Source: Loripinus fragilis (lineage: Eukaryota > Mollusca > Bivalvia > Lucinida > Lucinidae). From it: 64,000 bases of DNA. The stretch's first letter is position 1. Each line of letters begins with the position of its first letter. A program made the position numbers and the translations under genes. Where the stretch lies: contig CAXHUL010000530.1 in assembly GCA_964019695.1 (NCBI GenBank), positions 558,001 to 622,000 on the forward strand. The letters run 5' to 3'. The notes under the pieces were generated by a model, which was not told the origin of the DNA, did no database searches, and worked only from the letters and a program-made list of their open reading frames with translations. Shown here piece after piece: positions 1 through 64,000 of the stretch.

Positions 1-105
1 TGTGATGTCTAACTGTGAGTTTGTCACTTTCCCATTGGTATCCTGGGTCAGGTGTGGTACTTGATTGTATCGATTCCTGATCTTTGCACCCTTACTTACT
101 TTAAT
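1..105 (+). repeat. Retroelement 3' tail fragment (tail family 2)
   Basis: This is a tail sequence ending in the run TCTTTGCACCCTTACTTAC. Closely similar copies are at 14960-15150 and 61130-61240 on the + strand and 3660-3950 on the - strand. Copies keep the same 3' end and differ in where they start, as expected for 5'-truncated retroelement insertions. It is not coding. Confidence 0.6.
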
Positions 106-289
106 ATTTTTTCATATTCTGGGATTTAAATTGGGTTCTGGGGGAAAGCAGAATACCGCTTGAGCCAGTGCTAGTGGTTGTGAGAATTGTTGCACTTTCC
201 ATTAGTTCTCAATATGTTTTCTTATATTTAAGCGTCTCTCTATTAATGCAGGATCTGTTTTTTTTCCATTAATTTGGATTCCTAATTCA

Positions 290-1090
290 TATGATATAGA
301 AGATATGCTCCAGACATGATTATCTAGAATTAAGGACAAAGATCAAATACACTGTCACCCCAAAATAGTATGCGACACTCAGAGACACTAAGAAATGTCA
401 ACACACTGTATTTGTGACTCCTACCAAAAGCGATATAGGAGATATGCTACAGACACGTTTTTTCTAGAATTGAGGCAAGAGGTTAATGCCATGCCATGTG
501 GCCCCAAAACAGTATGCGACACTTCCAGGCCCCTTTGTGTATCCACACACTGAATTTGAGATTCCTATATCAACTATTATAGGAGATAAATTCAAGACAC
601 ATTTGTTTTAGAAATAAGATTAGAGGTCAAGATAAAGGTAACAGTGACCTGAAAACAGTACACAACACTCCTCGGTCCCAAGGTGTACCCAAGCATCGAA
701 TTTAGGAGTCTACATCAAATACTCAAGTAAATATGCTCCTGATACGATTGTTCCAGAAATGAGGCAAGAGGTCAAGGTCATGCCACAGTGACCCCAAAAC
801 AGTATGAGACATTCTACGATCCCTTGGTGTATCCACACACTGAATTTGGGACTCCTTCCTCAGTTAATATTGGAGATATGTTCCAGACATATTTACAATG
901 ACCCGCAATAAGAACTTGACACTCTGCGAGCAAATGGTGTATCCACAGACTAAATTTGGGATTCCTACCTCAAATAATATAGGAGATATGCTCAGAACCA
1001 TTTCCAGAGGTGAACGTCAAGGTCATGGTGACTCAAATATAGTATGCGACACTTTGGAGCCACAATGTGTATAAATACATCGTTTGAGTA
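290..1090. repeat. Tandem array, unit about 130-145 bp, about 6 copies
   Basis: Diverged copies of a unit begin near 300, 440, 570, 728, 863 and 980. Each carries a GGAGATATGCTCCAGACA-like start, an AGGTCAAGGTCATG stretch, a CAGTATGCGACACT stretch and a GTATCCACACACTGAATT stretch. Copies vary by substitutions and short indels, so the array is old. No coding frame is maintained across units. Confidence 0.75.
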
Positions 1091-1099
1091 TATTTGAGT

Positions 1100-1900
1100 A
1101 TCGTTTGAACAAACTTGGTAGAGGTCCACTGGGGTGGTGCTTCAAAACCAAATATTAAGACCCTATGCCTTGAGGTTTCAGACAAGAAAATTTTTGTTCT
1201 TCTTTCCCCTTATATAGCCTATGCAAAACATGTGACCCAGGGGCGGGCCCATTATTGGCCTATGGGGCATAATTTGAACAAAGATGGTAGGTTTTTAAAA
1301 GATAATGCTACATACAAAGTATTAAGGCTCTAGGGCCTCGTAGTTTTACACAAGGATATTTTTTATGGTTTCCTTATATGTCTATGCAAAAGCATGTGAC
1401 CCCTGGGTGGTGCTATTTGATTCCACAGGGCCATAATTAGAAAATTAAATGGTAGAGGTTTACTAGGTGATGTTACAAACCAAATATTAAGGCTACATGC
1501 CTTGTGGTATCAGATAAGAATATTATTTGCGCCAAAGCATGAGATTTCCAACTATTTGACATTTTGACAAGTGTAGACTCCGACGAGCCTCTGCAGCCTC
1601 CTTTTAAGCTTAAAAACTCCAAATGGTGTTCGGCCAGTAGCTTAACAATCATAGAATACTCAAGCGACAAGCAAAGGCTCTGATCAGCAGGCTGATCTGA
1701 GCATTTGCTAGTCGCACATACCACATTGTTGGAAATCTCATGCACTGGCTCATTTCATGTTTTCCTTAAGCCAATCTAAAACATGTGACTCCCAGGTTTC
1801 CCTCACCTTTGGTCACATGGGTATTATTTGAACAAAACTTGTAGCGTTTATCTAGATGATGCTACACAACCAGTATACATAGGCTGTTATTTGATTAAAA
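1100..1900. repeat. Tandem array, unit about 165 bp, interrupted by a MITE
   Basis: These are diverged copies of the unit that is better preserved at 4060-5240. Shared landmarks are AAAACATGTGACC, TTTGAACAAA, TAGAGGTCCACT and GGCCTTGTGGTTTCAGACA. The array is broken at 1531-1752 by MITE family A, and the unit sequence resumes after it. The open frame at 1115-1333 is just a translation of this repeat. Confidence 0.7.
1531..1752 (+). mobile_element. MITE family A, copy 1
   Basis: This is a foldback element with imperfect ~30-bp terminal inverted repeats (CATGAGATTTCCAAC ... GTTGGAAATCTCATG) and a GATCAG/CTGATC hairpin near the right end. It is inserted in the 165-bp tandem array and flanked by ATTT on both sides (left ...TTATTT, right ATTTCATG), suggesting a 4-bp target duplication. 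The - strand open frame across it at 1473-1745 is a repeat translation, because the same frame recurs in the copy at 58789-59025. Confidence 0.8.
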
Positions 1901-2481
1901 CCTGTCTTTCTAACGAAATGCGATACAAGCCAGCCTGCTCAGCTACCAAGACTAGCTAGAAAATTTAAATTTCGATTGAAGTCAGTGTAGAAATGACACT
2001 TTCCAAGAAGTGAATAACAAAAGGCATTGATTAGACTACATGTGTGTATGGGCTGGTCTACACTTTTGTTGTTCGCAAACCTTAAAGCTGCATGCTCAGT
2101 AACTATGAACATTTTCGAAAAAAAATATTTTCTTTTTAAATCATTTTTAAAAGTAGAAATAAGCTATGTTTTCACAATAAAAATGTTCAGTACAGTTGAA
2201 AACTGCATGGAAAAGTGAATTATCTTATCAAATGGGTGTATTTTTCTCTTGTTGGTAATTATTTGCGTCCCTCCAATAATTATAGACCGTTGAATTTTAA
2301 CATAAATGCAGTCGTTTTGATAGTGATAACTTGTTAAGATTTACGAAAATGGTAAAATGTTTACATGAATTTGAGTATTTTTACTGCGTTCTCGAAAAAT
2401 AAAAACATTATTTTTAAAATTAGAAGATCAAAAGTTACAGACTATGCAGCTTTAAAAGACAGGTTTCTCACACCAAGGACC
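1897..2481 (+). mobile_element. MITE family B, copy 1, split by MITE family C
   Basis: The left terminal repeat (AAAACCTGTCTTTC) starts near 1897. The element runs as in the reference copy at 11158-11394 up to TTCGCAAACC at about 2080. Family C then intervenes at 2082-2455, and family B resumes with AAGACAGGTTTCTC at 2456. Removing the insert leaves about 210 bp, close to the 237 bp of the intact copy. Confidence 0.75.
2082..2455 (+). mobile_element. MITE family C, copy 1 (TTAA-flanked)
   Basis: This is a 374-bp AT-rich element bounded by TTAAAGCTGCAT at the left and ATGCAGCTTTAA at the right, with further inverted similarity (GTAACT/AGTTAC). TTAA at both edges fits the target preference of piggyBac/Kolobok-type DNA transposons; that assignment is inference. 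A second copy lies at 12793-13164. It is nested inside MITE B. The open frames at 2027-2218 and 2365-2586 are chance frames within it. Confidence 0.8.
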
Positions 2482-2824
2482 ACAAACTTATTTTCAAAGA
2501 AACTTACTTTCATAGCAAACATTTACAGTAACTTTACATCTGTTTTGCACCCACACGCTCTGGCTATTGCTTGTTATTCCATATAGCCCTGTGTCAGGAT
2601 TAGGTATAGGTCCGGGAACATGTGATAACTCACAATGTTGAGAACCTTCTTGAATCTTTGTAACACTAACTATTTTATGAGCACCCTCGACGATACATTC
2701 CTTATACATTGGTCCAGAAGCCCCACAATTGACATCTCTTTCATAATGTTGGCATTCAGGTTGGTCTCCTATTAAAGATTAAATAACATGCACTTGTCTA
2801 TTAAATAAACCAAACAACAAAAAA

Positions 2825-3060
2825 GAGCCGCGACATATGATTTTCAACAATGTGGTATGTGCGACCAGCAAAGCCTCAGACCAGTCATCGCATACGCATA
2901 GTCTAATCAGAGCCTTTACTGGTCGATTGAATATTCTATGATTGTTAAAATACTGTCCGAACATATTTGGAGTTTCTAAGCTTAAAATGAGACTGCACAG
3001 GCTCGTCTGAGTCTACACATGTCAAAACACCACATTACTAGAAATCACATGTTGTGGCTC
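2825..3060 (-). mobile_element. MITE family A, copy 2
   Basis: This is a reverse-orientation copy running from GAGCCGCGACATATGA at the left to a terminal GTGGCTC. The internal order (CATACGCATAGTCTAATCAG hairpin first, GTCTACACATGTC last) is the mirror of copy 3 at 11710-11946. It is moderately diverged. Confidence 0.8.
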
Positions 3061-3659
3061 AAATAAGTGTCAACTTGTGTGTTTCAATGCCATCAGTTAA
3101 AATACTTATTATTCGTATATAATGATACATGAAACCACATAGAGTCACATAAAGTTACACATCATCCAACAAAATGTGACGTAATTAACGATGTCAAATT
3201 ATTCTTAACAGTATATCGCAGGATATACTGTTTCAAATTTTTGCTGTTATCATATCAGACTTGGCATAGAAAAAGTAAGTGCATTAAAATACCAACTTAT
3301 GTTTGTGAAAAGATTTTATATAAAGAGCGGCCTCCAAAATGGCTAGAGTGCATTTATTGATGAATATGTGCAATGAAGTGGATAAGGCAAAAATGCAAGT
3401 GCAAATAAAAATGTATGATAACAATAGAAACAAACCTGTGCATAAATGTTTATCAGACAGTTACAACACAAGTAACTGATAGCCTTTTAATAGGTACAAT
3501 TAAGAAATAGATTTGCGCTTGCAGCGATTTGCTGCTTAATATATTATTGGCTGGAGGTCAATCGTCGACGTAAATTTGTACACTTACGACTGGCAGATAG
3601 TGACATATTAAGTAACAAGTAACTGCCTGTGCGAAATTATTTCGGTTCAAAGTAAGAAA
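3061..3659. other. Unassigned AT-rich stretch
   Basis: No exon, RNA gene or repeat was recognised here. The sequence is AT-rich and unlike the arrays on either side. It is probably intergenic or intronic. Confidence 0.4.
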
Positions 3660-3950
3660 GAGGGCAAGATCAGGAATCGATGCAATCAAGTACACACCTG
3701 ACCCAGGATACCAAGAGTAAAGTAAGAAACTCACAATTACACATCACAAACAATAGCCATGAGGTCAGCCCTTTCCCAGCAGGTGACCACAAGGCATCAA
3801 TAAACAGACGCTCACCAAAGCATAACAAACGCAAGACAGAAATAACACGAGTGATCAACAAACAAAATACCGCCTTGGAATGTTCAGTAAAAAACATTTC
3901 ACAGGAGGGCTTAAACCGGTTTCACGGCGCCAACGTCACCCTTAATTCAG
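3660..3950 (-). repeat. Retroelement 3' tail fragment (tail family 2), reverse orientation
   Basis: This is the reverse complement of the tail seen at 14960-15150 and 60975-61240. Shared landmarks are GATCAGGAATCGATGCAATC, ACCTGACCCAGGATACCAA and CCCTTTCCCAGCAGGTGACC. The open frames on both strands (3670-3897 and 3680-4021) are translations of this tail, not genes. Confidence 0.65.
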
Positions 3951-4059
3951 ATGTGGATCAAGACACAAAGATGTTTGGTTTGCATGAAAGACCCCAAACT
4001 TATCAATGCATCATATCCTAGACCATATAAATCAAGATATAAACAAGAGGGGCATAATG

Positions 4060-5240
4060 GCCCTGAATCGCTCATCTATAGATTTTTCACAGTTCCCTTA
4101 ATAAGCCTATGTAAAACAATTGACCATTTTTAGCCGTAGGGCTATAATTTAAACACACATGGTAGAGGTCTACTAGGTGATGCTGCATACCAATTATCAC
4201 GGCTCTAGGCCTTGTGGTTTCAGACAGGGGGCTTTTTCATGTTTTTTCCAATATAAGCCTATGTAAAACATGTGACCCCCAGGGTGGGATCATTTTAGCC
4301 CCAGGGGTATAATTCGAACAAACTTGGTAGAGGTCCACTAGCTGTTGCTACACACCAAATATCAAGGTTCTAGGCCATGTGGTTTTAAGACATGCATTTT
4401 TTCACGTTTTCACTATAGATGCCTATGTAAAACATTTGACCCCACGGACGGGGACATTTTTAGCCCAAGGGGTATAATTTGAACAAACTCGGTAGCGGTC
4501 CACTAGATGATGCTACATACCAAATATCAAGGCTCTAGGCCTTGTGGTTTCAGACAAGAAGGTTTTTTTTTACTTTTCCCTATATAAGCCATTGTAGAAC
4601 ATGTGACCTCCGAGGCTGGGCCATTTTAGCCCTGCAAGGGCTATAATTGAATAAACTAGGTAGAGGTCCACTAGGTGATGCTACATACCAAATATCAAGG
4701 CTCCAGGCCTTCTTGTTTCAGACGAGAAGATTTTTCACGTTTTCCCTATAAACCTATGTAAACAATTGACCCCCAGGGCTGGACCATTTTCGGCCCCTGG
4801 GCTATAATTCTTATAAACATGGTAGAGGTCCAATAGGCGATGCTACATACCAACTAACAAGGCTCTAGGCCTTGTGGTTTCAGACAAAAAGATTTTTTCA
4901 CATTTTCTCTATATAAGCCTATGTAAAACACGTGACTCCTGGGTAGGGGGCCATTTTTGGCCCCAGGGCTATAATTTGAACAAACCTGGTTAAGGTCCAC
5001 TAGGTAAAGCTAAATACCAAATATCAATAGGCCAGGCCTTCTGGTTTCAGCAAGGAGATTTTTTTCACATTGCCCTATATAAGCCTATGTAAAACTTATA
5101 ACCCCAGGGGCGGGGCCTTTTTTGGCCCCAGGGGTATAATTTGAACAAATCTGATAGAGGTGTACTAGGTGATGCTACATATTAAATATCAGGGCTCCAG
5201 GCCTACTGGTTTTAGACAAGAAGATTCTTAAAGTTTTCAT
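4060..5240. repeat. Tandem array, unit about 165 bp, about 7 copies
   Basis: The repeating unit carries, in order: a CCCTATATAAGCCTATGTAA stretch, AACATGTGACCCC, a GC-rich CATTTT(A/T)GCCCC(A)GGG segment, TATAATTTGAACAAAC, TAGAGGTCCACTAGGTGATG, CTACATACCAAATATCAAGG and GGCCTTGTGGTTTCAGACA. Copies are more alike than those at 1100-1900. The remaining sequence to 5480 is unassigned. Confidence 0.8.
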
Positions 5241-5549
5241 CTCGAAAATCTATTTTTAGCCTCTGTGACCTAGATATGCAACGGACCAGAAGCATTTGAA
5301 CAATTTTCATAGAGGGCTTCCCAAGGATCATTTTTTTGAAAATATTTTAAAATTGGACAAGGGGTTTAGGAGTAGTTGTCATTTAAGTCAATTTTTAACG
5401 GACGATGGACGAAGACCGATCACAAAAGCTCACCTTGCCACTACGTGACAGGTGAGCTAAAAAGGCGATAAAGCAAAGATAAGGACTCAACAGTAAATAA
5501 AACTGAATATCTGAGCAAAAGAAACCCAACAGGTAAACCCCAGTGGGCC

Positions 5550-6136
5550 TGACAACAGCTCTACTATCTCATCAATAGATAAGTAGTCGGAATCGTCATA
5601 GAGTCTCAAGTCCCACCCACTGGCGTGCAATTGAAAAGGAAAGCAAAGTTGCAAACCGTGATTGGGTTGACCACCAAGCATGCAGTCTGTTGCAATACAT
5701 TAATGATATAGTCAATCTTTTTATACTGGGAAATTAGTTTAATGAACTGCGCTGAAAAATTATTAGACCCAACAATCTTCTTCAATGTATACACCAAGTC
5801 ACCATAGAATTAAGGTTCTGAAAGTCCTTGGTGCTAGAGAGATTTAAGTCCAACTTGGAATTTAGTTATCAAATCATAGTATCGTCTATAGAATTTAGAA
5901 TTTTTTGCGAAGTTTATACTGATAGCCTTGTTTAAGACTTTTCCACGTTTACACTTTAAGTGTGTTGAAGTCAGTAATACAGCTAGATGCTCTAGCAAAA
6001 CGAATGAGTTGAGAGATATAGACTCCATAGGAGGTATAGCGAGGAATGTGGTGAGCAAGAAAAAGTATCCATCATGAGTGCGAGGGTGGGATAGAAAAAT
6101 CCGTCCCTCGTCATCACGGATTGTCATCACTGGCAA
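5550..6136 (-). pseudogene. Reverse-transcriptase C-terminal remnant
   Basis: Two - strand frames (5834-6136 and 5606-5797) together match, in order, the C-terminal part of the reverse-transcriptase protein at 51238-51891. Shared landmarks are a (F)YRR(Y)YDLITK(F)..GLK stretch, then KKIVG..NF..QF, then QTACLVVNPIT and FNCTPVG. A frameshift near 5620 puts the last residues in a third frame. The upstream RT core is absent, so this is a 5'-truncated, broken copy. The family is uncertain: the layout resembles bivalve retroelements with a Penelope-like RT C-terminus, but no endonuclease domain is visible. Confidence 0.7.
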
Positions 6137-6451
6137 GCCTCGCGAGCCAATCGGTGATCCTCAGGACGGAATTTGCTATCCCACCCTATTATTCAACTTA
6201 TCTTACAGATAAGAGAGGCGCCCTACTTTGCTTCGAGATAGAGGAGAAAGTATTCCTAAGAAACCCCAGTATAAAACAAAAAGTAGGCCATTATCGGGCC
6301 ACCTGCAACTTTCCATTATATTGACATTTTGCTGGTGGGCCGATGATGGCCCTTAACATTGAATATTGGCTGGTAAGCTTTGTAATTTTGCAAAAAGTAC
6401 GAACCACAAGTCATCCCCACTGTCTTCTTGATCAGCACATTATTTACTTAC

Positions 6452-6721
6452 CTACGAAACACACCAATGCAATGAATTGACACCCTCGGGCAACCCACAA
6501 TCTGTGGGGGTTGTAACCATAACAGCCATCCTGTCCATTTGAGTAACTATGAGGTTTAGGTCTTTGTCCCCAAGGTAAACAACTCTGGCTAGATAGTCGA
6601 CGAAACTCCGAAACATATGTGATACGTCCTGCGCTTGGAAGTTTACAATCCACAGTTCGGTGATTTCGGCTGATACATTTGAGCAGTATAATTTTTCCAT
6701 TGTCGCATTTGCCGTTTGATG
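6452..6721 (-). CDS. Exon encoding a cysteine-rich secreted module (DUF3011-like)
   Basis: This exon is not long as an ATG-started frame and emerges only from splice logic. On the - strand a strong acceptor (pyrimidine-rich TTTTTATTTTGTAG) ends at 6722 and a consensus donor AG|GTAAGT begins at 6451. The exon between them is 270 bases, with intron phase 1 at both ends, typical of shuffled extracellular domains. The one open frame gives about 90 residues with seven cysteines. The order is C-x-S-x-N, a second C, G-R-I-x-x-V, R-x-L-S-S-x-x-C, then YGYNPHRLWVARGCQ and a final VC. The LWVxxGC ending after a C-S-N ... GRI ... LS..C body resembles the DUF3011 pattern and similar repeat modules of molluscan secreted proteins. 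The function of such modules is not established. Neighbouring exons were not recognised: the flanks are a retroelement remnant and a tandem array. It could be an orphaned exon. Confidence 0.55.
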   Translation of the reverse strand, partial: HQTANATMEKLYCSNVSAEITELWIVNFQAQDVSHMFRSFVDYLARVVYLGDKDLNLIVTQMDRMAVMVTTPTDCGLPEGVNSLHWCVS

Positions 6722-6732
6722 CTACAAAATAA

Positions 6733-7003
6733 AAATGTGAAACCTGTGTTAAACGCCCACTCTAAAAATACCAAAAATTGGTTTTCAAGACCAATTATCG
6801 CTTAATGCCGTTAAATGTCCACTTTAAAAAGACCTAAATTCGATATTAAGAGCAACTTTCGCTTAATGCATGTAAAAAGTCCACTTTCAAAAACACAGAT
6901 ATTGATTTTCAAGACCAATTATCGCTTAATGCAGGTAAAACGCCCACTCTCAAAAAGGCCAAAATTGGTTTCAAGACCAATTATCGCATAAAGCAGGTCA
7001 AAT
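6733..7003. repeat. Tandem repeat, unit about 70 bp, 4 copies
   Basis: Four copies share CAAGACCAATTATCGCTTAA and AA(A)(C/T)G(C/T)CCACT(C/T)T(C/A)AAAAA. They lie directly upstream (in - strand sense) of the acceptor of the cysteine-rich exon, so they would be intronic. Confidence 0.8.
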
Positions 7004-7139
7004 GTATTGCAGAATAGTCCTGTACATTTTTTTAATACTTTCGGCCTTCATTAAGCTACCAATTGTTGTTAAGATCTTTGTTTTGTATGTGTCTGAGTGA
7101 CCGTTTTGCACTGTTTTTACTGTATAACCAATACTTTGA

Positions 7140-7200
7140 GATTTCAGTACCGTGTCTCGTGATTGTTGTGTGGCTCTTCCTCGCGGTGCCATGTTTTTTT
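7140..7200 (+). repeat. Short tail family 1 fragment
   Basis: GTGTGGCTCTTCCTCGCGGTGCC matches the start of the tail better preserved at 62340-62480 and, inverted, at 50740-50770. Only this short piece is present. The - strand open frame at 6998-7210 crosses it and is not supported as a gene. Confidence 0.4.
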
Positions 7201-7446
7201 TGAAGTTCATGATTGTGCTATTTTCTGAACATACTCACTTATTATCTCTGATAACATCAGTGAGCAGCAAAAGCTCAGAAAAGTATGTGCAATTGCTCAG
7301 ACTTGCCTAAAAATGGTGTCAACGTAAAGGCTCAAACTAAAAACAAGCGTTTTAGTCTTGCCTGATATGTCAGCCAGCTGTGGTGTTTTATTTGAGGCAT
7401 TTGCGTCCACGTGATACTTAGAGATTATCTTACGGCGTTTGGATTA

Positions 7447-7909
7447 GGCCAGAATGTTTTATTAGTTGATTTACGGCATTTTTTTTTTCAGATTTAGGGT
7501 CGGGGGGGGGGGGGGGGGCGAAAAAAATAAAATAAAAAAGCTCTGAAAATGACCAGTAAGCTGGTCATTTTCAGAGCTTTTTTTTTTTTAATATTTTCAG
7601 GGCTTTTTTTTAAATATCTCCAGAAACAGTAAAACTAGTAATAGGTAAACAAACAGTCTGTATTAAATCTTTAAATATTTTACCATTTTACTAAAAGTCT
7701 GGACAGGACAATCACTTTTAACAGTGTCACTCTCAAAAATACACAGACATATCCTCAAAAATTTAATTTTTTTAACGAAACAAATAATATTTAGAGTCGG
7801 CGGATAAAATATAAAAATAATTTTAGAAATTAAATTTTATTTTATTTCTACTTTCCGGAAAATTACAGTAGAAGGGTTCGTAAATCAACTAATAAAAAAA
7901 ATTCTGGCC
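7447..7909. mobile_element. Foldback MITE with 30-bp terminal inverted repeats
   Basis: The left end GGCCAGAATGTTTTATTAG and its continuation TTGATTTACG are mirrored at the right by CGTAAATCAACTAATAAAA ... ATTCTGGCC. The interior holds an 18-base G run (7502-7518) and a 50-bp hairpin at 7534-7583 (arms AAAAAAGCTCTGAAAATGAC). There is no coding frame. Confidence 0.75.
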
Positions 7910-8394
7910 TTATCGCTCGAAGTATCAACACTGGACCCCACTTTCAGCCTGAGAGCTTTAGCAAGAGGTCTGATAATAGTAGAGGGTTGATACTGAGGTC
8001 GATAACCCACCCCCGTGAGATATTACGTTTATCACATATTTCAATTCACTGTTCTAACACGTTTGTTGTACAAAAATGTAAGTGTAATACAAAAGATTGA
8101 TATAACTTTGCGTTACGTCGCGCCACTTGTTTTACATCTGACGTTATCTAATGAATAACGTCACATGCAGTGCATGATAACTTCTCTCTGTTCAAAATGC
8201 ATGACTTTTTGTTATTGATAGACTTTTCGCTTACTGTAGAGGTGGCAACTTTAACATTCATATCTGGGCGTGGTTCGGCTATTTCATCTGCTACACAAGG
8301 GAAATCAGGTTCTATTAAGTAAGTTGTTTGGGTCGCGCAAACGTGCGCGCGTTTCATGAAAATCCTAACCGTATACACACTGAACTCACATTTA

Positions 8395-8605
8395 TCAACC
8401 CTTAAAGCGCAAAATCACCAAATGTATGTTTTTTGTCGCCCACTAAATATTTGAAGCCTCATAGACAAACAGTGTGGCTCCAGATCAGACTGCTCCTGTA
8501 GGAGCAGTCTGATCTGAGTCCACAATGTTTGCCTCTATGCTTATGCTAAATAGACATTTTCAGATGCAGTTTTTTGCTAGCGTTTTAAGGACTTAATATT
8601 TGTTT
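8395..8605. mobile_element. Small hairpin element with a GATCAG core
   Basis: A perfect 36-bp hairpin at 8481-8516 (arms CAGATCAGACTGCTCC) sits in the middle of weaker outer inverted similarity (AACCCTTAAAGCGC at the left against GCGTTTTAAGGACTTAA at the right). The layout matches the TTAA-flanked element at 9338-9549, suggesting a degraded relative. Confidence 0.55.
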
Positions 8606-9337
8606 TGCGTCTACACTTAGATCATACAGTTGCTTTTGAATAAACCACGCCTCATTTTCAGCTTTTACCTATGTCTAAGGTTGACCAGTCCTAATTACGC
8701 ATTCATGAGGCGCCGCCTTTACAGTAAGCGAAAAGTCAAAGAATATCGTCATGTCACTCTGATAACCAGTTGGCGGAAAAAAAGCTTTTCGCATAATGCG
8801 GACTTGGGTTATTTCGGCAAATAGTGTCCCAAATATGTTTTTGTTTGTTTGTTTTGTTGCTTTACGTCCCAAGTCAACAGCTATGGTCATGGCGGGACGG
8901 TCAGCTCACCTAATCACACTTTTTCCTGGGCAAGCTTGAACAAGCAGTTAACCAGTACATCGTGCACATACTTTCGCTTGTAACTGACAACAACCCTTCT
9001 TGAACGATTCAGCGGAAGGGAGGAGAATGACCGTAGAAATTATTTCATGATCAATCTCCACGAAAGTATGGGACCGGGCCGGGATCGAACTCATCCCAAA
9101 TATGTGATACATGTAAATGCAAGTACCTAAGTTTCCTGCACTTGCGTATACATGTATAAACCTTGGTATACTGGAAACCCCCAAACCGGTACTTAGGCAA
9201 ACCGTGAAGACCCAGATAAAATGACGCATCAGGATGTGCACTGTTTGCTCAGACTAAAACGATCTTCCGAAAAATAAACTTATTTTTAGATAACAAATAA
9301 TAACCAGTGAACCATCGATAGATACAATGCAACAATT

Positions 9338-9549
9338 TTAACCCTAAAGCGCCACCTATAATTTGCAGCAGACGACAATTTCAAATTTTGCCGATTTTTC
9401 AAAATAACAAATAAGGCATGATATTTCATGAGAATCGTCTGCTGGCAGACGATTCTCATATAATATCATACTTATTTTTGTCAAAATTGGGAAAAATGTC
9501 GCAAAAATTTGTCGTCTGCTGCAATCGTGACTGGCGCTTTAAGCGTTAA
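9338..9549. mobile_element. TTAA-flanked palindromic MITE, 212 bp
   Basis: TTAA lies at both edges (9338-9341 and 9546-9549). The arms pair TTAACCCTAAAGCGCCA with TGGCGCTTTAAGCGTTAA, and GCAGCAGACGACAAATTT-like sequence with AAATTTGTCGTCTGCTGC. A central hairpin at about 9430-9458 has arms GAGAATCGTCTGC. The whole unit can fold on itself. Confidence 0.8.
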
Positions 9550-9654
9550 CTTTAACATGTGACTCCTCAAAATTCTGTCACAGTTTTGAAAAGAGGATAA
9601 TTTCATATTAATCCTTCAATAAAGTGCCAAACAAAACAAGTGTGGTCTGTTTTG

Positions 9655-9860
9655 TCATTTGTTAAATTGTTCTAGAAGCATCTTCGACAACCAGTGAGGA
9701 CTTGGATCAGACTGCTCCTAATGGATAGTCTGATCTGGATTTACAGCATTTTTCTCTTTCCTTACATAAGTCAATAATTTTAGCAAATATATTCAACTGA
9801 ACAGACGACATTAATTTTTTCCGATGCAGTTTTTATGCTGGTGCTTGAAGGGTTAGCCAG
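9655..9860. mobile_element. Degraded hairpin element with a GATCAG core
   Basis: The hairpin near 9703-9738 has arms GGATCAGACT(G) and (T)AGTCTGATCTGG. It resembles the 8481-8516 hairpin but has lost perfect pairing. The right part carries GTTTTTATGCTGGTGCTTGA, comparable with the end of the 8.4-8.6 kb element. Confidence 0.45.
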
Positions 9861-9984
9861 CTTAAACTTCAATGCTAATGAATAATTAGAAGACATTCAA
9901 ATGTGTCGAAATGATGACTTTTGAGAAATTAACTTTAACCCTTCATTCATGCTTCCATCTGGTTTGTTACAACAAAGCTGAAAA

Positions 9985-10145
9985 CATTGCGTAAAATTGC
10001 AATTGTTTTCTTATCCATTGGTTAAAAAGTGTGTTTTGGATGCTCAAAAGAACCGTCTCATCGAGACGGTTCTTTCGAGTACCCACAACATATGTTTAGG
10101 TTGACAAAAAAGAAAAATGTTTTTCTCTTACGCAATCGTATCAGG
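9985..10145. mobile_element. Hairpin MITE (GACGGTTCTTT core)
   Basis: A perfect 29-bp hairpin at 10047-10075 (arms AAAGAACCGTCTC) is flanked by weak outer arms (TTGCGTAAAATTGC against CTTACGCAATCG). Fragments with the same core lie at 22920-22980 and 25185-25310. Confidence 0.6.
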
Positions 10146-10221
10146 GTGCCTGCTACTATGCACTAAGGATGGTCGCATCCACAAAATAAAATGACATACC
10201 AAATCTCAAAGCTCTAGATCC

Positions 10222-10457
10222 TTACTGTCCTGCCAGCCAAGAGTGACAGTGACAATATGTTCAGTTTACAAAATTATCAGGGACTTATAATCGATAGATC
10301 ACTTGCGTATTAATCCTATCCGCAGGATAGGATTAATACACAAGTGATCTATCAATTCATGTTAACTCAAGTAGAGGGCGACACGTTAGTGTTTTACTTA
10401 GCAATAATTGTAAACAAAGCATTGCGTCACTGTCACTCTTGGTTGGCACGACAGTAG
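10222..10457. mobile_element. Foldback MITE, 236 bp
   Basis: The terminal repeats TACTGTCCTGCCAGCCAAGA and TCTTGGTTGGCACGACAGTA are inverted copies, extending into a shared GTGACAGTGAC/GTCACTGTCAC. A 61-bp palindrome occupies the centre (10293-10353, arms GATAGATCACTTG). No open frame is present. Confidence 0.8.
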
Positions 10458-10544
10458 GAACACTAATTTAAACAGGAAGAGCCTTCTGTTTTCACTTTAA
10501 AGGCCTATAATGCATGCCATATGGGCATCGACCCGAAAAAAAAA

Positions 10545-10730
10545 ACTGTCATTAGGGCCTGCTCGTGCAGCTACATAGATTTGTTAGAAAATTGAAACAT
10601 TGCTTGTAGCAAGTTTAGAAATGATACTTTCTCATAAGTGAATAACAAAGGTACTGATTAGACTGTGTGGGTGCGCAGGGCGGTCTGCCGCTATTTTGTT
10701 TACAAACTACTTTTTCGAAAAAAAAACTTT
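10545..10730 (+). mobile_element. MITE family B fragment
   Basis: GCAGCTACATAGAT, GTAGCAAGTTTAGAAATGAT and AAGTGAATAACAAAGG follow the order of the reference copy at 11158-11394. The terminal inverted repeats are missing or eroded. Confidence 0.6.
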
Positions 10731-10759
10731 TAGGAGTTCAATCAGAGTGCCATTCTTTC

Positions 10760-11110
10760 CTAAATTCTGTAGGAATATCATCAGAGTGACAAACAGTTTG
10801 AATCCAGATCAGACTGGACATGTTATAAGGCCTCATCTGCCTATTTCGGGTCCAGACTGATGGCAAAATATATCAGCATACTACAAATATTACCACTAGG
10901 GTAATTTTTCATCTTTTTGTTGTTGTCTGCTGACATTTTAAAATTTACCTTTTTCAAAATATAATTTCAGAAACCGGATCAGAGTGTCAAATAGTTTGGA
11001 TCCAAATTAGGCGTGACATTCTGGTCAGTCTATTCTGGGTCCAAATTGTTTACAAAAGTTATCAGCAAACGCGACTATAGTAGGCAAAGAGTTTGAACCC
11101 TTTACCTCAT
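10760..11110. repeat. Two diverged fragments related to the giant element's 165-bp unit
   Basis: Stretches such as GAGTGTCAAATAGTTTGGAT, GGGTCCAAATTGTTTACAAA and TTATCAGCA match the unit arrayed at 30130-35720. Here they are dispersed and diverged, so the unit family exists outside the giant element. Confidence 0.6.
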
Positions 11111-11157
11111 AGAGACGCCTTTGACGCTTTTGCAAAAAGAGCAGACCAAGATTAAAT

Positions 11158-11394
11158 GGGCCTCGTCGCGAGAAAACCTGTCTTCGGGGTTTCCGCCAAA
11201 GCGAGACTCAAACCCGCCTGCTCAGCTACATAGACTAGCTAGAGAGTTGATATTTCGCTCGTAGCAAGTCTATATATGATACTTTCCAATAAGCGAACGA
11301 CAAAGGCGCTGATCAGGCTGCGCGAATGCGCAGGCTGGTCTGCGCCTTTGTTGTTCGCAAACCACCGAAGACAGGTTTTCTCGCGTCGAGGCCC
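11158..11394 (+). mobile_element. MITE family B, intact reference copy
   Basis: This 237-bp element has nearly perfect 30-bp terminal inverted repeats (GGGCCTCG(T/A)CGCGAGAAAA ... CTTCGG and its reverse complement) flanked by AAAT on both sides. A subterminal hairpin is built on CGCTGATCAGGCTGCGCG. The - strand open frame across it (11239-11424) gives a peptide containing TCLRWFANNKGADQPAH, a translation of this repeat that should not be called a gene. Other copies are at 1897-2481, 10545-10730, 22455-22657 and 26057-26282. Confidence 0.85.
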
Positions 11395-11709
11395 AAATAT
11401 TTCTTGCAAGAGTTGCTTGATCATGGTCTACTCTGATTGCTAATGGAAATATGATCTGGTCCAACACTAGTGGACATGACAAGTACTTTCTTTGTTCTAT
11501 GTACCAACATGAAAGTTTATTGCTATAATTATTCATAGTGGGTGGAGCTTAGCATGAATATTCATTAAGAAAAGGTTTAATATTACTTACAACTAGAAGT
11601 GCCACTGGTTCCACTAGATCCTGAAAAACAACAAAAATTGCCCTTGATAACGCCATTCACAACCATTGATGCTTTATGGGGTGGGGGTACTCCGATAATT
11701 TCCATATTT

Positions 11710-11946
11710 GAGCCGTGACATGTGATTTCCAACAATGTGATATTTTGACAAGTGTAGACTCAGATGAGCCTATCCTGCCTCCTTTTAAGCTTAGAAACTC
11801 CGAATGATGTCCAGTCAGTAGCTTAACACTCATAGAATACTAAAGCGACTAGCAAAGGCTCTGATCAGACTGCGAGTATGCGAAGGCTGATCTGAGGCTT
11901 TGCTGGTCACACATACCATATTGTTGGAAATCTCATGTCACAGCTC
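11710..11946 (+). mobile_element. MITE family A, copy 3 (reference)
   Basis: This 237-bp element has inverted ends GAGCCGTGACATG(T)GATTT and AAATCTCATGTCACAGCTC. It is flanked by ATTT on both sides. The right half has a hairpin with arms CTGATCAGACTGCG and CGAAGGCTGATCTGAG. Confidence 0.85.
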
Positions 11947-12275
11947 ATTTGGGGTTAAAAATTTCAAATTTCGATATAATTGTGAGTTTTCAGGAAAATG
12001 TTAATTTTTGGGTATGAAGATAATTCGGGATTGTTTCGGGGGTCACCACCAAACTGGACTTCTTGGGTAGTGTAGTGTTACTTTTTAGAGGGGTATGGTT
12101 AAGGAGTAAATCGTAGATGCTTGGGCCCAGCCTACAATTGAGAGTCCCCCCTGGGGTCTGATCGCTCATGAAATAATTTTAATTCTCGGGTAGCTTATAC
12201 ATGTAGATTAGATGAATCTGCTCCTTAAGAGCACTCTGATAATGAGATCATTAGTTATGTCTGCTGTCACAGAGA
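11947..12275. other. Unassigned stretch before assembly gap
   Basis: No gene or repeat was recognised. The short G/T-rich text ends at a run of 23 Ns. Confidence 0.4.
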
Positions 12276-12298
12276 NNNNNNNNNNNNNNNNNNNNNNN
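12276..12298. other. Assembly gap (23 N)
   Basis: A run of N. The true distance across it is unknown. Confidence 0.99.
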
Positions 12299-12534
12299 TT
12301 TAACAGTTTGATCCCTATTCATTCTGAAAACCAGTAAACAGCTACTTTTGCAACCAGTAAAGGTGGGGATGAAAGGCAGCATTTAACCAGGGTCTACATT
12401 GTGCCCTAAGATAAAACAATATTCAGTCATTGTTTAGCAATGCAGTACTTAGTGTCATTTTAGTTTTAGCCTACATTTATCTTGATGAGGACGAGAGAGC
12501 TTGTTACTCTACTTTGATATCTCCCTGATGACTT

Positions 12535-12660
12535 CTGACTGTATGTGGCTCTTCCTCACAGTGCCTTGTAGCACCCATTAGTGTAAACGTTTACAATAAC
12601 GGGAGATATAGCTCCCGTTAATGTAAACAGGATCTGGTTTACACTAAGCGGCGATAATGC
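12535..12660. repeat. Hairpin fragment of the GTGTAAACG family
   Basis: A short tail fragment (ATGTGGCTCTTCCTCACAGT) is followed by paired motifs AGTGTAAACGTTTACAATAA, CGGGAGATATAGCTCCCG and TTAATGTAAAC. It is the same family as the array at 18499-18663. Confidence 0.6.
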
Positions 12661-12792
12661 AGACCCAAAAAATAGTATCAACCGTTTGTGTCAATATTAT
12701 GAGAAAAGTACAAGAGATGACCATTTTTCGCAGACATATGAACCAACTTTTTGACATTGACTACTGGATTAAGACCAGTTTAACATACTGTA

Positions 12793-13164
12793 TTAAAGAG
12801 ACTAAGTCTGCAACTATAAACATTTTTCGAAAAATTTTCTTTTCTTTTTAAATCAATTGTAAAAGCAGAATTAAGTTAAGTTTTCACAATAAATCCGTTT
12901 ACTATAGCTACAAACTGCATGGAAAAGCAAATTATCTTATAAAAACAGGTATTTTCTCTTGTTGGTAATTATTTGCGCCCCTCCAATAATGTTAGACAGT
13001 CAATTTTTAACATGAATGCTGTTGTTTTGATACTGATAATTTGTTGAGATTTGCGAAATTGGTAAAATGTATGCATGCATTTTATTTTTTTACTGTGTTC
13101 TTGAAAAATAGAAACATTATTTCAAAAATTAAAAGATCAAAAGTTACAGACTATGCAGCTTTAA
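12793..13164 (+). mobile_element. MITE family C, copy 2 (TTAA-flanked)
   Basis: It is co-linear with copy 1 at 2082-2455 over its whole length: CTTGTTGGTAATTATTTGCG, CTCCAATAAT and AGTTACAGACTATGCAGC are all shared. TTAA lies at both edges (12793-12796 and 13161-13164). The left terminal repeat is more eroded than the right. It is not nested in a MITE B copy here, which confirms that the boundaries in copy 1 are those of an independent element. Confidence 0.75.
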
Positions 13165-14372
13165 GGTCCAGTGATTTTGCCTTATATCTCGATAACTATT
13201 TGAATAGTAAGTAAGTGAGCAAGTGTTTTATTATCTTGACCTGTGAATATCCAATATTGAAAAACAACATAATGATAACAGGGTTGCAACCAACATCATC
13301 TTATTGTTTCAATTTGTATCTACCATGTACAAAAATAACTTGAATAAAATATGTTTAAACCAACCAACAAGACACCACCTACATGTACAAATATAATTCT
13401 GTAATCGAATATCAGGAAAGTGACCGGGATGATTTTCATTTCTCGTAATGCATAGTAAATCTACAAATGCATATTTGGTTCACTGCAATTCCAAGCAATG
13501 CTCATAGGGGATTCAGGCAGTTGTACTACAAATGTGAAATTAGAGAACATAACAATGTAGACCCATGTTAGAGGCGATTAAAAGTAGCGTCGCATCAGAG
13601 TCTGTCCTGCTTACTTACACTAAAGCCGCAGTCTTTATCTACCGAAGTACTACCGGAATAAATAATAATCCAGTTCAATACAATTGAAAATGTAATGATG
13701 ACAATATGTGCATCTTACATAGACAGCTTAATAGTTTGTGAGCATTTTGGTGGAAGTTTAGGGGGAGGTCCAAATATTGGAGGTAATGGCTTCAAACTAC
13801 GTTGATCGTGATCAGACTCCTCAAACAAGCAGATAAACCTGGGTACACGCCATTATCGAACGGTAACACTCAAGGAAGCGCTAAGGTACGTGTCCATTTG
13901 TAAATTCAGCTGCGCCCTCTACATCTATGGTCCATTACAGTGTCCATATTTAAGTACATCTACAACTGCAGAATCGTGCCATGCAAATATAACATTAGCA
14001 ATTAGTGGACTAGTACAAATAAGGATTGACTAACGACTAAGACTAAAGTTTATAACTAAGGAATGATGGCGGGTTCAACTTTACTTAACACCATTTTAAA
14101 ACACAACAAATTTGCTACATCTTCAGCTTCTGCTTGTGTAAATAAGATTCAAAGCCTCAGTATCATTAGTCCCAGTGTATTTCTTGAATAAGTTTAATGT
14201 TTATTTGTAATTTTGATTGAAACAAATATTAATGGAAACAAGATCTGCCTCGCTTAGAAAATTATTCATGAGCATACAGTGACGTATATTCACTGTTATG
14301 GATAGCTGTACTCGTCTTAAATTACAAACACGTTCAAAATAGTTAAACGAAGTATGATATAATCTTTACACA
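13165..14372. other. Unassigned 1.2-kb stretch
   Basis: No exon or known repeat was recognised. At 14008-14050 lies a sequence (ACTAGTACAAATAAG ... CTAACGACTA) whose inverted copy is at 17648-17695; see findings. Confidence 0.4.
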
Positions 14373-14442
14373 GACTCTGTGGTCTAGTGGCTAGAACAAC
14401 TGACTCATATACGTGTGATCGCTGGTTCGATTCCTACCTAAC
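14373..14442 (+). repeat. tRNA-like SINE head
   Basis: This has a polymerase III box A-like TGGTCTAGTGG and, about 40 bases further, a box B-like GGTTCGATTCC (14423-14433). No convincing cloverleaf with a matched acceptor stem is visible, so it is a SINE head rather than a working tRNA gene. Confidence 0.5.
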
Positions 14443-14620
14443 ATATATTTTCTCAAGGTTTTTTTTTTCGTTTGTTGTTTTGAGATTTACGTCCACGTCA
14501 ACAAATTTTCAGTAATGTTGGGACGATTTCCTGTTTTCATAGTAGTTGAACTAGTAGTAAGTAGAGGATAACATGTGTAATAGTGACTGCACTGGCGGTA
14601 AGTCTCGAAGTGGCATTAGC

Positions 14621-14926
14621 GAGGGTCTGGATGGGGTATAATGATTAGTGAGTCATGGCCTTTTTATATAATGAATAGTGAATAATTAGCCAAAAAAATA
14701 ATGAAAAGTGAATAATGAGGACCTAGAAATAAATGTATAATCCTATTTTTTTAATAAATTGAGGAAAAATTAATGAATAGTGAATATTCAGATTTCTTTG
14801 CCACCTTTCTTACTTTTAATGAATAATTGGTCTTATTTTAATGAATAAACCAAAATTTTATTGAGATGTATAATGGGCTAAATATTTAATGAATAGTGAA
14901 TACCAGACCCCCCCATCCAGACCCTC
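14621..14926. mobile_element. AT-rich foldback element with GAGGGTCTGGATGGGG ends
   Basis: The 16-bp end GAGGGTCTGGATGGGG is exactly inverted at 14911-14926 (CCCCATCCAGACCCTC). The interior is built almost wholly from variants of AATGAATAGTGAATA, so it is both a small inverted-repeat element and a degenerate simple repeat. Confidence 0.7.
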
Positions 14927-14959
14927 TTCTTTCACTTGGACTGTAGAATGTGCCGATAT

Positions 14960-15150
14960 AGTCCCAAAATAATGTTTTGTGCGCGTCTGTTTGTGTGTGC
15001 TTTGTGGTCGCCTGCTAGGGGGGGGGGCTGGCCTCTTGGCTCTCGTTTGTGGTGTCTACTGTGAGTTTGTCGCTTTCCCATTGGTATCCTGGGTCAGGTG
15101 TGGTACTTAATTGAATCGATTCCTGATCTTTGCACTCTTACTTACTTTTA
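14960..15150 (+). repeat. Retroelement 3' tail fragment (tail family 2)
   Basis: GTGTGCTTTGTGGTCGCCTG, GGCCTCTTGGCTCTCGTTTG, GGTATCCTGGGTCAGGTGTG and CTTTGCACTCTTACTTACTT match the copies at 1-105 and 60975-61240. Confidence 0.65.
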
Positions 15151-15775
15151 TATGATATCATATAATAACATTATATATAGTTTTAGAAACTTTTTGGGAT
15201 GTCGAAAAGACCTGATTTTCACAACACACTGGTGGGACTGCTGGTACAATCTTCAATGTGCTTGACTGCGAATTCAGAGACCCCGTTTTGGTAGAAATTC
15301 GTTCTAATAATACTTTCTGCGGTCATCTTTTCCCCTCCGCTGTCTCACTTAGAGCAGCTATCAGTTTCTTGCGAAAGACTGGATACTCAATATTGATTAA
15401 GTATGGGACAGTGTAGATCGGTTTATCCATGTATGCCTACTGGTGTCTTCAATCCATTTAATCTGACTGATCGATCTGTAATTACGTCTTAGGGTCATTA
15501 GTTTTGTTAACGGCAGTGATATCTATCATTTTACAGAAATTGTTGTATCATTTAACGAGCAGTGTATACCCTTATCAGACATTATTTCATTCACAATCTG
15601 CCTTGTGTCTACGTTGGATCTGCACTGTTTGTCAAATTTCTTTATATGGGTGCTAGGCATAATTGGGGTTTTAGAATGACTGTGTTCAAATATTGTCGAA
15701 ATGAACAATCTTTCAGTCATAATGGGACGTTTCATGACGTTTTGGATTAAATCAGTTCTAGTCAGAGCATATAAA
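15151..15775. other. Unassigned stretch with short overlapping frames
   Basis: Short frames on both strands (15526-15735 - and 15562-15750 +) overlap antisense to each other. Neither gives a recognised domain. The - strand frame lacks a clear splice context. Confidence 0.35.
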
Positions 15776-15850
15776 GTGTCTTCCTAAAGGACACAACACA
15801 TTGGCCCCGTTGAGTCTCGAACGAGTGGCCCTTCAGATACTACTCTTGAT
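15776..15850 (-). repeat. SINE fragment, reverse orientation
   Basis: Read on the - strand it has a box B-like GTTCGAGACTC followed by TGTTGTGTCCTTTAGGAAGA and CACTTTAT. This arrangement matches the body of the SINE at 25699-25905. Confidence 0.5.
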
Positions 15851-16160
15851 TTTTTCGGCGACCTGCAGTTAAAACTATTTAAGCTATGAGAAGTCACTAG
15901 GGAAATATATACCACCACCTGACTCGACCAAAACCCAGAGTGTAGTGTATTTGAGCTTTAACCCACAAACGTCTCCGCAATATCTTCAGTCTAAACGCCA
16001 AATGAAGCTGAACCGTCAAAATAAACACTCCGGCGGCGACTCCTATATGGGCGGGACCCCGACTAGCCCTGACAAGCACCCTCTTTGAAAAATGATTGCC
16101 AGGTTGTTATAAAGGCAATAGAAATAAAGTTAGAAAAGCCTGTTTCTGTATTTCCTGCAG

Positions 16161-16368
16161 CTCTGAACAGCTGAAATCTCACTACACCAACACAACTCTG
16201 GCTGTACAAGAGCTCACATACCCAACTTACAGCAGTCTGCCCCGCACCTTCATACCTTTCATCACTGCGTCTGTCAGACAGCTGGACAGGATGTCAAAAC
16301 AGCCTCTGCACTTCCGAAACCTTGGTCAAAACAGTGGCCCTGGTCTCCATTGGACAAGTCAAGTGTAA
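16161..16368 (+). CDS. Possible terminal exon, unrecognised
   Basis: A good acceptor (TTTCTGTATTTCCTGCAG) ends at 16160. It is followed by about 200 bases of sequence richer in G+C than the surroundings, open in one frame to TAA-type termination at 16366-16368. The frame has no domain that I recognise, and no partner exon was found. It may be a real last exon, an old retrocopy, or chance. Confidence is low. Confidence 0.15.
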
Positions 16369-16825
16369 TCGAAGGAAACCCAGTGCACGCACAAACACAC
16401 AAGCTGATACTTTTTTTATATACCAGGCGGAGTGATGTGGTTGTAAATGATTTTCATTGATATGTTGGGTATGGAGATGCATATAAACACGTAAGGGCGT
16501 GTGTTTGTAGGTAGGGGAAGGGGAGGGGTTGGGATGGAGAACCCAGACTCAGTCTGACCCAAGCAGTCACTGAGATCTATCGAAATATCGGTTATAAATG
16601 TTGAATATTTGCCTTCTTTTCGACAACGGTAATCTGGCTACTTCAGTTTGTCAGATGCGTCTTTAAGCCATGACACTGGCTCTATTTGACCTAAGCTGTT
16701 GGCGGGAATTTACACAAACACACGCCCGCACGCATGCCATCCGGTGTGTGGTTACTTACCTCTAAAAAGATTGCCCTAAACATTTCATAAAAATGCAGTC
16801 TGATGTCGTGTAGCTGTCAGTAGTC

Positions 16826-16905
16826 TGTGTTTACTTCACGGTGGCGAGGGTTAGCTTGTGGTCTATGATTGTATCATTTCCTGGTCATACTCACTTTTTA
16901 ACCCA
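16826..16905 (+). repeat. Retroelement 3' tail fragment (tail family 1)
   Basis: GTGGTCTATGATTGTATCAT followed by TCCTGGTCATACTCACTT is the 3' end shared with 18664-18725, 61860-61920, 62400-62465 and, inverted, 50681-50730. Only the last ~80 bases are present. Confidence 0.55.
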
Positions 16906-17359
16906 ACACGTCTGATATCTCGAACACACCTTGCTCTCATGTTTCCTTTTGTAGGGATGACTCTTCACTCACTTAATTGGTTTGAGTGTAGAAGGGTTAA
17001 TAAAACAACCAAATTATTCGCAGACATTAATATCCCTTTATCTAAGATTGGCTCCTAAATGCGTTTTTTTGGTAAATAATGCAAAGTCAGAGTCTACACT
17101 GTTTGCTAAGACAAAATCGATTAATTTGTTTTTCGAAAATATAACTTGTGGCCCCTCAATATATACAATTATTAACCATCCTTTATTCTATTAAATTCCG
17201 CTAATATATCTAACTTCTGAATAATTGTATTCCTGTGAATCATTATATTGCAAAGTTATCATTAAATATGGTATTTCATATATGAAACTTTTTTTCGAGT
17301 TATTGGAACTTTCTGTCGCCACCCTAAGAGAATCGTAACCGTAATAGTCGAGTTTTGTG
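16906..17359. other. Unassigned AT-rich stretch
   Basis: No gene was recognised. A fragment near 17090-17165 (CTACACTGTTTGCTAAGA ... GGCCCCTCAATATATACA) recurs at 56515-56605, so part of it is an old dispersed repeat. Confidence 0.4.
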
Positions 17360-17566
17360 CTCTAAATAGACTGATAAGCATGTGGCCGATTGCTCAAAAG
17401 GTGTATGTTGGGGCGTAAAGTGATCTATGTAAGATGTATAAAATGGTCATACAAAAATGTGTTCAAAGGTATCTGTCTCCTTGATAAAAATAGCATTTTT
17501 TTTTTGTTTATACAGGAAAAAATTCATACAAGTAAGAGCTTTTCAAAGATATATCTCCTTAAAGGT
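17360..17566 (+). mobile_element. Single arm of the TTAA foldback element
   Basis: Co-linear with the right arm of the 748-bp element at 56778-57525: GACTGATAAGCATG, TTGCTCAAAAG, TGTATGTTGGGGCGTAAAGT, GTATCTGTCTCCTTGA, and an end AGATATATCTCCTTAA. The other arm is absent. The open frames here, and the related frame at 57360-57596, are translations of this arm. Confidence 0.7.
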
Positions 17567-18177
17567 TGTAGCACGTAGCTGTCGCATTTTTATGTTTAGA
17601 TTAATTTTCTGCTTCGGTACAATTAGTTACACTGTGTACTTTATTATACATTTTAGTCATTAGTCGATAGTCGTTAGTTTCGTTCTTATTTGTACTAGTC
17701 TAGTACAGAGCCAAATGAGATGTAACCCGTGTGGGATCTCATTGGAGTACGCCCCGTTTGTTAACATTAGAGCTTTTCCGTCAACTACGAGATATATACT
17801 TTGGGTGGTTTCCAATAACAGGCCAATTTAATACGTTAAAAGTGATTAAAATGATACTTGATTGCAACTAAGTATGACCTGAATGTTGTCCTAAATTCTA
17901 ACACACCTCGCCTATAGAGCCAACGGTAACAAACTGTGATATATCGGACAATAATTCACCGCAAAAGTGTGTGATAGCTGACGTCACTGGAAAATGACGT
18001 CATTCATGGCGTTAGACGGTGTAACGTCGTTTTTACGCTTGAAAGACGTTACAATTACATGTAAACGTATGCGACGTAGTCTAAGTATTGGCGGGAGTTC
18101 TTCATTGCAATGGCGGAAAGTTGGAAGAAGCTGAAGACTTCGAATGTGTTTTCGTCGTTTATTGAGTGTTAGAATCG
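17567..18177. other. Unassigned stretch with paired CRE-like sites
   Basis: Two TGACGTCA-type sites close together (about 17978-18002), with further ACGTCG/ACGTT motifs, could be promoter-like, but no gene start was recognised downstream. A 20-codon frame starts at the ATG near 18112 and ends just before the foldback element at 18178. The 14008-14050 inverted partner lies at 17648-17695. Confidence 0.35.
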
Positions 18178-18347
18178 AAATAGATCAGCTCCAGTGCGTG
18201 AATTGTTGAGTAATAATTCACTGTTTGTCGGTAAGTTGTACGAAGATAAATCACTCGCGCTGCGCGCTCGTGATTTGATCTTCTTTACAACTGACCTCCA
18301 AACAGTGAATTATTACTCAACAATTCACTGCTGGAGCTGATCTATTT
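18178..18347. mobile_element. Foldback element, 170 bp, arms ~80 bp
   Basis: The outer arms AAATAGATCAGCTCCAG and CTGGAGCTGATCTATTT pair exactly. The next arms (GTGAATTGTTGAGTAATAAT and its complement) also pair. The centre is a GC-rich turn CGCGCTGCGCGCTCG. There is little loop, so the single strand would form one long hairpin. Confidence 0.85.
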
Positions 18348-18498
18348 CTTAAATTAATACAGGTCACTCTTACCTATATTTCATGGTTAAATAATTTTCC
18401 CTTACAAAATTCTATCATTAAACGAAAGGAAATAAAATCCAACAATCCAACATTGTTAACACAAAGCATTGATATCATACATATTATCATCAGACGCT

Positions 18499-18663
18499 CC
18501 CGTTAGTGTAAACGTTGGCAATAATGGGAGAGATCGCTCCCATTACTGTCAACGTTTACACTAACAGTACCGTTATTGTAAACGCGTTTACAGTAACTGG
18601 AGCGATATCTCCCGTAATTGTCAACGTTTACACTAAAGGGAGCGTTTACACTAACGGGTGCTA
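18499..18663. repeat. Array of alternating GTGTAAACG hairpins
   Basis: Repeated, alternately oriented copies of CCCGTTAGTGTAAACG, GGGAG(A/C)GAT(C/A)(G/T)CTCCC and AACGTTTACACTAA can pair with each other in many registers. The block opens with CTCCCGTTAGTG and closes with CACTAACGGGTG, so it is palindromic as a whole. A shorter relative is at 12560-12660. Confidence 0.75.
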
Positions 18664-18985
18664 CAGTGCCTAGGGTTGGTCTGCAGTGTGTGATTGTGGT
18701 AGTTTCTGATCATACTCACTTACATTTTTCAGAGACAGAGAAACATCAATTTAAATAACTGTTAACCAACAACCCCATAAAATACAAACTGGACAATTCC
18801 ATACTTATTATATCGATATGTATGGGATAATCCATCAGGATGAAAAGGGTAAAACAACATATTCTACTGACCGTTACAAGGCTGTACTTTTTTGTGGATC
18901 ATTTGTGTTATTTATGTCTTGTGTTTGTCATGCTTTGACCCTTTCCGTCTTTCTTAATTTTAGTCAATCAATCATCTTTCTACAA
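18664..18985 (+). repeat. Tail fragments (families 1 and 2)
   Basis: GGTCTGCAGTGTGTGATTGT ... GATCATACTCACTTAC is a tail family 1 end (to about 18725). From about 18860 the text (CTACTGACCGTTACAAGGCT, TTTGTGGATCATTTG, GTCTTGTGTTTGTCATGC) matches the family 2 tail at 60730-60830. The frame at 18818-19045 is not a gene. Confidence 0.55.
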
Positions 18986-19332
18986 AGCAAGTGGCCTATG
19001 TTAAATTACAAGAATATATATAATGACTGTTGGGGAGGGATATAAACAACCATTCTGAGGATCACCAATTGGCATCACGAGGCTTGCCGAATGATGACAT
19101 ATGGTGATCATTAAGACGAATTTTTTTTTCTTGCTCACCACTAAATAACTCATCGTATTTTGGAAAAAAAAACATGAAAAAAGGTTTTCAGCCAAACATA
19201 AATACGATGAGATGGGACATACATGTCATTTTAACATTACAATTACGTCACATATCGACGTGCGGTCGGGGTGTAGCTGTTTTCTTATATTTTCCACGAG
19301 TTGGTACGGCTATATGAGATTATAACAATCTA

Positions 19333-19475
19333 CCATGAGTGTCCATGTAGGATAAAGATATCTCATCAGAGGGGTCGGAATTTAAATCAGGGACAAGGCT
19401 TGAAGAGTCCCTGGTTAAATTCTAACCCAGAGGTTGATATTTCTCTATCCTAGAAAAAACTCATGATGGACTGTT
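19333..19475. mobile_element. Palindromic element, about 140 bp
   Basis: Left text ACCATGAGTG ... TAGGATAAAGATATCTC is mirrored by GATATTTCTCTATCCTAG ... ACTCATGATGG. The inner arms GGAATTTAAATCAGGGAC and GTCCCTGGTTAAATTC-like sequence also pair. It is not coding. Confidence 0.7.
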
Positions 19476-19740
19476 TTTCTCCCACTTTTCCAAGTTTTCT
19501 GTCAGAATATAAAAATTCCAAAAAACATGAGAATTTTAACATTTTGCTTGCTGGATTGCATTATTTTTGAGTTCACGAGTGTTTTATCGGACGTTGAAAG
19601 GATGCACCTGACAAAACAAATACATTTGGAAAATATTGCATTTACAAATGACATTCCACGGTGTTAGTTTTTAGGTGGGGTATGTTTGTGGCCAAATTAA
19701 TTTTTAAGAAGGCCAAGGTTTTGTCATATATTCATCTAAA

Positions 19741-20349
19741 TACACTGCTCAAAATATTTAAAGGAATACTGCATGTGTTGTCATTGCTCACAATACAAAT
19801 GCACTCGTAGCAAGAGTTGGATTATAAGGCAAAAACATGTTTGTCCTGTGATTAGTTTGGTTACGGATCATGGATGGTATTTCTTGATGAAAATGAAGTA
19901 CTCCATTTCCAGAAATCTCCATGGAACGCTTTATGTAAAAATGGAATTTTGCTAAAAATATGAACTTTTTTCAAAACCAATTTCAAAGACAATATTTTCA
20001 AACAATCACCACAGCACTATCGTTTCTGTACATTCAATAGCCTTTTAATGTTGCAGAAATCATTAGGTTAAGCTTTTAAACAATTCCAAAGATTCTATAG
20101 TGTTCCAGAAAAAATCGTCATTTTTAAGAAAATTAAAATTTACAAAAAATGAGCCTTGAACTTGAGCAGTGATTGTTTTGTCAAAGCTTTTTTTATCCGA
20201 TACTTTGACTCTCTTCGCAAAGATAGCAAAAATAACTGGCTTTCTACCCTATTGTCTAGCGAAATGTATGGCTTGTCTATAGGACAGGGGTTAACATTAT
20301 CACCTGTGCAAAATTATCAGGTGTTCCTTTAAATATTTTGAGCATTGTA
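19741..20349. mobile_element. Tc1/mariner-type non-autonomous element, 609 bp
   Basis: The inverted ends are TACACTGCTCAAAATATTTA plus AAGGAA at the left and TTCCTTTAAATATTTTGAGC plus ATTGTA at the right, with TA at the outer edges. CACTGCTCAAAA is a typical Tc1-family terminal sequence (family knowledge). The interior is AT-rich and has no transposase frame, so it is an internally deleted or decayed copy. Confidence 0.75.
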
Positions 20350-21256
20350 TAATGTTTGCTACAAAAACCCTGGAGAGAAAAGTGCTGTGTTTGCATCAAA
20401 TTTATTCTAGAATATCTCATTGTTTTGGTACATAAATTATGTAGTCCATACTTTTGAACATTACCTGTAAATGTCTCACTCTCAGATTACACCTTCTTTT
20501 TAAATTGAATATGTCTGACCTGGTCACAGCAGACCTGATACAGCATTACAAGATACTGCATACAGTTTGAAGCATTCCTTTATCCAGGTACCCTTGACCA
20601 AGCATGTAATTTACATCATACAATGCGAAACTTTAAATTATATGTACATCTCAATTTACGTGTTGTTTATCTTTTAGGTGAAAAATAAGAAATGAAAAAA
20701 AAAAACAATGTTTGCAACTCATAATTAATCAATACCTTTTCTATTTGAAAATATCTGTTATTAGTTAAAGACTGAACCAACTACCTTTTCATGTAAAAAA
20801 TATTATTTTCGGTCCAGTTAAAGAGACATGGTATTATCTATGTTAACATCCATTGTCATACCCAATCGACACGCTCCTGGGGTCAATAATGCTGTATTAA
20901 AGTAAATCTAATGGGTTAAATGTTGCGAATCTCAAATAATTGGACTTTTTACACCCCCCCCCCCCCCCGGCGAAATGTTCGCACAATTAGGAGACAAAAA
21001 AGCAATCAAGAGCCTGTACCTGTACGACAGCGAAACCTCGCACTTGGGTCTGAACTTAACCAGGGCCTGAAGCCTGGCTGTGACAAAACTCAAACGATTG
21101 GTATTTTTATCGTACGTGGACACTCATAAAGAATCCTAATTTTCCTAGCCAGCAAACTACCTCGAGCCTGTGACACTGGCGGGCAGACAGTGGCCCTGTT
21201 TTACATGCTTTTTATAGGCTTGTGAATATGGATGATGATGATGTATCTACATGATT
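20350..21256. other. Unassigned stretch with poly-C tract
   Basis: No P450 exon could be recognised here, although upstream exons of the gene ending at 26518 would be expected on this side. A run of about 16 C lies at 20953-20968. The two short frames at 20920-21129 overlap antisense to each other and are not supported. Confidence 0.4.
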
Positions 21257-21493
21257 GAGTCGTGACATGGTATATCCAACAATGTGGCATTTTGACAAGT
21301 GTAGACTCAGACGAGCCTGTGCAGCCTCCTTTTAAACAGCGAAACTCCAAATGATGTTCTGTCAGTAGCTTAACAGTCATTGATTATTCAAGTGACTAGC
21401 AAAGTCTCTGATCAGACTGCGCGTGTGCGCAGGCTGATCTGAGGCTTTGCTGGTCGCACGTACCACATTGTTGGAAATCTCATGTCGCGGCTC
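21257..21493 (+). mobile_element. MITE family A, copy 4, abutting the P450 splice acceptor
   Basis: Full-length copy (237 bp) with ends GAGTCGTGACATGG and CATGTCGCGGCTC and a hairpin with arms CTGATCAGACTGCGCG and GCGCAGGCTGATCTGAG. The AG of the next exon's acceptor lies 15 bases downstream. The flanks are GATT and AATT, a near match to the 4-bp duplication of other copies. Confidence 0.85.
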
Positions 21494-21508
21494 AATTATT
21501 TATTTCAG

Positions 21509-21688
21509 TTCTGAAGAAGACGTCTTGTTTGAAGATTTTACAATACCCCAAAACTCAATGATATGGGGTAATTTCTGGGCGGCTCATCATGATGAGTCGA
21601 TATACACTGATCCTTGGAATTTCAAACCTGAAAGATTTTTGGACGAAAATGGTTGTATAGTTTCGACTGATCATATATGCAGACAATC
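21509..21688 (+). CDS. Cytochrome P450, penultimate exon (PERF region)
   Basis: This exon of a P450 monooxygenase, a heme-thiolate enzyme that oxidises small lipophilic substrates, is 180 bases. It starts after TATTTATTTCAG with one base completing a codon and ends TC|GTGAGT, so both flanking introns are phase 2. The translation has the family landmarks: a FEDFTIPQN stretch (sheet after the K helix), WGNFWAAHHDESIYTDPWNF, then KPERFLDENG, the PERF motif. The position of these motifs and of the next splice site matches the second-last exon of CYP2-type genes. Upstream exons with the ExxR K-helix and I-helix were not found, so the gene may start outside the window, be hidden in repeats, or be truncated. 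The intron to the next exon is 4.6 kb and filled with MITEs, a (TA)n tract and a SINE. Confidence 0.85.
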
Positions 21689-22454
21689 GTGAGTATTTTA
21701 CACTTGGGAAAATCCTACCTTCTCTACATTTAAGGTCACTACCCATAGCAATAACCGTAACTCTAAATCATCAAGGGAGATAATACTTGGTAGCGTTCGA
21801 TTATGACAAAGTGTGATTTTACGCAACTATGATATGTTTTCTACCGACAGTAATGCCCGTTACACTGCACGTTGGTAATCTGAAAGTGATTGATATCACA
21901 TTAAAAATGCAAACAAAATTTTAAGTATAATGAACAACAAAAGTTGGCATTCTTTACTGATACTAAACGATGGACGCTCAGCTCTGTGAGAAGAAAAAAG
22001 TCAGTCAGTGTAATGGAACACGCATTTTACCAGGGAAATGTCAGTCGACTGTTCGCGGTTTTTTGACAGTCCATGTCAACAATCATGATTTAACTACTTG
22101 TATATAGATCTATATATGATTTTCTGGTTTTATTTTACCTGCATTAAAATTTCACCAAGACAGACTATCTCGTCACGTTCTCTAGCGTCTACTTTGAACC
22201 TGACGTGCGCTTATGACGTCACTTGCTCTTATGACGTCATTATGCGTAAACGACAAGTATTGAACTTGACGTTGACGTTGAGAGTCCCTCGCTTTAGTTT
22301 GCGTCCTAAACAATTTGCCTTATGTCAAATGTGTTCCAATATTTAGCTACAAGTCTATCTTGGGCTAAGGTTGACTCAAGTATAGTCGTGATTCTAAATT
22401 ATAGTAGGCCTACTCTAAATTATTAAAGGTACGCGAGGAATTCTGACATCGGGG
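21689..22454. other. P450 intron, 5' part
   Basis: It starts with the donor GTGAGT. At 21732 a TTAAGGTCACTACCCATAGC stretch resembles one arm of the TTAA hairpin at 24133-24168. Two TTATGACGTCA repeats lie near 22210-22240. No coding sequence was recognised. Confidence 0.5.
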
Positions 22455-22657
22455 TCTGCAAACAACAAAGGCGCAGACCAGCTTGCGCATCCGCGCAGTC
22501 TGATCAGCGCCTTTGCTATTCACAAATTGAATAGTATCGTATCTAAACTTGCTCCAAGCGAGATTTCACTATTCTATCTAGTCTCAGTGGCTGAGAAGGC
22601 TGGTTTTGGTATGATCTTATCGGAAACCCTGAAGACAGGTTTTGTCGCATCGACGCT
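22455..22657 (-). mobile_element. MITE family B, reverse copy (in P450 intron)
   Basis: Starts CTGCAAACAACAAAGGCGCA with a hairpin (GCGCATCCGCGCAGTCTGAT), then ATTGAATAGTATCG and GCTCCAAGCGAGATTTCACT, and ends GAAGACAGGTTTTGTCGCAT. This is the reverse complement of the reference at 11158-11394, with eroded outer ends. Confidence 0.75.
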
Positions 22658-24132
22658 CATTTATATTCATGTAAATGCGGACCCAATCTTCAAGCCCGGT
22701 TCATGTGATATGCGCATAGAAAATGTCTAGCCCCTCTAGCCTTCTGGTGGCCAATTCCGCCCATGACCAACGCCAACGGGATCCGTACCAAAAATAGTAC
22801 CCCCTCCCCCTCCGCGCCACTGAATACCCCCTTCAGTAGCGGGAAGAGTGTGGGCATAAAAATAACCTTTTTCATATAAATGCGGGTCCAACCAAACAAA
22901 TCATAGGTAAGTTATAGTACTCAGTGAGACGGTTCTTTTGAGCACCCAAAGCAAATATGAAAATAATGAGCAATAAAATATTTACAATTTTACGCTAAAA
23001 TTTTTGCTAATCTCCAATGTTACTCTACATTTGACACGTTTCAACTGAAAGATGTCCGTCAAGGGATATATAGATCTAATAGAAATAAACCAACTCTGGT
23101 CAAGTGTTAAGGTCTGGCCTTGCTTCGCGATCGGGCATTAGTATGGCGCCCGAGGCTGCAACAAAGATTTAAAAACATTTCAAATTCTTGGATGAGTACA
23201 TGAAGTATATGCATCAATCAATTAAAGCGATGCATATTAAAACAGCACATTTTCACCTAAATTTGACATGCAGAGTTACCCCGTGTCCTTGAAAAACGGT
23301 AAATGTCCCCAAAACATAACATCTCTATCCTAATGGTGTATCTATGCAAATTTGGTCAGAATATATTGACTAGGTGTTCAGACAAAATGCGGATAAGTTT
23401 CTTTTTACAGTGGGTGAGGTATTTTGGTATCGTTTTTGGTATTGAAAAGTCTTCACATATATGCATATAAATGTTCAAAGTATTTGGAGTACATATAGTT
23501 TCATTTGGAAGTTCAAAGTGAGGTATTTTAATCATCAGTGTTTGGTTCGTAAGGTTTTAACATGCTTAGAAATAAGAAAAGCCTGCTAAGTTCATTAATT
23601 TTTAGTTTAGGGGGTAGGGATAATTATTTGGTAATATCTCACTAATTAGACGGTGAATTTTTTTAAAATTTTGTCATAACGCATCTTATATAATGATCAC
23701 TTTCCAAAAAAAAAATTAGAAAAATTTATTTTTTTAAAGTATGTTTAAATATTGAATTATCAGTCAGTAATTGCCGAAAATGAATGCATAAATATCGGTG
23801 AATGCTGGTTTGAACGCGTGATATGAAGAAAAATACTTGTATAGCTGCAAAAGAATGGTTTGAGAAAAAGTTCTTAATTATTTATGGCTTCGCATGATCG
23901 TTTGAAATAGCGATTTTCAAATATAAAATTGAGTTACAGAATATTTTACTTGTCTTAATGAGTTTCAAAAAAGCTGCGTAAAAAAGCCAACATAGGCCAT
24001 ATAATGAAGAGCTGTAACTTTTGAACTGGACGGTAAATTTTCTTCATTTTGCGTTATTTTGCTTATAATATGATGTACTACAGAATATCAAAAAATGAAA
24101 AAAATCTATTTTTTGGAAAAAAAAATCGCCCA
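22658..24132. other. P450 intron, middle part
   Basis: AT-rich text with no recognised gene. Around 22920-22980 is a fragment of the hairpin MITE seen at 9985-10145. The segments near 23620-23740 and 24010-24120 are mutually similar (ACGGT(G/A)AATTTT and TTTT(G)AAAAAA stretches), suggesting an old duplication. Confidence 0.4.
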
Positions 24133-24168
24133 GGTGTGGGCAGTGACCTTAAGGTCACTGCCCACACC
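24133..24168. repeat. Perfect 36-bp palindrome centred on TTAA
   Basis: GGTGTGGGCAGTGACC, then TTAA, then the exact complement GGTCACTGCCCACACC. The arm continues CAATAACC, as in the related sequence at 21732-21765. It looks like two terminal repeats of a TTAA-targeting element joined head to head. Confidence 0.8.
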
Positions 24169-24294
24169 AATAACCATAAGTCTTGCATGACTAAACATTT
24201 TTTCCCAAATAACTTCAATATTTGTTACTGTATTTACCTGAAACTTACTAGGATAAATGGACTTGATATACCAGATGCAATTATAATGCATTAA

Positions 24295-25385
<1,091 letters not shown>

Positions 25386-25581
25386 CGGCATGAGATTTCC
25401 AACAAAGTGGTATGTGCGACCAGCAAAGCCTCAGTCTGAGCAGAGCCTTCGCTAGTCGCTTATATATGCTATGAGTGTTAAGCTACTGACCGAATATCAT
25501 TTGGAGTATCTAAGCTTAGGCTGAACATGCTCGTCTGAGTCTACACTTGTCAAAATGCCACATTTTTGGAAATCACGGCTC
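25386..25581 (-). mobile_element. MITE family A, copy 5 (internally deleted)
   Basis: Starts CGGCATGAGATTTCCAACAA and ends GGAAATCACGGCTC. It is reverse in orientation, with the hairpin region shortened by about 40 bp relative to copy 3. Confidence 0.75.
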
Positions 25582-25604
25582 AAATATTTCGTACAGGCCG
25601 CATA

Positions 25605-25690
25605 AATGAAGGACAACAGTGTCTCAGTGGTAAAGTGCTCGAGATCGATTGATCGCTGGTTTCGGCAAGACACTTTATCCTCTGCTAAAT
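25605..25690 (+). repeat. Partial SINE copy
   Basis: GTGTCTCAGTGGTAAAGTGC (box A-like), then CGCTGGTTTCGGCAAGACAC and CTTTATCC. This is a shortened relative of the adjacent SINE. Confidence 0.5.
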
Positions 25691-25698
25691 TATGTTTA

Positions 25699-25905
25699 GG
25701 GAGCGCAGTGGCTCAGTGGTAGAGTGCTTGACTCGAGACCCAGGGGCCGCGGGTTCGAGCCTCACCGGCGGCACTGGGTTGTGTCCTTGAGCAAGTCGCA
25801 TTAATCCTAGCTTAGTACTGGTTCAACCCAGGAATACCCGTCTCTACATAGCTGAAAGATTGTTGATGTAACGTAAAGAATCAAATCAAACAAAATATCA
25901 AATAA
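25699..25905 (+). mobile_element. tRNA-derived SINE
   Basis: The head GGGAGCGCAGTGGCTCAGTG contains box A (TGGCTCAGTGG, 25709-25719). Box B (GGTTCGAGCC) follows at about 25752-25761. Then come GCACTGGGTTGTGTCCTTGA and a body common in marine invertebrate SINEs, and an A-rich tail (AATCAAATCAAACAAAATAT). It would be transcribed by RNA polymerase III if active. It lies in the P450 intron, in sense. Confidence 0.8.
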
Positions 25906-26056
25906 TTCTGTTTCAACCAAGGTAAAGTCCCAACTTGACTAAAATATCGTTGACTGGGTTGTTAAGTATCAACTAAAACAAAAGTATTACTATAAAAATT
26001 TGGAATTTTGCTTTTGCTTTCTAGAAAGGGTCTTCAAAGGCCTTGTAGACTATTGA

Positions 26057-26282
26057 CACGAAAAACCTGTCTTTCGGGTTTCCGACCATGTAAGACTCAA
26101 ACCAGTCTGTTTAGCTTTAGCTAGAGGGTTGCAATTTTGCATCGAGCAAGCTTGACTACTACATTGTATACCTTCGAGCTAGTTAGTTGTAAAAGGCGCT
26201 GATCAGCCTGCGGAGATGCAAAGGCTGATATGACCTTTGCTTTTTGCACACAATAAACTCAGGATATCTAGTGTCGAGGCCT
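26057..26282 (+). mobile_element. MITE family B, copy abutting the P450 last exon
   Basis: Begins CGAAAAACCTGTCTTTCGGG and ends TGTCGAGGCC, with the family's interior order (TTTAGCTTTAGCTAGAG, TGATCAGCCTGCGGAGATGC). It stops 28 bases before the first base of the last P450 exon. Confidence 0.75.
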
Positions 26283-26310
26283 TATTGTTATCACATGCAT
26301 TATATTTCAG

Positions 26311-26518
26311 ATTATTTCCCTTTGGTCTTGGTGCGAGGGTATGCGTTGGAGAAGATTTTGCCAAAGTCAGGTTGTTCGTGTATCTCGTCACTCTTGTGCA
26401 GCGCTTTGATATTCTTCCGCCAACAGAGGTGGACTTAATTTCCTGTGATCCTAGACTTTATCATAGTGGTGCTGTATTACAAATGGACAGATTCTCATGT
26501 CGGTTTGTGCCAAAATAA
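26311..26518 (+). CDS. Cytochrome P450, last exon (heme-binding loop)
   Basis: The acceptor is TATATTTCAG. The first base completes a serine codon with TC from the previous exon, then the frame runs 68 codons to TAA at 26516-26518. It opens with LFPFGLGARVCVGEDFAK, the P450 heme loop (FxxGxRxCxG), with the axial cysteine in RVCVG. The L helix and C-terminal sheets follow (VTLVQRFDILPP ... GAVLQMDRFSCRFVPK). The end is intact and of normal length for a clan-2-like P450. Phase and motif continuity with 21509-21688 make the pair one gene. A MITE starts 79 bases after the stop. Confidence 0.9.
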
Positions 26519-26596
26519 CTATAACAATCTTACAATCTTCTTTATCAGCAATACAAATTTGTCAAAAATGTTTTTGTCTCGTTTTCTTGACCCATA

Positions 26597-26798
26597 TACT
26601 GTAAGTTCGGAAATTTTCGCGAGGGTTTATTTTCGCGAAACTTCGCATATGCGAAGTTTCGTGAAAATAAAGTCCTCGCGAAATGACGAAATCACGCTGT
26701 CGTTTTTGATATAGGTAAACCATGCCCTAGTCGCGAATTTTCAACGTCGCAAATATATTGCTAAAAAAATTCTCGCGAAAATGTCCGGATTTACAGTA
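26597..26798. mobile_element. Foldback MITE with TACTGTAA ends, in P450 3' flank
   Basis: The ends TACTGTAAGTTCGGAAATTT and the complement of AATGTCCGGATTTACAGTA pair, extending into TTCGCGAG/CTCGCGAA. A central hairpin at about 26627-26671 pairs TTTATTTTCGCGAAACTTCG with its complement. It contains AATAAA near 26666, which could serve as the P450 poly(A) signal (inference). Confidence 0.75.
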
Positions 26799-27464
26799 AG
26801 CCTAGCGTCCCTTTTATGGGACATAGGCAAACATTGCAAAACAAGATAAGACGCCACAGAACGCGGCGTCTGATCAGGGTCTCCACTGTTGGCTTACAGA
26901 ATGTTTTATAAAATTTGGAATAAAAATGAAAATTCCCACCCAACAACTCTTAAAACGGAAATGGAGTGGTCCAATTGATATGAGTTAGATTCCATTCGGC
27001 TTAAATGGGTTAACCTGTTTGCCTTTAAAAGAAATATACGACTTAATATCTAGATGACTTACTGAATATTGGTCACCCTTATGGATCTCGGACAGCCTTC
27101 TAATGCTTGTGACTGATTTCAACAATACAAATCATTTTTTGACTGCTAAGTTACTAAATTTGTAAAACAAGGCTATCGATATCATCAACTTCGTAAAGCA
27201 TTTTCTAAATGAGTCTGCACAGATTAGCCTGCGCATGCGAAGTCTCGTCAGAGCCTTTACCACTCTTATACATATCGTATGGATGTAGAGGAAGATTCTG
27301 ACCAACATTTCACCTCTGTCCCGCTGAAAACGTCAGCATGGGATCTTAAAGGAGGCTTTTGTACACGTGCGATAAGCACCATAATATCGTGCGCTGGCCC
27401 AAATGATTACATGTATATTATCTCTTTCCTGGCCAATGGCGACTTTTGTTGTATGATGATAACC
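26799..27464. other. Unassigned stretch
   Basis: A short hairpin near 26850-26885 (GACGCCACAGAACGCGGCGTC, read as two arms) and text resembling hairpin elements around 27215-27250 are present. The frame at 27279-27542 has no recognised domain and runs into a repeat. Confidence 0.35.
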
Positions 27465-27625
27465 TTAGCAAACAGTTTGAACCCAGATCAGAACAGACGG
27501 AACATCGATCCTGATAAGGATCCAAACCGTTTGACACTTTAGTCCTGATCCGGACCAAGCCGTTTGACACTCTAATAGTGTTCCTGAAATACTTTTTTTA
27601 AAAGTCAGCAGACGACAACAAAAGC
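27465..27625. repeat. Dispersed fragment of the giant element's 165-bp unit
   Basis: AACAGTTTGAACCCAGATCA, CCTGATAAGGATCCAAACCG, TTTGACACTT and a TCAGCAGACGACAA end match the unit arrayed at 30130-35720 and 41700-50430, in scrambled and diverged form. Confidence 0.55.
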
Positions 27626-27812
27626 ATTGAAAAGTCCCAAACATGCAAACATTTAATGATACCAAAAGCCTGTTTGATTATTTGTGCTACATAAAAGTGT
27701 TCATTTTAGCGGTCACGGTGTCTTAAACGCCGCAGGACGACGGTAAAACAACCACACCCACCAATCTCCGAAAAACTTTTCCCTGTATCCATGTGCCCAT
27801 ATATATGAACCC

Positions 27813-27835
27813 NNNNNNNNNNNNNNNNNNNNNNN
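27813..27835. other. Assembly gap (23 N)
   Basis: A run of N, about 350 bases left of the giant inverted structure. The linkage of that structure to the P450 region depends on this join. Confidence 0.99.
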
Positions 27836-28044
27836 AGCCACTGGCAGCAAAAGACGCCATTGTTAATCGCATGCATTATGTAGCAGCCAACTAGATCACT
27901 GCATTATCTTTATGAATTTTTATCACATAACCTTTAACATGCAATAGGTGGGAGCTAGTTAATAATCAATTAATCTCTTGCAGACTAGAGCTCATCTATA
28001 TAATTGAACCCATACCTAGAGTGTGTCTCTGGATATTAAAGGAT

Positions 28045-28180
28045 TAAAATGCAGATTTTTAGCTTGTAGTGAATGATGCAGAAGGCTTTTTAATGTCTGT
28101 GAAGCCCGAAGGGCAACTCGGTGACATTTATAGGTTAATGTTTTACAATATTCAGTGCAAGCTAAAAATCTGTATTTCAA
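28045..28180. mobile_element. Small foldback MITE beside the giant element
   Basis: Inverted ends AAATGCAGATTTTTAGCTTG and CAAGCTAAAAATCTGTATTT lie around a centre with ACTCGGTGACATTTATAGG. It ends within about 10 bases of the giant element's left end. Confidence 0.7.
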
Positions 28181-28319
28181 TTCTTATATATAACTCTTTC
28201 CGAAATAAAAAGGGATTTTCCGATAGAATTCCCTTTTTTTGATAGTAAAACATAAATATGGATATAACCATATTTGAGTTTTGCATCGTTATAGAGTACA
28301 AGAATGATGGTACAATGTA

Positions 28320-30130
28320 ATTTATTTTTCCTATGAACAGAGGAAATTTCCTCTGTTGTGACTGCTCAAAATGCAGAAATTGGTGTCCTTAAAATATGTT
28401 CCAAGTAGTGTATTTGTCCTAATAGTTTAAAGAAAAGTTCAAATATCAATTTGTATATCAAGTAGAAATCGGTTTACAACAGAGGAAATTTCCTCTGTTT
28501 TGACAATGGGACAAGTCTTCCTTTAATCACAATCAGATTTTCATCTTATTTCAGAACAGAGGAATTTTCCTACATTTTACTTTCAGTATCTCAACAATAT
28601 GTAAAAAGAGTGACCTTTACAACAGAGGAATTTTCCTCTGTTTAGTAGTTCGAAAATTTCCTATAGTGACTTCCAGAATTGATTTATTTTACATTCTAGT
28701 CATAACTTAAATATTACCAATTTCCAACAGAGGAATTTTCCTCCGTTCGGTAATTCAACAATTTCCTATTGCGAGAATTAAAAGCCCATTTTCCTATAAT
28801 TAAAATGAAGAACCATGTTTGTTAACATTTCCATCTTAATCATAACTTAAATGTTTCCACTTTTCAACAGAGGAATTTTCCTCCGTTTTCCATTCTGTAT
28901 CTCGACAATCAATAAAAGCAGAGAAATTTTACAACAGAGATATTTTCCTCTGTTAAATAGTTCGACAATTTCCTATAGTGACTTCCAGAACTGAGAGCCT
29001 AACTTGTTAGACATTCTAGTCATAACTTTAATATTACCAATTTTCCATTTTCCAACAGAGGAATTTTCCTCCGTTCGGTAATTCAACAATTTCCTATTTT
29101 GATAATTAAGAGCCCACTTTCCTATAATGAAAATTAAGAAACTCGTTTGCTATCATTTCCATCTTCACATAAATATCCATCATATCTTAAATGTTTCCAA
29201 TTTTCAACAGAGGACTTTTCCTCCGTTTTCTATTCTGTAGAATATCAACAATAAATAGAAGGAGTGACCTTTACAACAGAGAAATTTTCCTCTGTTTAGT
29301 AGTTCGCCAATTTCCTATAGTTACTTCCAGAACTCCAAACCCAACTTGTTTGACATTCTAGTTAAAACCTAAAATATATCTAAATTTTCCAACAGAGGAA
29401 TTTTCCTCCGTTCGGTAATTCAACAATTTCCTTTTGCGAGAATTAAGAGCCCATTTTCTTATGATAAAGATGAAGTACCCTGTTTATTATTATTTCCATC
29501 TTAGCATAAATATCCATCATAACTTAAATAAATTCAATTTTCAACAGAGAAATTTTCCTCCATTTTCAATTCTGTATCTCCAAAATCAATAAAAGGAGTG
29601 AATTTTACAACAGAGGAATTTTCCTCTGTTCAGTATTCAACAATCTCCTATAGTGATTTCCAGAACTCCGAGTCCAACTTGTTTAATATTCAAGTCATAA
29701 CTTAAATATGACCAATTTTCCAACAGAGGAATTTTCCTCTGTTTGGTAGTTCAATAATTTCCTATAGTGACTTCCAGAACTCTGAGCCCAACTTGTTTGA
29801 CATTCTAGTCATAACTTAAATATTGCCAATATTCCAACAGAGGAATTTTCCTCCATTCGGTAATTCAACAGTTTCCTATTGCGAAAATAAAAGCCCACTT
29901 TCCTATAATGAAAATGAAGAACCCTGTTTGTTATCATTTCCATCGTAACATAAATATCTATCATAACTTAAATGTTTCCAATTTTCAACAGAGGAATTTT
30001 CCTACATTCTCCATTCAGTTTCTCGACAATCAATAACAGGAGTGAATTTTACAACAGAGGAATTTTCCTCTGTTCAGTAGTTCTACAATTTCCTATAGTG
30101 ACTTCCAGAACTCCAAACCCAACTTTTTTG
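28320..30130 (+). repeat. Left subterminal array of CAGAGGAAWWTTCCTCTG hairpins
   Basis: About 17 copies of a ~22-bp perfect or near-perfect palindrome with core CAGAGGAAWWTTCCTCTG are separated by 45-130 bp spacers. The spacers recur in order: (T)CCTATAGTGACTTCCAGAA, then ACATTCTAGTCATAACTTAA, then TTCCTATTGCGA, then CCATCTTA ... CATAACTTAAAT. The arrangement makes a higher-order period of about 330-350 bp with three palindromes. The array is not coding. Confidence 0.85.
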
Positions 30131-33100
30131 ACAGTTTGACCCCAATCAGGTCCGGACAGAATGTTGGGCCTGATCTGAGTCCAAATTGTTTGGAAGGGTT
30201 ATCAGCAGATGACAATTACATGTAAAACTTTACACAACGTTAAAATACATCGGTTCAACTTCAACTTGTCCTAAACCTCTAAAGTGTCAAACAGTTTTGA
30301 CCTCTATCAGGTCCGGACAGAATATAGGGCCTGATCTGGGTCCAAATTACTTGAAAGGGTTATTATCAGATGACAATGTCATGTAAATGTTTGATGCAAA
30401 GTTAAAATACATTGGTTCGATTTCACCTTTTTAGAACCTCTAAAGTGTCAAACAGTTTGGACCCGGATCAGGTCCAGACAGAATGTTGGGCCTGATCTGG
30501 GTCCAAATTGTTTGAAACATTTATCCGCAGATGTCATCTGCTGACAAAGTCAATGTAAAGGTTTCAATCAAAAATAAAACATTGGTTAAACTCCAACTTG
30601 TCATAACCTCTAAAGTGTCAGACAGATTGGACACCTATCAGGTCCGGACAGAATGTTGGGCCTGATCTGGGTCCTAATTGTTTGAAAGGGTTATCAGCAG
30701 ATGACAATGTCATGTAAAGGTTTAACGCAAAGCTAAAATACATCAGTTCAACTTCAACTTGTCATAACCTCTAAAGTGTCAAACAGTTTGGATCCGGATC
30801 AGGTCTGGACAGAATGTTGGGCCTGATCTGGGACTAAATTGTTTGAAACACTTATCAGCAGATGTCATCTGCTGACAAAGTCATGTAAAGGTTTAACAAA
30901 AAAATAAAACATTGGTTCAACTCCAACTTGTCATAACCTCTAAAGTGTCAAACAGTTTTGACCCCTATCAGGTCCAGAGAGAATGTCAGGCCTGATCTGG
31001 GTCCAAATTGTTTGAAAGGGTTATCAGCAGATGATAATGTCATGTAAAGGTTTAACGCAAAAATAAAACATTGGTTCAACTCCAACTTGTCATAACCTCT
31101 AAAGTGTCAAACAGTTTGGACCCGGATCAGGTCCTGACAGAATGATGGGCCTGATCTGGGTCCAAATTGTTTGAAAGGGTTATCAACAGATGACAATGTC
31201 ATTTTTAAGTTTAACGCAAAGTTAAAATGCATCAGTTCAACTTCAACGTTAACCTCTAAAGTGTCAAACTGTTTTGACACCTATCAGGTCCTGACAGAAT
31301 GTGGGTCCTGATCTGGGTCCAAATTGTTTGAAAGGGTTATCAGCAGATGACAACGTCATTTTAAAGTTAAACGCAAAGTTAAAATACATGGGTTCAACTT
31401 CAACTTGACATAACCTCTAAATTGTCAAACAGTTTTGACCCCTATCAGGTCCAGAAAGAATGTTGGGCCTGATCTGGGTCCAAATTTTCTGAAAGGGTTA
31501 TCAGCAGATGACAATGTCATGTAAAGGTTTAACGCAAATTAAAAAACATTGGTTCAACTTCAATTTGTCATAACCTCTAAAGCGTCAATCAGTTTAACCC
31601 CTATCAGGTCCAGACAGAATGTTGGGCCTGATCTGGGTCCAAATTGTTTTAAATGGTTATCAGCAGATGACAATGTCATGTAAAAGTTTAACACATAGTT
31701 GAAATACATGGGTTCAACTTCAACTTGTTATAACCTCTAAAGTGTCAAACAGTTTAACCCCTATCAGGTCCTGACAGAATGTTGGGCCTTATCTGGGTCC
31801 AAATTGTTTGAAAGGGTTATCAGCAGATGACAATGTCATGTAAAAGTTTAACGCAAAATTAAAATACATCGGTTCAACTTCAACTTTTTATAACCTCTAA
31901 AGTGTGTAACGGTTTAGACCCGTATCAGGTCCAGACAGAATGTCGGGCCTGATCTGGGTCTAAATTAATTGAAATGCTTATCAGCAGATCACAATGTCAT
32001 GTTAAAGTTTAAGTCAAAGTTAAAAGACATTTGTTCAATTTTAACTTGTCATAACCTCTAAAGTGTCAAACAGTTTTGACCCATATCAGGTGTGGGCAGA
32101 ATGCCGGGCCTGATCTGGGACCAAATTACTTGAGAGGGTTATCAGCAGATGACAATAACATGTGAAGGTTTAACAGAAAGTTAAAATACAATGGTTCAAT
32201 TTCACCTTTTCATAACCTCTAAAGTGTCAAACAGTTTGGACCCAGATCATGTCCAGACAGAATGTTGGGCCTGATCTGGATCCAAATTGTTTGAAACACT
32301 TATCTGCAAATGTCATCTGCTAAAAAAGTCATGTAAAGGTTTAACGCAAAGTTAAAATACATCGGTTCAACTCCAACTTGTCACAACCTTTAAAGTGTCA
32401 AACAGTTTGGACCCTAATCAGGTCTGGACAGAATGTCGGGCCTGATCTGGGTCCAAATTGTTTGAAAGGGTTATCAGCAGATGACAAAGTCATGTAAAGG
32501 TTTAATGCAAAGATAAAATACATCGGTTTAACCTCAACTTGTCATAACCTCTAAAGTGTCAAACAATTTTGACCCCTATTAGGTCTGGACAGAATGTCGG
32601 GCCTGATCTGGGTCCAAATTGTTTGAAAGGGTTATCAGCAGATGACAATGTCATGTAAAAGTTTAACGCAAAGTTAAAATACATCGGTTCAACTTCAACT
32701 TGTCCTAACCTCTAAATTGTCAAACAGTTTGGACCAGGATCAGGTCCAGACAAAATGTTGGGCCTGATCTGGGTCCAAATTGTTCGAAACACTTATCTGC
32801 AGATGTCATCTGCTGACAAAGTCCCTGTGAAGGTTTACATAAAGTTAAAATACATCGGTTCAACTCCAACTTGTCATAACCTCTAAAGTGTCAAACAGTT
32901 TGGACCCCTACCAGGTCCGGACAGAATATTGGGCCTGATCTGGGTCCAAATTGTTTGAAAGGGTTATCAGCAGATGACAATGTCATGTAAAGGTTTAACG
33001 CAAAGCTAAAACACATCAGTTCAACTTCAACTTTTCATAACCTCTAAAGTGTCAAACAGTTTTGACCCCTATCAGGTCCGGACAGAATTTCAGGCCTAAT

Positions 33101-35720
33101 CTGGGTCCAAATTGTTTGAAAGAGTGATCAGCAGATGACAATGTCATGTAAAGGTTTAACGCAAAGATAAAATACATCGGTTCAACTTCAACTTGTCATA
33201 ACCTCTAAAGTGTCAAACAGTTTGGACCCCTATCAGGTCTTGACAGAATGTCTTGCCTGATCTGGGTCCAAATTGTTTGAAAGTGTTATCAGCACATGGC
33301 AATGTCATGTTAAAGTTTAATGCAAAGTTGAAACACATCAGTTTAACTTCAACTTTTCATAACCTCTAAAGTGTCAAACAGTTTGGACCCCTATAACGTC
33401 CGGACAGATTGTCGGGCCAGATCTGGGTCTAAATTGTTTGAAATGGTTATCAGCAGATGACAATGTCATGTTATAGTTTAAGTCAAAGTTAAAATACATT
33501 GTTTCAATTTCAACTTGTCATAACCCCTAAAGTGTCAAATAGTTTTGACCCATATCAGGTGAGGGCAGAATGTCAGCCCTGCTCTAGGACCAAATTACTT
33601 GAAAGGGTTATCAGCAGATGACAATTAGATGTGAAGGTGAAGCATAAAATTAAAATACATCGGTTCAATTTCACCTTTTCATAACCTCTAAAGTGTCAAA
33701 CAGTTTGGACCCGGATCAGGTCGAGACAGAATGTTGGGCCTGATCTGGGTCCATATTGTTTGAAACACTTATCTGCAGATGTCATCTGCTGACAAAGTCA
33801 TGTCAAGGTTTAACGCAAAGTTAAAATACATCGGTTCAACTCCAACTTGTCATAACCTCTAAAGTGTCAAACAGTTTGGACCCCTATCAGGTCCGGACAG
33901 AATGTTGGGCCTGATCTGGGTCCAAATTGTTTGAAAGGGTTATCAGCAGATAACAAGGTCATGTAAAGGTTTAACGCAAAGTTAAAATACATCGGTTCAA
34001 CCTCAACTTGTCAGAATCTCTAAAGTGTCAAACAGTTTTGACCCCTATCAGGTCTGGACAGAATGTCGGGCCTGATCTGGGTCCAAATTGTTTGAAAGGG
34101 TTATTAAGAGAAGACAATGTCATGTATAAGCTTAACGAAAAGTTGAAATACATCATTTCAACTTCACTTGTCATAACCTCTAAAGTGTCAAACAGTTTTG
34201 ACACCTATCAGGTCCGGACAGAATGTGGGGCCTGATCTGGGTCCAAATTGTTTGAAAATGATATCAGCAGATGACAAGGTCATGTTAAAGTTTAATGCAA
34301 AGTTAAAATACATCGGTTCAACTGCAACTTGTCCTAACCTCTAAAGTGTCAAACAGTTTGGACCCCTATCAGGTCTGGACAGAATGTCAGGCCTGATCTG
34401 GGTCCAAATTGTTTGAAGGGGTTATCAGCAGATGACAATGTCATGCTGAAGTTTAACGCAAAGTTAAAATACATCGGTTCAACTTCAACTTTTCATAACC
34501 TCTAAAGTGTCAAACAGTTTGGACCCGGATCAGGTTTGGACTAAATGTTGGGCCTGATCTGGGTCCAAATTGTTTGAAACACTTATCTGCAGATGTCATC
34601 TGCTGATAAAGTAATGTAAAGGTTTAACGCAAAGTTAAAATACATAGGTTCAACTCCAACTTGTCATAACCTCTAAAGTGTCAAACAGTTTGGTCCCCTA
34701 TCTGGTCCGGACAGGATGTTGGGCCTGATCTTGGTCCAAATTGTTTGAAAGGGCTATCAGCAGACGACAATGTCATGTAAAGGTTTAACGCAAAGTTAAA
34801 GTACATCAGTTCAACTTCAACTTTTCATTACCTCTAAAGTGTCGAACAGTTTTTACCCCTATCAGGTCTGGACAGAATGTCGAGCCTGATCTGGGTCCAA
34901 ATTGTTTGAAAGGGTTATCAGCAGATGACAATGTCATGTTAAGGTTTAACGCAAAGTTAAAATACATCGGTTCAACTCCAACTTGTCATAACCTCTAAAG
35001 TGTCAAACAGTTTGGTCCCCTATCTGGTCCGGACAGAATGTTGGGCCTGATCTGGGTCCAAATTGTTTGAAAGGGCTATCAGCAGACGACAATGTCATGT
35101 AAAGGTTTAACCCAAAGTTAAAATACATCAGTTCAACTTCAACTTTTCATAACCTCTAAAGTGTCAAACAGTTTTTACCCCTATCAGGTCTGGACAGAAT
35201 GTCGAGCCTGATCTGGGTCCAAATTGTTTGAAAGGGTTATCAGCAGATGACAATGTCATGTTAAGGTTTAATGCAAAGTTAAAATACATCGGTTCAACCT
35301 CAACTTGTCATAACCTCTAAAGTGTGAAACAGTTTGGACCCCTATCATGTCCGGACAGAATGTCGGGCCTGATCTGGGTCCAAATTGTTTGAAAGGGTTA
35401 TCAGCAGATGACAATGTCATGTTAAAGTTTAACGCAAAATTAAAACACATCGGTTCAACTTCACCTTTTCATAACCTCTAAAGTGTCAAACAGTTTGGAC
35501 CCCTATCAGGTCTGGACAGAATGTCGGGCCTGATCTGGGTCCAAAATTTTTGAAAGGGTTATCAGCAGATGACAATGTCTTGTTTAAGTTTAACGCAAAA
35601 TTAAAATACATCGGTTCAACTTCAACTTGTCATAACCTCTAAAGTGTCAAACAGTTTGGACCCCTATCAGGTCTGGACAGAATGTTGGGCCTGATCTGGG
35701 TCCAAATTGTTTGAAACACA
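30130..35720 (+). repeat. Left tandem array, unit about 165 bp, about 33 copies
   Basis: Each unit runs: CCTCTAAAGTGTCAAACAGT, TTGGACCCCTATCAGGTCCG, GACAGAATGTYGGGCCTGAT, CTGGGTCCAAATTGTTTGAA, AGGGTTATCAGCAGATGACA, ATGTCATGTAAAGGTTTAAC, GCAAAGTTAAAATACATCGG and TTCAACTTCAACTTGTCATAA. The middle ~65 bases are an imperfect palindrome (AAACAGTTTGGACCC against GGGTCCAAATTGTTT, GATCAGG against CCTGATC). A unit variant carries a second palindrome, CAGATGTCATCTGCTGA. The frames at 34008-34235, 35268-35450 and 35639-35839 are translations of units. Confidence 0.9.
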
Positions 35721-36720
35721 GTATTAATAGATTTTCGAGATTGTTTTCCCCTTCTTCCGGCCCTTTTAGAGACGAAACAAAAGAGTATGGGGTACGGGAA
35801 ACAACTCGTACTGTATCGTTTTTTTTTACCAGCACACACAGTCCCGCAAAATCAAAATTTCTAACTAAATATTTATTCCGAGCCTAAATGCAGTGCCTGT
35901 TAAAAAAAACTGCCGTATATGTTAATTTTAGCAAGACAATTATTCAGTGTAGAACTGGCAGCAAATACATTTAACATAGATAGTTTGTAATACCTACGAG
36001 TTATCATTTTGTGGCACCACCTTTTAGTATACCAAAGGAGATGACGCACATCACGCACGCACACACGCGGCTTATCATCAACAGAGTGCAAGCGATTTTT
36101 TTCAATGTCACCAACCGAGCGCAAAACCCTCCCACCGACCGAGCGCAGATTCTATATGACTTTTTTATGGGACCCACCCGTAGTAAACGGGCAACATAAG
36201 TTTGTGTGCACAATAAAATACCGGGCCTTACAAGTAACGGTTCTTACTTAGTCAGTTTGTTGTCGCTCCCATTCAGATTGGTGAAATTACTCGTACAACA
36301 ACCGAGCGTGGGGAAAAAGCATTTTTATGGCAGAACTAGAGGAGAACGAACGACGCTGCAGAGGCATTTCATAGCCAACCCATCAATGTGATTTTAATGA
36401 AACTTTGAACGGTACCTCCACATGTAACTGCCCAAAATAATTGCGCTCAATCGACGAGCAAGGTCTCCGACCTCTATAGAAATCCTGCGCCCAATTGATG
36501 GCATCCTCCACGCCGAATTGATGAGCATTTGTGCTCAATTGACGAATCACCACACACGCACACACAACGACACACGACCGCGCTCTTTTTGTTTGATTGC
36601 ACAGAAAAGTTTTTCATAATAATCCCTGTCTTTCAAAAAAAGCTCCATCCGATATGAATAATTTTATATATTGACCTTTATGTTCATATATCGATTAAGA
36701 AATTACTTTATAAGGTTCAC
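35721..36720. other. Centre of giant element, non-repetitive part
   Basis: Several short frames overlap on both strands (35900-36565) with no recognised domain. A C/A-rich stretch near 36050-36070 is simple sequence. I see no transposase motif here, which is where an autonomous element's gene might be expected. Confidence 0.45.
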
Positions 36721-39075
36721 TTGTATATGATCAGGCATTTCAAATCTCCGTAAACATAACAGAGCAGATCCCGATCAGGCATCTCACAGAACTGCCTGAT
36801 CTGGATCTGCACTGTTTACAAAACCGTTTAAATGTGTCTTTATGAGGTAGAAGGTTTACTTCATGAGGACTTGTGTCGTCTCAAAATAGTTTCAACCTTA
36901 TAAATGGGTTCTTTTTTTTATTTGATTGCACAGAAAAACTTTTCATAAATAGCATTTCCTTCAAAACTCCATTAACATTTTGATCAAACCTTGATTTTCA
37001 AAATCCATATACCTTTGTTAACGAAAACGTTTAATGCCGCCTCACGAGCATATAACACAAATCCACTTGTGGTATGATCAGATATTTCATATCTCCATTA
37101 GCAAAACACAGAGCAGACCCCTATCAGACAGCTCTCGCGAGAGTCGCCTGATCAGGATCCGCTTTGTTTTCAAAGATCAAAACATTTTTGAATCCGCAGC
37201 ACGAGCGTATTGCACAAGTTCCACTTGTGTATGATCAGATATTTCATATCTTGACTTCATACGCAGACAGGACAGACCCTGATCAGGCAGCTCTCACGAG
37301 AGCCACTTGATCTGGATCCGCCTTGTTTACAAAAACGCTCTTAAGGCGCCCCAAGGACATATAGCACCTATGCTAAGACATTTCCTATATCCTTAGGCAA
37401 ACAGAGCAGAGCATGACCAGGCAGCTCTCACGTGAGCTGCCTGATCTGGATCCGCCTTGTGTACAAAAACATTTTAAAGGCCACCCACGAGCATAAGCAC
37501 AAGTCCCAGTTGTGTATGATCTCCTTAAGGAAACAGAGCAGACTGTGACGAGCCATCTATCACGAGAGCCGTCCGACCTGGATCCACCTTGTTTTCAGAA
37601 ACGATTCAAAGGCACCAATGAGCATTGGTTCCACTTGTACTTGTGTATGATCAGATATTTCAAATCTCCATAAGCAAACAGAGCAGACCCTGATCAGGCA
37701 GCTCTCACGAGAGCTGCTTTATCTCGATCTGCATTGTTTACAAAAACATTTTAAAGTTGCAGCACGAGTTTATAGCACAAGTTCCACTTGTGTATGATCA
37801 GATATTTCGTATCTCTATAAGCAAACAAAGGAGGCCGTGATCAGGCAGTTCTCACGGGAGCCGCTTGATCTAGATCCATCGTGTTTACAAAAAAGTTTAA
37901 AGCCGCCACACGAGCATATAGGTTCCACTTGTGTATGATCAGACATTTCATATCCCCATCAGCAACATAGTGGACCATGACCAGGCAGCTCTCACGAGAG
38001 CCGCTTGATCTGGATCCACTTTGTTTACAAAAATGTTTAAAGCCGCCGAATGAGCGTATGGCACAAGTTCTACTTGTTTCATATCCACTTGTATATGATC
38101 AGATATATCATATCTCCTTAAGCAAACAGAGTGGACCATGACCAGGCAGCTCTCAAGAGAGCCGCTTGATCTGGATCGATTTTGTTTGCAAAACATTTTA
38201 AAGCCGCCGAACGCGCATATGGCACAACTTCAACTTGTGTATGATCAGATATTTCATATCCCCATAAGCAAACAGAGTGGGCCATGACCAGGCAGCTCTC
38301 ACGAGAGCCGGCAGATCTGGATCCACTTTGTTACCAGAAACGTCTTAGAGCCATCGCACGAACATATAGCAAAAGTTCCACTTGTTTCATATCCACTTAT
38401 GTATGATCAGATATTTCATATCCCCATAAGCAAACAGAGTAGACCCTATTCAGGCAGCTCTCAAGAGAGCTGCTTGATCTAGATCTACTTTGTTTACAAA
38501 GAGAGTAGACCCTGGTCAGGCAGCTCTCACGAGAGCCGCCTGATCCGGATTTACTTTGTTTACAAAAACGTTTCAAAGCCGCCGCACGAGCATATATGAT
38601 CAGATATTTATATCCCCATAAGCAAGACAGAGTAGACCCTGATCAGGCAGCTCTCACGAGAGCAGCCTGATCCGGATCTACTTTGTTTACAAAAACGTTT
38701 TAAAGCCGCCGTAAGAGCATATCACACAAGCTCCACTTGTGTATGATCAGATACTTCATATCCCCGTAAGCAAACAGAGTAGACCCTGGTCAGGCAGCTC
38801 TCACGAGAGCCGCCTGATCCGGATTTACTTTGTTTACAAAACGTTTCAAAGCCGCCGCACGAGCATATATGATCAGATATTTCATATCCCCATAAGCAAG
38901 ACAGAGAAGACCCTGATCAGGCAGCTCTCACGGGAACCGCCTGATCGGGATCTACAAAAACGTTTTAAAGCTGCCGCACGAGCATATAACACAAGTTCCA
39001 CTTGTGTATGATCAGATATTTCATATCCGAGTAGACCCTGCTCACGAGAGCCGCCTGATCTGGATTGACCTTGTT
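36720..39075 (+). repeat. Central hairpin array, unit about 150 bp, about 15 copies
   Basis: Units share GTATGATCAGATATTTCATA, TCTCCATAAGCAAACAGAGC, AGACCCTGATCAGGCAGCTC, TCACGAGAGCCGCCTGATCT, GGATCCGCTTTGTTTACAAA, AACGTTTTAAAGCCGCCGCA, CGAGCATATAGCACAAGTTC and CACTTG. The stretch GATCAGGCAGCTCTCACGAG plus AGCCGCCTGATC is a hairpin. One unit is doubled near 38440-38560. The frames at 37034-37234, 37948-38196 and 38739-39011 are translations of it. Confidence 0.9.
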
Positions 39076-39379
39076 TACAAAAACGTTTTTAAAGCCGCTC
39101 TCCGGCCTGTTTTAATGTATTTGAACCCTTTTTGCGCGAACATATCACGAGCACAATTATTTCATGCCAAGCTATAGTGTTCAAAAAAGTTATTCAACCT
39201 AAAGAAAACGGCAACAGCAAATTGAAAAGAGCTACTAGTATACAAAAAATAAAATAATAAAGATGAAGATTAGCCTGCGCATCTACGAAGCCTTATCCGC
39301 ACCTTTTTATTTGATATCCGTCTATTATAGTGGTTAAAGTGATCAAATGGATAAATTGTTTCCCCTTCTACTCGAGAAA
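39076..39379. other. Unassigned spacer in the giant element
   Basis: AT-rich text of about 300 bases between two hairpin arrays. Nothing was recognised. Confidence 0.4.
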
Positions 39380-39860
39380 ACAACTGGTTTGTTTTCGAAG
39401 CAATAAAGGGGCAGATCAGTCTGCACGCCTGTGCAGTCGGGCCAGCACATTATTTACTGTGTAGCGCAGTGAGATTGATGTACTTCTCGGATTGAAAAGG
39501 TAGTTTGATCATCCGATTTTGGTATCATTGAATATAAGTCGTTTCTTTCTTGCAAAGCTTTTTGCATGCAAGACAATAAAGATTCGGATTGGTCTGCATA
39601 GCAGGGCAGTCTGGTCAGTTTCTTTACTATGTTCTGCCTATCAATGTGAAAACGGTACACATCTCAGATTGCGCTCCTGGTAAACAATTCAATGCAAGAC
39701 AATAAAGGTTCAGATCAGTCTGCACAGCGGTGCAGTCTGATCAGTTTCTTAATTATTTTCTGCCTATCACAGTGAAACGATACACATCTCAGATTGCGCT
39801 CCTGGTAGAAACAATAAAGGAGCATATTAGTCCACACATCCGTGCATCCTGATCAGCACA
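39380..39860 (+). repeat. Cluster of CAGATCAGTCTGCAC hairpins
   Basis: Three diverged units carry hairpins such as CAGATCAGTCTGCACAGCGG plus TGCAGTCTGATCAG (near 39713-39742), followed by a shared TTTCTGCCTATCA(A/C)(T/A)GTGAAA and TACACATCTCAGATTGCGCT. The - strand frame at 39454-39660 is a translation of these units. Confidence 0.7.
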
Positions 39861-41700
39861 TTCGTCGTTTTCTGTATGGAATGCATAATATGTGAAAAAC
39901 AACAACTTTTTGGTGTTTTCAAGTCGCTAATAAGGTTCAGGAGCTGATTAGACTAAGTAAAGAAGAAGGACGTTCTCGCTAGAACCCTCTCTGCTTTAAA
40001 ACGGGACAAGCGCGGATCCAGATAGTTTTTACAGAGAATATTAACAATTATACGCTCAAAAATGGTATGTATTTAAATCTTTATATATGTCGTAATTAAA
40101 ATAACTAAAAAAATACTTACTTAGATAAAACCTCCTTTGAAAATAGATAAGTGTAGGTGTTCGCTAGACCATGTAGACAGCCAGTTGGATAATAAAATTA
40201 TTGTGCAGAAAACAGATGTCCCAAATCATGGCAAATGTCAGGGAGATCAAAGACCTTTCATAATAATATTATAATGACAAATTAGAGGATTAAATGCTCG
40301 CTCCGTGGGGTACCAGTGGTTGTTTTGACAGGTGTCAAATCTTGCGTAACTTATGCATCTGGTTTCTTACATGAAAGGATGTGATGTGGAGAAACACACT
40401 TAACTGTTCATTTGATCAACTTTTGTGTTACAAAAGCAATTTATGAAGGATTTATCAATTAGGAATTTTACTTTACCTCTTTACTGCTTGGTGTTTTTGG
40501 ATGTTTGTACTGTCTTTTATCTATTAAAAGAAAGTAATACTTTCAGAGTGACTAAATATGTGGCTGGATATTTTGCCAACCCTTATCTGCTGAGGGTAGA
40601 ATAAGTCTTTTTAGAGATATTTTGATATCAGCAGATGACAATGCCATAATAAGGTTTGACGAAAAATTAAAATAATAATGTCATAACCCTTAAGCATGTT
40701 AAGGTTTGGCCTGATCTAGGTCCAAATTGTTTGAAAGGATTATCAGCAGATGACAATGTCATAAAGAGGTTTAAAGGGATAATTCAGACTTTTTTTTACA
40801 TATGCATTATTATAGAGCTAACAGTATACTGGGAACCATATGATCATTAATTTTGTTAAAACTGCTCCAATTAGCCCATAATTTAATTGCACTCACATGC
40901 CACAGGGGATCGCCATTAATCACTTGAATACTCCAATAAGTATTCCTCAGGCATCACTACAGACGTGACAATTACCAGGTCAAATAGGTTAATTATAGTC
41001 AGTGTATAGCGTCAGTCTGATCTATTTCTAAACTGTTTGGAAGGTTTATCAAAGAGTATCAAACAGTGTGGATCCAGATCAGGCCCAATAAAATGTCAGA
41101 GCAATTTCTTGATAAATTTTTTTTTGTAAAGCTTATCAGCAGACGACACAAACAGGTTAAGAGTTAAATGGTGTGAGCTTCCAGCATTACATCTGCATTT
41201 GATTATAGTCTGATCAGTGTTTTCACAGAACAGAACAGTAACATAATGGGTAGGTAAGGATCCAAGCTTTGAGGACAGACTAGAATTGGCAGATGCATGG
41301 ACAAACAGCCGAGACTCCGATCAGCCTGAATATTGACATTGTTTGGTCAGAGTCTTTGCTGTCTGCATGGACCAATGAGCAGGCTGATCTGAGTCTGTTA
41401 GGCTTGCAAGCCATTTTGTTTGTTTGAATTTTCAAGAATTTGCTCAGATTTATGACCGCCGTGATGTCACAGCCTTAGCGACACAGGTAAACAAATATAC
41501 CGAGGTGAAGTGAGTGGTGAATTTTAACATTACGGGTAACGGGAAAATGGTGAAAAATGGGCTGTATTTATTCAAATTCTCCAATTTTTTCACCAGTCTG
41601 TGCTTATTTTGAAGGAAAAACATTGTCATTTGTCCGGCCACTATTATTTTGATTATAAAAGGATATGATGTGGAGAAACACACTTAACTGTTCATTTGAT
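39861..41700. other. Centre of giant element, right part
   Basis: Mostly unassigned. Diverged pieces of the 165-bp unit lie at about 40610-40790 (same direction as the left array, ATCAGCAGATGACAATGTCA) and 41030-41150. The text GATGTGGAGAAACACACTTA plus ACTGTTCATTTGATCAACTTT occurs twice, near 40380 and 41665, a 1.28-kb spaced duplication. Confidence 0.5.
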
Positions 41701-44700
41701 CAACTTTTTGCGTTAAACATTTACATTAACTTTGTCAGTAGATGACATCTGCTGATTAATGTTTCAAACAATTTGGACCAAGATCAAGCCCAACATTCTG
41801 TCCGGACCTGATCTGGGTACAAACTGTTTGACATTTTAGAGGTTATGACAAGTTGAAGTTGAACTGATATATTTTAACTATGTGTTAATTTTTTACATGA
41901 CATTGTCATCTGCTGATAAACCTTTCAAAATTTTTTGACCCAGATCAGACCTGAAACATTTTGGACTCAAATCAGGCCCAGCATTCTGTCCGGACCTGAT
42001 CCGGGTCCAAGCTGTTTGACACTTTAGAGGTTATGACAAGTTGAAGTTGAACCAATGTATTTTAACTCTGCGTTAAACCTTTACATGACATTGTCATCTG
42101 CTGATAACCCTTTCAAGTAGTTTGGACCCAGAACAGGCCCGACATTCTGTCCGGACCTGATAGGGGTCCAAACTCTTTGACACTTTAGAGGTTATGACGA
42201 GTTGGAGTTGAACCAATGTAACCTTTACAATGACTTTGTCAGCAGATGACATCTGCTGATAAGTGTTTCAAACATTTTGGACTCAGATCAGGCCCAACAT
42301 TCTGTCCGGACCGATATATTTTAACTATGCGTTAAACTTTTACATGACATTTCATCTGCTGATAAACATTTCAAACAATTTTGACCCAGATCAGGCCTGA
42401 CATTCTGTCCGGACCTGATTTTGACACTTTGGAGGTTATAACAAGTTGAAGTTGAACCTATGTATTTTAACTTTGCCTTAAATCTTAACATGACATTGTC
42501 ATCTGCTGATAACCCTTTCAAACAATTTGGACCCAGATCAGGCCAGACATTATGTCCGGACTTGATAAGGGTCAAACTGTTGCCACTTTAGAGGTTATGA
42601 CATGTTGAAGCTGAACCGATGTATTTTAATTTTGCGTTAAACTTAAACATGACATTGTCATCTGTTGATAATGACAAGTTGAAGTTGATCCAATATTTTA
42701 TTTTTGCGTTAAACTTTAACATGACTTTCAGCCGATGATATCTGCTGATAAGTGTTTCAAGCATTTTGGACTCAGATCAGGCCCAACATTCTGTCCTGAC
42801 CTGATCAGGGTCCAAGCTGTTTGACACTTTAGAGGTTATGACAAGTTGAAGTTGAACCGGTGTATTTTAACTCTGCGTAAAACCTTTACATGACTTTGTT
42901 ATCTGCTGATAACCCTTTCAAATAGTTTTGACCCAGAACAGGCCCGACATTCTGTCCGGACCTGATAGGGGTCCAAACTCTATGACACTTTAGACGTTAT
43001 GACAAGTTGGAGTTGAACCAATGTTTTATTTTTGCGTTTAACCTTTACAATGACTTTGTCAGCAGATAACATCTGCTGATAAGTGTTTCAAATAATTTGG
43101 ACCAAAATCAGGCCCAACATTCTGTCTGGACCTGATCCTGGTTCAAACTGTTTAACATTTTAGAGGTTATGACAAGTTGAAGTTGAACAGATGTATTTTA
43201 ATTTTGCCTAAACCTTAATAGACATTGGCATCTGCTGATAGCCCTTTCAAGTAATTTGGACCCAGATCAGGCCGACATTCTGCCCACACCTGTTAGGGGT
43301 CCAAACCATTTGACACTTTAGAGGTTATGACAAGTTGAAGTTGAACCGATGTATTTTTCTTTGCGTTAAACCTTGAAATGACATTGTCATCTGCTGACAA
43401 CCCTTTCAAACAATTTGGATCCAGATCAGGCCAGACATTCTGTCCGGACCTGATAAGGGGTCCAAACTGTTTGATACTTCAGAGGTTATGACAAGTTGAA
43501 GTTGAACCGATATATTTTAATTATGCATTAAACTTTTACATGACATTGTCATCTGCTGATAAACATTTCAAACAATTTTGACCCAGATCAGGCCTGACAT
43601 TCTGTCCAGACCTGATAGGGGTCAAAACTGTTTGACACTTTGGAGGTTATAACAAGTTGAAGTTGAACCGATGTATATTAACTTTGCCTTAAATCTTCAC
43701 ATGACATTGTCATCTGCTGATAACCCTTTCAAACAATTTGGACCCAGATCAGGCCAGATGTTCTGTCCCGACTTGGCAAGGGTCAAACTGTTTGACACTT
43801 TAGAGGTTATGACATGTTGAAGTTGAACCGATGTATTTTAAATTTGCGTTAAACTTAAACATGAAATTGTCATCTGTTGATAACCCTTTCAAACAATTTG
43901 GACCCAGATCAGGCCTGACATTCTGTCCGGACCTGAAAGGGGTCCAAACTGTTTGACACTTTAGAGCTTATGACAAGTTGGAGTTGAACCAATATTTTAT
44001 TTTTGCGTTAAACCTTTACATGACTTTGTCAGCAGATGACATCTGCTGATAAGTGTTTCAAACATTTTGGACCCAGATCAGGCCCAAGATTCTGTCCAGA
44101 CCTGATCGCGGTCCAAGCTGTTTGACACTTTAGAGGTTTTGACATGTTGAAGTTGAACCAATGTACATGTGTATTCTCAACTCTGCATTAAACCTTTACA
44201 TGACATTGTCATCTGCTGATAACCCTTTCAAGTAGTTAGGACCCAAATCAGGCCTGACATTCTGCCCAGACCTGATAGGGGTCAAAACTGTTTGACACTT
44301 TAGAGGTTATGACAAGTTGAAGTTGAACCGATGTATTTTTCTTTGCGTAAAACCTTGACATGACTTGTCATCTGCTGACAACACTTTCAAACAATTTGGA
44401 CCCAAAATCAGGCCAGACATTCTGTCCGAACCTGATAGGGGTCCAAACTGTTTGACACTTTAGAGGTTATGGCAAGTTGAAGTTGAACCGATATATTTTA
44501 ATTATGCGTTAAACTTTTACATGACATTGTCATCTGCTGATAACCCTTTCAAACAATATTGACCCAGATCAGGCCTGACATTCTGTCCGGATCTGATAGG
44601 GGTCAAAACTGTTTGACACTTTGGAGGTTATAACAAGTTGAAGTTGAACCGATGTATTTTAACTTTGCCTTAAATCTTTACATGACATTGTCATCTGCTG

Positions 44701-47700
44701 ATAACCCTTTCAATCACTTTGGACCCAGATCAGGCTCGACATTCTGTCCGTACTTGATATGGGTCAAACTGTTTGACACTTTAGAGGTTATGACATGTTG
44801 AAGTTGAACTGATGTATTTAAATTTTGCGTTTAACTTAAACATGACATTGTCATCTGTTGATAACCCTTTGAAACAATTTGGACCCAGATCAGGCCCGAC
44901 ATTCTCTCGGGACCAGAAAGGGGTCCAAACTGTTTGACACTTTAGAGGTTATGACAAGTTGGAGTTGAACCAATATTTTATTGTTGTGTTAAAACTTTAA
45001 ATGACTTTGTCAGCAGATGATATCAGCTGATAAGTGTTTCAAACATTTTGGACTCAGATCAGGCCCAACATTCTGTCTGGACCTGATCTCGGTCCAAGCT
45101 GTTTGACACTTTAGAGGTTACGACAAGTTGAAGTTGAACCAATGTATTTAAACTCTGTGTTAAACCTTTACATGACATTGTCATCTGCTGATAACCGTTT
45201 CAAGTAGTTTTGACCCAGAACAGGCCCCACATTCTGTCTGGACCTGATAGGGATCCAAACTCTTTGACACTTTAGAGGTTATGACAAGTTGGAGTTGAAC
45301 CAATGTTTTATTTTTGCGTTAAACCTTTACAATGACTTTGTCAGCAGATGACATCTGCTGATAACCCTTTCAAACAATTTGGACCAAGATCAGGCCTAAC
45401 ATTCTGTCCGGACCTGATCTGGGTCCAAACTGTTTGACACTTTAGAGGTTATGACAAGTTGAAGTTGAACTGATGTATTTTAACTTTGCGTAAACCTGAC
45501 CATGACATTGTCATCTGCTGATAGCCCTTTCAAGTAATTTGGACACAGATCAGGCCCAACATTCTGCCCGCACCTGTTAGGGGTCCAAACTATTTGACAC
45601 TTTAGAGGTTATGACAAGTTGAAGTTGAACCGATGTATTTTTCTTTGCGTTAAACATTGACAAGACATTGTCATCTGCTGACAACCCTTTCAATCAATTT
45701 GGACCCAGATCAGGCCCGACATTCTGTCCGGACCTGATGGGGGTCCAAACTGTTTGACACTTCAGAGGTTATAACAAGTTTAAGTTGAACCGATGTATTT
45801 TAACGTTGCCTTAAATCTTTACATGACATTGTCATCTGCTGATACCCCTTTCAAACAATTTAAACCCAGATCAGGCCAGAAATTCTGTCCGGACTTGATA
45901 GGGCTCAAACTGTTTGACACTTTAGAGGTTATGACATGTTTACATTGAACCGATGTATTTCAATTTTGTGTTAAATTTAAACATAAAATTGTCATCTGTT
46001 GATAACCCTTTCAAACAATTTGGACCAAGATCAGGCCCAACATTCTGTCCGGACCTGAAAGGGGTTTAAACTGTTTGATACTTTAGAGGTTATGTCAAGT
46101 TGAAGTTGAACCATTATTTTATTTTTGCGTCAAACCTTTACATGACTTTTTCAGCAGATGACATCTGCTGATAAGTGTTTCAAACATTTTGGACTCAGAT
46201 CAGGCCCAACATTCTGTCCAGACCTGATAAGGGTACAAACTGTTTGACACTTTAGAGGTTATGACAATTTGTAGTTGAACCGATGTATTTTAACTATGCG
46301 TTAAACCTTTACATGACATTGTCAGCAGATGACATCTGCTGATAAGTGTTTCAAACAGTATGGACCCAGAGTAGGCCCGACATTCTGTTCGGACATGATC
46401 TGGGTCCAAACTGTTTGACACATTAGAGGTTATGACAAGTTGAAGTTGAACCAATGTATTTTAACTTTGCATTAAACCTGAACATGACATTGTCATCTGC
46501 TGATAACCATTTCGAACAATTTGGACCCAGATCAGGCCCAACATTCTGTCCGGACCTGATAGGGGTAAAACTGTTGGACACTTTAGAGGTTATAACAAGT
46601 TGAAGTTGAACCAACGTATTTTAACTATGCTTCAACTTTTTACATGGCATTGTCATCTGCTGATAACCCTTTCAAACTATTTGGACCCAGATCAGGCCCA
46701 ACATTCTGTCCGGACCTGACAGGGGTTAAACTGTTTGACACTTTAGAGATTATAACAAGTTGAAGTTGAACCAATGTATTTTAACTATGCGTTAAACCTT
46801 TACATGACCTTGTCAGCAGATGACTGCTGCTGATAAGTGTTTCAAATCATATGGACCCAGATCAGGCCCGACATTCTGTTCGGACATGATCCGGGTCCAA
46901 ACTGTTTGACACGTAAGAGGTTATGACAAGTTGAAGTTGAACCAATGTATTTTAACTTTGCATTAAACCTGAACATGACATTATCATCTGCTGCTAACCA
47001 TTTTCGAACAATTTGGACCCAGATCAGGCCCAACATTCTGTCCAGACCTGATAAGGGTACAAACTGTTTGACACTTTAGAGGTTATGACAATTTGAAGTT
47101 GAACCAATGCATTTTAACTATGCGTTAAACTTCAACATGACATTGTCATCTGCTGATAACCCTTTCAAACAATTTTGACCCAGATCAGGCCCAACATTCT
47201 GTCCAGACCTGATAAGGGTACAAACTGTTTGACACTTTAGAGGTTATGACAATTTGAAGTTGAACCGATGTATTCTAACTTTGCGTTAAACTTTAACATG
47301 ACGTTGTCATCTGCTGATAACCCTTTCAGACAATTTGGACCCAGATCAGGCCTGACATTCTGTCTGGACCTGATAGGTGTAAAAATTGTTTGACACTTTA
47401 GAGGTTATGACAAATTGAAATTGAACCAATGTATTTTAACTTTGATTTAATCTTTAACATGACATTGTCATCTGCTGATAACAATTTTAAACAATTTAGA
47501 CCCAGATTAGGCCTGAATCTGTCCGGACCTGATAGGGGTCCAAACTGTTTAATACTTTAGAGGTTATGAAAAGGTGAAATTGAACCGATGTATTTTAACT
47601 TTGCTTTTAACCTTAACATGTTATTATCATCTGCTGGTAACCCATTTCAGTAATTTGGACCCAGATCAGGCCCGACATTCTGCCCGCACCTGATAGGGGT

Positions 47701-50430
47701 CAAGTCTATTTGACACTTTAGAGGTTATGACAAGTATTTTAACTCTGATTTAACTTTAAACATGACATTGTCATCTGCTGTTAACCATTTCAGATAATTT
47801 GGACCCAGTTCAGGCCCCACATTCTTTCTGGACCTGATAGGGGTCAAACTGTTTGACACTTTAGAGGTTATGACAATTTTAAGATGAACCAATGTATTTT
47901 AACTTTGCGTTAAACTTAAACACGACATTGTCATCTGCTGATAACCCTTTCAAACAATTTGGACCCAGATCAGGTCCGACATTCTGTCCAGACCTGATAA
48001 GGGTACAAACTGTTTGACACTTTAGAGGTTATGACAATTTGACGGTGAACAGATGTATTCTAACTTTGCGTTAAACTTTAACATGACGTTGTCATCCACT
48101 GATAACCCTTTCAGACAATTTGGACCCAGATCAGGCCCGACATTCTGTCTGGACCTGATAGGTGTAAAAATTGTTTGACACTTTAGATGTTATGACAAAT
48201 TGAAATTGAACCAATGTATTTTAACTTTGATTTAATCTTTAACATGACATTGTCATCTGCTGATAACCATTGTAAACAATTAAGACCCAGATCAGGCCCG
48301 AATCTGTCCAGACCTGATAGGGGTCCAAACTGTTAAATACTTTAGAGGTTATGAAAAGGTGAAATTGAACCGATGTATTTTAACTTTGCGTAAACCTTAA
48401 CATGTTATTATCATCTGCTGGTAACCCATTCAAGTAATTTGGACCCAGATCAGGCCCCACATTCTGTCTGGACCTGATAGGGGTCAAACTGTTTGACACT
48501 TTAGAGGTAATGAAAAGTTGAAGTTGAACCAATGTATTTTAACTTTGCGTTAAACCTTTACATGACATTGTCATCTGCTGATAACCCCTTTCAAACAATT
48601 TGGACCCAGATCAGGCCCAACATTCTGTCCGGACCTGATAGGGGTCAAACTGTATGACACTTTAGAGGTTATGACAAGTTGAAGTTGAACCGATGTATTT
48701 CAACTGACAAGTTGGAGTTGAACCAATGTTTTATTTTTGTGTTTAACCTTTACAATGACTTTGTCAGCAGATAACATCTGCTGATAAGTGTTTCAAACAA
48801 TTTGGAATAAGATCAGGCCCAACATTCTGTCTGGACCTGATCCGGGTTCAAACTGTTTAACATTTTAGAGGTTGTCATCTGCTGATAACCCCTTTCAAAC
48901 AATTTGGACCCATATCAGGCCAAACATTCTGTCCGGACCTGATAGGGGTCAAACTGTATGACACTTTAGAGGTTATGACAAGTTGAAGTTGAACCGATGT
49001 ATTTTAACTATGCATTAAATTTTTACATGACATTGTCATCTGCTGATAACCCTTTCAAACAATTTGGACCCAGATCAGGCCCAACATTCTGTCCAGACCT
49101 GATAGGGGTACAAACTGTTTGACACTTTAGAGGTTATGACAAGTTGAAGTTGAACCGATGTATTTCAACTATGTGTTAAACTTTTACGTGACATTGTCAT
49201 TTGCTGATAACCATTTCAAACAATATGGACCCAGATCAGGCCCAACATTCTGTCTGGGCTTGATAGGGGTTAAACTGTATGAAGCTATAGAGGTTATGAC
49301 AAATTAAAGTTGAACCGATGTATTTTAACTTTGTGTTAAACTTAAACATGACATTGTCATCTGCTGATAACCCTTTCAGATAATTTGGACCCAGTTCAGG
49401 CCCCACATTCTGTCTGGACCTGATAGGGGTTAAACTGTTTGACACTTTAGAGGTTATGACAAGTTGAAGTTGAACCCATGTATTTAAACTATGCATTAAA
49501 CTTTTAAATGACATTGTCATCTGCTGATAACCCTTTCAAACAATTTGGACCCAGATCAGGCCCAACATTCTGTCGGGACCTGATAGGGATCCAAACTGTT
49601 TGACACTTTAGAGGTTATGACAAGTTTAAGTTGAACAGATGTATTTTAACTTGGCGTTAAACTTTAACATGACGTTGTCATCTGCTGATAACCGTTTCAA
49701 ACAATTTGAACCCAGATGAGGCCTGATATTCTGTCTGGAGCTGATAGGGGTCAAAACTGTTTGACACTTTAGAGGTTATGACAAGTTGAAGTACAACCAG
49801 TGTATTTTAACTTTGCGTTAAACTTAAACATGACATTAAACTTAAACATGACAATCATTACATGACATTGTCATCTGCTGATAGGGGTCAAAACTGTTTG
49901 ACACTTTAGAGGTTATGACAAGTTGAAGTTGAACTGATGTATTTTAACTTTGCGTTAAACTTAAACATGACTTTAAACTTAAACATGACAATCTTGACAT
50001 GACATTGTCATCTGCTGATAACCCTTTCAAACAATTTGGACCCAGATCAGGCCCGACATTCTGTCTGGACCTGTTAGGGGTCCAAGCTGTTTGACGCTTT
50101 ATGGGTTACGACAAGTTGGAGTTGAACCAATGTTTTATTTTTGCGTTAAACCTTTACATGACTTTGTCCGCATATGACATCTGTTGATAAGTGTTTTAAA
50201 CAATTTGGACCCAGATCAGGCCCGACATTCTGTTCGGAAATGATAGGGGTCAAAACTGTTTGACACTTTAGAGGTTATGACAAGTTTAAGCTGAACTGAT
50301 GTTTTTCAACTTTGCGTTAAACTTTTCATGACATTGTCATCTGCTGATAACCCTTTCAAACAATTTGGACCCAGATCAGGCCCGACATTCTGTTTCAACC
50401 TTATAGGGATCAAACTGTTTGTCGCTTTAG
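41700..50430 (-). repeat. Right tandem array, inverted, unit about 165 bp, about 52 copies
   Basis: This has the reverse complement of the left array's unit order: TTTACATGACATTGTCATCT, GCTGATAACCCTTTCAAACA, ATTTGGACCCAGATCAGGCC, CGACATTCTGTCCGGACCTG, ATAGGGGTCCAAACTGTTTG, ACACTTTAGAGGTTATGACA and AGTTGAAGTTGAACCGATGT. Some units are truncated or fused, for example near 42590-42700, 48700-48900 and 49810-49990. The frames at 42321-42575, 46423-46614, 46842-47036 and 49236-49520 are translations of units. Confidence 0.9.
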
Positions 50431-50680
50431 AGGTTAAACTGTAATTAATGTACGACAGAAATATTGAACAAATTGGGCTCTCAATTGGAAATTATTGAAT
50501 TACCGAACAGAGGAAAACTCTCTATTCTAAAATTGGTAATATTTAAGTTATTACAAGAATGTCAAACAAGTTGGGCTCTGAGTTCTGGACGTCACTATAG
50601 AAATCTGTAGAACTACTGAAAAGAGGAAAATTCCTCTGTTCTTAAACTGTAATTAATGTAAGACAGAAATATTGAACAAT

Positions 50681-51237
50681 AATAGTAAGTGAGTATGTTC
50701 AGGAAATACCACAATCACAAACTGCAGACAACCCCGTGGCACCCAAGGAAGAGCCGCTCAACCATCACGAGGCACCAGGAAGACAAATTAAACAAAGCAA
50801 TCAGCTCTCTCTTCCCCATCAAGATGATTGCAATACTAGAAAGAACATAAAGTAGCATACAACAAAACATAGAACAATTACAGACTCCCACAGTGGGAAT
50901 AGCAATAAACAAAAAGTCAACAACAACAGAATCACCGCCTTAAAACGGACAGCAGCCTAAGCCACCAGGGGGCTTAAATACATTTTACTGGTACCAAATC
51001 TTCGCCCTAGATTCTGCTGTTGTTGTAGTACACGAAATGTTCAGCTCACATGGAGGCCATCTAACTAATGCAATGTATCATCATGGAAAAAACACTCTAA
51101 TCAAATTACTACACCATGATGAAACAAAGAAAAGGGCTCATGACTCACAGATAGTCAGAGCTAAAGAAAACCTCAAGTTGAGCCACGGTGGGTCCAGCTA
51201 CAGATAAGCATGAGGCACCGACCAACCGATTAAAGCT
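50681..51237 (-). repeat. Retroelement 3' untranslated tail (tail family 1)
   Basis: In - strand sense this follows the RT stop and ends ...CATACTCACTTACTATT at 50681. It is nearly identical to 62740-63296, so the two are copies of one element. Text such as CTCCCACAGTGGGAATAGCA and GCCACCAGGGGGCTTAAATA is shared. The - strand frame at 50715-50912 lies in this tail and is not a gene. Confidence 0.75.
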
Positions 51238-51891
51238 TTACGCCAGAGCCGTCATAGAGTCTGAGGCCTGACCCACCGTCGTGCAATTAAAGAGGAAACC
51301 ATAGCTATAAACCGTGATTGGGTTTAAAACTAGGCATGCAGACTGTCGCATGATATCCAAGTTATATCCAACCCTTATATAACGTTTTACAATCTTTTTG
51401 AATTGATCACTAAAATTAGGTTTTCCAACAATTCGTTTGAATTTATAGACTAAATCACCATAAAATATAGGTTCTGATATGCCTTGTTGCAGAAGAGTTT
51501 TTAACCCAATGTTGTATTTAACAATTAACTCTGAGTGTATGTGGTAGAATGTAGAAAATGCTTTTCGAATTTTATGATATCTATAACCTTATTTTAATAA
51601 TTTAGCAGTAAAAAATAAGTTTCTGTTGTTGAAGTCATCAACATTAGAACACACTCTAGCAAAACGAATAAGCTGAGAAATGTATACACCATAGGAAGGA
51701 GAGCGAGGAACATCTCCATCAAGAAATGGAAAATTTACTATTTCAAAATTAAAATCATCCCGTTTATCATAAATTTTAGAAGAAACTATGCCATTTGTTA
51801 TTGACAAGTTCAAGTCCAAAAATGGAGCTTCAGTATCAGAAGAATTTGCCTTATTTAACTGAAGTTCAGTGGGATATATCTGACCTACCAT
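51238..51891 (-). pseudogene. Retroelement reverse transcriptase, C-terminal part, broken
   Basis: The frame at 51589-51891 starts inside the RT and contains APFLDLNLSITNG, KIYDKRDDF, NFPFLDGDVPRSPSYG and LIRFARVCSN. After a stop near 51589 the matching protein continues in sequence down to 51238, with KIRKAF, GLKTLLQQGISEP, FYGDLVYKFK, IMRQSACLVLNPI and FLFNCT, ending in a TAA at 51238-51240. FLDL ... VYxK(R)-type stretches after the YxDD core are typical of RT C-termini in Penelope-like and related elements, but the exact family is not certain. The catalytic YxDD core is missing, so this is a 5'-truncated copy inserted in the giant element's right arm. Confidence 0.75.
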
Positions 51892-54641
51892 TTGTTCAAA
51901 ATAAGGATTATCAATATTAAGTTAGTTATCTCAATATATGGAGGTAGAGTTAAAAGCTTCAAGTAGGCTCTAAATTCTCGTAATTAGAAATTGTTGAATT
52001 ACCGAAAGGAGGAAAACTGGATATATTTTAGGTTTTTACTAGAATGTCAAAAAAGTTGGGTTTGGAGTTCTGGAAGTCACTAAAGGACATTGTAGAACTA
52101 CTGAACAGAGGAAAATTCATCTGTTGTAAAATTCACTCCTTTTATTGATTGTCAAGAAACTGAATGGAGAATGTAGGAAAACTCCTCTGTTGAAAATTGG
52201 AAACATTTAAGTTATGATGGTTATTTATGTTAATATGGAAATGATAACAAACATGGTTCTTCATTTTCATTATAAGAAAGTGGGCTTTTATTTTCGCAAT
52301 AGGACATTGTTAAATTATAGTTGGAGGAAAATTCCTCTGTTGGAATATTGGCAATATTTAAGTTATAACTAGAATGTCAAATAAGTTGGGCTCAGAGTTC
52401 TGGAAGTCACTATAGGAAATTATTGAACTACTGAACAGAGGAAAATTCCTCTGTTGGAAAATTGGTCATATTTAAGTTATGACTTGAATATTAAACAAGT
52501 TGGACTCGGAGTTCTGGAAATCACTATAGGAAATTGTCGAACTACTGAACAGAGGAAAATTCCTCTGTTGTAAAATTCACTCCTTATATTGATTGTGGAG
52601 ATACAGAATGGAAAACGGAGGAAAATTCCTCTGTTGAAAATTGGAAACATTTAAGTTATGATGGATACTTATGCTAAGATGGAAATGATAATAAACAGGG
52701 TTCTTCATTTTCATCATAGGAAAATGGGCTCATAATTTCGCAAAAGGAAATTGTTGGATTACGGAACGGAGGAAAATTCCTCTGTTGGAGAATTGGATAT
52801 TTTAGGTTTTGACTAGAATGTCAAACAAGTTGGGTTCAGAGTTCTGGAAGTAACTATAGGAAATTGGCGAACTACTAACAAGGAAAATTCCTCTGTTGTA
52901 AAGGTCACTCCTTCTATTTATTGTTGATATTCTACAGAATAGAAAACGGAGGAAAATTCTTCTGTTGAAAATTGGAAACATTTAAGATATGATGGATATT
53001 TATGTTAAGATGGAAATGATAGCAAACGGGTTTCTTCATTTTCATAATAGTAAAGTAGGCTCTTAATTCTCCAAATAGAAAATTGTTGAATTACCGAACG
53101 GAGGAAAATTCCTCTTTTGGAAAATTGGTCATATTTAAGTTATGACTTGAATATTAAACAAGTTGGACTCGGAGTTCTGGAAATCACTATAGGAAATTGT
53201 CGAACTACTGAACAGAGGAAAATTCCTCTGTTGTAAAATTCACTCCTTATATTGATTGTGGAGATACAGAATGGAAAACGGAGGAAAATTCCTCTGTTGA
53301 AAATTGGAAACATTTAAGTTATGATGGATACTTATGCTAAGATGGAAATGTTAATAAACAGGGTTCTTCATTTTCATCATAGGAAAATGGGCTCATAATT
53401 CTCGCAAAAGGAAATTGTTGGATTACGGAACGGAGGAAAATTCCTCTGTTGGAGAATTGGATATTTTAGGTTCTGACTAGAATGTCAAACAAGTTGGGTT
53501 CAGAGTTCTGGAAGTAACTATAGGAAATTGGCGAACTACTAAACAGAGGAAAATTCCTCTGTTGTAAAGGTCACTCCTTCTATTTATTGTTGATATTCTA
53601 CAGAATAGAAAACGGAGGAAAATTCCTCTGTTGAAAATTGGAAACATTTAAGATATGATGGATATTTATGTTAAGATGGAAATGATAGCAAACGGGTTTC
53701 TTCATTTTCATTATAGGAAAGTGGGCTCTTAATTCTCCAAATAGAAAATTGTTGAATTACCGAACGGAGGAAAATTCCTCTGTTGGAAAATTGGTAATAT
53801 TTAAGTTATGACTAAAATGTCAAACAAGTTAGGCTCTCAGTTCTGGAAGTCACTATAGGAAATTGTCAAACTATTGAACAGAGGAAAATTCCTCTGTTGC
53901 AAAATTTTCTCTACTTTTATTGATTGTCAAGATACAGAATGGAAAACAGAGGAAAATTCCTCTGTTGAAAAGTGGAAACAATTAAGTTATGATTAAGATG
54001 GAAATGATAACAAACAGGGTTCTTCATTTTTATTATAGGAAAATGGGCTCTTAATTCTCGCTATAGGAAATTGCTGAAGTACCGAACGGAGGAAAATTCC
54101 TCTGTTGGAAATTGGTAATATTTAAATTATGACTAGAATGTAAAATTAATCAATTCTGGAAGTCACTATAGGAAATTTTCGAACTACTAAACAGAGGAAA
54201 ATTCCTCTGTTGTAAAGGTCACTCTTTTTACATATTGTTGAGATACTGAAATTAAAATGTAGGAAAATTCCTCTGTTCTGAAATAAGATGAAAATCTGAT
54301 TGTGATTAAAGGTAGACTTGTCCCATTGTCAAAACAGAGGAAATTTCCTCTGTTGTAAACCGATTTCTACTTGATATACAAATTGATATTTGAACTTTTC
54401 TTTAAACTATTAGGACAAAAATACTACTTGGAACATATTTTAAGGACATCAATTTCTGCATTTTGAGCAGTCACAACAGAGGAAATTTCCTCCGTTCATA
54501 GGAAAAATAAATTACATTGTACCATCATTCTTGTACTCTATAACGATGCAAAACTCAAATATGATTATATCCATATTTATGTTTTACTATCAAAAAAAGG
54601 GAATTCCATCGGAAAATCCCTTTTTATTTCGGAAAGAGTTA

Positions 54642-55459
54642 TATACATTTTATATTATCAAATATGCCGTACAATGATACACTCAGCCCACTTGTTACCC
54701 TTTTAAAATGATTCATTTCATTTGTAACAGGGTTGTTGGAACAACCATCTATCGGAACTTTTGTACACACCGCCTTGACGATACGTTAATTACGTTATGG
54801 TGATCGATAATTAATTCACACAAACACGATAAGCAGAGCCAGTCATAGGCTGTCGTTAACGTTAGTCCACCGATGGCGCGTGTCAGATCACGTCATTGTT
54901 CAATGTTTTTTTTATCAAGAAATGTAAACATCTGGAATATAAGGTTTCCTCTAAGGCAACTACAATGGAAATGTAAATATATATATTATATCAATACAAT
55001 TAGATTTGGAATCAAAGGTCATCACAGAAACGTCTGCGTAAAAACATGGCCTAAAATATGTAGCTAGCATATAGTACACTACAAACCTTGGGATAGGTAT
55101 ACAAGAACATAACAGTCAAACATGTGTCAATCTGCAGCTTTTATCCCCCCACCCAACCCCGACCCACCCAACCCCTACCCACCAAAACAGAAGAGTTGCT
55201 CAATGTTAGCGTCTCTCTAATCAGGACATACACAAGTGGGTTATTTGAGAAATCAGAAAGATGGCTTTAAAAAGATTATCAACTTTAAAACTTTACGCTT
55301 TCGTGTCGTGGTTACCTTAATACAGTGCGAGCATTGTAAATGAAAAGGGTCTTTGTGCCACTTTTAAGCACAATACCAATGCTTTGCCATGCGAATTATT
55401 GAGTAGTTATGGATGATAGAAACACGGGTCATACTGTTATGTGGACAATGATATATCTT
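54642..55459. other. Unassigned right flank of the giant element
   Basis: Starts with the TATA flank. A C-rich low-complexity stretch lies at 55145-55190. The frame at 54873-55067 has no recognised domain and no splice support. Confidence 0.4.
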
Positions 55460-56166
55460 TAACTTTCCAATGTTCATACGCAGACCTTTCTTCTCCATCC
55501 CTTAATTCCATAGCTCAACCTCCATCTACAGTCCCTTAAGGGAACCAACAATAGTCATCCAGTCTACAGCAGCACTCATTAGCAGCTTGTGTGTAACTGC
55601 CTAAATGAAGCCTCAAGCACGATAATAGAGAGAAGCTAGCCAAGAACAGAGCCTTGATGAACGCCTGCACCCACACCAACCTACTCACTGTACACATTTC
55701 CAGCCGTCAACCTGCTTCTATCGTCCTTCTACATTTACTGGATCAGACGCACATCAGCTTGCTCATCGCCTACCAGATGATATCTTTGAAACTTGTCGAA
55801 GGTATTCCCCAGGTTTACAAAGGTAATGTACCGTGGCTTGTATGAAGCCATATCTTCCGTATCTAACTATCGCGTCACTAGTGCCACGATCTGGTATAAA
55901 GCCGTTTAGATCTCAATCCTTTCCTGACTTTCTATCTGACCAGGCCCTCAACACTACGCTGAAGCAGCTTCTCACCTGATCAATCAACTTTAAGCCCCAG
56001 AATTTTGGTGCATCCCTTTTGTCATTGTATAATATAAGCTAACAAGGTAGCAGCTCTCCTTCCAGTCATAAGGGATGCCACTCTCAGAATGCATTTCGCC
56101 TGCACCAGCTTTCCCATTAAGCTCAAGAATCTAAGCGTTGATGTCTGGTGGACCAGCTACGTTCTC
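55460..56166 (-). pseudogene. Non-LTR retrotransposon reverse transcriptase remnant
   Basis: The - strand, read across several stops and shifts, follows the RT of CR1/jockey-like mobile elements in order: NVAGPPDINA (the KAxGxDGI region), GIPYDWKES, SLYYTKG, ITFVNLGNTFDK (block A, normally F.D...AFD), GVGAGVHQGSVLG (block B, normally G..QG..LSPLLF), then SIIVLEA. The YxDD block is too decayed to call. The + strand frame at 55654-55845 is antisense to it. No functional protein remains. Confidence 0.75.
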
Positions 56167-56777
56167 AGATTATCCCGGTCCAATAATTGGAAGCAGAAGA
56201 AGAAATGCAAAACGTTTTAACTGGCACTATGAAATAAAAGTGCAACAGGTTTATGCACAAAACACCCACCTTGAAATACAACTAAAACGAACGTTTTGCC
56301 TTCAGATCCATTATATAAATTATGTTTTTACATTAAGTCGATAAAACACAGAAAACGGTGATAGACAACAACAGAATAAACAGCAAAAAGTTATCAAATT
56401 AGAAATCCAAGCGGAAATGAATATTTACCTTTTGTAGACTGGTACATCCTAAAGTGGTACTTTTGCAAAAAGTGAAGACCCAGATGAAATGCCACATGAT
56501 GTGGCATTTCACCAGGGTCTGCACTGTTTACTAGAACCAAATGGATTTTCAGAGAAAGACATATAATATTTTATTAAAGTATAACATGTGACCCCTCAAT
56601 ATATATAACGGACCATTCTGATTATGACTAAACCGTATCAGAAACTGGGTAACAAAATTGCAGAAGCATTTCCATCCATGGAAAAACATGTAGACAACAC
56701 GACTCACTGACACTGGGGTGCAACTTGCCGGAAACAAGGTAGATCTGTAGATTACAATGCCATGGTCCAACCAACAC
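56167..56777. other. Unassigned stretch with one hairpin element
   Basis: A hairpin near 56476-56519 (arms GACCC(A)GATGAAATGCCACAT and its complement) is followed by ACTGTTTACTAGAACCAAAT, related to text at 9190-9290 and 17090-17165. The - strand frame at 56549-56770 has no recognised domain. Confidence 0.45.
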
Positions 56778-57525
56778 TTAAGGGGATATATCTTTCAAAA
56801 GCTCTTTACTTGCATGAAACTTTTCCTGTATAAATAAAAAATGCTTTTTTATCAAGGAGATGAATACCTTTGGCCACATTGTTGTATGAACAATTTATAC
56901 ATCTCAAATAGATCACTTGACGCCCCAACATACAGTTTTTGAGCAATCCACAGCATGCTTATCAGTCTTTCTAGAATCACTTCCTGGTTTGATACCGTTT
57001 ACAATATGTTGACACGCTGGGTAAACTTTAGAAAAAAAAACAGGTGCATGAACATGAACTACAAATTATCCGACTACAATATTTAGAAGTATTTTCGCCA
57101 AAAATGTACAAATTTCTGTTAGAAAAATATATATTTACAATTTTTGCTTGTGAACTGTTCAAGGTCAAAATGAAAAATTGTAAATAATACCAGAAATACA
57201 TCATATTTGGGTCAAAATACTTCTAAATATCGTAGTTAGATCATTGTAGTTTATGTTCATTCAAATGGTTTTCTCTAAAGTCCACCCAGCGTGTCACAGT
57301 ATTGTAAACGGTATCAAACCAGGAAGTAATTCTTAAAAGACTGATAAGCATGCTGCGGATTGCTCAAAAGCTGTACGTTGGGGTGTAAAATGATCTACGT
57401 GAGATGTATAAACTGTTCATACAACAATGTGGCCAAAGGTATTCGTCTCCTTGAGGAAAAAGCATTTTTGTTTATACAGGAAATATTCATGCAAGTAAGA
57501 GCTTTTGAAAGATATATCTCTTTAA
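56778..57525. mobile_element. TTAA-flanked foldback element, 748 bp
   Basis: TTAA lies at both edges. The left arm (56778-57030) is the inverted copy of the right arm (57280-57525): GGATATATCTTTCAAAAGCT pairs with AGCTTTTGAAAGATATATCT, and CCTGGTTTGATACCGTTTAC pairs with GTAAACGGTATCAAACCAGG. The centre also pairs (ACAATATTTAGAAGTATTTT with AAAATACTTCTAAATATCG). The whole element therefore folds end to end. There is no transposase. A single arm survives at 17360-17566. Confidence 0.85.
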
Positions 57526-57649
57526 TTACTGGAGAAGGTCCATTGCAGAAGGGTAAAATTGGTAACAAACGCTGGATATGTAACTTTCATTCTTGAGAGT
57601 TTGAACTGGATCCCCTTGACAACGCGGTGGTACAATAAGCACACCATCA

Positions 57650-57857
57650 TGATATATCACCATGATTTTCAAACTTCGGCAAGGCTTAGTTGACGTTACT
57701 GATTGTACCTTCCTACGTCGTGATGACCAACGTACCAGACTCTGCCAGCCCCCATCGAGCCTCAGCATATACAAACGTTCTCTTCCCCAGAGCGATTGAT
57801 GATTGGTACAGACTCCAAACAAGGGTGGCAGGCTGGAGGATGTCAAGGCTGCACTAA
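57650..57857 (+). pseudogene. Non-LTR retrotransposon ORF2 C-terminus
   Basis: The frame IMIFKLRQGLVDV ... FLRRDDQRTR is followed, after a one-base shift near 57780, by LFPRAIDDWYRLQ and a stop at 57855-57857. The series YKxxxGLVD, DxRTR, FFPRxIxDWNxL is the typical end of CR1/jockey-type ORF2 proteins (family knowledge). Only this last ~65 residues are present. The - strand frame at 57526-57879 is antisense. Confidence 0.8.
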
Positions 57858-57879
57858 TACATACAGCCCTTTTGTCCAT

Positions 57880-58788
57880 TTAAGCCGTGTAGTCTGGGTC
57901 GATATGTGTAAATAGTTGTCAGTTGTAACATTCAGACGAGGAATCGTGCCCGAGTTCTGAACGAAGAATCATATGATAGAAATACGTAGCTTGTCCATGT
58001 TATGCTTTGACATTATAATACAATGTCGCATCTCAGGGGGTTCATGCTTTCTGGGAGCCTTTTTGGCTTTGAATAAGCTCGAATTTTATGATGATCAATT
58101 AAGAGAAGAATACACCATGTGAAGATAGGATAGAAACTCTGGTCACCGCTTGTCATCATTCAGCTAACCTCGTAATGCAATATGGTAATCCAAAGGTCCT
58201 GATGTTTCCTATTCCACCCTCACACTCACGATAGTATACATTTATTTCATGCCTGTTTGTAGTATAGTCAGACCAATTACCGCGAAGTACCGTGGACGAC
58301 CTGATGCATTATTGCACGAGGCCGAAGGAATGGTGTTGCTATAAACGATGCGGTTTTATGGAAGCGGGAAACCAGACCATGGTATAGTGCCAGTCAATAG
58401 TCAAAAATATTGCATGGTCAATAGTTCAGTTACTCATGGCATAGCCAAAAATAGACAATTACTCCGTATATAGACGGTTGGGTAATAAATTTAAATAGTC
58501 CACGTATTGGACTAAAATATACCAGCAAAAATAATGCGAATAATAGTACAGATTATTCGGCTGCGATTGCACTCGTGTAGCTGGCAGGTGAATACAGCAT
58601 CCTGTTTTATATAAAATAAACAGTGCTTTCTGCATTGTTACCTAATTAGCAATCGTACTTGTCATTAAGAGTTAATTCGCACAGGAACTTACTTTAAAAT
58701 TTAGTTTAATTGTGTGAATAGACGAAAATAACCCATTGTATTTGTGTAACTTCTTCACAAATAGCTGATGAACGCCGTAAAATATAAT
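57880..58788. other. Unassigned stretch
   Basis: No gene was recognised. The 58090-58270 part (CTTGTCATCATTCAGC, CCTATTCCACCCTCACAC) resembles text next to the RT remnant at 6060-6190 and at 19055-19110, a possible old dispersed repeat. Confidence 0.4.
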
Positions 58789-59025
58789 GAGCCAGTGCGT
58801 GAGATTTCCAACAATATGGTATGTGCGACCAGCAAAGCCTCAGATCAGCCTGCGCATACGCGCAGACTAATCAGAGCCTTTGCTTGTCACTTGAGTATTT
58901 TATGATTGTTAAGCTACTGACTGAACACCATTTGGAGTTCCTAAGCTTAAAAGGAGGCTGCAGAGGCTCGTCCGAGTCTACACATGCCAAAATGCCACAT
59001 TGTTGGAAATCTCATGCACTGACTC
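58789..59025 (-). mobile_element. MITE family A, copy 6
   Basis: Full-length (237 bp), reverse orientation, ends GAGCCAGTGCGTGAGATTTC and GAAATCTCATGCACTGACTC, flanked by TAAT on both sides. The + strand frame 58821-59069 is a repeat translation. Confidence 0.85.
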
Positions 59026-59214
59026 TAATATCAGTTACTTCTTGTACTAATTGCATTGTTGCACATTGACCTGGTAACATTGTCTATCTTTATCAGGTCA
59101 ATAAGCCGTTGCACATTTTGAGTAACGACGTCAATGACGTTGAATCGACAAGAAAATCCACAAATACGCTATAATCGCTAGTTTGAAGTGTGAACCAATA
59201 TGTAAACTGATAAA

Positions 59215-59343
59215 CAGAATACCACGTTTGCGTCGTTTACCAGGCTCGGCTTTGAGATCGCATGTTGAATCGCTCGTAAGGCCTCGCGATTCACCAAGCG
59301 TACTCGAAGCCTTGCCTGGTAAAACACTCACCTAGTATTCTGT
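59215..59343. repeat. Small inverted-repeat element
   Basis: ACAGAATAC ... GTTTACCAGGC at the left pairs with GCCT(T)GCCTGGTAAAAC ... GTATTCTGT at the right, with a GC-rich middle. The - strand frame at 59131-59331 crosses it and is not supported. Confidence 0.6.
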
Positions 59344-60205
59344 ATAGATGAATATAGCTTTTCAGTTTTCGCCAAAGACCAGTTTTGGGCGCTTTTTCTG
59401 ACGAGCAGGTTTATAAGATGATTCTTGGAGAGAAAAAAAAGAGTTGACTGTCAAACTAGTTGATAAATGCTACTAGTTTTATCACATGACATTGCGTTTT
59501 AGTGTAATATCGATATATTTCTAGTCATTATCTGCGCAGGCGCGATATATTTCTAGATAGACATGTCTACTATGGCACATCACCGTCGAAAAATAGATAG
59601 TGTGCCAATACGTGGAATACATTCCTCAAAACACAACGTTAAAATAGCAAGCGGCGAATGGCAATTCGTTTGTGGATACAGCAAGTCACCACCATAACAA
59701 TGATAGGTATAAAAGTATTTAGAGATAGTATGATAACATTTTATACACTAAAACGTTTTTGAAACGGTTTCGCACATGGTCAGTTTATAGAAGCCTTTCA
59801 GTGACACATGATGACGTGGATTGATCAAAAACAAAATTGAATCAACAAATCGTGTGAATAACATGGCACGTGACACATTTGGTAAACAAGTATGTCATAT
59901 GTACCCACACTGCTCAAAGATAGATAATGTACTTCTAGAAGTTTAGATGTTATAGTAAAATAATGGCGGCCATAACGACTTGTGGTATATATTTGGCAAA
60001 TTCATGACGTTTATCGCTTACAACGCATTTCATAAGGGTGTTCAGTGTTTGCTTATAATAAATCAATCTTAAAGGATAATAATATGGCTCAGTTTCAAAA
60101 CGCTAACATGTAGCACGTTGGTATATACATGTACAATGCATAATCCCCCAGTTTTATGTATCGAACAAGATAGATGAATGCATTAGTGTACAAAATAAAG
60201 AGAGA
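59344..60205. other. Unassigned AT-rich stretch
   Basis: No gene or clear repeat was recognised. A short duplicated GCGATATATTTCTAGATAG-like text lies near 59515-59570. Confidence 0.4.
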
Positions 60206-60289
60206 GCTTGTTGCTTTACTATATTTGTAGTCTTCCTATTATGGCCTGGTGTGTGGTCTGTGATTGTGTCGTTCCTTATGACATTCACT

Positions 60290-60700
60290 CGTTTTATGTC
60301 ACGCAGATATCTCTATTTGCAACGTTAGTCATTAAACGTAAGACTGGTGCTAATAGAGACATTCCACGTAGATATATCTATTACAACTGTAGTAACGTTA
60401 GTCATAAAACGTAGGACTCGTGCATATAGAGACATTCCACGCAGATATCTCTATTTGCAACGTTAGTTATAAAACGTAAGACTCGTGCAAATAGAGACAT
60501 TCCACGTAGATATATCTATTAGTAACGTTAGTCATAAAACGTTAGACTCGTGCAAATAGAGACATTCCAAGTAGATATCTTTATTTTCAGCGTTAGTCAT
60601 CAAACTTAAGACTGGTGCGAATAGAAACATTTCACGTAAATATCCCTATTTGCAGCGCAAGTCATAAAACATAAGACTTGTGCAAATAGAGAGATCTACA
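60290..60700. repeat. Tandem hairpin array, unit about 75 bp, about 6 copies
   Basis: Units share CACG(C/T)AGATATCTCTATTTGC, AACGTTAGTCATAAAACGTA and AGACTCGTGCAAATAGAGAC. CTATTTGCA and TGCAAATAG, and ATCTCTA and TAGAGA, give each unit internal pairing. A short tail family 1 fragment (TGTGGTCTGTGATTGTGTCG) precedes it at 60245-60280. Confidence 0.8.
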
Positions 60701-60719
60701 TTGCATAGAAAGCAACTTT

Positions 60720-61240
60720 AGCCATCCAGTAAAAGTATTTCATACTGACCGTTCCAAGGCGGTGCTTCTTTTGTGGATCGTTTTTGTTTGTTATGCTTCA
60801 TGTTTGTGTGTGTTGTAATGTCGTGTCTGTTCTTTGTAGCCTTATAGTCACCTGCTGGAAAAGGGTTGGCCTCTTGGCTGTCTTGTGTGTTGTGTTTTGT
60901 CACTTTCCCATATGTGTCCTGGTCCACATCAGAATCAAGGGTGAGGTTGGCGCCGTGAAACTGGTTTAAGCCCTCCAGTAAAATATTTAACTGACCGTTC
61001 CAAGACGGTTCTTCTTTTGTGGATCTTTTATGTTTTTTTCTGTCTTGTGTTTGCTATGCCTTTGTGCGCGTCTAATTATATGTGCATTGTGGTCACCTGC
61101 TGGGAAAGGGCTGACCTCTTGGCTCTCATTTGTGGTGTCTAACTGTGAATTTGTCACTTTTCCATTGGTATCCTGGGTCAGGTGTGGTACTTGATTGTAT
61201 CGATTCCCGATCTTTGCACCCTTACTTTCTTTACTACAGT
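60720..61240 (+). repeat. Two tandem partial copies of tail family 2
   Basis: The first copy (60730-60970) runs from CTGACCGTTCCAAGGCGGTG to the GAGGTTGGCGCCGTGAAAC stretch. The second (60975-61240) repeats from CTGACCGTTCCAAGACGGT and reaches the 3' end GGTATCCTGGGTCAGGTGTG ... TCTTTGCACCCTTACTTTC. The frame at 60784-60969 is not a gene. Confidence 0.65.
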
Positions 61241-61289
61241 TACTTTCTATGACAAGAAGATATATCTTGTAAACTGATAAAAAAAACTT

Positions 61290-61610
61290 AATTGATATGC
61301 CACGTAGATATCTCTATTTGCAATGTTAGTCATAAAACGTAAGATTCGTGCAAAAAGAGGTATCCACATGGCATAGAAAGCAACTTTAGTAAAGTTGCTT
61401 TCTATGCTATGTAGATATCTCTATTTTTAACTTTAGTCATAAAACGTAAGATTCGTACAAAAAGAGATACCTACATGGCATAGAAAGCAACTTTAGTGAA
61501 GTTGTTTTCTATGCTATGTAGATATCTCTATTTGCAACAGTAGTCAAGGATGTAAGATTGGTGCAAATAGAGATTTCTACGTGGTATAGAAAGCAACTTT
61601 AGTCATAAAC
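61290..61610. repeat. Second hairpin array of the ATATCTCTATTTGC family
   Basis: Three to four units are related to 60290-60700. Here they alternate with a long hairpin CATAGAAAGCAACTTTAGT and its complement ACTAAAGTTGCTTTCTATG. The strongest is near 61370-61415. Confidence 0.75.
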
Positions 61611-61619
61611 GAGTAGAAT

Positions 61620-61859
61620 GAAGTAAGTTAAATTAGGCATGGTATTCTAGATAAATGCGCTTTTTGTTATATTGTTTCCTCATCCATCAACCTGCCAACA
61701 GGAAAATGCATTGAACAGAACCAACCTCTGACTCTTCTATTTAATATAACATTGAGGCTGTATTGTTGGTACTCATCCGTATTATATTTGCCGTCGCACG
61801 AGAAATGTTTTAGTTTGTTCTGTGTAGGTAAAGACTATTGCTTTCGCTTCCTCACGGTG
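61620..61859. other. Unassigned stretch
   Basis: Nothing was recognised. Confidence 0.3.
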
Positions 61860-62735
61860 CTGAGTGTTGGTCTGCAGTGTGTAATTGTTGCATTTCCTTG
61901 TCATACTTATTTGCTTCTTGATACTGTATGATTGTCCGTGTTCGTCGTCTCTTTCTTGCAGTGTCGTCGGTTGATCTGTGGACTGACAATCTGTGAATTG
62001 AGAGCCCTTTTCTTTGTTTCATCAGAGTATATCAGTTTATTTGGTTGTTTCCCTGTGATGATACATTGCAAAAGTTAGGAAGCCGCTACCCGAGCTAAAA
62101 CTATTTTGTGTTGATACAACAGCGGAATCTAGGGCGAAGATTTGGCTAGTAAAATTAATTCAGCTGCTGTCCGTTCCAAGGCTGTGGCTCTGCTGTTGTT
62201 TATTCATTGTTTGTTTGTTGTTGCTCCCATTGTTTGTGGGGTTTAACGTTAAGCCCTTGTTTTGTTATGCAATACGTTGTGTCGTTTCTTTTTTTGAAAT
62301 CATCTCGCTGGTGAAGAGAGATCAGGTTTCTTTATTTTTCTTGTCTGCTTGATGTTTGATGCCATGTTGCTGCTATCGATGTATGCCTCTTCCTCGCGGC
62401 GCTGTGGGTTGGTCTGCAGTGTGTGATTGTGGCATTTCAAGGTCATGCTCACGTGCTTCTTGTTTTGTGAGTGTCCGTATTCTGAGTCTCATTCTACACA
62501 CCGGGAAGGCGGCATCGAAAACGTTAAAACCATCGACGAACGTTGATAAAAATCGTTAGAAATAGATTTTTCGATTGCCATTTGGCGACAAACGACAATT
62601 GAAAACGCTGTTTCTAGTGATTATTGATCCGCAGTCGTCGATTGTAAAGAGCATTTTCGATTGTCGTCTACCCAGTCTGTTCTCGCAGTGTGGACAAAAT
62701 GATCTGCGGTCTATGATTGTGGCATTATTTGGTCA
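61860..62735 (+). repeat. Tail family 1 fragments, + orientation
   Basis: Successive pieces: GGTCTGCAGTGTGTAATTGT ... TCATACTTATTTGC (61870-61920). Then an inverted match to 50700-51020, running AGGGCGAAGATTTGGCTAGT, GCTGCTGTCCGTTCCAAGGC and CTTCCTCGCGGCGCTGTGGG (62125-62480). Then GATCTGCGGTCTATGATTGT ... TTTGGTCATA (62700-62735). The last piece meets the opposite-strand copy at 62740 tail to tail. The frame at 62356-62559 is not a gene. Confidence 0.6.
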
Positions 62736-62739
62736 TAAG

Positions 62740-63296
62740 AATAGTAAGTGAGTACGATCAGGAAATACCACAATCACAAACCGCAGACAACCCCGTGGCA
62801 CCGCGAGGAAGAGCCGCTCAACCATCACGAGACACCAGGAAGACAAATTAAGCAAAGCAACCAGCTCTCTCTTCCCCATCAAGATGATTGCAATACTAGA
62901 ATGGACATAAAGTAACGTACAACAAAACATAGAACAATTACAGACTCCCACAATGAAAGTATCACTAAACAAAAAGTCAACAACAACAGAACCACCGCCT
63001 TAGAACGGACAGCAGCCTAAGCCACCAGGGGGCTTAAATGCATTTTACTGGTAACAAAGTTTCGCCCTAGAATCTGCTGTTGTTGAAGTACAAGAAATGT
63101 TCAGCTCGCATGGAGGCCATCTAACTAATGCAATGTATCATCATGGAGAAACACTCTAATCAAATTAACACACCATGATGAAACATAGAAAAGGGCTCAT
63201 GACTCACAGATAATCAGAGCTAAAGAAAACCTCAAGTTGAGCCACAGTGGGTCCAGCTACAGATAAGCATCAGGCACCAACCCACCGATTTAAGCT
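62740..63296 (-). repeat. Retroelement 3' tail (tail family 1), second copy
   Basis: Nearly identical to 50681-51237 over its full length, with scattered substitutions (for example TACGATCAGG against TATGTTCAGG at the start). The - strand frame 62733-62972 lies in the tail. Confidence 0.75.
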
Positions 63297-63557
63297 TTAC
63301 GTCAGAGCCGTCATAGAGTCTGAGGCCTGACCCACCGTCGTGCAATTAAAGAGGAAACCATAGCTATAAACCGTGAGTGGGTTTAAAACTAGGCATGCAG
63401 ACTGTCGCATGATATCCAAGTTATATCCAACCCTTATATAACGTTTTACTATCTTTTTGAATTGATTACTAAAATTTGGTTTTCCAGCAATTCGTTTGAA
63501 TTTATAAACTAGATCACCATAAAATATAGGTTCTTATATACCTTGTTGCAGAAGAGG
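63297..63557 (-). pseudogene. Retroelement reverse transcriptase, last ~85 codons
   Basis: In - strand sense this carries the same KRI.GKPNF ... MRQSACLVLNP ... FLFNCT end as 51238-51495, stopping at the same TAA. It is cut off at 63557, so it is a shorter 5'-truncated insertion of the same family. Confidence 0.7.
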
Positions 63558-64000
63558 AGTTTCATGCATAATGACCAATATATAACCATTGCATATCAAA
63601 TATAATCGTTTGTGCGCGGTATCTCTAGCTAATTATAACAGAATTTGTAGAATTTTAAAGCCACCTGCAGTTGGGCGTCTATCATATTTAGTGTGCATTG
63701 TTTGGCAATTATCTGTAATTGGGTAATCAACATCTGCAGATAGTCAAGATGTTTGCCATGGCTACGGTTGTAGTGAGTGACAGAAATCTCTACAAAATGA
63801 AAGACTGGGTACCGTAAGACATGTTTGACTTGATAGCAGTACACCTACCTAGACACTCAGTTATTTCACTCAATTATATGATTGCAACTGCACAGGTTGC
63901 ATATTTGTGTACATTCCACGCGGGTGTACACTTTCAACAGAGTGTGTGACGATTCCGCAACTATTTACTTAAGGAATCTTTCAACGCATACAATAAACAG
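63558..64000. other. Unassigned right end of window
   Basis: No gene or repeat was recognised. The - strand frame at 63629-63844 has no recognised domain. Confidence 0.35.

Follow-up and report, generated by a model that had tools for sequence, protein, structure and literature searches.

A 26-kb inverted-repeat block in Loripinus fragilis, a probable member of a giant, non-coding family of foldback-type DNA transposons

Introduction

Small size is the expected fate of non-autonomous DNA transposons, and non-coding ones normally collapse to MITEs. The locus described here, which lies in a window of 64,000 nucleotides from the lucinid bivalve Loripinus fragilis, consists of nested hairpin arrays between inverted ends and is far larger than usual for such elements, raising the question of whether it is a transposon at all, or instead a satellite block or a local rearrangement. 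In the current report, we describe its boundaries and anatomy, compare it with other copies in the source genome, and conclude that it very probably belongs to a family of foldback-type DNA transposons that are giant, non-coding and moved in trans.

Extent and ends of the element

The element occupies positions 28192–54640 of the window (26,449 bp) and is flanked by a 4-bp target-site duplication, ATAT. The initial annotation had described a block bounded by TATA; the non-palindromic duplications of other copies, from which the boundaries were set, place each boundary one base further in and give ATAT as the duplication. Its description of the ends as exact inverted copies was borne out: both start with AACTCTTTCCG, and the exact inverted run at the tips comprises 33 bases inside the element, or 38 if the palindromic flank is counted. 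A run of N lies ~355 bp outside the left end. The terminal features are as follows.

28188–28191, no strand: left target-site duplication ATAT, in direct repeat with 54641–54644 (30 of the 32 pairs examined have 4 bp perfectly duplicated here)
28192–28555, forward strand: left terminal domain, 364 bp, tip AACTCTTTCCGAAATAAAAAGGG, 97.0–99.2% identical in the six other whole copies
54277–54640, reverse strand: right terminal domain, 364 bp, 98.1% identical to the left terminal domain of the same copy
54641–54644, no strand: right target-site duplication ATAT, in direct repeat with 28188–28191

Arms and hairpin arrays

Between the terminal domains, the following arrays were delimited.

28555–30130, forward strand: left outer array of short hairpins, CAGAGGAAWWTTCCTCTG (TRF), mirroring the right arm (28187–29765 at 94.8%)
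30131–35716, forward strand: left middle array of 34 units, ~161 bp long and containing one 66-bp palindrome each (TRF and HMM)
36701–39100, forward strand: central array of hairpins whose 66-bp palindromes contain GATCAGG and are related to that of the middle arrays (TRF and palindrome scan)
41766–50436, reverse strand: right middle array of 51 units, in the opposite orientation to the left one (TRF and HMM)
50478–50646, reverse strand: outer-array unit between the cargo and the middle array, 81–86% identical to left outer units
51971–54276, reverse strand: right outer array, the mirror of the left array plus extra units (TRF, arm alignments and copy comparison)

Two mirror-image layers had been proposed from the initial reading, and the outer one stands: the outer 1.58 kb of the arms is a true mirror image (94.8–95.5% identity, rising to 98.7% over the first 150 bp), with shifted-register alignments at 81–91% identity. 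The middle arrays, by contrast, are inverted but are not unit-by-unit mirrors, since no diagonal stands out and 0% of best-match steps between the arms are collinear. The left middle array is partly collinear with the left arms of other copies, and the right one with other right arms but not with its own left arm.

The CAGAGGAA/TTCCTCTG hairpin core reported for the outer layer, sought in a relaxed form, was found 31 times in the element and not once in the remaining window, and the dozens of ~165-bp units with a ~65-bp palindrome were recovered as units of ~161 bp with a palindrome of 66 bp (the 34 left and 51 right being those that scored above 100 bits). The central array, first called unrelated, proved otherwise: its hairpin arm matches that of the middle hairpin at 19 of 24 bases, an agreement reached in none of 100,000 shuffles. 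The single outer-array unit at 50478–50646 occupies an identical position in all five of the other copies that hold the cargo. Related 66-bp hairpins are also present outside the element, and the inner arrays behave like satellites.

Structural constraint on the hairpins, tested through stem/spacer conservation and compensatory changes, was not demonstrated. Stem columns are no better conserved than spacer columns (0.911 and 0.917, respectively), and the 237 compensatory changes counted in hairpin units, although above all 200 shuffles (mean 140, maximum 164), form an excess that can arise among related units without any structure. When five hairpin families were compared with shuffles, 130 of 165 cells were paired (shuffle mean 75, all shuffles exceeded); we do not rely on this result because the register of families D and E is shifted by one base against that of A–C.

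Copies in the genome

The search for other loci with the same ends was positive: across the source genome, the exact 30-base tip was matched 145 times, against zero for a reversed control. Among the 100 listed of these 145 places there are at least 39 facing end pairs, 16–50 kb apart (median 28.7 kb), 33 of which span 21–39 kb; all 39 span at least 16 kb, with no short pairs among the places listed, and 22 of the 100 listed ends lack an exact adjacent partner within 100 kb. A first look had produced 978 candidates, of which 40 were scored, and we do not take 978 as a count.

Seven copies were read whole, along with 10 kb of an eighth. The whole copies measure 22–32 kb, and all seven carry tandem repeats in their arms; in six of them the central unique segment C1, the central array, the second unique segment C2 and the cargo follow in the same order, and the unique interior segments are ~97.4% identical, with a star-like divergence of ~2.6% (300 singleton variants versus 23 shared). 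Over 1.5 kb, most arms find their nearest match in the corresponding arm of a different copy; therefore, the elements appear to have moved whole. Copy C19a has neither cargo nor C1, yet retains intact ends and a duplication, and in copy C19b one arm, including the middle array, reaches ~17 kb.

The 15-bp tip continued by different bases, as other families with this tip would have it, gave one match versus three in a control. Outside the source genome, neither the tip nor a middle-unit pattern was found in IMG/VR, and 28160–30130 matched no plasmids. One Enterococcus match to the outer hairpin among GTDB genomes is taken as chance.

Target sites and empty sites

A perfect 4-bp duplication flanks 30 of the 32 end pairs checked, and none is longer than 4 bp, whereas pairing the flanks of one copy with those of another gives a chance rate of 0.106; in the two remaining pairs, three and two of the four bases agree. 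ATAT, AAAT and ATTT account for 15 of the 30 perfect duplications, and the other half includes GTAT, ACAC, TTAC and GGAG (ACAC, GGAG, ACAG and AACG are not AT-rich). The base preference reaches outside the duplication, the target resembling TTAy-ATAT-rTAa, but single target sites are only weakly symmetrical (0.56 in the duplication, 0.38–0.47 just outside and 0.28–0.41 further out). Empty-site matches, that is, joined flanks with one copy of the duplication, were obtained for two of the 10 sites tested, within a small amount of searched DNA: for copy C17, the match runs uninterrupted across the junction over 136 bp (84.6%) in the window and 148 bp (85.8%) in L020, and for copy C16 it crosses the junction over 98 bp (79.6%).

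An origin as a local inverted duplication, as a palindromic block of satellite DNA or as an artefact of assembly would suit arms made of tandem arrays, inner arrays with satellite-like behaviour and a run of N close to the left end, but we consider it very improbable: the ends, anatomy and orientation are repeated at many unlinked places, with differing flanks and locus-specific 4-bp duplications. The mirror-image satellite or recombination block offered in the initial annotation fails for the element as a whole, while its other guess, a giant non-autonomous transposon, is supported by the many dispersed loci that share the ends, by the duplications and by the empty-site matches.

Interior segments and coding content

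The interior holds two unique segments and a cargo.

35718–36661, no strand: central unique segment C1, 95.7–97.0% identical in five of the six other whole copies, absent from C19a
39173–41651, no strand: central unique segment C2, non-coding, 96.4–97.9% identical in five of the six other whole copies
50681–51970, reverse strand: captured reverse-transcriptase fragment (cargo) with an internal in-frame stop, recognized by homologues, in the same place in six of seven whole copies (95.9–98.0%)

No frame longer than 138 aa was present in the copies read whole. Pfam returned no match for eight longer frames of the window, and none at cut-off for the 10 tried of 59 central frames of at least 45 aa; Rfam (at gathering scores) and tRNA scans across the window were likewise empty. 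The early statement that no coding domain belongs to the element holds for genes of its own but overlooks a dead reverse-transcriptase relic at 51238–51921, whose frame contains stops in every copy carrying the cargo. Its constant place and identity in six of seven whole copies rule out a private insertion. Although these six copies might suggest that the element is a retroelement, multiplied by the reverse transcriptase inside it, this is scarcely conceivable: what they carry is a fragment only, with stops in frame in each case and internal to one arm, and C19a has intact ends and a duplication without it.

A transposase or autonomous partner was not found in the seven whole copies and 10 kb of the eighth; a coding copy could exist among the others. 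The 50-kb pair was considered as an autonomous candidate, but this was not supported, the 10 kb read inside it matching no element probes; its frames of 1291 and 1089 aa were read by eye as a non-LTR retrotransposon, a nested insertion.

Proposed mechanism and significance

We propose that a DDE-type transposase encoded elsewhere would recognize the ends and move the element whole, inserting it with a 4-bp stagger. The copies may derive from one master in a burst, an origin to which their interior identity of ~97.4% with star-like divergence points. The tandem repeats of Galileo suggest an analogy, in which the subterminal hairpin arrays might offer the transposase numerous binding sites and enable it to hold so long an element. 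Unequal exchange or slippage would later alter array length, and conversion or recombination between the two arms may take place now and then (copies C20 and C19a). A more speculative idea, which we regard as rather doubtful, is that the gigantism is functional, with hairpin arrays needed in cis as a multi-transposase scaffold or folded-arm substrate and short derivatives immobile; a minimum span of 16 kb in all 39 listed facing pairs would follow from such a requirement.

What is surprising is the size, the uniformity and the absence of short pairs among the places listed: an apparent burst of mostly 21–39 kb elements, seven of which were read and proved to lack any intact gene belonging to them, contradicts the expected shrinkage. 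The family shows a way for long satellite arrays to reach many chromosomes whole. It also opens two ideas to testing, namely that the competence to transpose depends on subterminal repeats and that palindromic satellites are spread in the form of transposon arms. In addition, inversions and assembly errors are likely to concentrate where long inverted arms lie, which is at dozens of sites.

Comparison with known systems

Foldback is a fair structural label for the family, given long inverted tandem-repeat arms around a non-coding middle and dispersed copies with target-site duplications. The early comparison with FB/TU elements holds for this plan but not for membership: FB/TU foldbacks make duplications of 8–10 bp, whereas the length here is precisely 4 bp for 30 of the 32 pairs. 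Tc1/mariner elements duplicate TA, unlike the 4-bp sites, including ACAC, GGAG and AACG, seen here. To our knowledge, and within a limited literature search, no such element has been described.

Helitrons and Helentrons normally have neither long terminal inverted repeats (TIRs) nor a target-site duplication, and pearl elements likewise are not known to have long TIRs. Both long TIRs and a constant 4-bp duplication (30 of 32 pairs) are present here, which makes a rolling-circle element of Helitron/Helentron type, with tandem repeats at its centre as described in bivalves, highly unlikely. The attraction of that reading lies in the oyster Cg170 repeats of ~160–170 bp, described within Helitron-superfamily elements (PMC5139131; PMC8268682). 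Repeats of ~160 bp are reported from bivalve mobile elements, namely satellite-bearing Helentrons or pearl elements and BIV160 (PMC5139131; PMC7492417); the 161-bp unit here differs from these in sequence, as judged by eye. A BIV160-like array lies in the window at 4128–5238.

Specific mobilization of the family by a Sola2 transposase is possible, if on the unlikely side. Half of the duplications are other 4-mers than those named for Sola2, and other superfamilies likewise make 4-bp duplications. Sola2 elements are described as coding, with TIRs of 12–21 bp and AT-rich 4-bp duplications; ATAT, AAAT and ATTT, half of the perfect ones here, are named for Polysphondylium Sola2 (PMC3627910), and Sola2 elements are reported from molluscs (PMC10294476). 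The AT-rich duplication is shared, except for ACAC, GGAG, ACAG and AACG, but no transposase was seen in the element copies here. At the tips, the exact run of 33 bases lies inside inverted arms of more than 1.5 kb.

Giant eukaryotic transposons (Mavericks, Terminons and Burro) resemble the present family in exceeding 20 kb, but a review counts them as elements large through coding regions (PMC6431247), whereas no intact gene of its own was found in the copies read here. Closer in plan is Tetris, a foldback of Drosophila virilis, likewise non-coding, whose long inverted repeats contain ~220-bp tandem repeats in an array, together with a flanking and an inner domain, the tandem repeats also being found as satellite-like arrays (PMC4079207). 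Tetris is described with TIRs of up to 1,735 bp, duplications of 8–10 bp and three structurally complete copies (PMC4079207); here, an arm reaches ~17 kb (C19b), the duplications are 4 bp, and at least 39 facing end pairs occur among the places listed. Galileo, of the P superfamily in Drosophila, also shares the plan, its foldback-like long TIRs having been lengthened by tandem repeats and captured transposable-element fragments; the longest D. willistoni copy described, 9,021 bp with ~140-bp repeats, has no transposase segment (PMC4168063; PMC3688188), and tandem-repeat TIRs carry extra sites that bind transposase (PMC3688188). Its duplications of 7–8 bp set it apart from the present family, with 4 bp, and tandem-repeat TIRs are described in only one D. 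willistoni copy (PMC4168063; PMC3688188), whereas all seven whole copies here, at 22–32 kb, have tandem-repeat arms.

Structure of the Element

Self-comparison and a tandem-repeat scan bore out the large inverted structure in the window, which measures 26.4 kb (about 26.5 kb in the initial annotation) and is built of the following layers:

Left terminal domain: 364 bp, the outermost layer of the left arm
Left outer array: inside the terminal domain; short hairpins, CAGAGGAAWWTTCCTCTG
Left middle array: inside the outer array; 34 units (~161 bp), with a 66-bp palindrome in every one
Centre: between the middle arrays; unique segment C1 (35718-36661), a third hairpin array, and unique segment C2 (39173-41651)
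Right arm: the left-arm layers in inverse order; 51 middle units
Reverse-transcriptase fragment: in the right arm, minus strand

The palindrome-bearing units had been described as ~165 bp long with a ~65-bp palindrome. The outer hairpins number 31 in the element versus 0 in the remaining window.

In the window copy, the tips of the two arms are identical over 33 bases in inverted comparison, in keeping with the exact inverted ends initially reported. Outer-arm identity is 98.7% in the first 150 bp, mostly 92-97% deeper (with a single window at 90%), and 95.5% overall without gaps; shifted-register alignments give 81-91%. Mirror symmetry of the outer arms is genuine. A second mirror-image layer had also been claimed, but the middle arrays, which consist of one repeat in opposite orientations in the two arms, do not correspond unit for unit: they gave flat diagonal means when left and right units of the window copy were matched one by one, and best-match steps collinear between a copy's two arms amounted to none in this copy, 8% in copy C20, and 21% in copy C19a. 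Nor is the central array unrelated, as had been supposed: its palindrome arm shares 19 of 24 bases with that of the middle palindrome, and a lone left-flank hairpin (8466-8531) matches either arm at 18 of 24, values as high being reached in 0 of 100,000 shuffles. Middle-type hairpins are present in the flanks too (27409-27537 and 10782-11088).

Other Repeats in the Window

Outside the element, near-perfect palindromes of ~60-66 bp are frequent, with 21 centres at threshold, of which five fall within a single TA repeat; the control, three local shuffles of the window, yielded 0 in each. These flank palindromes look like a hairpin superfamily that may be the source of the element's arrays.

A ~245-bp MITE-like dispersed family (1537-1755, 2821-3066, 11704-11950, 21254-21501, 25376-25576, and 58780-59031; pairwise identity 79-87%) has ends like TGAGCCGYGACATG, and in five of its six members there was seen a loopless palindrome of ~52-66 bp close to one end. 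A second such family (11153-11386 and 22431-22663), with partial relatives at 1926-2081 and 10568-10707, has a 66-bp palindrome including CTGATCAG. By eye, a small inverted-repeat, MITE-like sequence (28046-28185) adjoins the element's left end. In the 165-bp array at 4128-5238, a primer published for BIV160, a satellite of bivalves, matches at three places with 2-3 mismatches (0 of 100 shuffles), which suggests a bivalve as the host; a 430-bp stretch at 1098-1528 is related to this array. Further tandem arrays at 60303-61603, built of units of 65 and 107 bp and bearing a hairpin of their own, are possibly part of a different element.

A Dispersed Family With Preferred Target Sites

The search for other loci with these ends, proposed in the initial annotation, covered one assembly from one individual (1.987 Gb, 685 contigs). 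A 301-bp left-end query gave 40 scored matches out of 978 first-look candidates, one being the window's own right end and 38 lying elsewhere; all except the query place were 96-99% identical, and they start at the element boundary or at most 18 bases outside. The exact tip, the first 30 bases of the element end, was counted 145 times, 73 in forward and 72 in reverse orientation (reversed control, 0). Copy number, as counted from exact tips, is a lower bound. Among 100 of these 145 places listed, 39 facing pairs were formed, spaced 16,087-50,004 bp apart (median 28,660; 33 of 39 at 21-39 kb) with none below 16 kb, and 22 ends had no exact partner adjoining within 100 kb. The window element belongs to a transposon family.

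Flanks were compared for 32 facing pairs (nine from the 301-bp query, the window, two exact-tip loci, and 20 fetched by place); of the 39 listed pairs, 28 are covered. In 30 of the 32, the flanks carry a perfect direct repeat, exactly 4 bp long, and the other two match at three and two of four bases; when flanks of different copies were paired, the 4-bp match frequency was 0.106. The duplications were ATAT (10), AAAT (3), GTAT, ATTT, ACAC, and TTAC (2 each), and nine singles. Because some, such as GTAT, TTGT, GGAG, and ACAG, are non-palindromic, they fix the element end at AACTC; the window element therefore spans 28192-54640, and its duplication is ATAT rather than the bounding TATA first described. 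Target preference reaches ~6 bases past the duplication (consensus TTAy-ATAT-rTAa-like), with weak symmetry at individual sites. For each of ten sites, the flanks were joined in silico at one duplication and compared with available DNA: two (copies C17 and C16) matched uninterrupted sequence over the junction, the sole match for C14 was to a repeat within its flanking sequence, and seven had no junction-spanning match there.

Whole Copies, Cargo, and Array Dynamics

Six further copies were read whole (28,992; 22,453; 27,445; 31,309; 25,018; and 31,976 bp). In the window copy and five of these, C1, the central array, C2, and the reverse-transcriptase fragment all recur, each on the same arm and in an unchanged order; the unique segments of the five are 95.7-98.0% identical to those of the window copy. 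Over C1, C2, and this cargo, the six copies differ by 2.59% on average. Singletons account for 300 of the biallelic variants and shared ones for 23, so that divergence is star-like, as would arise from a single master. Stops in the reverse-transcriptase frame number 2-9 per copy in a count that runs through indels and takes in, for the window copy, the stop ending the frame; there the fragment is dead cargo because of an internal stop. It qualifies the initial finding of no coding domain belonging to the element. No stop-to-stop frame exceeds 138 aa in the seven whole copies, and the longest in the window element (116) is not longer than in shuffles (mean 125). An autonomous copy may have been overlooked, as only seven were read whole. 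In the 50-kb end pair, a nested retrotransposon-like insertion supplies at least part of the length; a stretch lying inside this pair (G000:C13:38886000-38895999, L058) has open frames of 1089 and 1291 aa, non-LTR retrotransposon-like.

When arms were compared over their outer 1.5 kb, the nearest sequence for 11 out of 14 was the corresponding arm in a different copy; the exceptions, the C20 left arm and both C19a arms, are nearest to their own opposite arm. Arm-versus-arm identity is 0.92 in copy C5, 0.955-0.957 in four copies, 0.97 in C19a, and 0.976 in C20; over the terminal 364 bp it averages 0.989 within ten copies versus 0.986 between ends of different copies. Same-arm middle arrays are partly collinear across copies (14-61% of steps; ten comparisons, five copy pairs), with 26-54 units on the left and 48-87 on the right. 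The nearest-arm and collinearity data thus indicate that whole elements moved and that arrays gained and lost units. C20 and C19a show apparent arm exchange: both terminal sequences of C20 are identical, with a common 4-bp shortening unseen in the other six whole copies; C19a lacks both cargo and centre, its arms are 97% alike, and its right array opens with seven units that align consecutively with its own left array. C19a also carries a ~1-kb insertion in its left middle array (element positions 6881-7925; inverted ends around TATACTCAGAAAAACAAT), which turned up in none of the remaining six copies read whole.

Mechanism and Comparison With Known Elements

Taken with what is established for such enzymes, the inverted termini, the constant 4-bp duplication, and the target preference indicate a DDE-type transposase that would cut and join the element ends. 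It would have to be supplied in trans, because no copy read encodes one. Hairpin-stem conservation over 655 units tested negative (stem 0.911 vs. spacer 0.917); compensatory changes (237 vs. 140 ± 9) lie above all 200 shuffles, a result that unit relatedness can also yield. In Galileo, a foldback-like element of Drosophila, the repeats in the long ends are reported to hold extra transposase sites, suggested by the authors to offset a length penalty (PMC3688188). By analogy, we think that the repeats described here may likewise be extra transposase sites offsetting length.

The plan of the element is foldback-like, and we place it among the foldback-type DNA transposons without assigning a superfamily; no transposase tying it to the Sola2 group of DNA transposons was found in the copies read. 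The novelty of the family, judged against a partial literature search, is provisional. Tetris, also from Drosophila, makes duplications of 8-10 bp (PMC4079207) and Galileo of 7-8 bp (PMC4168063), so that neither fits the 4 bp found here. The commonest duplications of the element are those named for Sola2 elements (PMC3627910), which also occur in molluscs (PMC10294476).
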